DNA of 64,000 bases, taken from the NCBI GenBank assembly GCA_949751835.1, contig CATKHK010000003.1:744001-808000 (forward strand). Reading direction: 5' to 3'. Numbering within the stretch: the stretch's first letter is position 1; each line of letters begins with the position of its first letter. This document shows, one piece after another, positions 1-64,000 of the stretch. The position numbers and the translations under genes are program-made. The notes beneath the pieces were generated by a model. The model worked only from the letters and a program-made list of their open reading frames with translations, did no database searches and was not told the origin of the DNA. This DNA is from Blepharisma japonicum (taxonomy: Eukaryota > Ciliophora > Heterotrichea > Heterotrichida > Blepharismidae).

Positions 1-7
1 ATTAACG

Positions 8-592
8 ATGAATGAACACTTCCCTAAAATCCAGCCAAACAAAAATATTTCTAAAGACGTTTCGTTCCAAAGCTTCCTCCCATCCTTCCCTAAGCTTCCA
101 AATTCAAAGCCAAAAGTTCAAAATTTTTTCAGAAAATACTCATATAGACGTTCAAGTGCCCAAAAAAATAACATTTCTTGAGAAGCCGACTCAAATTTTC
201 CCACATTCGGTTTAAAAGATGAGCAAAACTTAAGAAGTGCAAGCAGACAAATTGACAGCAAATTGAGTATCAGAAGAGACAGTAGCACCTCTGCTGAGAG
301 AAATGCTATTACAGAAGAAAGCGAGCGAATAAATAGAAAATGCAATAGAAAAAGCCCAAACTTATGTAGCCAAGCGACAAAAATACCTTTTCTAGCTAAA
401 CGGCCGACTGTTATTGAAAATCTTATAAGGAAACATATGAAACTTTTTCCGATGGATAATGAAGGAATAAAATCTGTGATCGGGCCTTCTATACATAGCT
501 CACAAAGTTTGAATAATTTCAGATTATTTAAAAATCGAAGAAATTTTAGCTCAAAATCTATAAATAGAATTAGCAGTAGAAAAGATATTTAA
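8..592 (+). CDS. Hypothetical basic Ser/Asn/Arg-rich protein (possibly 5'-partial)
   Basis: A 194-residue frame runs from ATG at 8 to TAA at 590-592 once the TGA near 180 is read as Trp. I recognise no domain. The protein is basic and rich in Ser, Asn, Arg and Lys, with a stretch SRKDI at the C-terminus and no membrane segment. The frame is open to the window's left edge, so the true start may lie outside. The next gene starts about 410 bp downstream on the same strand. Function unknown; low-complexity, probably largely disordered. Confidence 0.6.
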
Positions 593-1005
593 ACAGCTTT
601 ATTGCTAATTTGTATAATTAAAATACAATTTTTATTATACTTATTTTTAATTAATATTGAATACTGTGATTATTTAGCTAAACATCAATAATTTAAAAGT
701 TTTTTATTGAATAGATAACTTGAGGTTATTATAAATCGATAGTAAAATTGTCATATTATTTATAAATGTGAAGCTCATCTGCTAAGGTTTTTTTACGTTG
801 TTATTAAGAGTTATAATTTTTGGAGTTTTTTGGTAGGAAAGAAAAAATACGTCATTCTTATTGCTGATTGATATGAATTTTTATTTTTATCAATTTTAAA
901 AGGTTCGTTTTCATATGTTTTCCAATTTTAACATTTCCTTCTGTGCCGTAAAAATTAATATTCTGACAAAGAATAAAACCTCTTAACATTTTACTCCTAT
1001 TAATT
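593..1005. other. Intergenic, AT-rich
   Basis: Very AT-rich spacer between two plus-strand genes. I see no open frame, repeat or RNA-like fold worth naming. Confidence 0.6.
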
Positions 1006-4000
1006 ATGAAGGAAGAAAAGAATGATGAGCCTATTTTTCAAATCAGTTCATTAGAAAAATCTCACTCATTTATCCAATTCCTATGGAACACCCTCAAAGA
1101 GTCTATATTTGGTGGATTCTCATGCCTTTACGTTCCAAAAAAAAAGTCTTTTACAAACCTCACTACTCAAAAAATCATGGAAATATTGATAAATATTATT
1201 GTGTTTTTACAAATATCAAGACTTAACTGAAGGATTAACCTGAATCCAGACAACCAAAATTTGGAGCATTGAAAAATTCTTGGCTATGCAAGTTTTGACC
1301 AAATTTGTGCGGAATCAGGGACTTTATATACCTGCTTTGTAGGTTTTTCAGTTACAGTCTGGGGATGTGCAATATTTATTTTAATTTTTTCAATTATGAG
1401 CTATTATAAGAAAAAAATAAATGACTATCTGACCTTTTTTCCTCGACTTTTAGTAACATTTTTATCTACTATAGGATTTATCCCTTTTGTGCTAACTTTT
1501 ATGCTTACCCTGAAATACTCAGGCAAAAATGATAATACAGTAGAGGAATATAAAAACTGTGAAAATTGCAATTTAAATTGAGGCGCTTATGGACAGTTCG
1601 CTTCAATTTTTGGTTTAATATGAATATTTGCAATAACACATGGAGAAAAAATTTTTTGTGCTAGTTTAAGACATGCGTTTAAAGACCAAAATTTGAGGTC
1701 GAGGTCTCATTCAAAATTGTGCATTGAGACGAATTTTTTTTATTTTTTGACTGTAGTTATTTATGTTTTATTTAATTCTTATATTTTTTATCTACATCAA
1801 GTATTACTTATTATTTATCCAATTTTACTGATTTACAAGTATATCAAAAAAATACCTTATTATAATTCAATAGAAAATGAAATTGCAATAGCTCAAAACA
1901 CAGGGATTGCCTGTACAGCTGCAATATTTGTTTTTGGCGATGCTGTAGGTAATGATTATATTACGGTTTGGCTATTTTGAATGGTATTGCCTATTATAAT
2001 ATACTTTGCTTGGAATTTTTCAAAAAAACAATTTAAGCTTCGTCTTGATGTAAATGATAAAGTTTTAAAGGACCAGTACGATTTTGAGTATTTTATGAGG
2101 GCTAGACTGTTCGATAATCAGGCTTCAGATCCTAATGATATCTTAAACAGTTTTTCTGGGTCTTCGAAAATTGCAGGATTTGACCCTGACAAGCTGTTTG
2201 CTGTATGAGAATCTTACTACTGCATGGATGTGCTATCGGATGAAAGATTAGCCAGAATTAAGCTAAATAAAGCATTTTACATGAGATCAACACTTGAAGG
2301 CGATTTTCAAGTTTGAAAATGTAAAAATTCCCTAGAAGAACACTCGATTGGATACTATGACGATATAAGTACACTTTATTATATTTTAGAGCTAGAAAGT
2401 ATTAAGGAAAAAGACGAATTTTTATGCCACAAATTGCTTGACTTTTGAGGAGAAATTACAGCTGATAAGCCAAGAATGGCAAAACTTCATTATCTTTCAG
2501 GCCAATTATCAAAAACTTTAGATGAAGTTAAGAAAAGATATGCAGATTTGGTGAAAAGCTTTCCAGAAAATATATATTGTCATGAGCTTTATGGATCTTT
2601 ATTAATGGATATACTTAGAGATAATACTTCTGGGTTTAAGCTTATAAGCAAGAAAGAAAGATTTGTTTCGGTTCATAAAGAAGCCTCCAAGGCAAAATTT
2701 TGGAAGTTTTCTGAAATAAATGGATTTCTTATTGTATCTGCAGACCCTAAATTATTTGGGATAATTGTTTATGCTAATTCGAAGGCAGGAGAAATATTGT
2801 CTCAGCCGGCAAATCATATAATAGGCTCCAAGCTCAGCAATTACATTCCTGAGCCATTTTCTAAGAATCATGATGAATATTTAAGAAGATACCTTATAAA
2901 CTGCAAAAGCCCAGATGTATCGTCAATTATGTCTTATTTTTTGAAAACAGAACGAGGTTTCCTAGTCGGCTGTGACTTTAAAATCAGCTTAGTTTCCTTA
3001 ATAAACCACGTCTATTTTGTTGTGTCATTGGATGCGAATGCAAAGCATCGAGAATTCGCATTGGTTTCAGAAATTGGAGAAATTCACGCTCATAGCGAAC
3101 TTTTCCCTCAAATTATCTCAAAAGATAAAACAAACGTCACCAAAGAGTGTATCGATAACTTGATACCTGGGGTGACTTATTCTTCAATGAAGCCTCTTGA
3201 GCCTTGGATTATTTCACTTCACCACAAAGAAATTATGATAGTGAAAATCACTCATACCATATTATCCTCTTCTTTCAATTTTTTAATATTGGTCAATGAT
3301 CGTTTTGAAATCGAAATTTGGAAAAGAGGGGAAGATGCATTTCAGAAAGGGCAGATAGAAGAAACTTATATAAGCGAAATGGCCTCATTTAGTGACATGA
3401 AAAGAGTTTTGCATGTAAATATCAGCTCGAAAACATCAAAAATGTCAGCTATTTATTCAATGTCAATATCAGAGCTTGGTATGGCAATTGATAAAGAAAA
3501 ATACGAAAATGATGATAACCAAGAAAATAAGAGCAGCGTAAAAACTCTATCAGCATCTCAAGCAAGCAATTCTACATATAGCATTTTAAGTAATAGAGAT
3601 TTAGGTATCAGTCAAAGATTGGTAAAAGAATCAGAAGTAATGCTAAAGCTCTTTAAATGGATTTTATTTTTTTCTGTAAGGCTTATGCAGACTATAGCTA
3701 TTATTAGCATGAACATAATACTTTTGGTGTACATTTATCAACAAATAGCTCATTCTAATGATCTTAGTACTGTTAAAAATTTTGCAGGGATAATGCAAGA
3801 AGTGTCTGTAGAAGCTTATCTTGCATATGCGATTGATTTAAGCACGAACTATACAAGTATGGACCGCTCTTATTATAAAGCCCAGCTTATTGCTAGCTTA
3901 GAAAGGTTAAAAGTACTGCAGCCTACAATTTTAGATGACTATAGCAGGTGGAGCTATTGTGAGCACTCAGCTGTAGTCACACAAGACATAATTCCTGTCT

Positions 4001-5253
4001 ATAATCCAGGCCAGCCAGATTTTGCGACTTTTTCAAACCTTTATGATTTTGTTTCTCACGTGCTTAACCATGTATTTTTTATATAGGGAAATTCAATTAT
4101 AAATACAATGGATTCAGGAGAAGACTATATTCAAGATGAATTTTTTATAATAGATAATGGGATAGGAGGCGCATCAATTATGCTAAATTCTACTTTTGAA
4201 GGCCTCATTAACTGTGAAATTGATAAACTAGACACCAATGAAAGTGGCACCAAAATTTGTGTCTATATGGGCTTACTATTTTTAATTATTCTTGCCTCAA
4301 TCCTTATTTTCTTCTCTTTCAAGCTTAATAAGAAATATGACGCATTATGAAGCTACATACAAAATCAAGCAAATTTTGCATATATTGAGCTTTATCAATC
4401 CTGCCTAAATAGACTATCTACTTGCCATAACTATTGTGCTGATCAAGACGAAATAGAAATTCGTAGAAAGAAAAAGGTAAAGCCAAATGATTTTAAGACA
4501 AAAATTTACATAAAGTTTATAGGATTTTGTGCAATTATTGTAGTATTGACTGCAGTTTATTATTTTGTGATTGGATATGTATTTTATCCTTCATGCAAAG
4601 AAAATTTGGTAAAGCGGTATATTTTACTGGGAGCTTTTTTGCATAGAATTCCTATAGTTTCTGAGATGACTTACTGAACTAGTGAATTAGCATTCCATGG
4701 CGATGATTCTCTTAAAACAAAATCAGGCCTAGAACATCCATTTCGAGACCCTGATACTATGCTCGGTGACGCAATAAGCCGATTTAGCCTTTTAAGCAAA
4801 ATTATTATCGCTCCATCCAATAGAGATATGTACTCAAAAACCTTAAAATGAAAATTTTTTGAAGGAAATACACAAGACGTTGACTCAATTTTTGCACAAG
4901 GGACTTATATAGCTTCAAATATGTTAGTGTTTGATGCATCATATATGTCTTTTTCTAATGCTAGTGGGCTAGACTTAAGGATTACAAAATTTATACAGAG
5001 AATGAGCTCTTTGCAAGGAATGATTCAAGAAAGAACTATAGTAATAGACCATGACTCAAAGGTTTATGTTGAAAATCAGTTCAATTCTTTTTTCAATGTT
5101 ACTGTATGCTATTGCTGGATTTGTTTGGCTTTGTTTTTTTGCTTGTATTCGCCTATGATAAATAGAGAAAAAAGAAAATTGAATAAATTGCAAGAAATAT
5201 CAGCACTGATACCTCCTTCTTTAGATAATAGAAATAAAGGCAATAATAAATAA
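1006..5253 (+). CDS. Multi-pass membrane protein with PAS-like domain, TmcB type (copy A)
   Basis: About 1,400 residues after reading many TGA codons as Trp and removing three 15-nt introns (3590-3604, 3676-3690, 4072-4086). The N-terminal third has roughly six to seven hydrophobic segments (about residues 55-340). A cytosolic part with the motif YCHELYGSLL follows, then a PAS-like domain near residues 570-700 (NGFLIVSADPKLFG...ANSKAGEILSQ). Further membrane segments lie near residues 880-905, 1066-1095, 1155-1180 and 1345-1370. This architecture matches the large tiny-macrocysts (TmcB/TmcC) family that is abundant in ciliates; its biochemical role is unknown, possibly sensory. A tandem paralogue follows at 5927-10159 and aligns along the whole length, which confirms the model and start. 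Family name is moderately secure; function is not. Confidence 0.85.
3590..3604 (+). other. 15-nt intron without in-frame stop (copy A, intron 1)
   Basis: GTAATAGAGATTTAG, phase 1, with A at position 10. It has no stop in the gene's frame, so it would be missed by frame reading. It sits exactly where copy B has the clear intron 8502-8516; removing both makes the proteins align (...S-ISQ versus ...G-INQ). Inferred from paralogue comparison. Confidence 0.8.
3676..3690 (+). other. 15-nt intron without in-frame stop (copy A, intron 2)
   Basis: GTAAGGCTTATGCAG, phase 0, A at position 10. It would read through as five residues, but copy B has an obligatory intron at the same site (8588-8602, carrying a stop). 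Without it both copies join FS directly to a TII/AII-SMN membrane segment. Confidence 0.8.
4072..4086 (+). other. 15-nt intron (copy A, intron 3)
   Basis: GTATTTTTTATATAG, phase 0, with an in-frame TAG as its last codon, so splicing is needed for the protein to continue. The same position is interrupted in copy B (8984-8998). Confidence 0.9.
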
Positions 5254-5926
5254 TGAAAAATAGAAAATTATTTAAATAGGGATTTCGTCGAAAAGTAGAA
5301 ATGGAAAAGGAGATTTACCAATAATGCTGAATTTCTCATTTCAAGGCCTCTTTGGATTGTAAAGATGATTTAAACTTTATGAGCATGTAATAAACATTTT
5401 TATTTTTATGGGTTGCGATTTCTTGTTTTCTCAGCTTGATTTTTATATTAGATTTCATTGCATATTTCTTCTAATTTCTGAAGCCATATATGGGTAATAT
5501 TTCTTAGCACTAATTCTGGGGAAGTGGCAATTAGTAGAATTAGCCATGAGTGGTCATCCTATAAAGCAGCAAGTACACTAAAATATTTAATAGATTGATT
5601 TAAAATAATCAAAAAATTATATCTTTTAAAAAGATTCGATATATGCTAATCAAACTATATCACCCTACCTCAAGGATGCTTTAATCAGAAAATGTGCAGA
5701 TTTTTAAAGTTTAATCTGCCTCTCAAGATATAGGAAGCTTGATAAAAAATTTTTTGTTAATGTGATCTTTACTCAATCAATGATAATGGCTATGCATAAT
5801 CATTTATTCCAAAGTTGGTAAATGAAAAATAATAATTAAATATATAACTGCTTCTTTTCATATGCAACATAATAAAATTGATATTTTTTAAAACAATTAG
5901 TTCTTTAATATAATACTGATTCAATT
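5254..5926. other. Intergenic between the tandem TmcB-type copies
   Basis: AT-rich spacer. I see no gene, repeat or fold. It does not obviously resemble the 593-1005 spacer upstream of copy A, so the duplication is old enough for flanks to have diverged. Confidence 0.5.
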
Positions 5927-8900
5927 ATGGCTGAAGAATTGAATGATGGACTTGCTGTTCGAAATAATGCATTTGAAAAATCACATTCCTTTGTCAATTT
6001 TGCATTAAAAACAGTAAAAGAGTCTATTTTTGGCGGATTTTGTTGCCTTTCTGCAGCAAAAAAAAAGACTGTCTACAATCTAACCATACAAAAATTTGTG
6101 AAAATATTGACAAGCACAATAATTTTTTTACAAATATCTCGCCTAAATTGAAAGATTGATATCGACCCAGATAATCAAAGACTAGAACATTGGAAAATCC
6201 TTGGATATGCTAGCTTTGACCAAATCTTTGCTGAATTTGGAAACTTAAACCTGTGTTTTATAGGATTTTCTATTATAGTATGAATATGTACATTATTTAT
6301 TGTAATTTTTTCACTTATGAGCTACTACGAGAAAAATATTAGCGAATATTTAACTTTTATTCCAAAATTACTGATGATATTTTTAGCAACAATAGGATAT
6401 ATCCCTTTCCTATTAATTTTTTTACTAACAATAAAATATTCAGTTAAGGATCAAAATACAGTCGATGAGTTTCGAAACTGTCAGAACTGCAATTTAAATT
6501 TAGGAGTATATGGAATAATATTTTCAATTTTTAGCTTAATTTGTCTACTTGCTATATCACATGGAGAGAAAATCTTTTGTACCAATTTGAGACATTCTTT
6601 TAAAAATCAAAATTTAAGCACAAAATCCCATTCAAAGCTGAGCATCCAAACCAATTTGTTTTATTTTGTAGTGATAATTGTTTATGTTATAGTTAATTCC
6701 TATAGTGATTATCCCCATCAGCTTTTACTTATTGTTTATCCTATTATACTTATTTACAATTATATTAAATATATCCCTTTTTATAACCCAATAGTAAATG
6801 AAATCGCTATTACTAAAAACATCGGAATTTCTTTAACAGCTGTCATTTTTGTATTTGGAAATCTTGTAGGTAATGATTATATTACTATATTACTGTTTTG
6901 GATTGTGATGCCTATTATTACTTATTTTATTTTAAGTTTTGCAAAATCTAAAATAAGATTTCATCTTGGCAAAAATAAAGAAACCTTGAAAAATCAGTAT
7001 GAATTTGAGTGCTTATTAAGGTCAAAATTATCTGCTAATGGAGATTTTGATGCTATAGATATATTAAAAAAGTTTTCTGCTTCTTTAGAAATTGAAGGAT
7101 TTGATCATGACAAAATATTTGCTGTTTGGGAAGCTTATTATTGCATTGATGTACTATCAGATGAAAGATTAGCCAGAATTAAGCTAAATAAAGCCGTTTC
7201 TATGAGGTCAACTCTTGAAGGAGATTTCCAAGTCTGAAAATGCCAAAAATTACTAGAAGAGCACTCAATTGGATTTTATGAAGACATAAGCACACTTTAC
7301 TATATTTTCGAATTAGAAAAAATTAAGAAAAAAGACGAAATTTTATGTAGGAAATTGCTTGATTTTTGAGGAGAAATTACATCTGATAAGCCTATGATGG
7401 CAAATCTCCAGCATCTATCAGATGAATTATCAAGAAAATTAGATGAGGTAAAAAAAGGCTATTCAGATTTATCGAAAAGTTTCCCAAATAATATTTATTG
7501 TCATGAACTTTATGGGTCTTTATTAATTGATATTCTTAAAAACAATGATATTGGGTTTAAACTTTTGAGCCGAAAAGATGGTCTGCTATCATTTCAAAAA
7601 GAAGCCTCCAAATCAAAATTTTGGAAATATTCTGAAATTAATGGCTTTCTAATTGTATCTGCTGACCCAAAATTATTCGGAACTATCATATATGCAAATT
7701 TTCATGCAGGTCAAATATTATCACAACCAGTAAGCCAAATTATTGGATCAAAGCTTAGTAGTTATATTCCTGAGCCATTTTCTGAAAATCATGATAAATA
7801 TTTAAAAAAATTTCTATCAAATTGTAAAAACCCTGATGTAGAGCCTACAATGTCCTATTTTCTGAAAAATGAGCGAGGATATTTAGTAGGCTGTGATTTT
7901 AAAATAACCCTCATTTCTTTAATTGAGCATATTTATTTTTTTATTTCATTGAACCCCAATGTAAAGCATCGAGAATTTGCTTTAGTTTCTGATTATGGCG
8001 AAATATATGCTTATAGTGAATTATTCCCACACATTATTTATAATAATAAAGTAAATCTAGCCAATGAATTAGCAGATAATATAATTCCTGGAGTTGAATT
8101 TTCTGCAATGAAACCTCTTGAACCGCTACTTATTTCACTTAATTCCAAAGAAATTTTGCTTGTAAAAATCACGCATGCAGTTTTGACATCTTCTTTTACA
8201 TTTTTAGTTCTTATTGATAATTATAATGAAATCGAAGCTTGAAAAAGAGGAGAAGACGCAATCCAAAAAAGAGAAAAAAAATATAAAAATGAAAATAATT
8301 TAGCAAATGATGTGAAAAAGACTAAAACTGTGAGTACAAGTCCAAAGGCGAATCATCACAGGCTATCTGCTATTTATTCAGTAGCAGAAATAGGGTATAC
8401 GATAGAAAATGGAAAAAATAAAGAGTATGGAGAAAGTAAAGAGAATGTTAAAACTCCATATACTGCTGCAGAAAGTACTTCAGCATATAATGCTGTTTCC
8501 GGTAATTAATATATAGGCATTAATCAAATTACGGTTAAAGAATCTGAGACCATGCTGAGATTTTTCAAGTGGATATTGATTTTCTCAGTAAAATATAATT
8601 AGATTCTGACTATTATTAGTATGAATATTGTAATTTTGGTGTACATCAACCAGCAAATAACCCATTCAAATGACCTCACCACTGTTAAAGATATTGCAGG
8701 AATTATGCAAGAAATTTCTGTAGAAGCTTATCTATCATATGCAATAGGTTTATGTCACATTCATTCTACTATGAACTGCTCTTACTACAAAGCTCAGTTT
8801 AGTGCCAGCTTAGAAAGGTTACGAGCATTGCAACTTACCATTATAGATGACTATAGTAAATGAAGTTATTGTGATCATTCATCAATAGTGACAGAAGAAA

Positions 8901-10159
8901 TTGTTCCAGTATATAACCCTGGCATGACAGACTATGTAAGTTTTTCAAATCTCTATGGTTTTGTATCAGATACCCTTAAGCACGTATTATTAATATAGGG
9001 ATATTTGTTCCTTAATGAAGCTGATTCTAGTAAAAATTATACTTATGATGAACTGTTTTTGATAAATAATGGACTAGGAGGTGCATCTATAATGCTGAAT
9101 TCTTCTTTTGAAGGGCTTTTAAACTGCGAAACTGATAGATTGCATAAAAATGAAAAGAGCACAATGATTTTTGTATATATAGGCCAAGAATTTTTATGGG
9201 TACTCAGCTTGATTTTTGTGATATTTTCTTTCAAATTTAATAAAATGTACAATAAACTTTGAAATTATATCAAAAATCAAGCAAATTCTTCATATATTGA
9301 GCTGCACCAAGCATGTGCAAAAAGATTGTCTTCATTTCATAATTATTTACCTGATCAAGAAGATCTTGAAGTAAAACAAAGAAAAGAGCCTAGACCGTTT
9401 ACTTTGAAACCAAGAATCTACATAAAATTCTTATGTCTTTGCTCAGTTATCGTAATATTAACTTCCATATATTATTTTTCAATTGAATATATATTTTATC
9501 CTTCATGCAGAGAAAATTTGCTCAAAAGATATTTATTATTTGAAGCATTTTTATACAGAATCCCTGTAATTTCTGAAATTATTTTTTGGACTATTAATTT
9601 AGCATATAATGGTAAGGAAACTTTAAAAAAAATAAATGGCTTAGAATTCCCATTTCAAGCTCCTGAAACTATGCAAGAAGAAGCCATAAACAGATTTAAC
9701 CTTTTAAGCCGCATTATTGTGGACCCTTCTAATTATGGCATGTACTCAGATGACCTAAAATTCAAATTTTTCGAAGGAAATACAAACCCAGATCCAGTAT
9801 ATGCTCAAGGTACTTATATAGCAGCAGGTGTACTTCTTATGGACGCAAAATATATTTCTTATTCTAATTCTAGCGATGTAGATACTCTTGTACCAAAGTT
9901 TATCCAAAGAATGATCACATTTCAAGGAATGGTCTTATCAAGAATATCTGTAATTGATGATGATTCCAAAATTTATGTGGAAAATCAATTAAGCTCAGTA
10001 TTTTGAGCAACATTTTTATATTCTGGGATTTGCATTGGACTATATTTTTGCTTATATTTGCCTTTTATAAGGATCGAAAAAAGAAAATTGAGAAAATTAC
10101 AAGAAATTTCTGCGATGATTCCGAAAGTTTTTGATATGAAAATTAAGAGAAATAATTAA
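5927..10159 (+). CDS. Multi-pass membrane protein with PAS-like domain, TmcB type (copy B)
   Basis: Tandem paralogue of the gene at 1006-5253. After TGA is read as Trp and three 15-nt introns are removed (8502-8516, 8588-8602, 8984-8998) it gives about 1,395 residues, ending NNstop at 10157-10159. Hydrophobic N-terminal block, PAS-like domain (NGFLIVSADPKLFG at about 7640-7680) and C-terminal membrane segments are all in the same order as copy A. Several Trp codons that are TGA in copy A are TGG here (for example AVWE at about 7122), which supports both the code and selection on the protein. It converges on the gene at 10171-10977 with only 11 bp between stops. Role unknown; likely a membrane sensor or scaffold. 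Confidence 0.85.
8502..8516 (+). other. 15-nt intron (copy B, intron 1)
   Basis: GTAATTAATATATAG, phase 1, A at position 10; contains a stop in the gene frame. Position shared with copy A 3590-3604. Confidence 0.9.
8588..8602 (+). other. 15-nt intron (copy B, intron 2)
   Basis: GTAAAATATAATTAG, phase 0, A at position 10, terminal in-frame TAG. Shared with copy A 3676-3690. Confidence 0.9.
8984..8998 (+). other. 15-nt intron (copy B, intron 3)
   Basis: GTATTATTAATATAG, phase 0, A at position 10, terminal in-frame TAG. Shared with copy A 4072-4086. Confidence 0.9.
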
Positions 10160-10170
10160 TTTTTTAAGGA

Positions 10171-10977
10171 TTATAATGCTCTGTATTTGTATTTCAGATA
10201 TAGAATAGCTCATGGAGGAAAAATAGGGATGTTTGGCTTCTCGTTTTCTCCAATAGCATTTAGTGCTATATGGAATTCTTCTTCTTTGCTGATTATTAAA
10301 TCTTCCTTTGAGAAACTCCCAGTTAATAAGTTGTCATATTCCAAAATTTTATTGTTATCGGAGCAAGCATCTTCAATTGCTGATCCTAAATTATTGATAT
10401 CAATATCTCTTATAGGTATTTTTTCTATTTCTATTTCTTTTTCATTTAAAATAGTTAATCTTTTAGGATTTTCATATAAACAGCTCAAATTGCCAATATC
10501 AAATGCAGAATTTTCTGAAAAAGAAGCAGCCCCATATTGAGATTGAGGGTAATTATCAACTAAGTTTAAATACTTGATTTTCCATATTAAACTGTTTATC
10601 ATCAGATTATCTTCAATAGGAATAGGTTCAATTCTCTCTTTAATGCAAAATTCAGAATTTACAGTAGCTTTAAATATAGTGAGAATAATTTTTGACTGAT
10701 TTTGCAGAGCAATTGTCCAATGAAGAATTTTTATTTGGCTTGGATTTGGCAAAGAAAGACGAGAATTTACCAATATATCGACTTGATAAAAGCCATCTGA
10801 AATATATTGGCCATTTAAGTTTGCATTAAATACTAGTGTGCATGGGTCATCATTCATTAAACTTTCACCAATTAATGGATTGTTTTCATCTTCGTAAGGG
10901 TAAATTCCTGGGTCACTATTTAGATGCTTTATCTCTAAAAATCTTGAAATCAAATAAGGAAGGCGGGAAACAGCCAT
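10171..10977 (-). CDS. Hypothetical protein, beta-rich, no family recognised
   Basis: A 268-residue frame from ATG at 10977; a TGA near 10210 is read as Trp, so the protein continues about twelve residues further, to TAA at 10171. It has no signal peptide or membrane span. The middle (residues 45-115) alternates hydrophobic and polar residues like a beta-sandwich, with SQIKILHWTIALQNQSK as its clearest block; the last 90 residues are acidic with many Asp, Glu and Asn. I considered C2-like and HORMA-like folds but cannot support either. It converges with the membrane gene on its left. Confidence 0.75.
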
Positions 10978-11409
10978 TTATTACTTGATTTTGTAAGCGG
11001 CTTGTATAAGTAAATATATGAGTAAAAATTGTTACAAGAATATTTATTTAGCTAGACATAAATCAGTTTTCTTTTTTGCGCATTTTTTAATTAAGAATAA
11101 GGTAAATATACAATGGGAAAATCCAATGATATAAATTTTCTCGTAAAAACTGAGGTTTTTAGCTTGAATTTTCCTTATTCTGCACAGTCCCTTTTAATGT
11201 TATTACCAATTATTTCTAAAAAATTACATCAATTAATAAATTGGTTTTTAATTCATAATCTGGCTAAATTCTTGAGCAATAAAGTTACTATAACCACTCA
11301 AGGTATGATTTTAAGCGCTGAAAAATAAAAATTACCTTAAAAAATAAATGCTCTTGGCATATATTGTCGGAATACAAAATCTTTTAAAATTCATGGCGTA
11401 AATAATAAA
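10978..11409. other. Intergenic, divergent promoter region
   Basis: Region between a minus-strand gene and the plus-strand V-ATPase gene, so it should hold both promoters. A 71-codon frame at 11113-11328 is AT-rich and looks fortuitous. No motif recognised. Confidence 0.5.
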
Positions 11410-13827
11410 ATGGGTCTTATGAGATCTGAAAGAATGGGTTACTACACCCTCATAATGCAAGCTGACATGGGATGGAGGATCCTAAATCACCTTGGCAAGC
11501 TTTCAGTGCTCCAATTTGTTGATCTAAATGCTAATCAAGTTATTTTCAATCGTCGCTATGCTTCATATATTCGTAGATGTGAAGAAGCCGAACGAAGAAT
11601 TCGCTTCATAATGACTGATATTGAAAGATTTAACATAAAAATCACGTATCCTGAAAATACACGTGAAGTTTTAGATCAGCTTGATAATGAGTTTGAAGTT
11701 GCCAATACTCCAGCACAAACCATCTTCGAAAATTTAGAATCAGAACTTGAGACAATTGAAAAAAATCTCAATAATCAGATAAGAAATTATGAAGACTTTC
11801 AGTCTCATTTCAATGGGCTTGTAGAAAAAAGACTCGTCCTGAAACAAGCAAAATCAGCGTTTGGTGTTGAAGGACAATTTTCAATTTTCAGAAAAATTGG
11901 AGGAATAATTGACAAAGCTGATATAATAAGATTCAAAAAGATGATCTTAAGGACAACTAGAGGAAACACCCTGGATTTATTTTACGATATTGAAGAGCCT
12001 ATAAAAGACCCAAAAACTGATAAAAGTGTTGAAAAATCTGTCTTTTTTATCCTTTATAAAGGAGATGAACAATCAGCGATGAGCCAAAAACTAGCTAAAG
12101 TTTGTGACACAGTAGGCTGCAAAAGGTATGATATCCCTTCAGATCAAGAACAAATAGCAAGCGATTTTATGCACAATGAGAACGAAATCAATACCAACAT
12201 AGAAGTTTCCAAGAGAACTAAAGAAAATATTTTGACAATCCTTGAAAGAATGGCTGCCCCTAGGAATAGTGAAAGTCATTGCTCTTATATTGAGGAACAA
12301 AGGCTTTTTGTGCTAAAGGAAAAAGCAATTTATCACAATTTGAATATGTTTAATTTGAAAAATAATATTTTTTGTGGAAATTGTTGGTGTCCGAAATCAC
12401 AGGAACAACATATTTTAAATATTCTTGATGAAATGGCCAAAATCCCTGGTACTGTGGCAGGACAACTTAGAGAAGCAGAAAATCCTCCTGAAAATGATAC
12501 CCCACCGACATATTTTAAACTTAATGATTTTACAGCTCCTTTTCAAGAAATTGTGGATTTATATGGAGTTCCCTGCTATCAAGAAGCAAATCCTGCATTT
12601 TTCACATGTGTGACCTTTCCTTTCTTATTTGGGATTATGTTTGGAGACATAGGCCATGGGCTGCTATGGGTTCTTTTTGCATGCTATTTAATTTTCTGAA
12701 GAAAAAGCATTGAAAAATCTGACAGTATTTTTAAGCCTGCTATTCCAGCAAGATATTTATTCTTATTGATGGGATTATTTGCAACTTATTGTGGATTTAT
12801 TTACAACGATTTTCTTGGAGTCCCACTTAATTTATTTGGATCTCGATGGTCAGAAAATTATAAATACAAACAATATACTCAAGACTCTATTTATCCAATA
12901 GGTTTAGATCCTAGCTGGTATGGCGCTGATAATGAACTTGCTTTTTTTAATAGCTTTAAAATGAAAATTTCTGTAATTTTTGGAGTTATCCAAATGATTG
13001 CTGGAAATATGTTTAGAGGCGCAAATGCAATTTATTTCAAAAATAAAACAAATTTCTATTTTGAATTCATCCCTCAGCTAGTATTTATGGTATGCATTTT
13101 TGGGTATATGATATTGATGATATTCATCAAATGGTTAACTGATTGGCGTTATAACTGGGATAATACAGCACCTAATATCATTACTATTCTTATGAACATG
13201 TTTTTAAAATTCGGGTCATTATCAGAGTCTCAACCTCTATGGGGAGATAAGGAAGGCCAAGAGAATCTCCAGTTTTACCTATTATCAATTGCTCTTATAT
13301 GCGTTCCACTCATGCTAATTCCAAAACCATTTATTTTAAAGCACCTTCATGATGAAGAAAAAGAAAATACTAAAAAAACAGCTCATAGTGCTGGATATGT
13401 AGAAATAGGAGAAGACGACAGACCAATAGTGAAAAAAGAGATTGAGCACAAAAAGTTTGACCTCAGTGAAGAATTAATTAATCAAATGATAGAAACTATT
13501 GAATACGTCTTAGGAGCTATCAGCAACACTGCTTCCTATTTAAGGCTGTGGGCTTTGTCACTTGCCCATGGGCAGCTTGCAAAAGTTTTCTTTAAGATGT
13601 GCATAATAGGATCAATTGAATCTGGTCTTGTCCCAATAATATTTATAGGATTTTTAGTTTTTGCAAATGTTACTGTAGGAGTTTTGATGATGATGGATGC
13701 TATGGAATGTTCTCTGCATACATTGAGGCTTCATTGGGTGGAGTTTCAGAATAAATTCTATAAGGGAGAGGGTATTAAATTTGATCCCTTCTCATTTCAA
13801 GCTATAATAGCGAAATCTAAGAGATAA
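11410..13827 (+). CDS. V-type proton ATPase subunit a
   Basis: About 805 residues with one TGA-Trp near 12697. Subunit a is the stator of the V0 sector and provides the proton half-channels for acidifying vacuoles, phagosomes or the contractile vacuole system. The start MGLMRSERMGYY is the family's conserved N-terminal beta strand. Residues 1-400 form the cytosolic arm with a coiled-coil (ESELETIEKNLNNQ). From about 395 come the membrane helices, starting FPFLFGIMFGDIGHG. The motif YLRLWALSLAHGQL near residue 708 carries the Arg essential for proton transfer (Arg735 in yeast Vph1p). Length and ending are typical. It converges with the NT-C2 gene (66 bp gap). Ciliates often have many isoforms, so the exact compartment cannot be told. 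Confidence 0.97.
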
Positions 13828-13893
13828 TTAATCTTCTTAATTTAGGATTTTGGTATAAACTTAATAAAATATGATTTAAAATTTATAAACCAT

Positions 13894-15091
13894 TTAATCT
13901 AAATCCCTGCGAGGCTTTTCTGTCACTGTATATCTTGTGGTAATGTTCCTTAAATTTTTCATGTTATCGAAAAGCATTTCTTCGATTTCATCTCTTTCTT
14001 CTACTTTCTGGGCAGGTTCTCTGCATTAATATTACAGCTTTACTTTGAGTCTTTCTATTTCGCTTTCAAGGAATTCACTGCATTAAAATTTACTTTTTCT
14101 TGTTAAGTAATTGAATATTTTTATTTAATTCATTTTCATCTCTTTTTTGATTTGACTCTTCCTCTTCTATCCTTTCCTTCATATCTTTAAGCTCATCAAT
14201 TTTATCTTTTAAATGATCCCTGCATATGTTTTACTCTTTTTTATCTAATTCCTTCATTGCTAGCTCCTTTATTATGCCTTCTTTCTCATACTTTAGCCTT
14301 GCCAAAACTTCATTGAGCTCTTCCACATTATTTTCTATTTTTTCAATATCTTGCTTTTTTGATTTATTTTTTGCTTTAGCCTTTTTTATTTTTTCATTTA
14401 ATTTATTTTCGTTCTCTTCAGAGTAATTCGCATCATGATCTTTTTTAGAGTTTTTTGCTTTGAGCTCATGATTCTCATATGAGAGGTCTTCAAGTGTTTT
14501 TTCTGATTTTTCACACTGAGTTTTAAGCTCGGTGAGGACGTGTTGGGTTTCATCAGATAATAAAATCTCTTGTTGTGGCTCTTCAACTTGCTGTTGGTCT
14601 TCAACTGTTTCATTTCCTATGGTTGATCCCATCATAGTTGATGATAATGTGGCTGCTCCTAGACTTTCAGCCTTTACAGAAATACAGATTTTTGCGTTTT
14701 TGTCTTTGCATTTTTCAATTTTGTGGACCTGTTCGATGACTGGAGCGTCTAAATATTCAATGAGATTTAAAACAACTTTTCCAATATCTTTGGTTTTCCC
14801 ATTTATCTCGCCAAGGACTTTTAACTCAATTTTTTTATCAGGAATTGAATGTTTTTTAGTATAAATTGTATGAGTGTTTGCTAATGTTTCCTCAATATCC
14901 ACCTTTGTTTTATCACTGTCTACTACTATTTCGCTAGAAGTTTTTATTGATTTTGTGTCTATATAAAACTTACGACTTTTTCATTCTACTTTTATATGTG
15001 TTTCTTGAGGTAATTCAATCTCAATGTAGTGAAATTCAATTTCAAAATTAAATTTCACTCCTTTTGCTCCAAGTCTCTCGAAAATATCCAT
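13894..15091 (-). CDS. NT-C2 domain plus coiled-coil protein (EEIG1/EHBP1-like N-terminus)
   Basis: Spliced model of 383 residues: ATG at 15091, introns at 14220-14234 (15 nt), 14078-14093 (16 nt) and 14021-14035 (15 nt), TAA at 13894-13896. Removing all three, and only then, gives one open frame to RRDLDstop. Residues 1-130 look like an N-terminal-type C2 domain: beta strands VKFNFEIEFHYIEIELP, then IKVEWKSRKFYID (its Trp is TGA), and a later IGKVVLNLIEYL. Residues 165-383 are highly charged and form a long coiled coil. Proteins with this pairing usually act at membranes or link cargo to the cytoskeleton; that role is inferred. No membrane segment. The exons after the first intron are short and easily missed. 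Confidence 0.82.
14021..14035 (-). other. 15-nt intron (NT-C2 gene, intron 3)
   Basis: On the minus strand GTAATATTAATGCAG, A at position 10, in phase 2. Without it the frame hits TAA at once; with it the frame runs on to LEPAQKVEERDE. Confidence 0.85.
14078..14093 (-). other. 16-nt intron (NT-C2 gene, intron 2)
   Basis: On the minus strand GTAAATTTTAATGCAG, 16 nt. The length is forced: 15 nt would break the frame, 16 nt restores NKKN-EFLESEIERL coiled coil and leads into intron 3. Confidence 0.8.
14220..14234 (-). other. 15-nt intron (NT-C2 gene, intron 1)
   Basis: On the minus strand GTAAAACATATGCAG, A at position 10, phase 2. It removes an early TAA and joins ...KELDKKE to DHLKDKIDELK, continuing the coiled coil. 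Confidence 0.88.
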
Positions 15092-15482
15092 TATTTATTT
15101 GCAAGTCATATAAATAGGATATACAAAGTTCGTTCATTTTAGCACTCTAAAAATTATCATCTATGCAATTTAGAAGATTCTTATTATATTCTAATATTCA
15201 ATTCTTGCTCTAGGTTTTGGCATATTTTTTAAAGGAAATTGCCATAAGATCTTAACTCTTCTTCCTGATTTAAAAAACAAAAGCAGAAATTAAATCATTT
15301 AAATGATATGATGCAAGCTCCTTTATTGGTAATAATAAGGGCGCAGACAGACTGAAATTAAATTATCTGCCTTATGTGCTGAAATTACAAAAATATTACT
15401 TGGAGGCTTTTGATTATTTAATAATGTCCAATCAAATAAAAACCATCAAAAATATTTATAATTATAATTAATTAAAACAAAG
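15092..15482. other. Intergenic, divergent promoter region
   Basis: AT-rich spacer between the divergent NT-C2 gene and the gene at 15483. No gene or motif seen. Confidence 0.5.
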
Positions 15483-16400
15483 ATGTCAACTCTCAGCGTA
15501 TTCTCATCTATTATGAGCAAGTTCATGAACTCACAAATTCTAGAAGAAGGCAGTTACCCTAATCTGGATAACAATAAGCATGCCTGATATAGATCAAGAG
15601 AATTCACAAATGAAGAAGAATCTGAACCTGTAAAATACCAAAAGCTTACTGATGAAAACGAATCACTAAGAAAGATTATGACTCAAAAAGATTCCGAGCT
15701 TGAAGAATGCCATAAAAGAATAGATAGCTTAGAAAAGTGAATGCAAAATGAAATATTAGAATTAAATAAAAAAATAAAAGATCTTAGCAGCAACGAAGTG
15801 GAGGAACTAGCTCCACTTTTAGAGCAATTTAAAGTAGGATTAATTGAAAGGGATGAAGATATCCAAGAAAGGCTTTTTCTTCTTGAAGAAGAAGTTTTTT
15901 CATCAAAAAACTTAAATCCCAACGACAAAGAAAACAAAAAACCAATAGCTAAGAGTGCAGACTCCGAGGAATGCAAAAAAACAATTTTAAATCCAACTGA
16001 AGAAGAACCATCATCAAGCAAAAGAAAAAGACCAGCTCCTGGCGGAAGATCTAAAAGAGCAAAAGCTAAGCCAAGAAGACCTGCAAGGTCTAGGAGGCAA
16101 AAGCCTATTATTTCTGACGATGATTTATCTGATGTATCAAGTGACGATGAAAGCGAAGATAATTTTCCAGCTCCAAAGAAAACAAAGAAAAAAATGCCAG
16201 CTAATGGCGAAAAAAATACAAAAGCTAAAGAGAAACCAATTGAAGAAGAAAAGACTGATATTTCTAAAGGAAAAATATCTGATGAGGAAGCTCCTAAGAA
16301 AAAGCCAATAAAAAGACCTAATGAGCCTGTTGAAATAATAGAAGAATGCACTGAGGAAGATTGGAATAAAGCAGCATGGAGTAGAATTCTTAAGAAATAA
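15483..16400 (+). CDS. Charged coiled-coil, probably nuclear protein with basic patch
   Basis: A 305-residue frame from ATG at 15483 with two TGA-Trp codons (near 15586 and 15738). Residues 50-145 are a coiled coil (repeated Glu/Lys/Leu heptads); then comes a basic block near residues 179-205 (SKRKRPAPGGRSKRAKAKPR) that looks like a nuclear-localisation or nucleic-acid-binding segment. Acidic serine runs follow (SDDDLSDVSSDDESEDN) which resemble casein kinase 2 sites, then more Lys-rich stretches. It ends EEDWNKAAWSRILKK. No enzymatic domain. A chromatin or nucleolar role is only an inference from composition. It converges with the MORN gene (61 bp gap). Confidence 0.8.
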
Positions 16401-16461
16401 AGATAATTTAATACGAAAATATATATAAAGAGATCATATTTCTAAAAAATACAATTTATTA

Positions 16462-18471
16462 TTAAGTTTTAATTACTTCAATTTTCGCAATATTTTCGGT
16501 TTGTTTTTTAAAAATTGCTAATTCCTCAAAAATTTCGTCATTCAATGGATTTTTTAGTAACGGCTTAGAATTAATAAAAAGCCCTGAAAATCAGTTATTA
16601 TCTGAATCCAATGCTTCTCCTCGGCCATGAGGAATTCCTTCTATTCATTCTCCTGTATAATAGCTTCCATCATAAAAATAAATCGACCCATTCCCATGGA
16701 CAATATCATTAATAAATTTGCCTTTATAAGTCATTTTATGAAGGGTTAAAGTTCCAGCTCCATCTTTGACTCCAGCAACCCAATCTCCGAAATAATCTCC
16801 TATGTTTTCAATCTTAAGCTGGCCTTTACCATGAAATTTTCCTTCTCTAAATTCTCCTTTATAAATACATTTATTTGCTTTAAAAATAAATTTCAGCATT
16901 CCTCTTCCATGAAATAAATGATCGACGAACTCTCCTTCATATTTAACTCCATCATTATTGGTGAACTCTCCTTTTCCATTTAATTTTCCTTTCATGTAAT
17001 CTCCTTTGTATATATCTCCGTTGTCAATTTTTAAACAGCCTTTTCCATTTGGCTTTCCTTTCAAAAAAAATCCTTCATAAATGTCTCCATTGTATCATTT
17101 TTTAGTTGCAAATCCATGTGGCTTTGACTTTTTAAACCACCCTTCAACAAAAAATTCTTCTGTCTCTAATGCTCCTTTTCCGTCAAGATAATCATCCACA
17201 AAATTCCCTGTGTATCTATGCCCATTTTTTAGCTTAATTTCTCCATTTCCATTAAGTTTGCCTTTGACTCATGTTCCTTTCTTTATGTCTCCATCTATTG
17301 TGATTAATTTTCCTTGTCCTTGTAAGTAATAAGTATTCAGCTCTCCTGTATAAATCCCATCAGCCCATTTTAGAGTCCCATTTCTGGGGTTTTCATGCTC
17401 TCATTCTCCAGTAAATGTAGATCCATTTGGATAATTCATTGTCCCAAAGCCATGAATTTGGTCGTTGTCTCAATCTCCTTTATAATAATACCCATTTCCT
17501 TCAAAAATTCCAAAACCATGTCTTAGCCCATTAAAAAAAATCCCTTGAAAAATTTCGCCGCTGGGGAATGTCAGAGTTCCTTGGCCTTCTCTTAAATAGC
17601 TATTTCATTGGCCTTTATATTGTGTTCCACAAGCATATGTGAAATTATTTCCTTGTCATAAATCTTTTATAAAATGACAGTCATGAGAAATGCATGATAA
17701 TAAAGTAGATTTAAACGCGCCTGTTTCGACAAATATTTTTCAATCATCGCATCTCACTAATCGTGCTCTACAAATAAAAGTATCTGGGTAACTAATAATT
17801 CTTGGCCACAGTGAAAAATTTTCATCTGAAATAGAAATTGACTCATAAAGTTTACTAAAAAATGCCTCCCAGTCAAGTTTTCTAATATAACCTTGTGAGG
17901 TATTTATCGATAAAATTAAAAATCTTATAAAAGATTCTTGGAAAACGTCCCATCTTACAGCCGCTTTTCCACTGATATGGTTATTCCAAAACTCTTCAGC
18001 TTCTGAAGCTTTAGCATGATTATTAAGCAAATCCAAGGTGATTTTTTTCTTAATCCCATGCTTAGCTATATGCACCATTTCTTTAAGAAAACTGTTTGTC
18101 AATTTAGGGTCTAATGACTTTGCGCATACGTTGGTATCTTTTCTAAGAGGACTTTGTCTGTTAGATAGCATAGAATCAATAAGTTCTTCAATACAAGGCT
18201 CTCTAGGGTCTATATAAAATATCTTGTTTTTTCTAGGGGAAGGGGAATATATTTCGTCTTCTTTAATAGCAAATGGATTTTTGCATCGAATAGGAGAAGG
18301 CGAAATATCAAGTTTTTTCATGTATTCTTGCAGCTTAAGTTTTTGAAATAAATTAACTTTAATAAGAGATCTCGGGCGCTTTAAGTCTTCGAAGCTTTTT
18401 TGAGGCGTCTGGGAAAATATTCGTCGTGGTGTAAATGTTTTATCAAATTTCTCTTTTAAAGGAGATTCCAT
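16462..18471 (-). CDS. MORN-repeat protein
   Basis: A 669-residue frame from ATG at 18471 to TAA at 16462; several TGA-Trp codons (for example near 17742 and 16645). Residues 1-245 are a unique region with Ser-Pro sites (SPSPIR, YSPSPRK) and a helical part, LTNSFLKEMVHIAKHG onward. From about residue 275 to 640 there are about 15 MORN repeats of about 23 residues (pattern Y-x-G-x-W/F...G-x-G-x-L/M...NG), for example IYKGDYMKGKLNGKGEF. MORN arrays bind lipids or act as rigid rods at membranes, cortex and ciliary structures; in a ciliate the cortex or axoneme is plausible. No kinase or other enzyme domain is attached. Confidence 0.9.
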
Positions 18472-19133
18472 ATTATGCTTTTGTTTTACTTAGAAATACT
18501 GAGCTATAGGAGTACGTTTTATTTGTGAATTTATTTATTTTTTGACATAAGCTAAATGCATATATTTTATTTTCGTTGAAAAATTATATTCCAAAGAACT
18601 TAAATATAAACTATAAAAGATATTGTGAGGCTTTAGCTTTCTAATATTTGTAGCAGTGCTTTTCGTTTGTTGTTTTAAATTGTTCCTTGAATTATCAAAA
18701 ACAAAAATTTTTCAGTTTTTATCATCAATAAATTTTAATACTGCTTGAATTTTTAAATCTTTTCTAACAAGATTAAATTTAATTTCTGCCATAAATGGAA
18801 AATTATAAACTCATGGACTGATTTTCCTATTTTTCTTCTTTATGCAGCTTATCGTAGCTAAAAAAATATATATTTCTTAAAATTTTATGCTTCCCTTTAA
18901 CTTCATTGAATAAAATGTTCTTATTTCTGAATAAATATATATATAAGAATAATCTGTAACCGCAAGCTTTATTCAAACCACAGTTATTGAGTATCGACAA
19001 AAACTTATTTTTAATAAATGCATGCTTTTATATCAAGCAACACAAAAAATAATAAAATCTTAAAATTAATGTATAGTTGTCTTTTCTTAGACCATATAAT
19101 GAGTTTCCTATTGAAAATGCAAAAATAAAGGAT
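18472..19133. other. Intergenic, divergent promoter region
   Basis: AT-rich spacer between the MORN gene and the plus-strand gene at 19134. The frame of the latter stays open upstream to about 19077, but without an ATG. Nothing else seen. Confidence 0.5.
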
Positions 19134-19697
19134 ATGGGTATTTGTATGAGTAAACGTTCCCATCGAAAGGTGTCAGTTAAAGTGAGAAACAATGAGCAAG
19201 GCCCAGATTTAGCTAAAATACGAGCAGAATTGATTTCAAGAATTCACAGTTTGCATTCTGTGAAATCGGAATGCAAACAAGGAATCGAAATCTGTGCGAT
19301 CCAGAAAGAAAAAAGCAAAGCAATAATACTGAAAGCTAAGCAAGAATATATAAACGGAAAGCTAAAAGAAATCCAAGAAGTGATTAAACTAATAGATGAT
19401 TCGCAAGATAAGCCTATAAAAGATAAAAATATGATAGCAAGCCATGCTTTAAAGCTAAATGAAACCCTTGACCCTATTTTGATTGAAAACAATATTGATG
19501 AAATTATTTCTGGAAGAGAAAGTAAACAATATGACGAAATTCTCCAGAGAAGCCAAATCTTTAACAAGGACAGCTTGGACATTCCTAGTCAAGTTGAACA
19601 ACTTTTTGAGTCCTCAGCATCTTTAAATGAGCCAAACTCAGGTGGAGTAAGGAGGAAATATAATAGAAGAACTAAAAGCTCTGGCAAAATTCTTTAA
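19134..19697 (+). CDS. Small coiled-coil protein with MGICMSK acylation-type N-terminus
   Basis: A 187-residue frame from ATG at 19134 to TAA at 19695-19697. The start was chosen because it gives MGICMSKRSHRK: Gly2, Cys4 and nearby basic residues match an N-myristoylation plus palmitoylation signal. Residues 25-100 are helical and charged (IRAELISRIHSLHSVKSE...KAKQEYINGKLKEIQEV), followed by an acidic stretch and a basic tail VRRKYNRRTKSSGKIL. An N-myristoylated helical protein with acidic second half recalls ESCRT-III Vps20/CHMP6, but the alignment by eye is weak and part of the Snf7 core would be missing, so I do not assign it. Confidence 0.7.
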   Translation: MGICMSKRSHRKVSVKVRNNEQGPDLAKIRAELISRIHSLHSVKSECKQGIEICAIQKEKSKAIILKAKQEYINGKLKEIQEVIKLIDDSQDKPIKDKNMIASHALKLNETLDPILIENNIDEIISGRESKQYDEILQRSQIFNKDSLDIPSQVEQLFESSASLNEPNSGGVRRKYNRRTKSSGKIL

Positions 19698-20552
19698 ATA
19701 GTATTGAAAACTTATAAAGCTTAGAAAATGAGTGAAATGAAGAGATTGATTAATATAATATGAATTAATTGGTAAAAGCGTAAGGAAAACTGAATTATAT
19801 TTAATGAATGTTTATAGCAGGAGATATATATTACGGGTAAAATAATTTAAAATAGGGATGAAGTTTGCTTATTATTTGAATAATCTAAACATTAGAATTG
19901 TATTATTTATTATTTATATATATAGATCCAGCATTTGATAACTAGGTATAAAATTTTTACCAATTAACTTTTCTAAAGCACAAATTTATATTATAAGTAA
20001 AGGGTCTGATTCTAGTTGCTATATTCAATATTAAAACACTTAAAATACTAATGTACTCAGAGTAGCAATCTTACTATGTTTGAAAAAGATGTCATACACT
20101 TGAAATAAAGAAGAGAAGTCAAATATTTTTTTAAAAAATGACTTCAAGAATAATTTGCTTTGATATATTAAATTTTTTAGTTTTACCAAAACAAATAATC
20201 ATATATCAACATCATCCTCAATTATTTAAAATTACATATAATTAATATCATAAGAAAATTATTCTCTCAAAATAAAGTACTTCATCTTTAGTTTTACTTT
20301 ATAGATTTTTGCTCTACGGAAGCCTTATGCTCATAGATTGGAAATTCATTATTAATTTAGACTTTTTATAACTCAAATTGAAGCAAACTAATCTCAACAT
20401 AAGCCCTCTTAAGCAACTTAAAAGTTATTGAAGTATCTATACTTAAATTTTGTAGATTATTCTAATAAACTTAATCTTCTAATGTTAAAAGGCTGAAGGC
20501 TTTACGCATCTTCTATCTTTAACCAGAATAATGTTAATAATTAAATAAGTGA
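19698..20552. other. Intergenic, AT-rich
   Basis: No gene seen. Very AT-rich with short homopolymer-like runs; composition becomes less AT-rich near 20,500 where the folded element below begins. Confidence 0.5.
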
Positions 20553-20808
20553 GCATGGGTATACATATTATCCCTTATAAATAAAACCATTAGCAATAGC
20601 AGAAGGTTGTATAAGTGACTCTCTACAAGAACATGGCATGATGAGAAGGGTGATGGATTAGCCTTATAGGGTTGACTTGCTGGCTCAGATTAGTGAGCAA
20701 TCTCTCAAATTGACAAATCTAACTGATACTACAGATTTGTCACTTTGAGGGTTTAAGAGTCAACTTGAGTTAACTATCTAGGTGTCTCCATCAGTCTATA
20801 CCTCATGC
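20553..20808. ncRNA. Candidate structured non-coding RNA, family not identified
   Basis: A GC-elevated island inside AT-rich spacer with nested long-range pairing visible by eye: 20553-20557/20804-20808 (GCATG/CATGC) stacked on 20558-20563/20797-20802 (GGTATA/TATACC); 20651-20657/20787-20793 (TGATGGA/TCCATCA); 20671-20677/20758-20764 (GTTGACT/AGTCAAC). Inside are hairpins 20683-20687/20694-20698 and a 17-bp stem with one mismatch, 20704-20720/20733-20749, capped by a 12-nt loop; a small hairpin lies at 20607-20628. The order and nesting fit one rod-like RNA of about 256 nt. No open frame explains it. I could not match U1, U2, U4-U6, U3, SRP, RNase P or telomerase signatures. Strand cannot be decided from pairing alone. 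Confidence 0.55.
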
Positions 20809-20985
20809 AAACTACAGAATGGAGCAAGCTATAGAATAATTAAGCTATGATGCCTACAATTTATATCAAAATCAATTTTGATTTCTAATTTAATATAAAA
20901 TTTCACAAAGCCAATAGTAATAAGATTTCTAATTTATCAATTTATGTTAAATATTTTATCAATCATTTTTAATTCATTAATCTAT

Positions 20986-21384
20986 CTATGAATCTAAATC
21001 TACATCTGGAAATCCTAACTGTATTCCCACATGTTTTTCTTGCTCAAGAACCCTTGAGTCAAGCAATAAAATATCTTGATGGATTTTGACTTTTCCTTGG
21101 TTTAATGCAAAAAGTTGATGCTTGAGCAAAGTAGCATCAGTTCCGATATCATTGAGTTTATTTTTAAGGTTTTTTTCAAGTTTCTCAGTTTCATTTAAGA
21201 CTAAATTTGTAATATCGTTGCAAGATTCATTGGTAGTGTGATTGATATCTCTTACTCCACCCTTTAGATCTTGAAAAAGATTGCGGTTTAAGTTCAGTTC
21301 TTGCTTTAAGTCTTTAAGCCTTTGGTTTAGATGCAAAATGTATTCTTTTATAGTGGGCTCTCGGCTTGGTTCAGAAATCTGCAT
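20986..21384 (-). CDS. Short coiled-coil protein
   Basis: A 132-residue frame from ATG at 21384 to TAG at 20986. Nearly all of residues 12-115 are helical heptads (IKEYILHLNQRLKDLKQELN..., LVLNETEKLEKNLKNKLNDIG), then a short C-terminal GFPDVDLDS. No membrane segment or known domain. Codon use and composition are like neighbouring genes. Such small coiled coils in ciliates often belong to basal bodies or cytoskeleton, but nothing here shows that. Confidence 0.75.
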   Translation of the reverse strand: MQISEPSREPTIKEYILHLNQRLKDLKQELNLNRNLFQDLKGGVRDINHTTNESCNDITNLVLNETEKLEKNLKNKLNDIGTDATLLKHQLFALNQGKVKIHQDILLLDSRVLEQEKHVGIQLGFPDVDLDS

Positions 21385-21859
21385 AGGCAGAGTTAAAAAT
21401 TGTTACATTTATACACAAAAATAGGCTTATTTTAGCAGTTAATTGTGATTAAAGTTAAGATATAATATACAAGGCTTGATTTATTAGGATTTCTAATACT
21501 CTATAAGCTATTTGGATAAAGATAAATAAAAAGAGCTTTATTTATTATTAAATTATCTATTTATGTCTACTTTATCTAGACTTTTAAAATCATAGATACA
21601 GTAACTATTTTCTTATTACGCTAATTATCAATTTGATAAGAAAATAGTCACTATATATTTATAATTTATAATTTTTTAGACTTACTAACAGCGTTTAAAA
21701 TATAAGCAAAATTGCTTTGATTTAGCTTTACTATTCAATTTATTATTGGATTTATTTTTTTGAACGCTAAAGCCATAATACTTTTTGTCTAAAATACAAC
21801 ATTTGAAATTGCTCCATTTATACGTTAAGTCATTTCACTGAAAAATTTATAAAATAATA
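21385..21859. other. Intergenic, divergent promoter region
   Basis: AT-rich. An imperfect inverted repeat stands out: TAACTATTTTCTTAT near 21602 and ATAAGAAAATAGT near 21638, about 13 bp pairing around a 23-nt spacer. It could be a hairpin or chance in AT-rich DNA. Confidence 0.4.
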
Positions 21860-22843
21860 ATGGGTTGCGGAGGTTCAAAAAAAGGCGTGAAAGCTCCAGA
21901 AAATATTTCGCTAGAAAAATCTAAAAATACCACTGACAAAGCCAAGACTACTCCAAGCATAAAAATCTCAGAAAATACTGAAAATCCAATAGTCGCTTCA
22001 TTTTTCCATCAAGCAACAAATACAATTTGCTATGTGGTTACCTGCCCAAAGACCAAAAAATGTGCAGTTTTTGATTCTGTGCTAGATTATGACCCAATTT
22101 CCTTAAAAACGTCCACTGTCCATGCAGATGGAGTAATTGCTTATATTACTGAAAATAATTTTGAGGTAGTTTATATCATTGATACCCATGTTCATGCCGA
22201 TCATTTAACAGGCTCAAAAATATTAAAAGAAAAGTACCCTAATGCAAAAGTTTGTATAGGTTTTAATGTAACTACAGTCCAAAAAGTCTTCCAAAGAATC
22301 TTAAACTTGTTAGATCTTAAAACTGATGGCTCACAGTTCGATAAACTTATAAAAGATAATGAAGAAATCCCATTAGGCGACCTAAAAATAAGAGGAATTT
22401 ATACACCTGGACATACTCCTGCATGCATGAGCTATGTGGTAGGAGATTCTTTGTTCACTGGAGATACCATTTTTATGCCAGATTTTGGGACTGCCCGGTG
22501 TGATTTTCCTGGGGGATCTGCTGATACTTTATATGACTCAATACAAAAATTGTTTGGGCTGCCTGACAATTTTAGAGTATTTGTGGGGCATGATTATGGG
22601 ACAAAGTCTAGAAAAGAAGCATGGGAAACTACAATGGTAGAAGAAAAGCTGCATAATTTGCATTTAAATAGTAATACACCTAGAGAGCAATTTGTCAAGT
22701 GGAGAAGTGACAGAGATGCAACTTTAGAGCTTCCGAAACTTATAATGCAATCTATACAACTAAATTTAAGGGCAGGCAGTTTCCCTCCCCCAGAAGAAAA
22801 TGGGACCTCATATTTCAAGCTTCCAATTAATCCTAAATTTTAA
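21860..22843 (+). CDS. Metallo-beta-lactamase-fold hydrolase, persulfide dioxygenase/Blh-like, with lipidation motif
   Basis: A 327-residue protein. The metal motif THVHADH lies near residue 109, PGHTPACMSY near 183, the bridging Asp in FTGDTIF near 201 and the last His in VGHDYG near 243, giving the full MBL-fold ligand set. The C-terminal half (DTLYDSIQKLFGLPDNFRVF, then W-x-TT-x-x-EE-x-x-x-N and FVKWRSDRDATLELP) matches the ETHE1/Blh branch, which handles glutathione persulfide or related sulfur species, more than glyoxalase II. Oddly it starts MGCGGSKKG, a good N-myristoylation (Gly2) and palmitoylation (Cys3) signal, plus a 40-residue Lys/Thr-rich linker, where most relatives are mitochondrial or bacterial. 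So it is probably membrane-tethered. It converges with the gene at 22862 (18 bp gap). Confidence 0.92.
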   Translation: MGCGGSKKGVKAPENISLEKSKNTTDKAKTTPSIKISENTENPIVASFFHQATNTICYVVTCPKTKKCAVFDSVLDYDPISLKTSTVHADGVIAYITENNFEVVYIIDTHVHADHLTGSKILKEKYPNAKVCIGFNVTTVQKVFQRILNLLDLKTDGSQFDKLIKDNEEIPLGDLKIRGIYTPGHTPACMSYVVGDSLFTGDTIFMPDFGTARCDFPGGSADTLYDSIQKLFGLPDNFRVFVGHDYGTKSRKEAWETTMVEEKLHNLHLNSNTPREQFVKWRSDRDATLELPKLIMQSIQLNLRAGSFPPPEENGTSYFKLPINPKF

Positions 22844-22861
22844 TAATAATTAAAAAAATAA

Positions 22862-23962
22862 TTAATTACTCAATTGTGACTCTTGACCATCTTCTTGGAA
22901 TTTTGGACATGCAAAATTTTTTTCCATTAAATTAAGGTTATACGCTTCAGTTGTTTTGTACATCATGTCATCCCTTGGGCTGAGACTTTTTATTGTAGGG
23001 ATATGATATGCGCTATATAAATGTTACCCTCTTATAGTGCTTTGCTTGTAAAATGCTCGGTCATATCTTTCTAGGTCTGGCGAATGAGGAGTTTTTAGTA
23101 TATGTTCATGTATTAATGGCTTTCTAGCAGGGTTTTTATTGAAATCGATAAGTGTAAAATTAAGCCTAGGCATAAGTTTTTCTTCATTTTTATTATAAGG
23201 TCCAGGAGTTTCTCCAATCTTATGCAGCTCTTGTCTTGGTATCATTTTATCAAATGCTACTGTTCTTGACCTTTTATGTTTAGAATTATTCGTATCCGCT
23301 GATGCATAAAAATCAAACCTCAGCTCATTTGGTGGATTGGATGATTTTACAAAAGGATCCCTTGGTTTTTGGATTTTAAAATCCAAAGGCGATTTTATCT
23401 TTTGGCCTGGCTTTTCAGGGATCGGGGTTACACTTTCTGACTGCTTGCTGAACTTGTCTTGATAATCATTTAGATTATATATTGTTCGGTTTAATTTATT
23501 GTCATAATATCCTATGCTGGTCTTCGAGAATTCGGCTGGGAATGTGCAATTTAAATCATCATCTACGCAAGCAGGAATAAAAATTTTCTTTTGTCTTGGA
23601 GCTCCTATTTTTTCCTTAATTTTTGGGGCTTGGTTAATTCTTGGATCTATAACATTATATTTAGGTGTGTATCTTCCTACCTTAGGAGACTCAGTTTTAT
23701 TGCGATATGCATAATCTCTTTGCTCTCGTGAAACTGATACAAAAGAAGCTGTGCATTTTTTTGGCTTATTTGCCTTAGCTTTTTCTTCGTCTTCGAGCTC
23801 TTTTTCAAGGTTTTCTAAGAGTCCCTTGATGCCAGCTGCTGGAAGTGGCTCAGGTTCTTTTATTTTTGGCTTTCTTTTAGGGGATAAACTTAAGTTTGCG
23901 AAGAAGTGCATACTGGCTTTACCTTGGCGAGAAAAGAGGACTTCGTTTTTAAGAATTTCCAT
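22862..23962 (-). CDS. Pro/Gly-motif protein, probably ciliary or cytoskeletal
   Basis: Spliced model of 361 residues: ATG at 23962, one 15-nt intron at 23013-23027, TAA at 22862. The intron adds about 49 residues (GAYHIPTIKSLSPRDDMMYK...) after STIRG. Basic, Pro-rich and without membrane segments. Motifs such as KVGRYTPKYNVIDPR and ETPGPYNKNEEK look like the P-G-x-Y repeats of sperm-tail/SHIPPO-type and microtubule-inner proteins. A cilium or microtubule role is therefore likely but not proven; no named orthologue recognised. Confidence 0.82.
23013..23027 (-). other. 15-nt intron
   Basis: On the minus strand GTAACATTTATATAG, phase 2, A at position 10, with a stop in frame directly at its start. 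Splicing gives GG-C joining to GAYHIPTI. Confidence 0.88.
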
Positions 23963-25012
23963 TAGTATGCAGAAATCAGTTAAATTTAATAGAGATTTAT
24001 AGGTAAGAAATATAAGTTTAAAATAAAATTAGTTTTAGATATTATCAAAATCATTCGGGAAATAGCTTTAAGATTTCCTCAATTCATCATTTGATTATTG
24101 TAATTTTCTCATCATAATTAGTTTGAAATATCTTTTGAAATGGATAATTTCATATTAAAAATGAATAAAAATCATTTCTTTATGTATAAGAACTACAAAA
24201 ATGGCTTTTCTCTTTTGATCAGAAAATCATTTTATCAAGAAAAATGAGGCAAATCTTTATTTTTAATATGCTTGATATGCCCATTAAAAATCTGACATCA
24301 AAAACTATTTTGATTCTTAAAATAAACAAAATTAGATTTTCACATATAAAAGCTAATTAGAAAGAATTTTAGTCTTGGTCAAGTATTAAAGCATTTCACC
24401 AAAAATTATTCAATAATTCAATAAGCCAATTAATCATTTATGGATATCAATCTAAAGAAGAAAGTTTTAGCATTCTGTCTATAGATTACCCCATTTATAA
24501 TTTGACTAGTTTAACAAATCATTTATTTTTAGACCCAGAGATTTAGCAATAAGCTGCTTTACCTACACAATATTGAAAAATTATTTAATTTCTTTTTCTC
24601 TCCAGCTTTAGAAAAATTAAGTCTAAGGTGGATTTACTAATTTTTTTCTGTTATAATAGATTGATAATCAATCTGATTAGCATGTACTAATCTCTAGATT
24701 TCTTAAATCAACATAATGAGCCAATAATTTTATATCATTAATAGCTCTTGATTAATGGATATATTTATTAATCAACTTGCTTTAAAGACTTCTATTAAGC
24801 ATTGATTTTTGCAAGCTCGCAAAATTTCATAGAGATAAAATTTTCCTTCACGCCAAAAGTCCTTCAAAATTTCACAAAAATCCAAATGTTATCGACTTTT
24901 ATGTTTTTTCAATTATGATAAATAAAGAGTTTATATCCTCAGATTCACATATTTTCTGATCTCAACGTTTAATATTTGTAATTTTCATAATTTAATAAGG
25001 ATAACAAAGAAA
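23963..25012. other. Intergenic, divergent promoter region, about 1 kb
   Basis: AT-rich. No gene, repeat or folded island noticed. Confidence 0.5.
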
Positions 25013-27205
25013 ATGAGGATGGCTAGTAATAATAATATGAACAAGTATCATGAAAGCTGATGGGAAGAAGAGGTCAGTGAAACTTTTCAAATTTTGAAGA
25101 AGTACATTTATCTTTCTATGGGAATTATTGTAGCTGCATGCTTGCTTTGTCTATTACTGGTTAATTCAAGTATATCAATATTCCTGATTCAAGCGCCGTT
25201 CATAGTCATTCACTCGTGCACGTTTTTAATTCTCCCTTATTTAGAAAATAAAAATGCAATTATCAAGGCGATTTCTTCGATTGCTTATGCTGAATTATCT
25301 GGGATTTCGTTGTTTTATCAGGCAAGCCACCTATCATCAGAACACAGAATTCTTATAGAGATGCATGCTGTGCTAATTGTGAAGCATTTAGAGCTGCCTT
25401 TTATTAAGTCATTTTGGCTTAGAAATTTGATATATGGAAGACATGTATTTTTGTGGTATTACATTAAATATTATTACGGAGAGCTAAGCTTTGAGGAAAA
25501 TTTTTCTATGCATATGACGACTTTATATGTTTTAATTATTTTCAATCTTATATCTTATTATAGATTGAAATCTTCATTCGAAAGGTTTTTATACAGGAAA
25601 GAGCAAGAAGCTGCCGAAAACAGACTTGGTGTCATAATGAGTGCATACCCAGGTGGCATTCTTGTGATTTCAAGTCTTCAAAAAATCGAATACTGCAACT
25701 CTACAATGCTTAATTTACTTTCTTGTACTTATCACGAAATTTTTCCATTGCTTGAAGGTGTTCAATACTCAAAAGACAAAAAATTTTCCAATGTAACAAA
25801 CTCAAATAAACTTGTTGATGATATTCAAATTTTATTTGGATCTGAAACAAACCATGAAGTAATGCTGGGCATTTCAGTGATCGGAGAAAATAGTATTGAA
25901 TGGAAGGCAACAAAAGTCCTTTGAGAAGATAAATTTGCATTAATCATTTATGCCAGGAATGCAAATCAGATTATTCAGCTGGAACAAACTATTGCAGAAA
26001 ATAAAATAAAGACTGTGCTGTTGAGATCTGTGTCCCATGAACTTAGGACTCCAATTAATGCAATTTCATTTTTAGTCCATGATTTGATTGAAGACGTGAA
26101 ATTCATATTGGCAAAGTCACATTTAAAAAAGCTAAAAATGATATCGGTTTCTTCAAAATTATTATTATCCTTGGTCAATGATTTATTAGATTATTCAAGA
26201 ATGTTAGCAGGTGTATTTGCTATCCAAAAGTCAAGGGTTCATTTAAAAGAAGTAATCAGCAGCACTTGTGATTTGATAAGAATTCAAGCTTTAAAAAAAG
26301 GCTTAGGATTAGGAATAAGAATTGATCCAATGCTTCCTGAGTATATTTATACAGACCCTTTTAGATTAAGCCAAATTTTGTTGAATTTGCTTAGCAATGC
26401 TTTAAAATTCACAATGAAAGGACAAATAGATATTTCTTGTATTTCTACTAAAGAAAATAAATTAAAAATATCAGTAAGGGACACAGGACTGGGAATTCGC
26501 ACAGAAAAGCTGCAAACCCTATTTGAAGAATTCAATACCGAAAATATACCCAATATAAACCCGCAAGGCTGCGGGCTTGGCCTTCATATTTCTAATAGAA
26601 TAATTAAAGCACTTGGAAATGGCACTATAAGTGTCGTATCCCAATTCGGCAAAGGCTCTATCTTTTCATTTACAATTGATATATCCGAAGACAATAATTC
26701 CCCTGGTGATTTATCAATAATTTCTAATGAAAAAGACTCGCTTTTTGACGAAGAAAACCAAAACGTCATCACAATTAAGCAATTCTTCACATTCCATGAA
26801 GGAAAAACCCAATCCCCCAAGGTTTTAATAGCAGATGATAATGATTTTAATAGAATTATTATTGGGACTCTATTAAAGCGGAACGGGATTTTATTTGATG
26901 AAGCCTGTAATGGTAAAGAAGCAGTCGACAAAATAACCTTAAAAAGCATAAAAGAAAAGCAATATTCAGTTGTCATAATGGACTGTAACATGCCTGAATT
27001 AAATGGGTGGGAAGCTTCCAAAAAAATTTGTGCACTATATGGTGAAGGACGGTTAGCTGAAAAACCAACAATAATAGGGCACTCTGCGTACAGCTCAGCT
27101 GAAGATATTGCTTTATGCTACCAAAGTGGGATGGCAGAAGTCCTCGTAAAGCCTTGTAGCCCTGAAGAAATTTTAGGGACTATAAAAAAATATTTGACAA
27201 GTTAG
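25013..27205 (+). CDS. Membrane-bound hybrid histidine kinase
   Basis: 730 residues from ATG at 25013 with TGA-Trp at the N-terminus (HESWWEEE) and near 25922. Residues 25-180 hold several hydrophobic segments, then a PAS-like region (about 195-310, GVIMSAYPGGILVISSLQKIEYCN). HisKA: SHELRTP with the phospho-His near 341. HATPase: N box LLNLLSNALKF near 456, DTGLGI near 489, GCGLGL near 519. A receiver follows from about residue 600: VLIADDNDFN, phospho-acceptor Asp near 657 (VIMDCNMPELNG), Lys near 713 (LVKPCSPEE). All catalytic residues are present. It would autophosphorylate and pass phosphate to its own receiver, and needs a separate HPt partner not in this window. The ligand is unknown. 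It converges with a PH-kinase gene (49 bp gap). Confidence 0.95.
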
Positions 27206-27254
27206 TAATATTTTTTATTTTTTATTTAATTATAATATAAAATATTTATAATAA

Positions 27255-28484
27255 TTAAGAACGAGATGTCTGGGATCCAGATGGCTGTGAGGTAGAATGA
27301 ATATCAGGAAGCGTTGTATTTAATTCTTGATGAAGCCAGGAATCTTGCAATGCTTCTTTGGCTGTAGGCCGTATATTTGGTAATGGCTCTGTTAATTTTA
27401 AAACAAGCATTGACGCATGTTTTGAGACAGTTTTCCAAGCTGGGTGCTGGAAAGAAAGTTTGCCTTCTCGATTTTTTAGAATTACTTCGGTCATATTTTT
27501 ACCGTTAAACGGCATTCTTCCACTGAGCAAAATGTATAAAATGACTCCGACACTAAATACGTCAGCTTTGGCATCGTAATAGTGTTTCCTCAATATCTCA
27601 GGTGCTATATACCCAGGAGATCCGCACCTTAGACGCAAACCTTCTGTAACCTCTGCTGCTAAGCCGAAGTCAATAATTTTAAAATCATAATCGTTTTCTT
27701 CAGAGACCATAAGAATATTTTCTAGCTTAAGATCTCTATGAACTATATCAAACGAACTCATATAGTCTAAAACTTCAAGAATTTTTTCGGTGAAATGAGC
27801 GGCTGTTCTCTCATTGAACATTTTTTTCTTGACCAATCTTGAATGTAAGTTACCTCCTTCTACATAATCCGTGACTAAGTAGATATGAGATGGATCTTCA
27901 TATACATAATGAAGTTTTACAATGTTTGGATGGTCAAGCATTCTCATAATTTTTATTTCATTAACCACACTGTTAAGACTAGTGGTACTGCTAAGGCTGT
28001 CTTTTTTAATAGCTTTAACTGCATAAGGTTTTGAGTCAAGATTGCTTAAAGCTAAATAGACAACCCCAAAGCTGCCGCTTCCTATCTCTTTTATTATTGA
28101 AAAATCATTATAAAAGTCTGTCATAATACCAACTGGAAGAAGAACGTCTAGTCAGTCATTTAATTTTTCTTCATTTTCTAAATAGAAATCCCGAGAGCAT
28201 CCTCGATGGCCAACTGAAAACCCAAACCTTTCTTTATCACCATTAACCTCTGTAAAAGGCTCAATAATCTTCCAATCCAATAAAGTTATTTTATTAATTG
28301 AATCAGGGATAACCTTTATAAGATAGTTTTGGGTCAATATTAGCTCACAAGATTTGACCGCTCCTTGCTTTGTCTTATAAAAAACTGTGTTTTTAAAGAT
28401 TATGCGGCTATTTTTGTTTTTTTCTGGCTTCCAGAACTTGTGAGATCCTTGAAACTTGTTATTTATGGACTCAAACAGGGACAT
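27255..28484 (-). CDS. PH-like domain plus CAMK-like Ser/Thr kinase (PHK-1)
   Basis: 409 residues from ATG at 28484; one TGA-Trp (NDWLD, residue 111) joins the two halves. Residues 1-118 fit a PH domain: SCELILTQNYLIKV, DWKIIEPFTE, FGFSVGH, RDFYLENEEKLNDW with the typical C-terminal Trp. Kinase from about 127: GSGSFG loop, Lys in AVKAIKK, HRDLKLEN, DFG (as IIDFGLA), GSPGYIAPEIL. Ends in a Ser/Thr/Gln tail after HQELNTTLP. The most conventional glycine loop of the array, and the most diverged in sequence. Likely activated or localised by phosphoinositides, which is inference; substrates unknown. Confidence 0.93.
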
Positions 28485-29212
28485 TTATATTTATTACTGT
28501 CAATAGTTTTCATCAATTTATCAATTTATCGGTGTTTTTGGGGCAGTTTTACAGAGATAATTAAGAAAAGTGATAGAAATTTTAGATATTAAAAATTCTT
28601 TTTTTAAGTAAAATCAACAGAAAGTAAAAAAAAATTTAAAAATTGGTTAATTTCAATTACATAGAAGCAGTTTTTGCCTTCATTAAACAATAGGATTCCT
28701 AATTTTAGGCTCCGATGAGAGAATGAAAGAGATTATTTGTGAAAGAAATAATTCTAAATTTTTTGATTTGTAGATATAGAGGTTAGTTTTATCAAAACTC
28801 AACAATTTTTTAGAACTATAATGCTGAGGAAGAATATAAGTCTGATTTTGTATAGTCGATCTAACATTTTATAATATCCTCATAATGACTAGCATGCAAA
28901 TCATCATATATAACTATGAAAAAAATTGAAATAATAATTAAAAGAAATTTATTAGTTTTTATAGCTTATAAAGACTAGCACAGGCAAAATTTTATAATAA
29001 TGATTTATTTCAATTTAAGCAATTTATTTTACTAAATATAAAATCAAATTTCCTCTTATTAGCAGTGCCTATTTTCTTAATTTTGTACAAATAGATCTTT
29101 AATATATTAACCAACAACTTATAGCATTCTATCAATTTATTTTTACAATTTTATTATAAATTGTGCGTTAATAGATTTTATCATTAAGGGTACTAACTCG
29201 CTTAATTTATCT
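28485..29212. other. Intergenic within kinase array
   Basis: AT-rich spacer, no gene seen. It serves as promoter region for PHK-1 and the 3' flank of PHK-2. Confidence 0.5.
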
Positions 29213-30556
29213 TTATGGTTCAATTTTTTTTTTTTTGTTTATGCTATCAGCTAATTTTTTATTTGAGGAAATAGTATCATTTAGCCCTCGAAGCCATGAA
29301 TCATTCAATGCTTCTTTTGCAAAAGGTCTTAATTTAGGGTTCGGATCCATCAATTTCATAATAAATCTAATCCCTTTTTTAGACACATGCCTTCAATTTT
29401 CATTTTCAAAAGATATAACACCATCTCTATTTTTACGTAGAATTTCTACTGGATTTCTGCCACTGAATGGCATTTTACCTGATAATAATATATAAATAAT
29501 GACTCCGAAACTAAAAATATCAGCTTTGAAATCATAGGATAATTTTCTTAAAATCTCAGGAGCTATATATCCAGGAGAGCCGCATCTTGTTTGCGAGTTC
29601 TCATTTAATTCGACTGCAAGTCCAAAATCAGCTAATTTGAAATCGCAATCGTTATCCTCAGAAGTCATTAGAATGTTTTCTAATTTGATGTCACGGTGAA
29701 CGATATTAAGGGAACTTAAATAGTCAAGCACACTTAATAGTTTCGTAGCAAACCGAGCTACTGTTTTCTCGTCAAATTTTTTCTTTTTGTTAATTCTTGT
29801 AAATAAGTTATCATGCTCTACATAATCAAGAATTAAACATATATGATTTGAGCACTCATAAACATCATGGATTTTAATTATATTAGGGTGGCTGAGTTTT
29901 TTCAGCACCGTAATTTCATTTATGAGATTTTCTAAACCCATCTCATTTTTTACTAAGTTTCCCTTATTAATTGCTTTTACAGCAAATTGTTTTCCTGTAG
30001 AATTATTATTAGCAAGATATACTTTACCAACAGTTCCACATCCAATTTCATTGATTAATGTAAAATCGTCAGTAAAGCTTGTTAATACACAAATTGAAGC
30101 TAAATGATCTTGCATAGTTTTTTTTATAGCCAAAGTTTCTGGGATTGCCTCCCTATATGGGCTTTGCATAATACGAGATCATATTCTATCTTCAATTTTG
30201 CTTAGTAGTAGCAAAGCAGCAAGCCATTCACTAAGCTTTTCTTTATTTTCTAAATAAAATTTTTGAGAAGCTTCATCGTCGCTTATTAAAAACCCAAATA
30301 ATTCTATCTGGCCTATAATTTCTGTAAACGGTTTTATTATTTTTTTATCCAATAAAGCTACTTTATTGGCAGAATTCGGACATATCTTTATTAGATATTT
30401 TTGAGCTAGTGCTAGCTCCCTTGATTTAAAGATCCCTTTTTTGGACTTTAAAAAAACTGTTCCCTGGAAAACAATTTCTATATTGTCAATATTAGCAAAA
30501 TTTCAAAATTTTTTAGATTCTTTGATCTTGGTATTTGTGAACTCAATTGAAAGCAT
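29213..30556 (-). CDS. PH-like domain plus CAMK-like kinase (PHK-2)
   Basis: 447 residues from ATG at 30556 to TAA at 29213, with TGA-Trp codons near residues 18, 128 and in the C-lobe. PH-like part about 1-123 (KSRELALAQKYLIKI, LFGFLISDDEASQKFYLE). A linker of about 45 residues precedes the kinase (from about 175): GCGTVG loop, AVKAINK, HRDIKLEN, ADFG, GSPGYIAPEIL. C-terminus ends in a poly-Lys run coded by a 13-nt A tract, a likely slippage spot. Its kinase core is almost identical to PHK-3, including many silent sites, whereas the N-terminal domain and linker differ. Confidence 0.92.
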
Positions 30557-31447
30557 TTTTTTAATTTTTGTTTTAGAGATTTCATTTCTTAAATATGCAT
30601 ATTTAATCTAGAATAAATTATATTATTCCCATTTTTAAGGAAAAGATAACAGAAAATTAAAAAAAGAGTTAATTTGCTGGACAAGTTCATATAATTTAGT
30701 GTTTTTAATCTTTTAGTCATAACTAGTAAATGCTTTGATTTAATTTGAAAAAATTAAGAATTTTTTTTTAAATAAAATTGAAGAATTTTTGCCTTATAAA
30801 TTAAGAATTCATATTGTTTTAAATAGATATTTGCATAAACATAAAATTTTTATATACTTAGGAAAATTTTTATTTTTAGTAAAAATCCATTTTTTGGCAT
30901 AATTTTTACTAAAGAAGCGATGTTTTTAGCAACAAGGAAGACTATCTATATCAAAGCCCAATACTTTTATAGGACAAAATATCAGAAAATGAGATATTAT
31001 CCCTAATTTAGCATTCAGAGCTTAAAAGATGCCATACTCAGCCTTAAACTTTCATCTTAAATTTTTACTTTATCTAATATATTTATTATGAATATTTGGC
31101 TCAACAAAATTAGCTTACAGTTGAACTCTGATCAGACATGAAATAAAAATACTTAATTTGCAATTAGTTTTATTCTTAATATAGTCTGATTTAAATCAGG
31201 GGATTGAGCTATAAATTGATAACCATAATTATTAATTAAATTAAAATCAGAAGATTGCATATTCAAGTCAGAATAATATGGCAATGATAAAATTTCCTAA
31301 AAAATATTTTTTAGAAATTTTAATATTTTTTCGAAGTTTTGTAATCATACTCCTAACAACCTATAATCTCTATCTATTTAATAATTGCAAATATTTTATA
31401 TCAAATAAATTTAATATTTATCAGCGTTAATTTGCTTAACGCTATCT
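30557..31447. other. Intergenic within kinase array
   Basis: AT-rich spacer, no open frame or fold seen. Sequence just before PHK-2 and PHK-3 starts shows local similarity, as expected of a tandem duplication. Confidence 0.45.
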
Positions 31448-32902
31448 TTACGGTCCAATTTTCATTTTTTTGCTTACACAATCAGATAATTTTTTATTTG
31501 AGAGTTTTTTATCAAAACAAATTGTTTCATTGGTTTCATCTAAACCTTGCTGAAGCCACGGGTCATTCAATAATTCTTTTGCGAATGGTCTTGATTTAGG
31601 ATTCGGATCCATCAATTTCATAATAAATCGAATCCCTTTTTTAGACACATGACTTCAAATTTCATTTCGAAAAGAAATAACACCTTCTAGATTTTTACGT
31701 AGAATTTCTACTGGATTTCTGCCACTGAATGGCATTTTACCTGATAGTAATATATAAATAATTACTCCAAAACTAAAAATATCAGCTTTGAAATCATAGG
31801 ATAATTTTCTTAAAATCTCAGGAGCTATATATCCAGGAGAGCCGCATCTTGTTTGCGAGTTCTCATTTAATTCGGATGCAAGTCCAAAATCAGCTAATTT
31901 GAAATCGTAATCATTATCCTCAGAAGTCATTAGAATGTTTTCTAATTTGATGTCACGGTGAACGATATTAAGGGAACTTAAATAGTCAAGCACACTTAAT
32001 AGTTTCGTAGCAAACCGAGCTACAGTCTTCTCATCAAATGTTTTCTTTCCAATAATTCGTGAAAATAAAGTATCATGCTCGACATAATCAAGGACTAAGC
32101 ATATATGGTTTGTGCAGTCATAAACGTCATGGATTTTAATTATATTAGGGTGATTGAGTTTTCTCATCACCTTAATTTCATTTACAAGATTTTCTAAGCC
32201 CATCTCATTTTTTACTAAGTTCTCCTTATTGATTGCTTTTACAGCAAATTGTTTTCCTGTAGAATTATTATTAGCCAGATATACTTTACCAACAGTTCCA
32301 TGCCCGATTTCGTTCAGTAAAGTAAAGTCGTCAGAAAAACTCGTTAATGCATAAATTGAAGTTAAATAGTCTAGCTTAGTATTTTTGGTCGGCAAAATTT
32401 CTGGAATTGCCTCCTTATACAGATTTTGTATAAGACAAGACTGTTGTCTACCCTCATTTTCTTCTTTAGGAGCCTGATGTTCTTCTGACGCTATCATGGA
32501 TTTTTGAGTATTAGGGTCATCTTTTATTTTGCCCTTAAAATTTTTACTCAACAGCAGCAAAGCAGTTAGCCATTCATTAAGTTTTTCGTCATTTTCAACA
32601 TAAAACTTTTGAGAAGCATCCTCTCCACTTATTAGGAACCCAAATAGTTTTATCTCACCTATAGATTCTGTAAAAGATTTAATTATTTTTTTATCCAATA
32701 AAGCGACTTTATTGGTAGAATTCGGGTTTATCTTTATAAGATAGTTTTGAGCCAGTGCTAACTCACATGATTTAAAGACCCCTTTTTTGGACTTTAGAAA
32801 AATCGTCCCTCGAAAAACCGTTTCTATATGATTGTTATTAACAAACTCTCAAAAATTGCTAGATCCTTGAATCTTGGCACATATATACTCAATTGAAGAC
32901 AT
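31448..32902 (-). CDS. PH-like domain plus CAMK-like kinase (PHK-3)
   Basis: 484 residues from ATG at 32902 to TAA at 31448. PH-like residues 1-123 (SCELALAQNYLIKI, KLFGFLISGEDASQKFYVE). The linker (about 124-205) is longer than in PHK-2 and rich in Glu, Gln and Lys. Kinase: GHGTVG, AVKAINK, HRDIKLEN, ADFG, GSPGYIAPEIL, then RNEIW with TGA-Trp. The core from the glycine loop to KLMDPNPK is nearly the same as PHK-2. Ends KKMKIGP. Confidence 0.92.
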
Positions 32903-33984
32903 TTATTTTTATTACTGATTTTTATTTTTCTAATTGTGGACAATTCTGAGCATTTTTAATTAGTTAATATGCTTGTATTGAGATTAATTCTAAAATTAAT
33001 ATATTAATTTTATTTTTAAGTGATAGAGAACAGAAAATTCAAAAAAAAACGTTATATTGCTTAGCAAAATTTCATGCTGCCGATTATTTTAACTCTTAAG
33101 TTATAGCTATTAAATGCTGTGATTTATTTTTGAGGATAAAAGAAAGATCTATTAAGATAAAAATTTAAGTATTTTTAGCTTATAAATTAAGAATTTATAT
33201 TATTTGAGAAATTTGCATGAAGTTTAAAAAATTTTATATTCTTAGTGAATTTATTTTCTTATTTTAGTAATAATCCATATTCTGATAAAAAAATTTTTAA
33301 AAAATCTAATCAATAAGATCTTTTTAAGTTTATAACTTTTATATTTAATTGAGCTTCTTATATTATTAAATCGGTTCTCAATCTCAAAATTTTTTATTTA
33401 AGAAATTATTTACATGATAAATTTTTAAGAAGCATCTTTCAGAAATAAGGCGTTTTTAGTGCACTCTGGAGACTTAAATATCATGAACTTTTAGTTTTAC
33501 TCTTCTTAAATTAGTAATTATTAGCAAGAAATTTTAAATCTATAAACATAATATTAATTTATATTTCGTTTTCAATTTTTATTTTTTGATGCATTTTCAA
33601 TTAATGTTCGAGAGTGAATTTTTATTAAATAATTTTGTCGAATTTTTTTTTTTAATTTATGGGTTATCAAATCACTCTTTTACAAAAAGTCTTAAATTGG
33701 TGTGGCTTTATATTTATATTAATCAAAAAGTTGACTATAAGGATTTCATATTTACATATCAGAAGACTTGAAAAAATAATAAACCTAGGCTTAAGAATTG
33801 GTTTAGCAACTAGATTTGACTTGCCACCAGAAAGCAACTACTCAAGCCTCCAATTTCTTTGGATAGGAATGAAAATGGATACCAAAATTTTGTACTCACT
33901 ACCCTATTTTTTGGATACATGCTTGCTGAAATTTTATTTTAATATTTCAGCATATAGCTCTGCTTTAAAATTCTTATCCTAGGC
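32903..33984. other. Intergenic within kinase array
   Basis: AT-rich spacer. Frames at 33586-33771 and 33659-33982 are AT-driven and overlap each other; I see no support for them. Confidence 0.5.
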
Positions 33985-34310
33985 TTAAGAAAAGCTCCAT
34001 GCCTGCGTTGGAGTAGGCTTGGCAGCCATGCTAAGGTCTTGATCAGTTTGTCGTACAGTATTAAATTTGTCAGGTTCCTCGCCTTCCTTGTGAGTGTAAC
34101 TTACCTGGAAGACAGGGGAAAAATATCTCTTATGTCATAAAGAACCTTTTGAAGGGTATTACTATAAAACTACATAAATAAGCTATCTGAAACAGCTATA
34201 ACTCATCTCTTTCAGATCGATAATAGATTTAAGTCCCAGGAATATCTCCAGGTGCATTCAAAGTCAAGCAGATGGAATGCTTATAATTCCCTTTGATTTG
34301 TGTTAATGTT
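33985..34310. ncRNA. GC-elevated island: candidate structured RNA (or gene relic)
   Basis: Sharp rise in GC inside AT-rich spacer. Pairing seen: 33995-33999/34009-34013; 34018-34023/34030-34035; a long-range stem 34103-34112/34245-34253 (ACCTGGAAGA/TCTCCAGGT, one bulge) that encloses hairpins 34122-34127/34155-34160 and 34185-34192/34210-34217; then a hairpin 34254-34259/34275-34280. On the plus strand AACTTACCTGG at 34098 equals the U1 snRNA 5' end and GATTTGTG at 34295 resembles an Sm site, but the U1-like end lies in the long stem, which argues against U1. On the minus strand 33985-34158 is an open frame of 57 codons (one TGA) that could be a gene relic. Identity is open. Confidence 0.4.
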
Positions 34311-34543
34311 TATCAGTTTTGAAAAAATTCACACATCATTACTTAGCCCATTTTTATTGATTCAATAAAAATTGATTTTACCTTATTACTCATTTAAATA
34401 ACTATGATCGAATAAAGATTGATTATTATGAAGAAAAAATTTTTAATTATTCAAATTAATTTTATTTTTTACTAAGGAGGAGAAGTGAAAATTTTACAGA
34501 TTTTTCAATTATACTATTTACATTGTTAATTATTTACTGATTT
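34311..34543. other. Intergenic
   Basis: AT-rich 3' flank of PHK-4. Nothing seen. Confidence 0.5.
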
Positions 34544-35803
34544 CTAAAGCTTTGATAGCTTTCTTTGTATACTTATTCTCTCTTCTGCTACTTTTGTTTC
34601 ACTTTTATGTAAATTTTTTGTCTCAGCTATAATTACTCTACTTTCATTAAAAAACTGATGCTTCAACAAATCTCTTGCACAACCTCTACGACAAGGATCT
34701 TTATTCAAAAGCTTAGCCACAAATGCTAAGCAGTTCATTGGAACCTCTCTTCAAATTTTTTCTTCGAAATTTAATTTACACTCTTTATTTTTTACTAGTA
34801 TATCTTGAGTTGTCTTACCAAAAAAGGGCATTTTCCCACTAATTAGAATATATAAAACAATGCCCGCACTGAAAAGATCCGCATTTGTCCCATATGGAAG
34901 CCCATTTATTACTTCAGGAGCAATATACCCTGGGGACCCACATTTTTTGAAGAGGTCTCCTACTACTTCTTCTGCTAGCCCAAAATCAGCTAACTTGAAT
35001 TCATAATCGTTGTGCTCAGAAATCATTAAGATATTTTCTAATTTAATATCTCTATGTACAATACCTAATGAGTGAAGATATTCAAGAACCTCCATTAGCT
35101 TAAGGCTTAGCTTGACTATTGTTTCCATAGTAAATCTTTTCTTTTTTATTATTCTTGTAAACATGCATCCTCCTTTAACGAAGTCTTCTACTAAGTATAT
35201 ATGAGTATTACTTTCATAAACTCTTTGTAATTTTACTATATTTGGGTGAATGCATTTTCTCATAATTTTTATTTCGTTTATCATAGAGTTTAGTAGTTCG
35301 GAATCTCTTAAAAAACGCTCTTTTTTTATAGCCTTTATAGCATATTTTTCTAAATCTTCGTTGCTCTCTGCAAGGAAAACTTGAGCGCATTTACCTGTCC
35401 CAATCAGTTTTATAAATTCATAGTCATCTTCGATGTCTGTTTTTATGCACAGGCTGGATAATTTTTCGATTCAGCTATCTAAGAATTTAACATCAGACAC
35501 ATAGAAATCTCTAGAGTGTTGACCATGGCCTAACCTAAAACCATAATGGCAGTCCGTTTCATCATGCTCAACAAAAGGCTCGAGGATCTTTCACTCAATC
35601 GGGACCATTTTTTTAGGTGACGAACTCCAATTTATTAAGAATTTTGGAGTCAAGGTATATTCTCCTTCTTTTAGAATTTTCTGCTTAGATCTCTCATATA
35701 ATTTGCCTCTGAAAATCTCACAAAGGTCAGTGTGATCATATGGCATCCAAAAATTCCAAATCCCTTGAGCTTGGTGGTCAGCAATTTCAAATATTGTGTT
35801 CAT
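34544..35803 (-). CDS. PH-like domain plus CAMK-like kinase (PHK-4)
   Basis: 419 residues from ATG at 35803 to TAG at 34544; the frame is open to 35851, but MNTIFEIADHQAQ aligns with the starts of PHK-5 to PHK-7. PH-like 1-117: GKLYERSKQK, YTLTPKFLI, then a TGA-Trp before KILEPFVE, YGFRLGHGQHSRDFYV. Kinase from about 129: glycine loop reads GTGKCA (third Gly replaced), AIKAIKK, HRDIKLEN, ADFG, GSPGYIAPEV. C-lobe joined by a TGA-Trp (EEKIWREVP). Tail rich in Lys/Glu. Catalytic residues intact. Confidence 0.92.
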
Positions 35804-38211
35804 AAATTTATTATTAGAATAGAACCACTGTAAAGAAGAGTTATTTACCACTAAAAATGGTTGGAATGCAGCTAGTTATGAAAAATTATAAGAGAATAAT
35901 TAAATAAATTTTGCTTTTTTTTTTGCTAGCTTCTTAAGTAAAGAATATGAGGTTAATGCAAATTAATAATTTATTTTATTATTTTCTAATTTAGAACTTT
36001 TGATAAAAAACCTTTATGATTCTTTTCTCTTAGCTCACTACAATATTATTTTAACAATTTAATTCACAACGGCTGTCTTGATCACTGCCTGATTTGAAAA
36101 TTTTTATTAGTCTTATTTATGGTAAATTCAAAAGCAAGCCATTTTCCCAAAAATTGGGAAAATTTTTATTACTTTAGAAATTGCAATAAGATTAAGGCTA
36201 GACTTTAAGAGTTAAAATATGCTTTTCTATCAAGTATTTATTATTGCTTGTGAGAGAAAAGCCATAATTATCAATTGCAAGCCGGACACATAGGCATTCA
36301 ATTCTATTCGAACGCCAATACGCTGGGACTCACTTTTAATTTCCTATGAGAAGCAATAAGCAGTAGCCATAAATAGACTAAGCTTTCATCATCAGGATGA
36401 TTATAGCAAATTGAAATTAATGTACCAGCAGCAACAGATCGACATTTTTAATCAGTAATACTAGATAGTGTTTTATTAAAAGTCACATAAGCAATTTTAT
36501 ATTTTGTTTATTAACACCACGTGGCAGCTAATCTCAAATTAGGTGATCAAGCCATTTTTTCTGTCTAAATTATATTATTTAATTAGCAAACCCATTTCAT
36601 ATCAGTGAATTATCATAATATGCAAAGAATTAATTTTAAAAGAGAAAATTCACACAGGAGTATTTTTTTTGCTTTCTAAAAGTTTAATAATATGGAATCA
36701 GCATATTTCTAAAAGTTGCTTATTCATGTGCTAATCTATTAAGAGAAAATCTCTTTTGCTGAATTAATAAAGCATTTTAGGTAACTAAAATAATGCCATC
36801 TCAAAAAGAATAAAATTTTTTATTAGCAATGTGGCCTGATTACAGCTAGTATGCAATTTAAGAGTATTTGATTATTAGGTATCAACTAGAAACCTAAATA
36901 GCTGATTGAGTCATAAAGCTTGCAGTTAATCTTTATAAATTTATTATTCTCCATGCCTACATCCACATTATGGCATAAAAGTCATGCATATTATTCAAAT
37001 GTAGGCTTATTTTAAAATTTAAATAAAAGTAAGTTCAAATTATTCACCAAGCTTCCAATTTACCCTTTTGATATAAATATGACTTTTGATGTCATTATGA
37101 TAGCACTTTATGACAAAAAATATAAATTATTATTGAAAGATTAACTGATTTTTTTGGCGCATAATGCCAAATAAAATCTAATTTAGCATTAAAATTTGAA
37201 TACTTTTATATAAGCTTAGAATCTTTTATACAATAATAGCTCACTTAAAGTTGTAAAAGGGATATTTGAAATTGTTTCACTTATGGATGATAGATCTTAA
37301 AAATTTCAAAATTAAGATTGTAATTAGAAAGAGTTAGCAGCAGTTAAGCCGAGCATAATAATAAATTGAGTCTATTATATATTATAGTAATATACTATTG
37401 CACTATAGCTTCTAAAATTAATGTTGAAATTCTATCTCATTATATTATTATGATGATTTAGATTACCTCACAATAGTGGCTATATAAAACATTGATGGTA
37501 TATTTTCTGGAACTATTTGTGTACCCTGGACACTCAAATAATTGGCTTTGCGATCTAATTTTCGATTCCTTTAATACAGTCAAGGCTCTGCTCTTGCGTT
37601 TATCAACGATTTTGATCTCCACTACTGCAGCAATCTATAATTCTCAATTATGATATAGGTATAACAAACATTTCGAGAGTCCTGTATAAAAAATAAAAGC
37701 TTCAGATTTATATTTTTTAAAATTTTATGATATTAAGGTTTAAGATCTTTTAAATCTTAGATAATAAAAAAATACCTACTAAGAAAGCTAAATTCTGAAG
37801 TTAAAATTTGCAGAGGAAAAAACTTATAAATATTTTTTGTCACAAAGTTTATTTTAAAATATTTATTTTGGCTCAATTTATCTGATTTGGGCTATTTTTG
37901 TTAAAATTTAGAACTCAACTATGAATTTACAAAGATGCAGCTTAAGTTTCATAACCCGCAAATTCATATTTAATTAGCAATCTATGTAGATGAGTCATCT
38001 TTTCTAGAAGCTTTTTTGATTTCTCTTAAATTAATATGGCAATATTTATTGTGTTTGAAATTTCTAGAAATTCACTAAATAATTACAAATACTAAATAAA
38101 ATATTATCACAGCAATCAAGCTTATCTTGCCCAATAAAATTCGAAAAAATATGAAATATTATTCTATAAAATCTTAATTACACTACTTCCTTATATATTT
38201 TCGTGTTTTCT
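35804..38211. other. Long intergenic region (2.4 kb) with two GC-elevated patches
   Basis: No supported gene. Patch 1 (about 36,250-36,450): less AT-rich, with hairpin GGCATTC...GAACGCC at 36293-36316 and TCATC/GATGA near 36,390. Patch 2 (about 37,458-37,690): on the minus strand an open frame of 58 codons (37458-37634, no TGA) without ATG start or acceptable splice site. The rest is AT-rich. Either patch may be a small RNA gene or a gene fragment; I cannot tell. Confidence 0.4.
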
Positions 38212-39396
38212 TTATTTTCTCATTTTTAAGCTGATTTCAGACAGCCATGGGTGACTTAACATATCTCTTGCAGTGCTTCTACAATTTTGATCTTTTTGTA
38301 CAAGTCTTGCTACGAATCTTAAACAGTTTTGAGGAACATAGTTTCAGATAAGTTCATGGAAGTTTATTTTGCAATCTCTATTTTTGGATAATATATCTTT
38401 AGAAGTCTTCCCATTAAATGGCATTTTCCCAGATATTAAAATATAAAGTATGATTCCAAAACTGAAAACATCTACCTTAGTCCCATATGGAATTCCTTGT
38501 AGTATTTCAGGAGCAATATAGCCTGGAGACCCACATTTTTTGTGGAGATTACCTGCTACTTCTTCTGAAAGTCCAAAATCAGCAAGTTTAAATTCATAAT
38601 CATTGTCTTCTGAGACCATCAAAATGTTTTCAAGCTTAATGTCTCTATGTACAATATTTATGGAATCGAGATATTCCAGCACCTCCATAAATCTGAAGCT
38701 TAATTTTAATATCGTTTCATCATCAAATTTTTTCTTTTTAATTATCCTAGTGAACAAGTCTCCCCCTTCCACATAGTCTATTACTAAATACACGTGGGTG
38801 TCGCTTTCATAGACTCTGTGAAGTTTAGCTATATTTGGATGGCTGCATTTTCTCATATTTTTTATTTCATTGATTAATAAATCAACAAATTCTTGATTTT
38901 CTAGAAGGTAACTTTTTTTGATTGACTTTATAGCGAATTTTTTCATATCTCCAAATCTTTGTGCAAGAAAAATCTTTGCTGATCTACCTTTGCCTATTGG
39001 TTTTATAAAGTCATAATCGTCTTCTATATCTGTCATTATGCAGACTTTAGACAACTTTTCAATCCATTTCTCTAAAGATTTGACGTCAAAAACATAAAAA
39101 TCTTTATAGTTTCCTTTGTGGCCTAATCTAAAGCCATAACGAATTTCTGCTTTATTTTCTTCAATAAATGGATCAACAATTTTTCACTCAATTGGGGTCA
39201 CTTTTTGTCTTCCTGGCTTAGTTTTCACTAGAAATTTCTCTGTTAAGCTGAAAAATTTCTTCTTAAGACTTTTTGGCTTAGATAATGTATATAAATGGCT
39301 GCTAAAGATCTCCTTATCATATTTCTCTTGGCATTGACTCCAAAACTCTAAATTTTGCTGCGTTTTTCTGTCTACGCTTTCAAAAACTGAATTCAT
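38212..39396 (-). CDS. PH-like domain plus CAMK-like kinase (PHK-5)
   Basis: 394 residues from ATG at 39396 (MNSVFESVDRK) to TAA at 38212. PH-like 1-115 with TGA-Trp before KIVDPFIEE, then YGFRLGHKGNYKDFYVFD and EKWIEKL. Kinase from about 120: GKGRSA loop, AIKSIKK, HRDIKLENILMVS, ADFGLSEEV, GSPGYIAPEIL. The C-lobe continues past a TGA-Trp (HELIWNYVP) to SLKMRK. The parent of the pseudogene at 42340-43085; its upstream flank was copied as well. Confidence 0.92.
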
Positions 39397-40193
39397 TATT
39401 TTATAAGCCTATAAAATTCACTGATTAAATTAGTTGGTTTATTACGAAAATGGCTAGAAGTCATAAGCTTTAGCAAAATGACCTATATAATTAATATTTA
39501 AGAGAAAAAAGTGATATTTAGGCTTTACTTTTAGCAGTTCTATTAATTTTAAACGCCGATTTGATTTTTAGAAAAAAATAAAAATAAACTCTGAACAGAG
39601 AAATGGTTATTTTTTCATAAGAATTTTAAGAGAAAACGCTAAAATTTTCAAATAGCTAGCAGTGAAATTTGTGTTTTACAGTTTTTAATGCCCTTTTTGA
39701 ACTTTTTGAAAGCTTTAGTATTCTTAATTTCTTTGGAATATATAAGTCTTATTTTTCTAGTTTTGCATACCAAGAGAAATATAATTTAGATCAAAAATAA
39801 TCTATATAAATTATAGCATGCCAAGGCAGTGTTGAGTCAAATGCCTTTAGCCATTTTATTAAGACGTAAAGGCTATTTTTCTTAGGCAAATGAAGAAAGA
39901 TGGGAAATAAGGCACAGTATTAAAATCAAAGATATCACAAAATTAATTGTTTTTGGCTTAATTTGAAAAAAATAATTAAAATTGAAATTTTATTCTAAAA
40001 GGAGAGTTTTATGATAAATTGCAAATTTTTATGCTTTCTAGTCATCTTTTTAAATTGTTCTATTCTCTTATTCAAGATCAAAAAATGAAAAATCGGAATT
40101 CTAACTGAAAACATTTAAAGAAATAAAAATAAATATTTTCACTCAAAAAACACAATTTTATTATAAAGTTCGATATTATTATTTGGAATTTCT
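39397..40193. other. Intergenic; part of duplicated block
   Basis: AT-rich. Its first about 90 bp (AAAATTCACTGATTAAATTA...) recur at 43,100-43,190, and GGGAAATAAGGCACA near 39,902 recurs near 43,358, showing it was part of a segmental duplication. Confidence 0.65.
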
Positions 40194-41429
40194 TTAGAAC
40201 TTTACTTTCTTTCTTATTTCATCGTCACACAAGTTTAAGTTATCGATTTCTTCAATATCAAACTTATTTCTAGAAAACCATGGATGATTCAAGAGATCTC
40301 TTATGCTAGCTCTAAAATCTTGATTTCTTTGAAGAAGACTAGACACAAAGGATAAGCAATCCTTTGTAACACTCTTCCAAATATGATCATGGAAAACTAT
40401 TTTACAGTCTTTATTTTTTAATAAAATATCATGAGCCGTTTTCCCTCCAAAAGGCATTTTCCCGGTGAATAAAATAAATAACACAACTCCAGCGCTAAAT
40501 AGGTCAGCCTTTGCTCCGTATGGAATTCCGTTTAGTATCTCTGGCGCAACATAGCCAGGAGACCCACACTTTTTGTGGAGAAATCCTAAGGCCTCTTCTG
40601 CTAGTCCAAAATCAGCTAATTTGAAATCATAGTCATTGTCCTCACAAATCATTAAAATATTTTCAAGCTTTATATCTCTATGAATAATATTTAATGAATC
40701 TAGATAGCTAAGGACACTTATAAGTCTGTAACTCAGCTGAATTATCGTTTTTTCTGCGAACCTTTTTCTTTTTAAAGCTCTCATTAAGAGATCTCCTCCT
40801 TCCGCATATTCTAAAACTAAATAAACGTGAGTTTCGCCCTCATATACTCTGTGAAGTTTTATAATATTTGGATGGTTGCATTGCCTCATAATTTTAATTT
40901 CGTTGATCAAGTTGCTCATAATTTCCGGATTTTCAGCTAAATTCTTCTTAGCAATAGCTTTAATTGCGTATTGTTTATTGTCATTAATGCTTTCTGCTAG
41001 AAAAATCTGAGCAGATTGGCCTTTTCCAATTGGTTTTATAAAATAATAGTCATTTTCTATATCTGTCCTTATGCATATGCCAGACAATTTTTCAATTCAA
41101 TTTTCCAGACTTTTTGTGTCAGGCACGTAAAAGTCTTTCATATGACCACTATGGCCAAGCCTAAACCCATAGAGGGCATTATTTTCGCTTTTCTCAATAA
41201 AAGGCTCCATGGCCTTCCATTCAAGAGGAACCATTTTTTGGGTAGTTTTGCCTAATTTTATGAGAAATTTTGAAGTCAAACTATAGTTGCCCTCTTTTGG
41301 CATTTTTGACTTAGATACACTAAACAATTGGCCATTGCATATTTTGCTTTCCCCATTTTGGATATTGGGCATCCAAAATTTATAAGTTCCTTGGACTAGA
41401 CTATCAATACTTTCGAATACTGAGCTCAT
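40194..41429 (-). CDS. PH-like domain plus CAMK-like kinase (PHK-6)
   Basis: 411 residues from ATG at 41429 (MSSVFESIDSLVQ) to TAA at 40194. PH-like 1-115: GQLFSVSKSK, YSLTSKFLIK, EWKAMEPFIE (Trp as TGG), YGFRLGHSGHMKDFYV, then TGA-Trp in ENWIEKL. Kinase from about 125: GKGQSA loop, AIKAIAKK, HRDIKLEN, ADFGLAEE, GSPGYVAPEIL. Intact C-terminus FDIEEIDNLNLCDDEIRKKVKF. Closest relative is PHK-7, created by the block duplication. Confidence 0.93.
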
Positions 41430-42339
41430 TATGTATAAGTTATCAATAGATTTACTGTTCAAAATGTAGTTAATTCATAAAATGGCTAATAAAAATTATC
41501 TTAGGTAAGATTCTTTTAGATTTTAATATAATGGATATTTATATTTTTTACTTCTAACAAACTTTCTTCGAATATTTTCATTGAAATTGACGATATGATG
41601 CTAAAAAACCTAAAAATTTAATCTATAAAAGTTTGATTTTACTATTATAACTTAGATTTTTCTAGAATCCATTTTTTAATATTAAATTTCTAAAATTTGA
41701 TTATACCCAAATTATTATATGCTTTAACCCTCGAAACTTAATTAATGTCCAAAATTCTCATGGGAAGTGTTCAATTTTTTTTAAATTTATAATAGTTTAT
41801 AGTAACGATAGTAATATTTTATAGTATTTTGAGTAAGATGATGAATGTTTAACTATTTTTTATGAGCTTCTATAGCCTCAAAAGAATTTTAAAATCTGAG
41901 CCTATTAAACGCTTTTTTTTAGGCTGAGGGTATCTGGCCAAATAAGGTTTGAGCCTTTTTAAAATTACCCAAACTTTGATATTCACATATATTCGCGTAT
42001 TAAAATAATCTAGCTTTCAGCTCACTTTCGAATGAACTTCTCAAAATCCCCAAAATTCTAAAGATTAGGTCTATGGACTGCCTTATCTAGAAATGCTGGC
42101 TTGATTGATATAAATGGATAAAAGTTCATTCGCTTGGCCAGTAATAAGCAAATTCTTGCTTATTATTGGTGGGAGGCAGAGAGAATTATATTGGACAATT
42201 TTATAATTTTAAGGTGATGAATTTCAGCTTTAATAAAATATGCTACGTTTAATATTAATAAGTATAAATAAGAAGAGTCTGAAAATGGAATCTGGTATTA
42301 AACCTTAATCGATTCTCATATATTTTAAATAGGTATTTT
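41430..42339. other. Intergenic
   Basis: AT-rich spacer between PHK-6 and the kinase pseudogene. No gene or fold noticed. Confidence 0.45.
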
Positions 42340-43085
42340 TACTTAGTTCCCTATAGTGGTATTCCAGGAATGTATAGCCTTCACCCTCAATTTTGGTGGA
42401 GATCATCTGCTGCTTCTTTAGAATGCCAAATTTAAATTCATAATTGTCCTTTAAGACAATCAGGATATTTCAGCACCTCTATAGATCGTAGCTTATTTAA
42501 ATATATATTCGTCGCCTCTTTTTTGCTTTTCATTATCCTTGTAAACAAGTCTCCTTTTTCGTCATATTCTAAGACTAAATGCACAAAAATCTTGATCTAT
42601 AAACTCTGTATATTGTTGCTATGTTTTGATGGCTGTATTTCTAATATTTTTTATTTAATTGATTAATAAAATCAACAAATTCTGAATTTTCTTAAATGTG
42701 ATTTTTTTTTATTGATTTAAGGCGAATTTTTTCATATCTTCAACACTTTCTAAAAGAAAAATTTTTCCTGATCTACCTTTTCTTATTGATTTTCTAAGGC
42801 TGTAATTGCCTCCTTAGTCAGTTATTATGCAAAATTTAGATGATTCTCTATCAATTTTTTGAAAGATTTAAGTCAAAAACATAAAAATCTTATGTTTAGT
42901 CTAAAGCCATAGACAAATTTCTTCAATAATAGGATTAACAACTTTTCACTCATATAGGACCATTTTTTATATGTCTAGCATATTTTTCACTCGAAATTTT
43001 CTGTTAATCTGAGAACTTTGACTTAGCCACAAAACTATAAATTTTACGGCCGTTTTCGATCTGAGTTTTCAAAATCTGAATTCGT
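42340..43085 (-). pseudogene. Decayed PH-kinase copy (from PHK-5)
   Basis: Minus-strand sequence that still aligns with PHK-5 but has no usable frame. The former start is ACG (43083-43085) in place of ATG, many small deletions shift the frame, several stops occur, and the last about 90 residues of the kinase are missing (alignment fades near 42340). Recognisable pieces include the PH segment, the region around the activation loop (GGAGATCATCTGCTGCTTCTT, antisense of the LAEEV area, is divergent) and the shared upstream flank. Host gene relic made by segmental duplication. Confidence 0.85.
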
Positions 43086-43643
43086 TACTTTATAAGCCTA
43101 TAAAATTCACTGATTAAATTAGTTGATTTATTACTAAAAATGGCTAGAAGTCATAATCTTTTAGAAAAGGGAACTATACAAAGAATATATAAGAGAAAAA
43201 AATTTTTTGAGCTTAATTTTGTGTGCCTCTTTTAATTTTAATCACCTAATGGGTTTTTAGAAAAATTAAAAAATAAAACAGTATTGCCTGAGAAGTGTTG
43301 TATAAACATTTTATTTAGAAGACAAATTATTTTTCTTCGGTCATTTAAGAATGATGGGAAATAAGGCACAAATTAAACCAAAATAAATTATTTTGATTTA
43401 AATTTTAAAATCTAATAAATAAATAGATTTGTTAAAAATCAACTTTTTGTGATAAATTGGAAATTCTCAGTTATCTTCTTAAATTTCTTTATTCTTGCAA
43501 AATTTATTCATAAAACTTAATCAACTAAATAAAAATATTAAAATCTTGGTAAAATAAATATTTATAACAAAAAGCATAATTTATTGTTATCCCACGATAT
43601 TATTTATTTAAAATTTTAGTTTCCTTCTGATTTCATCTAGGCT
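43086..43643. other. Intergenic; duplicated flank of PHK-5 and 3' flank of PHK-7
   Basis: Copies of the 39,397-39,990 flank are recognisable (see 43,100-43,190 and 43,358-43,420). Ancestral C-terminal codons of PHK-7 (SLDEIRRKLKF) lie at 43608-43643, beyond its present stop. Confidence 0.65.
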
Positions 43644-44843
43644 TTATTTTATGTCCTTCATTTCTTCTAATTTAAATTCACTTTCAAAAAGTCATGGGTG
43701 GCTCAAAAGGTCACTTGCGCTAGCTCTAAAATTTTGATCTCTTTGGAGAAGGCCAGACACAAAGGATAAGCAATTCTTTGTAGCACTCTTCCAAATATTA
43801 TCATGGAAAGCTATTATACAGTTTTTGTTTTTTAATAAAATATCATGAGTCGTCTTTCCTCCAAATGGCATTTTCCCAGCGAATAAAATATACAACACAA
43901 CTCCAGCGCTGAACAGATCTACTTTAGTTCCATATGGAAATCCGTTTATTATTTCAGGCGCAATATAGCCAGGAGACCCACACTTTTTGTGAAGAAATCC
44001 AATGACCTCCTCTGCTAACCCAAAATCAGCTAATTTGAAGTCGTAGTCATTGTCCTCAGAGACCATTAAAATATTTTCAAGCTTTATATCTCTGTGGGCG
44101 ATATTCAATGAATCTAAATAATTAAGAACGTTTATCAGCCTATAGCTAAGCTGAAGTAGCGCTTCTTCAGTGAACCTTTTTCTTTTTAAAATTCTTGTAT
44201 AAAGGTCTCCTCCTTCTGCATAATCTACGACTAGGTAAATATGAGTTCCACTCTCATAAACTCTGTGAAGTTTTATAATATTTGGATGGTTGCACTGCCT
44301 CATAATTTTAATTTCATTGATCAAGTTGCTCAGAATCTCTGGATTTTCAACTAAATTCTTTTTAATCAGTGTTTTAATTGCGTATTGCTTATTGTCATTT
44401 ATGCCTTCTGCTAGAAAAATCTGAGCAGATTGACCTTTTCCAATTGGTTTTATAAAATAATAGTCATTTTCTATATCTGTCATTATGCATATGCTAGACA
44501 ATTTTTCAATTCAATTTTCAAGACTTTTTGTGTCAGGCACGTAAAAGTCTTTCATATGGCCAGTATGGCCCAGCCTGAAACCGTAGCGGGTATCTTTATT
44601 GCTTTCTTCAATAAAAGGCTCCATAACCTTCCATTCAAGAGGAACCATTTTTTGGGTAGCCTGTTTTGATTTTATTAGGAATTTTGAGGTCAAACTGTAA
44701 TTACCTTCCTCTAGAAATTTTGACTTGCAAACCCTATACAAATTGCCGTTGTATATATAATTTTCCCCATTTTGGACAATGGGCATCCAAAATTTATAAG
44801 TACCTTGGACAAGGCTGTCAACATTTTCGAATACTGAGTTCAT
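43644..44843 (-). CDS. PH-like domain plus CAMK-like kinase (PHK-7), shortened C-terminus
   Basis: 399 residues from ATG at 44843 (MNSVFENVDSLVQ; another ATG directly precedes it). PH-like and kinase parts follow PHK-6 closely: EWKVMEPFIEE (TGG), ENWIEKL (TGA), GKGQSA loop, AIKTLIKK, HRDIKLEN, ADFGLAEE, GSPGYIAPEI. The frame meets TAA at 43644-43646 after EEMKDIK, but the next codons still read SLDEIRRKLKF, matching the PHK-6 end DDEIRKKVKF, so the stop is a recent change removing about 11 residues. The catalytic core is complete, so the enzyme may work. IVHRD is IAHRD here. Confidence 0.9.
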
Positions 44844-46089
44844 CATATTATAAGTTATAAATAAATTACTGTTCCAAAAACCTATTAATTCAGAAAATGG
44901 CAAAAAATAAAATAATTTAGACATAAGATTCTTATATTATATAATTTGACTAAAATGGTGACTTGGAACTGAATTTAGGATTTCTTTAAAATATTTAAAT
45001 CAAAATGGACGATTGCCTATTCAAAAAGTTCATGAAATGAAGCCACACAATAGTTAACTTTATTATTATTAAATAGAATTTTCTGGAAATCCATTTTTAT
45101 TCAGAATTTTCTAAAATTGATTATACCCGAAATGAAACACTTAAATAAGTAGAGTCTTAAATGGAATCTAATTTTAATTCTAATGGATTCTCACAAGCAT
45201 AATTTGAGTTTTTATCTGTTACAATCGAGTTGCTTTAATAATTGATGCTTATAGTTAGGCTGCTGAAAAAAGAAATAGTTGGCATTTTAATAGAATTTTA
45301 AACAGGCAATTACCAGTGCGTAGTTCCCTTTTAAAAAATAGAACAAAAATTCTTAGAGATTGCAAATTATTTTTTAATCGAATTATTTCTAAATCTGTTC
45401 AGAATGATACTAAACTTCTTTTGTGCTTTATTTTATAAAAATGGGCAACTTCTTTATTGATCTAAGCTCAGCTCAGGCAACTTTAGTTAATATTAGTAAA
45501 TTTATATATTAAGTTTTTGTCTTTTAATTATTTGCATTTTAGTTTTTTTTTGGGAGCGCAACAATTTGAAATTCTAGAATGACAGATTATTATCTATATC
45601 TGACTACTAATAATATTTTGTCTATTGATATATTATCGAACCTTTATTATTCAAATAAATACAAAAACCAATTTTTTTTAATTTAAAAGACTTAAAAAAT
45701 GAACTGATTATTTATCAACTATATCAAACTGATAAGATGAAATATTTAAGAAAGCTGTAATATATTTAAAAAAAATGAAATTCATATTTAATTCCTTTAT
45801 ATATTAAGATCAGAAACATTGAAGCTCCATTTAATATTGGTTTATTCAGAATAATTTTTAACAAAATTAAAAAGTAAATAGAATTATTTTTAAAAGTGGC
45901 GCATAAAAATAAAAGATTAATATAAAAATAGTAATTTGTGCCTCAGTTTATATAGATAGATAAAATTTAATAAAAAGCATGCATAACCTAAATAAAAAAT
46001 ATTGAATAATTTTGCAGCAAAGAGTTTAAGATTACAATAAATATCATTCATATAGAGTTATTTATTACTCAAATGCTTTTAAGTCAAAA
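44844..46089. other. Intergenic, divergent promoter region, 1.2 kb
   Basis: AT-rich. Short stretches just upstream of PHK-7 recall the PHK-6 upstream flank. No gene or RNA-like fold found. Confidence 0.45.
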
Positions 46090-46926
46090 ATGAATCAAGA
46101 TGACGCGATAAAAGAACTTCGCAGAAGGCAACAGCAATGAATGAGAGAAAGGGACATTGAAATAGAGCGGCACGGTTTAGGTTTTGAAGGTCTATCTCCT
46201 GGAGATCTTGTCAACCAACTGACTGAAAAAATTACATCAAAACTCCCATCCTCCTCAAAGCAGCAAAAAATTGACAAATCAGTCGCAGATGAACTAGAGA
46301 CAAACACGTGCTCTATTTGCTTTGAATTAATGCTACCAAAAGAACACGCACCTATAATTCTCTTTCCATGTGGTCATACCTTATGCAAGCTTTGCATAGA
46401 ATCCCACTTTAAAACAGCGCGACAAAAAAATTGTCCTCTTTGCAGATGCAAAGTAGACAACCAAGCAGTCAACGTCTCCTTACAAAACCTTGTCGTGGTT
46501 TTTGCTAAGCAAAAAAATTTATCAAACCAAATCCCTCAAGAATCCCAAATTCCTAATCAATCAGATAATGGAGATTACACAGAGCAGCTACAAATGTACA
46601 ACTTAAGATGTAAAATATTATATGATGAAAAAACAGCAACTGAGCAACAAATTTTTCAGCAAAAAGTACTTATTGAGGACCGAGAAGCTGAAATCGCAGT
46701 TTTGAAGTCTGAAGAAGACAACGCACTTATGAGGATGCGGAAAGCAGAAGAAGAGCTTGATTTGATAAGAAAACATCTAAGGAGAAGCAATGATGAAATT
46801 TCAAAAATCCAACACAAGCTAAATGAGCTAGAAACGACTGTGACTCTAATTGATGATACATTGAAATCTGTGGAAAGAGAAAGAGCTAAGGTCACCACGC
46901 TAATTAATATTAAAAAGAATTCCTAA
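46090..46926 (+). CDS. RING-finger protein with C-terminal coiled coil
   Basis: 278 residues from ATG at 46090; a TGA-Trp (QQQWMRER) is read near 46138. A C3HC4 RING lies at about residues 74-118: CSIC, then LFPCGHTLCKLCIESHF and CPLCRC. After a short linker, residues 165-270 form a long coiled coil (EKTATEQQIFQQKVL..., RKAEEELDLIRKHL). This makes it a likely E3 ubiquitin ligase that dimerises by its coiled coil. No B-box or TRAF domain. The substrate is unknown. It converges with citrate synthase (15 bp gap). Confidence 0.93.
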
Positions 46927-46941
46927 TGAAATTAGTAAACT

Positions 46942-48279
46942 CTAAGCTAGAGTGCTTTTACTGACATATTCTTCTATATTTGCCATCGTCAAACTGTTAG
47001 GTCGCTCTATAGGTAGCCCAAGAGCTCTTGACCACACCAATCCTGCAGAAACTCCTATAGCTCTGGAAACCCCAAAAAGCACCGTATAAAAGTCAAATTC
47101 CCTCATCCCGAAATAGACCAAAAGTGCCCCGGAGTGTGCATCCACATTTGGATACGGATTTGCGGCTTTCCCTGCTTCTTTTAGTACTCTTGGGACTACT
47201 TTATAAAGGGTAGCCACTAGTTTACATAGAGGATCTTTAGGCATGACACGCTTGGCAAATTCCATTTGGCATACAAATCTAGGGTCAGTGACTCTTAAAA
47301 CGGCATGTCCATAGCCAGGAATGACCTGTCCGCTGGCTAAAATTTCTTTTACGAATTTTTCGACGACTTCTTCAGTTGGGTTTTGGCCTGTTTTTTCTTG
47401 GAGTTTTAGCAAGAATTTCAAGCATTCTTGGTTAGCTAAGCCATGGAGAGGGCCTGCTAGACCATTAAGACCAGCTGAGTAAGCTAAATATGGGTCGCTT
47501 AAAGCAGAACCTACCAAATGCGTGGCATGGGCACTGACGTTTCCTCCTTCGTGATCACAATGGATTGTTAAATAAAGTCTCATTAGCTCCCAAAAATGCT
47601 CATTTTCAAATCCCATCATTTTGCTGAAATTTGCGCTGAGGTCTAAACTTGGGTCAGTAGGGCCAAGTCTTCTGTCTTTATATGTATTTCTATATATCAT
47701 AGCAGCTATTCTAGGAATTCTTGCAATTAAGTCGAGTGAGTCTTCAAGGACATATTCCCAGTAGTTTTCTTTTTTAACTCCAGCATTATAAGCTCTTACA
47801 AATTTACTTTCAGTTTGCAAAGAAAGAACACCAATACTTAATTGATTCATTGGATGCATGTGCTGAGGTAGAGAGTTCACAATACGAACTGTATGCTCTG
47901 GGATGGTTTCAGAGCGCTCTGCAATTTCTCGTACCAGAATATCACAATCACTATTGGAAGGGACTTCCCCTGTGATTAAGAGATAAAACATTGCCTCAGG
48001 TAATGGTTCACGCTTAGCTGATGGCAAACGTACTTGACATTCAGGAAGGGTGAGTCCTCTGAATTTGATCCCTTTGAAAGCGTCCAATTTAGATGTCTCC
48101 GTCATTAACCCTTTTATCCCTCTCATTCCTCCTATGACCTGCTCTATTGTAATCGGCCCTAGAACTTTGTTTCCATGCTCTTTCCTAAGACGGGCAAGGC
48201 GTTCACGTGTCTCAGGAATAACATCGGCAAATCTTTGCTTAAGAGCTGAAATTGATCGTTTGAGAGTGGCTGTGATCAT
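46942..48279 (-). CDS. CS: Citrate synthase, mitochondrial
   Basis: 445 residues, full length for a eukaryotic type I enzyme, condensing acetyl-CoA and oxaloacetate at the head of the TCA cycle. Catalytic residues are in place: His279 (PLHGLANQ), His325 (PGYGHAVLR) and Asp380 (NVDAHSG), each five more than in pig enzyme; HCDHEGGNVSAH at 240-251. The first about 25 residues (MITATLKRSISALKQRF) are basic and amphipathic like a mitochondrial targeting peptide. No TGA codons were needed. In Tetrahymena this protein also forms 14-nm filaments, which cannot be judged here. Confidence 0.98.
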   Translation of the reverse strand: MITATLKRSISALKQRFADVIPETRERLARLRKEHGNKVLGPITIEQVIGGMRGIKGLMTETSKLDAFKGIKFRGLTLPECQVRLPSAKREPLPEAMFYLLITGEVPSNSDCDILVREIAERSETIPEHTVRIVNSLPQHMHPMNQLSIGVLSLQTESKFVRAYNAGVKKENYWEYVLEDSLDLIARIPRIAAMIYRNTYKDRRLGPTDPSLDLSANFSKMMGFENEHFWELMRLYLTIHCDHEGGNVSAHATHLVGSALSDPYLAYSAGLNGLAGPLHGLANQECLKFLLKLQEKTGQNPTEEVVEKFVKEILASGQVIPGYGHAVLRVTDPRFVCQMEFAKRVMPKDPLCKLVATLYKVVPRVLKEAGKAANPYPNVDAHSGALLVYFGMREFDFYTVLFGVSRAIGVSAGLVWSRALGLPIERPNSLTMANIEEYVSKSTLA

Positions 48280-49045
48280 ATTAAAATGTAGTGGATATAT
48301 AAAAATTGATATAAATAAGAGAGTGTGGAGAGAAAAAGTGCTTAAATGAGTTTATTTATTATTAAGATTTTTTAGAGTGCTCAAAATGTGAGAAATCGAA
48401 TAAAGGAAAATGCTATTTCAGATGAAATTACATTTCTTTTTAATCGAAATTTCTTGCAGCATGCATAATGATATTTTCATATATAAAGTTTGTGTATTTT
48501 TTAAAGGTATATTTGATATTATTATTTCTCTCTTGATTATTTGCTAGATTTTAAAAATAAATTCCTTTTCTGTTCCCTGATTTATTAACTGAAGATAATA
48601 AAACAACTTTTATAAATAATCTGATGAAGCAATTTCATAAAGCGCTATTTGGCTGAATTGCCTGCAGCTTTCCATAATAATTATTTAAGAGTTTTAAATT
48701 AGATTTTTTATGTAAAGTCTGATATAAATTCTTTAGCATCAAAAGAGATTTATCTCTTGAAATGACTCGAAAACCTCAATTATCAATAAAAAACTTTCTA
48801 ATAATAATTCTTTTGTTTGATTCTCTATCAAATAATTCATTCTTAGAATTTTCTCAACTTTTTTATTTTCCTACCGATGATAATTTTTCTTTAATATTTT
48901 GATAATAAATTTTAGATCCATTAACTAAAAAGCCACATATATTCCTATATTCCACGAATTACAAAACATCAATAAAAAATTTATAATCTTTTGATATTCA
49001 AAACTTGAGACAAAATCATTTTGCAGTCAGTGCTTTGTAAATTTA
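48280..49045. other. Intergenic, divergent promoter region
   Basis: AT-rich spacer between citrate synthase and the first ABCG gene. Nothing else seen. Confidence 0.5.
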
Positions 49046-50938
49046 ATGGTGAAAAATAACTCAAAAGTAAGCTCAAACTCTCCTCCAGCCTCTCCAATAT
49101 CAGAGGAAGAGGCAAACTACGCTAAAAACGATGAAAATGGACCTCTTTATGAGAATCTTAAGACAATTGATCGTGGGGACCACAGCAGCATGAGAATTCA
49201 GCTAGTTTGAGATTCAATTCACTACTCCATAGACACTAAAAAAGGAAAACAAGAGATCTTAAAAGGAGTCTCAGGATCTGCTAGTCCTGGGGAATTTGTA
49301 GCAATCATGGGGTCTTCAGGGGCAGGGAAAACCACCCTTTTGAATATAGTCGCCGGCAGGATTTCCAGCTTCCATAACTCTCATGTGGCAGGAAGTGTAA
49401 AGGCTAACGGTACTAATATAAGTAGCATAAAATTTGACCAGTTTTCTACTTATATTACTCAAGAAGACATTTTGCTTCCAACCCTGACTATTAGGGAATG
49501 CTTTGAGTTCTCAGCACGAATGAAGCTAAAGGGCACGAATCAAGAAATTATGGAAAAGGTGGAAAAAACAATTGCTGACTTAAAGCTTGAAAAAGCAGCA
49601 GATAATGTGATTGGGAGCGTACTTAATAAAGGAATATCGGGAGGAGAAAGAAAAAGAACCTGCATTGGAGTAGAACTCATAACTGATCCTGCTGTCATTA
49701 TTTTAGATGAGCCCACATCAGGGCTTGACAGCTTTACAGCTGAAACTTTAGTGGATTTGCTTATTGAGCAAATAAATAAAGGCAAAACTGTAATAGCAAC
49801 AATTCATCAACCTAGCTCTAATGTTTTCAAAAAATTTTCAAAATTAATATTACTATGTGAAGGATATACAGTTTACCAAGGTCCTCCAACAGACTCCAGA
49901 AAATATTTTTCAAACTTAGGCTATAAATGTCCAAGACATGTAAACCCAGCTGATTTCTATATGAGACTTCTCCATGTCGTAAACCGCTTCGATAAATCCC
50001 CTGAGGAACAAGAAAAAGTAGACCATCTCGCTGATTCTTATAAAGAATCCGAAGACAAAGGAATCCCCACTCCTAAATATGAGCTCACAGAGCTGAAACA
50101 TAAAGCCATCCACAATTTGAATTTTTTCAAAAAAGTTGGTTTACTATGGAAACGCTCCATGAAAAACGCAGTTCGCAATCCTTTCTTATCCAGAGTAAGA
50201 ATTGCTCAATTTATAATAGTTTCTGCTATAATTGACCTTGTTTTCCATGACCTAGGTAATGATTTTGACTCAATTCAAAATACAACTGGTGTCTTATTTT
50301 TTATGACACTTGGTAATATAATGCTAGGGAATAATCCTAGCGCTTTAACATTTCCAGCAGAAAGGCCTACATTTTTAAAAGAGCATAATGAAGGATTATA
50401 TAGCACTTTTATATATTTTATTGCAAAAAACTTGTCAGAGCTGCCAATGCAATTTGTGGTAACGATGATTTATTCTTTGATGGTTTATTTCGCATTAGAT
50501 TTAAACTTAACAGCAAGTAGATTTTTTACGTTTTATGCAATTTTAACTATTGCTCATATGGCAGGGGTAGGCTCAGGATATATTATTGGTGGGCTGTGTG
50601 AAACTGAAAATGTGGCTGCTCTTTTTGGGCCGATTATTCCGACTTCTCTTATTGTGTTTGGAGGGTCTTTTGGGAACTTAAAAAATATGAATGCTGCTTT
50701 TAGCTGGTTACAGTATATTTCTCCGTTTGGGTGGTGCTTTAAATCTTTAGTGGTCAATCAGTATGAGGATTTTAATTTTGACTGCGACCCAGATGGACCA
50801 AAGTGTGATCCACTAGATACACTTGGATTTAATGATCCTTTGTGGAAAGACATTATTTGCTTGATAGCCTTGATGATTGCGTTCAGATTGATTGCGTTTA
50901 TATGTTTAAGCATGATATCGAGAAAAAAGAAGCACTAG
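49046..50938 (+). CDS. ABCG-type half transporter (copy 1)
   Basis: 630 residues from ATG at 49046, TAG stop. The frame upstream of 49307 needs a TGA-Trp (QLVWDSIHY). Nucleotide-binding domain first, then membrane domain, the reverse order typical of ABCG. Walker A GSSGAGKTT near residue 88-96, signature SGGERKR near 198, Walker B VIILDEPTSGLDS near 217, then the ATIHQPS H-loop. Membrane domain about 360-630 with six helices, ending in the Cys-containing loop FDCDPDGPKCDPL before the last helix. Half transporters dimerise and export lipids, sterols or drugs; cargo unknown. Tandem with copy 2. Confidence 0.96.
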
Positions 50939-51196
50939 TTTTGCAATAATTTCATTATATATAATTTTACTGATTATTATATAAGCATTATAACAACGAA
51001 AAGAATTTTATTTTATAATTTTTACGATTGATAATTCCAGGCTACATTATTTTTAAAAAATTGTAATAAATAAGTTGTACTTTTTGGCTATAAAATTAAA
51101 TGATTTTCTATCTATTCATTTAATTACCGTTTAGACTGCAATATAAAAATTCGTTTATAACTGGAACTTTAATTAAACTCCATAATTACTTATCAG
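50939..51196. other. Short AT-rich spacer
   Basis: Spacer between two tandem ABCG genes; no feature seen. Confidence 0.5.
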
Positions 51197-53065
51197 ATGA
51201 GAGAAATTCCAAGCGATTATATAAAATCATCTGATATTATTTATAATTCAGAAATAGATACTCCAAACTCTCTTAAACAAGACAGCTCTTCCTATTTTAT
51301 AACCAACAATGTTGAAGAGACGAATTCAAAAATTCAACTCATTTGAGAAGACATTCATTATGAAACTACAATCGATAAAAAACCTGTAGAAATCCTCAAA
51401 GGAGTATCAGGATATGCTAATCCTGGCGAATTTCTTGCAATAATGGGCTCATCAGGGGCCGGAAAAACTACTCTTCTTAATATTATCGCAGGGCGAATAA
51501 AATCTTCAAATAACTCTCAAGTTAAAGGAACTGTAAAAGCTAATGGAACCAACATAAACTCTATCAATATTAATAAAGTGATGGCTTATATCATCCAAGA
51601 AGACATTTTATTGCCAACGCTCTCTATTAGAGAAGCCTTTACATTTTCAGCAAAATTAAGGTGCCAAGAGTCTGACGCTCAAATAAATGAAAAAGTGGAA
51701 AAAATGATAAAAGACTTAAAGCTTGACAAAGTTTGTGACAATATCATAGGAAGCGTTTTAAAAAAAGGAATTTCTGGAGGAGAACGCAAAAGAGCTAGTA
51801 TTGGAATCGAACTGATATCTGAGCCTTCTTTAGTAATTTTAGATGAGCCAACTTCAGGGTTAGACAGTTTTACTGCAGAAATTTTGGTTGATTTATTAAT
51901 CGCTCAAGCGAAATTAGGGAGAACCATAATATCGACAATTCATCAACCAAGTACAAACATTTTTAATAAATTTGATAGACTCATTTTACTAAGTGAAGGA
52001 CATACAATTTACCAAGAAAAAACCAAAAAATCACGAAAATATTTTGCTAAACTAGGCTATGAATGCCCAGACAATATAAACCCAGCTGATTTTTATATGA
52101 GGCTGCTTCACATCGTAAATAGGTTTGATATGACACAAGAAGAATCAGAAAAAATTTCTTATTTAATTGCTGAGTATAAAAAAACAGAAAAAAAAACTGA
52201 TATGGTCGACTGTTTAACCTCCCAGATAGAATACACTAAAACTGGAAACCTCAGCATTTTTTCAAAAATGAATTTGTTATATAAACGTTCATTTTTAAAT
52301 GCAGCAAGAAATCCAATTCTTACAAAAGTCAGATTGGTTGGGATTATATTTAATGGAACTTTAATAGATCTTTTGTTCCATGATTTAGGGAATGACTTTA
52401 GTTCTATTCAGAATATTAATGGTGTTTTTTCTGTTGTCTTGATGAATCTTCTGTTTAGCTCAGCGATGTCTTATTCGTTGAGTTTCCCAGCTGAAAGACC
52501 AATTTTTATAAAAGAGTATAGCCAAGGACTCTATGGAAGTTTAGTTTATTATTTAGCAAAAAATATATCAGAGCTGCCCATGCAGCTATTTGCTCCTATG
52601 GTTTATTCTTTATTACTTTATTTTGTTTTAGGACTGAATTTAGCTGCTGACAAGTTTTTTATATTTTATTCCTTGATTTGTCTTATAATACTTTCTGGGT
52701 CAGGAGTAGGATATCTCATAGGAGCTTGTGTAGAATCAGAACTATTAGCGGCTGCATTTGCCCCGCTGATACCTTGCATTTTTTTAATATTCGGAGGTGT
52801 TTTTGGAAATTTAGATAAAATAAATGTAGCCTTCAGATGGATGCAGTACTTGTCTCCTTTCGGCTGAGCGTATAAATCTATATGCATAAATCAGTATACT
52901 GATTTCGACATGGATTGCGGAGATGTTGAATGTGATCCTCTTGGGATGCTTGGATATCATGACCCACTCTGACAGGATATTATATGTCTTATAGCGTTAA
53001 TTATAGGATACCGAATTATAGCATATTTTTCTCTGGTAATATTTGCAAGAAAGTATCGTAAATAA
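51197..53065 (+). CDS. ABCG-type half transporter (copy 2)
   Basis: 622 residues from ATG at 51197 to TAA at 53065. TGA-Trp codons occur at QLIWEDIHY and in the C-terminal part (SPFGWAYKS, DPLWQDI), so the protein runs about 65 residues beyond 52867. Walker A GSSGAGKTT, signature SGGERKR, Walker B LVILDEPTSGLDS and STIHQPS are intact. Six-helix membrane domain with the conserved loop CGDVECDPLGML. Sequence is close to copy 1 but clearly different, so the duplication is not recent. It is the closer relative of the decayed copy that follows. Confidence 0.95.
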
Positions 53066-53179
53066 AATATTCATGAAATTGCTATAATTAATTATCAATA
53101 ATTTGGATTATTTTTATTTTTAAATAGACCACTGTTTAGGAAAAATTAAAAAAGCCGGTATTTAATTGGTCTAATATTA

Positions 53180-54064
53180 AAATAATATAAAAAATCAGAG
53201 AAAAAATTTGATGAAGTGTCTTGCTTAACGACCTCTATATACACCAAAAAAGTGAACCTAATCTTTTTTTCAAAAATGGGGCTTTTATGTAAACGCTCAT
53301 TTTTAAACATACAAAGAAATACAATTCTTACAAAAGTCAGAATGATAAAGATTATATTTAATGTAATTTTGATAGATCTTTTATTTCATGATATAGGAAA
53401 TAATTATGATTCAATTCAAAATATTAATGGAGTATTTTAGAGTATTTTGATAGATCTATGTTTACTACAGCAAAGGCTTACTCATTGAACTTTCCAACTG
53501 AAAGGCCAATTTTTATAAAAGAGTATAGCCAAGGACTCTATGCAGCTTAATTTATTTTTTTGCAAAAAATTATCAGAGTTGCCTATTCAGTTGTTAGGTC
53601 CGATGGTTAATTCATTATTAATTTATTTTGCTTTAGGACTGAATTTAGCTGCTTACAAATTTTTTATATTTTATTTCTTGATTTGTTTTATAACACTTTC
53701 TGGGTAAGGAATGGGATATCTTGTGGGAGCTTGTTTTGAAGAAGTCCCATTGGCTTCTGCATTTTTGCAGCTGTTGCCCACTATTTTCTTATTATTTGGA
53801 GGGATCTTTGGAAACTTAGACAGAATAAATGTAGCTTTCCATTGGATACAATCTCCTTTAAGCTGGGCATATAAGTCTATAACTATAAACCAGTATACAG
53901 ATTTCGACATGGGTTGTGGAGATATTGAATGCGACCCTCTTGGAATGCTTGGATTCCATGATCCACTTTTGAAAGATATTATATGTCTTTTGGCCTTTGC
54001 TATAGGAATACGAATTGTTGCACATTTTGCGCTGGCAGTGTTTGCAAGGAAATATTTAAAATGA
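53180..54064 (+). pseudogene. Decayed ABCG half transporter (copy 3), membrane domain only
   Basis: Aligns with copy 2 from about residue 240 to the C-terminus. The whole nucleotide-binding domain is absent. Stops occur at about 53438 (TAG after NINGVF) and 53708, and the middle part (53,450-53,700) has frameshifts, whereas the last 117 residues (53711-54064) still read cleanly through CGDIECDPLGML to RKYLK. The membrane part looks less degraded at its end than in the middle, as expected of a relatively young pseudogene. Confidence 0.88.
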
Positions 54065-54244
54065 AATATTGTATTCTCAATAAATAACTTTATGATTGAT
54101 TTCCAAAATTAATTCCTACTTATTGACCATATTGAATAAAGTTTGAATTTTAAGCCTACTTCTTTTGATGTAATGCAAAAAATTACTTATCTTTCATCTT
54201 ATAAGTCCTAAATCTTTATTATATCTTCAAATTATGCCAATTTA
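54065..54244. other. Short AT-rich spacer
   Basis: Promoter-sized gap before the next plus-strand gene; nothing seen. Confidence 0.4.
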
Positions 54245-55078
54245 ATGAGTGAAATTCAAACTAATCCAAGTCCCATATATAATTCTGATACCAAATCAAT
54301 AAGGTATTTTCATCATGCAAGAGGAAATGCAGGAAAGCTTGAATTAAGCGTTGAATTAATTTCTGAAGAATCTGAGCGAAAAGAAGTCGATTCTCTTCCA
54401 AGTGAGCCTCAAAATGAATTTTTAAACCAAAAATCTCCAAAAGCTGAAGCTAGCTCAACAGGAATTGAAGATAAAAATTCAGATCAAAGCTACCATAAAA
54501 CTGCCTCTTTGGATTATTCATTTTCTGAAGACCCAAGCAACTTGACATACAGAATAAGTGATTCAGCGTCAGTATTTAATAATTCTATGGCTGAACGATT
54601 TCCGAAATTTACAACAGCTTCTTTGACTTTGAGTGAAAGCTCAAGTATGCCTCCTTCAAATGATCAGAATCTCAAGAGCTCCCTTATTGAATACCGAGAA
54701 TCAATAGGACCAGATTCAAATCATATGGTAACTGAAGAGGAAGAGCATCGCGAGGATACAAATTTGGAAAAAATTGAAATCACAACCCCATTTAAATCTC
54801 CAGAGGGAGGAAATTTGGTAATTCAGCAAATAAAGCAGCAATTAAATATAAAAGATATAAGCTTCAATTTTGTAAATGACGAAATAAGTGGAGATGAGTT
54901 TGAAGATTCTGATTATCTGCCGCAGAATGAAGATAATAAAAAAGATGACAGCATTAATATGATGAATAGCCCAATAATTAAATATAATGCTGAAAACAAT
55001 GAGGAATCGAAAAATGATTCATTGCATATTGAAGAAGGAGGGCACAGCTGTGCATGCAATCTTTGCTTGATTTTTTAA
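54245..55078 (+). CDS. Acidic Ser-rich protein ending in a CaaX-like box
   Basis: 277 residues from ATG at 54245. Acidic and Ser/Asn/Glu-rich, probably disordered, with no recognisable domain and no TGA codon. It ends HSCACNLCLIF: the last four residues CLIF fit a CaaX box (Phe at the end favours geranylgeranylation), with two further Cys just upstream that could be palmitoylated. The protein is therefore likely anchored to a membrane by its C-terminus. Whether it is a Rab or scaffold is excluded by the lack of a GTPase domain; function unknown. Confidence 0.8.
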   Translation: MSEIQTNPSPIYNSDTKSIRYFHHARGNAGKLELSVELISEESERKEVDSLPSEPQNEFLNQKSPKAEASSTGIEDKNSDQSYHKTASLDYSFSEDPSNLTYRISDSASVFNNSMAERFPKFTTASLTLSESSSMPPSNDQNLKSSLIEYRESIGPDSNHMVTEEEEHREDTNLEKIEITTPFKSPEGGNLVIQQIKQQLNIKDISFNFVNDEISGDEFEDSDYLPQNEDNKKDDSINMMNSPIIKYNAENNEESKNDSLHIEEGGHSCACNLCLIF

Positions 55079-55329
55079 TTTTATCATACTTAAATTTGAT
55101 TTTAAGGTAATTTATTCCATTTATCAAGAAAAACAAATGTTTAATTTCCATGCGAAATTAGGCCGGATATAATGCATATTATTTTTGTGGTTATTCTTTG
55201 TCAGAAGTTACTAGCTTTATAGCTTTATTTATACAGCTCTAATTTAGGATTTTATCTATTATAAGATATCTTCCAAAAGGGTTTAAATAATTTTTATTTG
55301 TAATATTAATTATTAATTATATATCATTT

Positions 55330-56658
55330 TTACAATAGCTCAACTATGGCAACCAGATCATTGTCGGAATACCTTCTTTTTACATCTGGGTTCTCTATTT
55401 CAAGTAAGCCATTTGCATCAGAAACAGTCTGTGATTTTTTTATAGAATACACCCTTCTTGATCTTTCTTTAACCCTTCTAAAATGCGTTAAATTAAATTT
55501 AAGCCATGGATGATCTAAAGCTTCCTTTACGGTCAACCTCTGACTTGGATTAATTATCGTCAGTTTACTAACCATATCTATTGCTCCTTGTGAAATAATT
55601 TGCCAATATTTTCCTTGAAATGAAATTTTTCCTTCTCTGTTATTTCTTATTTTTTCAGCCAATGTTCTACCTGGAAATGCAGGGTTTCCAGTTAACAGTC
55701 CATAAAGTACTATTCCAATGCTAAAAATATCGACTTTATTATCATAGGAATTTTGGCTGAAAATCTCTGGGGCAGTATATCCTGGTGTCCCACATTTTTT
55801 GGACAACTGATAGCTATTTTCACAGGCTAATCCAAAATCAGCCAATTTAAAGTCTATATCATTGTCTTCAGATATCATAAGAATGTTTTCAAGCTTAATA
55901 TCTCTATGTACAATCCCTAAGGAATGTAAATAGTCAACAGCATTTAAAAGCTTGACAATAATTTCAGCAGCTTTTTTTTCTGAATATCGATGAATTTTAT
56001 TTATTCTTTCTAATAAATTGCCACCACTTATGTATTCTAGTATAAGAAACACACAAGTTTCAGATTCATATACTTTGTGGAGCTTGACGATATTGGGATG
56101 ATTGAGATTTCTCATCATACTTATTTCATTCACTAGACTAGTAATACTATTGTGTGGAGTATTGTCTAGTGATTTAGGGCATATTTTGATTGCATACTTT
56201 GTTTTAGTTTCTCTATCTTCTGCTAAAAAAACTTGCCCATGAGCTCCTTTTCCGATTTCTTTTATAAAATGGAAATCATTTGTAACATCAGTCATAATAC
56301 CGACCAAAGAAAGATGTCTGAGCCACTGATCGAGTAGATCAGAAGATTCAACATAAAAATCTCTATAGACAGATCCCTGCCCTATCCGAAAGACATGAGT
56401 CAGCCCTGTTAAGTTTTCTTCAACAAAGGCTTCAATTAATTTTCATTTTATACTTGCTTGTTTAATACTTTTGCCCTTTTGATATTTTAAAAGATTTTCT
56501 TCTGTGAGGGCAAGCGTTATTGGTACAAGCCGAGAGTTATCAATAAGTTCCCATACAGAACTTTCAAAAATTATTCTGTGTGTAATCTGGGTGCTTTTGC
56601 ACCAAAATCTTTTTGAGATTCTGTCATCGCTATCAATTTCGCGAAAAATCGATTCCAT
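55330..56658 (-). CDS. PH-like domain plus CAMK-like kinase (PHK-8)
   Basis: 442 residues from ATG at 56658 (MESIFREIDSDDR) to TAA at 55330. PH-like 1-118; the conserved Trp before KLIEAFVEE is TGA, then RIGQGSVYRDFYVESSDLLDQWL. Kinase from about 127: GKGAHG loop, AIKICPK, HRDIKLEN, ADFGLACE, CGTPGYTAPEIF. A longer C-terminal tail (about 60 residues) is basic, with ERSRRVYSIKKSQT. Separated from the main array by about 10 kb of other genes, and less like the others in the activation loop (GTPGY instead of GSPGY). Confidence 0.93.
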
Positions 56659-58146
56659 ATTAATTATTGGTTCTTTTTAGTTTGAAGATTTATTGGCATT
56701 AATTTCTATGCTAAGAGATGCTGAAGAGAGATCTTGAAATTCTCATAAATTTATATTTATATTTGAATTTATAAATATAGAGTTTTTGATTAAGTTTCAT
56801 AAATAGGGTTTTAAAGGGATATGAAACTTTTTGAGTTCTGACAGAAGAGATAGTGCAATTTTAAGCTTTTAGGCTTATCATATTAGCGAAGACTTAGTAA
56901 TTTAAGCTTAAGGATTGCGTTACTGAATATAAATTATAAAATATAATCCTTATGTCGCAGAAATTAATTAAAACTTTCCTAATGGGTTAAGCTTAATTAA
57001 AACTATCAATTGATAATTGAAACAAATGAATTTATCTAACAATTTTATAAATAAAATTCAGAATTCATTTCTCCATTTTCATAAATAAAAGAAAGATGAA
57101 ACTTTGCTAAATTAATAATTAAACTTAAAAATATTTTTTACTAATTTTAATAAAAAATGAAATTCATCAGTCAAAATATTCAAATGTTAGCTTAAGAATT
57201 AAATCAAATTGCCAACACATTCATAAAATTTATAAATTTTATTTTATTTTATTTATCAAAAATATTGCTTATAAGATCAGATTTTATAATTTTTATCCAA
57301 ATAATTTTTAATTGATTTAATTAGAAATAGCCACTACTAATTTTAATTTCTAATTATTCATAAATGAAGGATCTTTAGATTATTTATAATTCAAGGAGAA
57401 TTTTGAACTTAATTAAATTGCTTATTTTATAAAAAATTTCTACTTCATTTGAGTTTTATATGCAAACTGATTGTGACGAGCTTGTATACTTTCGTCAGGT
57501 TGTGAGCATCATTTCCAGTATATTTAATATAGGCACAAGCATTCCTTGCTAAATTATTGAAATGGCTAATAAAAACATTTTTATTTGTTAAAATTAAAAT
57601 TTATATCTAAACTGCAATATCATATAAATCGAAAATTTGCTGCTATATTACAAAATCTATTCTCATTAAATACTTGCCAAATATTGGTGAAAAAAAAGTA
57701 CATAAATCAAAATTTAGGTTATATAAAAAGTTATTTCAAATTAATGCTAAATGTTTTAAAAATTAGTTTAAGCTAATTTTTAAATAAAATAAACAATATT
57801 TTTTGATTTCCTATTAATTTCTAGTCTAGAACTAATTGACTATTTTTTGCATAAAATGGCAACTTTGCCTACTTCTTAAAATCCTTAAATGATTTCAATG
57901 AAATTTAAAATATCGACAGACAGCAAGTCTTCAATATTTTTCTAAACCAGCTTAAAGATTTTATTTACCTAGAATAAAGTGCCTGCTTGTACAAGTCAAG
58001 CTGCCAATTATCATGATTTAAAACAAAAGCAATTAAGCCAGAAAAGGTAATTTTCATACCAGAGTTTAATATTGATAGATGCAATTAAAAATATCCCAAT
58101 GATAAGGATACTGATTTTTACTCTTTTTTTATTAAAATACTTTGCA
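56659..58146. other. Intergenic, divergent promoter region, 1.5 kb
   Basis: AT-rich. The frame at 57585-57776 is composition-driven. No gene, fold or repeat supported. Confidence 0.5.
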
Positions 58147-60366
58147 ATGGAAAACTTAAATCCCTATGAAACTAATGATCATAACCCTACAATTTTAACA
58201 ACTATTGAATGCAAGGCTTTGCAAATCCCCAAAAAGCGAGGATTCAGAAGTTTCTTAAAGTTCATTTCAAAGGACATGGAAAAATCGTTTCAATACCTGA
58301 TGATTAGCGAAGAGAAGCATATGTACAAAGTGTCTGAAAACTTAGGGGAAAAACTGCTTGATTATTTATGAAGTTATTATGCTTTGTGCTTAGTATATCT
58401 ACTTATTTATATAATTTCATATGTAGAGGATGATTCTTCATCAAGTAGCTTGACTTGCCAGATTTCGTTAATTTGTGGTCAAATGATCATAAACTCTTTG
58501 ATTTATTGGCTTGGATTTTCAACGAATATTTTTAGAATTTTGAGAATTCAAGTTTTGTCATTTTCTTATATCATATTAGGAACTGCTTTGATACTTAATA
58601 ATGGGCCGGTTCAAGCGTGAATGCTTGACGAGAAATCTGAGACATATTTTTCATGCCTGCCCGGCCTTTTAGTCCTTTTAACAATATCACAGTTTATAAC
58701 ACATTTCAGCTTTGCTAATTATTTCAGAGATAATGCCATCATCGCATCAATTTATATTGTGCTTCATCTTTTCTCTGATCAAAAACTTGCTGTTACACTA
58801 TTTGAATTTGGGATTTTCGTCTTAAGGATTTTATTCGAAACGCGAAAATTTTACATCAAAGAACTTACATTACGTCACAGATTTTACAATAAGCAGGCAT
58901 GAAGTGAAAAAGTTGTGGACTCAGCAAGATCAGAACCACAAACAGAAATTGAAGGAATTACTGAATTTTTGTGTGAGTGTTTAACACTCGCGAAATCTTT
59001 GAAGCATAGCCCAAATGAAATTGAAGATAAAGCTACATTGATTGCTGAGCGAGTTAAAAAAGTCCTTCAAGTTTTGAAATCCAAAGCAAATATCTATACT
59101 CCGAATATTGAAGTAATTACAAGAAATATGACTGAAGAAGACAAATTATTTGTAAAACAAACGATTATTGAAACTTCAGGTAAAGAAGTCTCGTCATCTA
59201 AGACAAAAATTAAAAAAAGAGACACTGATAGGATAAAGCTGATAACAAAAACTTATAATTTCCAAGAATTAGAAGGCATATTAAAACAGCTTGGAAATAA
59301 TTGAAATTTCGATATGTTTTTCTTAAAAGACTGCTCAAATGGAAAGCCTCTAGCGACTATTGGTAAATATTGTATAGATAAATATGTCCTAGATGAGCTG
59401 CTTAGTGTGAATGAAAATATCATCGCAAACTTTTTCGATAGGCTTGAATCTCAATATAATGAAAATCCTTATCATAACTCTACACATGGGGCCGATGTTC
59501 TTGCCTCTGTGATGTATTTTATTAAAAAATCAGCTTTATCTGAACTTTTAGCTGATATCGACCTCTTAGCTGTAATTGTAGCTACCCTTGGACATGATGT
59601 AGGCCATCCTGGCCTCACAAATCGTTTCCTCATTAATAATCATGATACTCTTGCTATAGAATATAACGACATTTCAGTGCTAGAAATGATGCACAGCTCA
59701 TCAATTTTTATTATCATGAAAGCACTTGATGCTGATATTTTCCAAAATTTATCAGCAGAAAACTATACAACTGTCAGAAAATTAATTATAGAAATGGTCT
59801 TAGGCACTGATATGAGCAAACATTGGGATTTCCTCACAACTTTTAAAGCAAAAAATGTCAATGGACATTTGAAAAAATTAGAAACAGCAGACGAAAAAAT
59901 TGATGTGCTAAAGATTATTGTTAAGAGTGCAGATATTGGCCACTCCGCTAAATCTCAAGATTTGCATAAAAAATGAAGCTTTTTAGTCATTGAAGAATTT
60001 TTCAACCAAGGGGATATCGAGAAGCTAAAAAATTTACCAATATCGATGTATTGTGACAGAAATAACACTGATATTCCAAAATCTCAGATAGGGTTTATTA
60101 AAAATATTGTGCTCCCGCTATATGAAGTTATGTCAAGTTATTTAGCTTCTGATTCAATTGAAGAAAATTGTGTCAAGGAAATACAAAATAATTTGGTGAT
60201 GTGGGAAAATGAAACTTTTGCGATACGATGCAAAACAATGGTGCCTGCGAATGAAACACTGGTAGTAGAAAGGCTAGATGTAGAAAGCCCTGGAGAGAGG
60301 AAAACTAGGAGGTATGGGACTTCACGTGCTTTACTTGATCCTACGAAAATTTCGTGGGAAGATTAA
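58147..60366 (+). CDS. Membrane class I cyclic-nucleotide phosphodiesterase
   Basis: 739 residues from ATG at 58147, with five TGA-Trp codons joining the pieces. The frame is open upstream to 58099 (MIRILIFTLF), but that stretch is AT-rich like a leader, so the later ATG was preferred. Residues about 75-235 hold several membrane helices; then comes a coiled linker and the PDE domain (about 385-720). HD-type metal residues are present: YHNSTHGADV near 441, GHDVGHPGLTN near 482, and SADIGHS near 594 with the metal Asp. It hydrolyses cAMP and/or cGMP; specificity cannot be told. It fits with the many cyclic-nucleotide signalling proteins of ciliates. Ends ISWED. Confidence 0.93.
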
Positions 60367-62382
60367 ATCCTTTTTGTTCAAAAGAAATAATTTCAACTAA
60401 AATTAAGTAATAATTGGGTAAAAAAAGAATGATTTCTAATCTTTCTGTCTTCCTTTTACAAAATCTGGGGAAAAAAAAAATTTAACTCAAAAATATGGTT
60501 AAACTAAACAAATAGTTATTGGAGATGTGAGTATTATAAAATTAATTTTAAGATGGATTTTTGATATTGTCAAGCCTATGCATCAATAATATTAGTTTTT
60601 ATGTAATAAGCATTCGATACATTATATTGAATTATGCAACTCGAATGGCCAAATTTCTTTCAACATCAACGGAAAACTAAAAGCACTTTAAAAGGGCTTA
60701 ATGATATTGAGCAACTCCTAAATATAAAAATATAGGAGCCATAATCCTCAAAAGATTTTGGATCAAGGCAGGGGCAATCTTTATAAAAAAATATTTCAGT
60801 CTTATTGATAACTAAAAAATTATCATCTAAATAAGAGCTAATTTTAATCCATATTTTTTAACTGCAAACTCAATTTGTATACAAAACCCTAGACATTATC
60901 GCTTCGATACAAAAAATCAGAATTTTATATTAGCCATCTCTACGAAAATGAAATGTTTTTCAAGAAGTTTCCCTTCTCTCTTAGTTATGAATCTATTACA
61001 GATGAAGCTATACTGCTCAAAAGAAAAAAAGATATCATTTTAGTTCACTCGGTATCCCGAGTTTTAAGTAGAAGAATCAAATCATAAAATATCAAAGATA
61101 TAGAATTGAGCTATTAATTTGGCTGTGAGGAGTTTATTTATAAGCTTAATAAAAATTCTTATTCCCTTAGGAATTAAAATTCAAATGAAGTGAAAGGATA
61201 TTGGTTTGCGTGGGTTCCCTCTTTTCAATCTAAAAAAATCCAAGCTAGGGCACAACTTTGATCTATATATGAGGTAATAATGATTTTTTCATTAGGCTAT
61301 ATTTAATTATAGGAAAGATTGGAAATGCAGTCTGTTCAGAGAAAATAGTGACAGAACGTAATAAGGCATTTTTCTTAGTATTGGAGAAAATTAATAATCC
61401 ATAATTAATTTAATACCTCTTAATTTTTCAATGCCATATGCTGTGTTGGATTGAGCGAGGCATAAGTCTTTACAAAGTAATAGATTTCTCCTTTATTAAT
61501 TTCTTAATTCAATAATACTAAGCAACACAATTAAATAAAGTATATATTTAATTACATGCATTTCTATTTAGAAGCTTAAAGCTGAGGAGATATAAAAGTC
61601 TAACTTTTTTTTTATTTTTTAAGTTTGCATTTAAATGAATACAGAAAGTTATATATTTAGCTTATAGATTTCGCTTGCACTGCTTTTTTTAAATTTTATG
61701 GCAACCCTATTAAGAAAAATATTTTTGATAGAATGGTAAATTAAATCTTGTGAATTAAAAAAAAATTCATCTTAGACTAAATTAGCTCAGCATTGATTAT
61801 GACTTCTAATACTTTCCTTAGTTTTAATCACCATATTTATTTGATTTTAGCAATTCTAGAAAAGTCTAAATATTAGGTATTAGCAAACAATTTATGTCCT
61901 CATCTCCAAATGCATAGTGACCCTTTTAAGCACACATAGAAATTAAAAATACGAATTAAATTGAATTTTATTTAAAAAATATGCCTTTATGGAAGCTATG
62001 CTATTAATATATTAATAAGAATTTGATTTGTATAAAAATTAAAATCAATAAGCAATTTAAGAATGATATATTTTTATAATGGCTTACAATTTAATAAATA
62101 ACAAAAAATAAGGCAAGGAAAAGCGCGATTTTTAAATATTAAGATCCAGTGAGGTGAAGCTATCTCTGTTATCATTATCATAAAATATAAAATCCAAAAT
62201 AATATTTTAAACAAATATCTCAATAATTGGTATTTTAAGGCCCTAAACTGCGATCCTTTTGTTCATTTATTATTTAGTGAATTCACGACATTTCTTAAAT
62301 TGTACAAATATCTTACTTATATGAATTTAAATCTCCAATCCCTCGATTTGTAATTTATTTTTTATTCGAATATTCTAATAAA
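60367..62382. other. Long intergenic region, 2.0 kb
   Basis: AT-rich with no open frame of weight. I saw no tRNA, repeat or folded island. Such length is unusual beside the tight convergent pairs elsewhere. Confidence 0.5.
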
Positions 62383-63663
62383 ATGCAGTCCATATTTGCA
62401 GAGGCAGACACCACTCTTCACAATGGCAAAAATTTTTGAATTCCTTATAACCAAGCGTGCTTGCCTATTATTTATGAAGGCTATCTAACAGAGATAACTG
62501 AGATCGGCCCTGCTATGAATTACTACCTATTGAATAAGCATTATTTACTTAAGCTAAATAAAGGCTCAATTATTGTCGAAAGAATGACGATCCTTAAATG
62601 GAAAAGGGTTACACCCTTCAGAGATAACAGAGAAAACCCTAAATATGGGTTCAAACTTGGCCACAATGACAATTATAGGATATTTTACGTAAATAGCGAG
62701 GAAGAGCTGGACATATGAATCAATGCGCTAAGTTTTGTAGGAATAATTGACAACATAGAAAAAGATTATTCAATGGTCAGAGAAATCGGAAAAGGGTCAT
62801 TTGCAAGAGTGTTTTTAGGCATTGAAAACTCCAGCTCTCACGAATTCGCTATTAAGTGTTTTAATAAGATGGACTTGTGAAACAGAAAAAATGGCATTAA
62901 GCATTTACTGAATGAAATAGATGTCATGAGAAAACTCGACCACCCCAATATACTCAAGCTATTTAGGGTATATGAAGACTGCGATAAAGTGTATCTAGTC
63001 TTAGAGTATGCTGAAGGTGGGGATCTTAGAAAAAGACTATCTGAATGCAAAAAATATCCTGAAGAAGCAGCGATCAAATTTATTCAAAAACTATTGAGGG
63101 TTGTTGATTATATGAAATCTCTTAATATAGTGCACAAAGACATCAAGCTAGAAAACATTCTTTTAACGAGCCCTAGTGACAATAGTAATTTTAAACTCGC
63201 TGACTTTGGACTTGCCAGCGAATGTGAAGGCTATCTTGAAGGAAAATGTGGGTCATTAGGCTACGTAGCTCCTGAGATCCTCTGAGGAATGAAATATAGC
63301 TTCAATGTTGATGTCTTCAGCACTGGAATCGTGTTTTTTGCCCTCATCGCTGGCCGAAGTCCATTTTATGGGAAAAATGCCAACGAGATTTACCTTAAAA
63401 ACCTGAACTGTAATATTCAATTCAACGAAAAGTGTTGAATAAATATTAAAATTCCAACAATTAACATGATCCAAAAACTCACAAATAAAGACCCGTCTTT
63501 CAGGCCTCTTGCGAAGCATGCATTAAGAAACGCTTTATTTGAGGAAGTAGATAGTGATTATAACTATCAAATCAATTTATCGCCTTTGACGTATTTATTG
63601 ACCAAACAAAGCAATGAAAAAAGTTGGCTTGAAATTAAAGAAGACCTAAACTGTTTAATTTAA
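62383..63663 (+). CDS. PH-like domain plus CAMK-like kinase (PHK-9), atypical catalytic loop
   Basis: 426 residues from ATG at 62383 (MQSIFAEADTT); five TGA-Trp codons. PH-like 1-118: GYLTEITEIG, YYLLNKHYLLKL, LKWKRVTPF (TGG), YGFKLGHNDNYRIFYVNSEEELDIW. Kinase from about 130: GKGSFA loop, AIKCFNK, ADFGLASE, GSLGYVAPEIL (where others have GSPGY). The catalytic loop reads VHKDIKLEN, so the HRD Arg is Lys. The Asp base and DFG are kept, so activity is possible but RD-type regulation of the activation loop is probably lost. It lies on the opposite strand to the main array. Confidence 0.92.
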
Positions 63664-63845
63664 AATACAAAGCTTTTAGATAACTTTTTAGGACTGCTAA
63701 TAATTTTTAAGAAAAATGGAATTAATTAATATAAATTTTGGCAATTATTGTTCAGTAAATCAATATATTTTTAAAATTCGTAATTTTTTCTACTCAACAG
63801 TGAAAACAGTTATTTTATAATGTCAGAAATATTGCAATAAAAAAA
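63664..63845. other. Short AT-rich spacer
   Basis: Gap between two tandem PH-kinase genes; nothing seen. Confidence 0.4.
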
Positions 63846-64000
63846 ATGTTTAAAGAATCCGATATAAAATCGCGTAAGGAAGAACATGAATTTTGGTCGT
63901 TATACTTCTCAACTGGCAATGATGCCAGATATAGTGGCAGACTTTTTGAACGATCCAGGTCAGGGGTGTTAAAAGAGCGCTGCTTTCAGCTGACCAGCCA
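63846..64000 (+). CDS. PH-kinase family gene, 5' part only (PHK-10)
   Basis: From ATG at 63846 the frame stays open to the window edge (51 codons): MFKESDIKSRKEEHEFWSLY, then YSGRLFERSRSGVLKERCFQLTS. This is the start of the PH-like domain seen in PHK-1 to PHK-9 (F-x-E-x-D, then F-W, a G-x-L-x-x-x-S strand and a strand like YSLTSKFLIK). The kinase part is expected beyond the window. The family therefore continues downstream. Confidence 0.7.
   Translation, partial: MFKESDIKSRKEEHEFWSLYFSTGNDARYSGRLFERSRSGVLKERCFQLTS

Follow-up and report, generated by a model that had tools for sequence, protein, structure and literature searches.

A family of PH-domain kinases with a CDPK/CaMK-type catalytic domain in Blepharisma japonicum and its largest local group

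CDPK7 is encoded by one gene per genome, and AKT belongs to the AGC kinases and has a tail with a hydrophobic motif. In TgCDPK7, PfCDPK7 and SnCDPK7, the PH domain is described as adjoining and preceding a C-terminal CAMK-type kinase domain (PMC7909640, PMC5371900), and CDPK7 is named in a review as the apicomplexan kinase most closely related to PKD1/2 (PMC10543664). In Phytophthora infestans, PITG_06259 and PITG_08008 are described as CAMK-group kinases with a PH domain, which in PITG_08008 lies between the EF-hands and the catalytic domain (PMC3019232). The pairing of a PH domain with a CAMK kinase, called uncommon in the preliminary description of the present locus, is already in print for apicomplexan CDPK7, Phytophthora and animal PKD (PMC6768651). 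Ciliates are reported to have unusually many kinase genes, with CAMK1, CAMKL and CDPK among the prominent expansions (PMC3341644), and twelve PH-containing kinases, TtPHK1-12, are listed for Tetrahymena, PHK2, 5, 10 and 12 being Akt or PDK1 types (PMC3823935). The main text of the Blepharisma stoltei genome paper contains no word starting with 'kinase' (PMC9942806), and a term search for the PH domain found no mention in the available text of PMC9371601, PMC10946202 and PMC3239843.

Here, we analyzed a stretch of 64,000 nucleotides of Blepharisma japonicum DNA (the window) and followed its PH-kinase genes through the genome (Table 1). As described earlier, the window contains nine complete two-domain genes, one decayed copy, and one gene that is cut by the window edge; the decayed copy is frame-broken, and the edge gene is whole past the edge. 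With TGA read as Trp (code 4), each of the nine lies in a single frame and is 394-484 residues long. The seven genes K1 to K7 run in the same direction over 17.6 kb, again as described. Of the 69 members that we examined genome-wide, 49 encode the invariant W18 by TGG and 20 by TGA, which shows that TGA is read as Trp. The N-terminal PH domain is followed by the kinase throughout; the earlier wording 'directly' is inexact for K2 and K3 because long inserts separate the two domains.

Table 1. Coordinates of the PH-kinase genes and the block marker in the window.
Feature	Description	Position	Strand	Basis or relative
K1	FW cap + PH + CAMK-type kinase, 409 aa	27255..28484	-	Pfam, structure models
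K2	PH + insert + kinase	29213..30556	-	Pfam
K3	PH + longer insert (vs K2) + kinase	31448..32902	-	Pfam
K4	PH-kinase	34544..35803	-	
K5	PH-kinase	38212..39396	-	
K6	PH-kinase	40194..41429	-	
Decayed copy	decayed PH-kinase copy, closest to K5	about 42453..43008	-	coding signal over several frames, with stops
K7	PH-kinase	43644..44846	-	
K8	PH-kinase	55330..56658	-	nearest relative L070 on contig C8
Phosphodiesterase-like gene	non-family, marker of duplicated block	58147..60366	+	copy C8:392056-394272, 73% identical
K9	PH-kinase	62383..63663	+	nearest relative L051 on contig C8
Edge gene (L054)	PH-kinase, 386 aa complete	63846..64000, runs on to about C3:809003	+	

The Pfam PH model matched one of the nine window proteins at E <= 1 (K9, E 0.0023). 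Genome-wide, a profile search identified PH in 27 of the 69 members at E <= 0.01 (best 6.3e-9), and 13 family loci lay above the curated cut-off in a genome search. The predicted structure of K1 residues 1-122 exhibits a PH fold, a seven-strand sandwich with a C-terminal helix (mean pLDDT 83), and its top Foldseek matches were mostly PH-bearing entries (probability 1.00), with modest E-values (best 1.5e-4; four at <= 0.001). The predicted fold, the Foldseek matches and the members above the Pfam cut-off together bear out the original reading of the N-terminal part as PH. Each member is built of a short N-terminal helix closing with Phe17 and Trp18, which are invariant in all 69 members (the FW cap), followed by the PH domain and a serine/threonine kinase of CDPK/CaMK type, and ends in a tail that varies.

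The Pfam Pkinase model matched all nine window proteins at E <= 1e-62. The best 60 of 106 PDB sequence matches comprised CDPK, CaMK, DCLK, DAPK and MARK kinases, with CDPK1 and CaMKI nearest, and AKT was absent among these best 60; in the structure search with the kinase, CDPK and CaMKII were nearest among the 50 matches listed. Sequence and structure matches therefore agree with the earlier assignment of the kinase as CAMK-like and not AGC. Its stated lack of an AGC tail also held, the pattern F..F[STDE][YF], which stands for the AGC hydrophobic motif, being found in 0 of 69 tails. An AKT-like identity is rejected on the kinase class, as judged from the matches listed, and on the tail without the hydrophobic motif. 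Lys157, Glu176, His249, Asn256 and Asp272 are kept in 69 of 69 examined members and the catalytic Asp251 in 68, the exception being L041. In the activation loop, a Ser or Thr stands at -2 or -3 from Cys287 in 41 of 67 members.

The genome contains at least 70 PH-kinase genes (69 examined and a 70th known by its coordinates). The 69 examined members are spread over 31 contigs, and 44 of them sit in clusters, the largest of which is the window group with 10 intact genes at a spacing limit of 15 kb. The count covers intact genes only, because the PH searches missed decayed copies like that of the window. L091 (C76:81497), the sole place without a kinase among 61 PH-search places, was left out, and the kinase at C75:228380-229015, near a contig end and with no adjoining PH place in the PH searches, was not counted. 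Of the proposed 'local expansion', the large window array stands; a purely local expansion is ruled out by the genome-wide PH searches, since the members occupy so many contigs. A scan of viral_contigs with K7 gave 14 pattern matches and 0 relatives.

Between C3 and C8, five kinase pairs and the phosphodiesterase-like gene, presumed to be such from reading its protein, are collinear in reversed order when one C8 partner is chosen for K1 and for K2/K3. K1 groups with L031-L034 (support 93/73), of which L034 lies on C99, the nearest relatives of K4-K7 are on C160 and C30 and not on C8, and L037, L045 and L058 on C8 are without a single partner on C3. A whole-genome duplication was considered, but these placements speak against a simple block copy, as do the citrate synthase and histidine kinase genes, with best copies on C22 and C61, respectively, and the RING gene, which had no copy at E <= 1e-10 in the genome search. 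For C3 and C8 we claim no more than a partial block duplication, and the family grew by tandem and block duplication.

One alternative is that the array merely reflects tandem duplication, has little functional significance and consists mostly of copies that are decaying. The decayed copy inside the array, the nearest kinase lying within 20 kb in 17 of 67 members, and the missing Asp251 of L041 fit this explanation; however, dN/dS stays under 1 for the PH domain and for the kinase in all 12 chosen pairs (range 0.04-0.35, rough for several pairs with dS > 1.5), the catalytic residues are intact in nearly all members, and the family extends over 31 contigs, so that we regard it as highly improbable. 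Both domains thus look constrained in the pairs tested. Within the same 12 pairs, dN/dS was higher for the PH domain than for the kinase in nine, and the mean pairwise identity was 32% for the PH domain versus 47% for the kinase. The PH domain diverges faster than the kinase, which could reflect mere relaxation.

PH and kinase distances correlate over 67 members (Mantel r 0.64; 0 of 2000 permutations as high), and the two domains are inherited jointly. Independent fusions of PH domains onto different kinases are rejected on this correlation, which favours one joint history. In the tree, a single family clade was not rejected (AU test, p 0.085), and the free tree draws the long-branched ankyrin-PH kinase L109 (branch 3.85) inside the family. 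The window clade of 36 members has a support of 94/93, below the starred level, and takes in L109 in the free tree. The ankyrin-PH layout of L109 is that described for Akt-like kinases of Tetrahymena and Paramecium (PMC3823935). The place of L105 in the tree rests on its kinase alone because its entered start removes the PH domain.

The coevolution of the two domains, the invariant Phe-Trp and a confident full-length model (pLDDT 85, pTM 0.83), in which the orientation of the two domains is tentative, would also suit a PH domain that, together with the FW cap, is a ligand-free structural part of the kinase, serving as a brace, an autoinhibitor or a dimer contact; autoinhibition by its own PH domain has been proposed for PKD (PMC6768651). 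Nevertheless, the faster evolution of the PH domain is not required of a rigid internal brace, and we consider a purely structural role decidedly unlikely.

No EF-hand family was found at E <= 0.01 in any of the 69 members (Pfam). Among the nearest kinases outside the PH-kinases, at least 21 of 28 have an EF-hand pair just downstream, as counted for 28 consecutive ranked kinases (family members, L092 and L095 excluded) against 44 of 150 listed EF-hand matches. For a single family gene, L066, this count also recorded an EF-hand place no farther than 4.5 kb away, on the other strand. By the ranking of kinase matches, the catalytic domain is of CDPK type, and one family gene, L076 (C1:312621), stands among the CDPK-like kinases of the similarity list. 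From this ranking, we infer that the family probably descends from a CDPK-type kinase. This line would have dropped the calcium-sensing EF-hand module or would not have gained one in the first place, leaving the PH domain, together with the FW cap, as the regulatory and targeting input in place of calcium. By analogy with the proposal for the PKD PH domain, it would be expected to hold or place the kinase until ligand binding. Later divergence of the copies would have affected the PH part more strongly than the catalytic part, and in the window clade the PH ligand may have shifted away from the canonical PIP2/PIP3 head-group.

The last step concerns a strictly defined pair of basic residues at PH positions 44 and 46, which we take to correspond to the lipid residues of BTK and AKT from strand position and the BTK residues rather than from a superposed complex. 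The pair is present in 25 of 69 members overall, but in only 5 of 36 in the window clade versus 20 of 33 elsewhere; among the 10 intact genes in or starting in the window, K2, K5 and the edge gene have it. With this strict signature mostly lost in the window clade, we tentatively favour a protein, or else a lipid contact of atypical kind, over a canonical PIP2/PIP3 head-group as its PH ligand. When the looser pattern K-x(3,12)-[KR]-x-[KR] is counted instead, the two groups hardly differ (9 of 36 versus 12 of 33).

Alternatively, all members may act like CDPK7, the PH domain binding PI4P or PI(4,5)P2 for membrane delivery with no special diversification. TgCDPK7 is reported to interact with both lipids, and PIP binding is reported to matter for the localisation of PfCDPK7 (PMC7909640). 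The strict pair in the deep-branching L079 and L086, the looser pattern in 21 of 69 members including those of the window clade, and the positive net charge of some window PH domains, such as K5 (+8), are consistent with this alternative; the scarcity of the strict pair in the window clade and a PH net charge that varies among members between -9 and +10 speak against it. We regard it as a possible explanation, though a doubtful one. For the model as a whole, in which a CDPK-derived kinase has the PH domain as its input instead of calcium and the ligand is non-canonical in the window clade, we see roughly an even chance. A bolder version, in which about 70 diverging PH inputs act inside the cell on one conserved calcium-kinase output as a calcium-independent signalling system on a CDPK chassis, and an ancestrally lipid-binding PH domain has turned in the window clade into paralogue-specific protein or ligand sensors held against the kinase by the Phe-Trp cap, is speculative and rather unlikely to be correct in full.

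To our knowledge, the reasons that separate ciliate kinase copies are mostly unexplained. In this family the catalytic half is steadier than the PH half, while calcium-sensor kinases persist in the same genome for comparison, and it therefore offers a tractable case of how a calcium kinase gains a new input.

Compared with the known systems, the family resembles CDPK7 in that the PH domain directly precedes the kinase, save for the inserts in K2 and K3. In TgCDPK7, two EF-hands at the N-terminus and a long linker come ahead of the PH domain, whereas the Blepharisma family has neither and has about 70 copies; in the 60 members checked, the PH match begins no more than about 85 residues from the start of the stop-to-stop frame. 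A separate Blepharisma gene, L107 (EF-hand + PH + kinase), is closer to the CDPK7 layout than the window family. The Phytophthora kinases, compared by description only, comprise two genes rather than about 70, and PITG_08008 has N-terminal EF-hands. PKD (PKD1-3, DKF-1) likewise has a PH domain, proposed to be autoinhibitory, followed by a CAMK-group kinase (PMC6768651), but its PH domain is preceded by a ubiquitin-like domain and by two C1 domains, and no C1 family was among the Pfam matches of the 69 members at E <= 0.01. The Tetrahymena PH kinases are also from a ciliate, with about six times fewer genes. AKT/PKB shares the order of an N-terminal PH domain and then a kinase, whereas the Blepharisma kinase is CDPK/CaMK-like and the hydrophobic motif is absent. 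The combination of PH and CAMK kinase is therefore known, and what is distinctive here is the lack of detectable EF-hands, together with the large number of copies and the Phe-Trp that all examined members share near the N-terminus.

When TGA was read as tryptophan, the window contained all that the preliminary description had claimed for it, namely nine complete PH-kinase genes (K1-K9), a tenth cut by the right edge and one decayed copy. The tryptophan codons of the family itself support this reading: TGA accounts for 146 of 375 such codons over the 69 family genes, and the codon of the invariant Trp18 is TGG in 49 members and TGA in 20. The published description of the B. stoltei somatic genome (PMC9942806) likewise gives UGA as tryptophan, with a size of 41 Mbp (45.2 Mb for the present assembly) and introns mostly of 15-16 bp. 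Among the loci elsewhere in the genome, the frame of L083 is broken solely by a 15-base GT...AG insert, a putative intron judged by its sequence, and that of L075 by ~200 bases within the kinase.

Pfam matched a PH domain in K9 only among the nine window proteins (E 0.0023, below the curated cut-off) and in 27 of the 69 members at E <= 0.01 (best 6.3e-9); a separate genome search, counted by hand, placed PF00169 above the curated cut-off at 13 family loci. The structure predicted for the K1 domain has seven strands and a closing helix (mean pLDDT 83), and the best 50 of its 865 Foldseek matches were for the most part entries with a PH domain, among them dynamin, Exo84, Slm1, BTK and PLEKHA7, the PH matches having a probability of 1.00 and modest E-values (best 1.5e-4). 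Together, the profile, predicted fold and structural matches agree with the earlier assignment and, in our view, settle the N-terminal domain as a PH domain.

The kinase was indeed CAMK-like. By full-length profile against solved structures it was nearest to CDPK1 and CaMKI (best 60 of 106 matches), and by the K1 model to CDPKs and CaMKII (among the 50 matches listed). The AGC hydrophobic motif was absent from all 69 tails searched, as expected from the earlier claim that the AGC tail is lacking. Lys157, Glu176, His249, Asn256 and Asp272 are conserved in every member and Asp251 in 68 of 69, the exception being L041. At the eleven motif positions checked, further departures occur in K9, L041, L054 (the edge gene), L060, L076 and L086, and one of these positions is missing in L075, whose frame ends at that point. 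No EF-hand family was matched in the 69 members at E <= 0.01. Among the closest kinases that are not PH-kinases, at least 21 of 28 are followed within 1.5 kb by an EF-hand pair; most of them are therefore ordinary CDPKs.

With the PH domains of K1 and K9 as queries, the genome searches hit 70 places in all: the nine window genes and 61 fetched loci, 60 of which carry a PH domain followed by a kinase, as expected (69 members examined). Two divergent members used as queries returned 66 and 71 places, the same set plus three and two weak others, respectively; to judge by these four queries, the family is close to saturated at 70 intact genes. A further 19 PH places that were fetched yielded seven PH-kinases with a different architecture. 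Five of them have an extended N-terminal region (L092-L095, L105), L107 joins EF-hand, PH and kinase and resembles CDPK7, and L109 joins ankyrin, PH and kinase and resembles the Akt-like ankyrin-PH kinases found in other ciliates.

The expansion, which had been proposed to be local, is not only so, since the 69 members are spread over 31 contigs; 44 of them lie in 12 clusters (gap <= 15 kb). Among 67 members (all but L075 and L083), PH and kinase distances are correlated, with a Mantel r of 0.64 that none of 2000 permutations reached, so the two domains have been inherited as a pair. In 17 of 67 members the closest relative by kinase is found no more than 20 kb away, a number that none of 2000 permutations equalled. 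A tree built from 76 proteins over 413 columns shows part of the window cluster, on contig C3, mirrored in reverse order on another contig, C8: K1 groups with L031-L034, three of these four on C8 (support 93/73), and C3-C8 pairings join K2/K3 with L041, K8 with L070, K9 with L051 and the edge gene with L039. Between K8 and K9 lies a phosphodiesterase-like gene whose best copy occupies the matching place on C8. K4-K7 fall outside the pattern, with nearest relatives on C160 and C30, and three other window neighbour genes tested did not fit it. Local nearest relatives and incomplete mirroring thus show growth by tandem and partial block duplication. Elsewhere, adjacent family pairs whose relatives are also adjacent (C160 and C30; C63 and C80) suggest further block duplications. 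The PH part and the kinase part show unequal synonymous divergence in K2/K3 (0.55 vs 0.23) and in L073/L077 on C8 (0.10 vs 0.32), which may reflect local gene conversion.

Coordinates of window neighbours and of family loci elsewhere (putative identities from protein or sequence reading)
Feature	Location	Strand	Remark
Membrane hybrid histidine-kinase-like gene, putative	window 25016-27205		many genome relatives (62 match rows), several of them tightly arrayed on C15, C46, C75, C81, C97
Two tandem ABCG-like half-transporters, putative	window 48929-50938, 51173-53065		within 48929-54112
C-terminal remnant of third ABCG-like half-transporter, putative	window 53708-54112		after the tandem pair
Phosphodiesterase-like gene	window 58147-60366	+	large family, 61 genome matches at E <= 1e-10
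Its best copy	C8:392056-394272		73% identical
Further family gene	C19:702-1853		known from coordinates alone
Adjacent family pairs	C160:4.8-7.5 kb; C30:44.9-47.4 kb		
Adjacent family pairs	C63:44-48 kb; C80:134-137 kb		

In 12 chosen pairs, dN/dS was 0.04-0.35 in PH and kinase alike (dS near saturation in some) and higher in the PH domain in nine; mean identity is 32% for PH and 47% for the kinase. In our preferred reading the PH domain is the substituted input module, for a putative ligand, and the gene copies have diverged more there than in the kinase. PH positions 44/46 hold a basic pair, equivalent to K26/R28 of BTK if judged by strand position, in 25 of 69 members: 20 of the 33 outside the clade of the window genes and 5 of the 36 inside (Fisher p 6e-5, kinship among members ignored). 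A looser basic pattern (21 of 69) occurs in 12 of 33 and 9 of 36, respectively, which weakens the clade contrast in lipid signature. Judging from these residues, canonical lipid recruitment is plausible in the older branches, and may or may not extend to most of the window genes.

A PH domain beside a CAMK kinase is already known from CDPK7 (PMC7909640, PMC5371900), Phytophthora (PMC3019232) and PKD (PMC6768651), and Tetrahymena too has PH kinases (PMC3823935). The layout itself is therefore not new; by Pfam over the 69 members, the window family departs from CDPK and CDPK7 in missing the EF-hand, and from PKD in missing the C1 domain.
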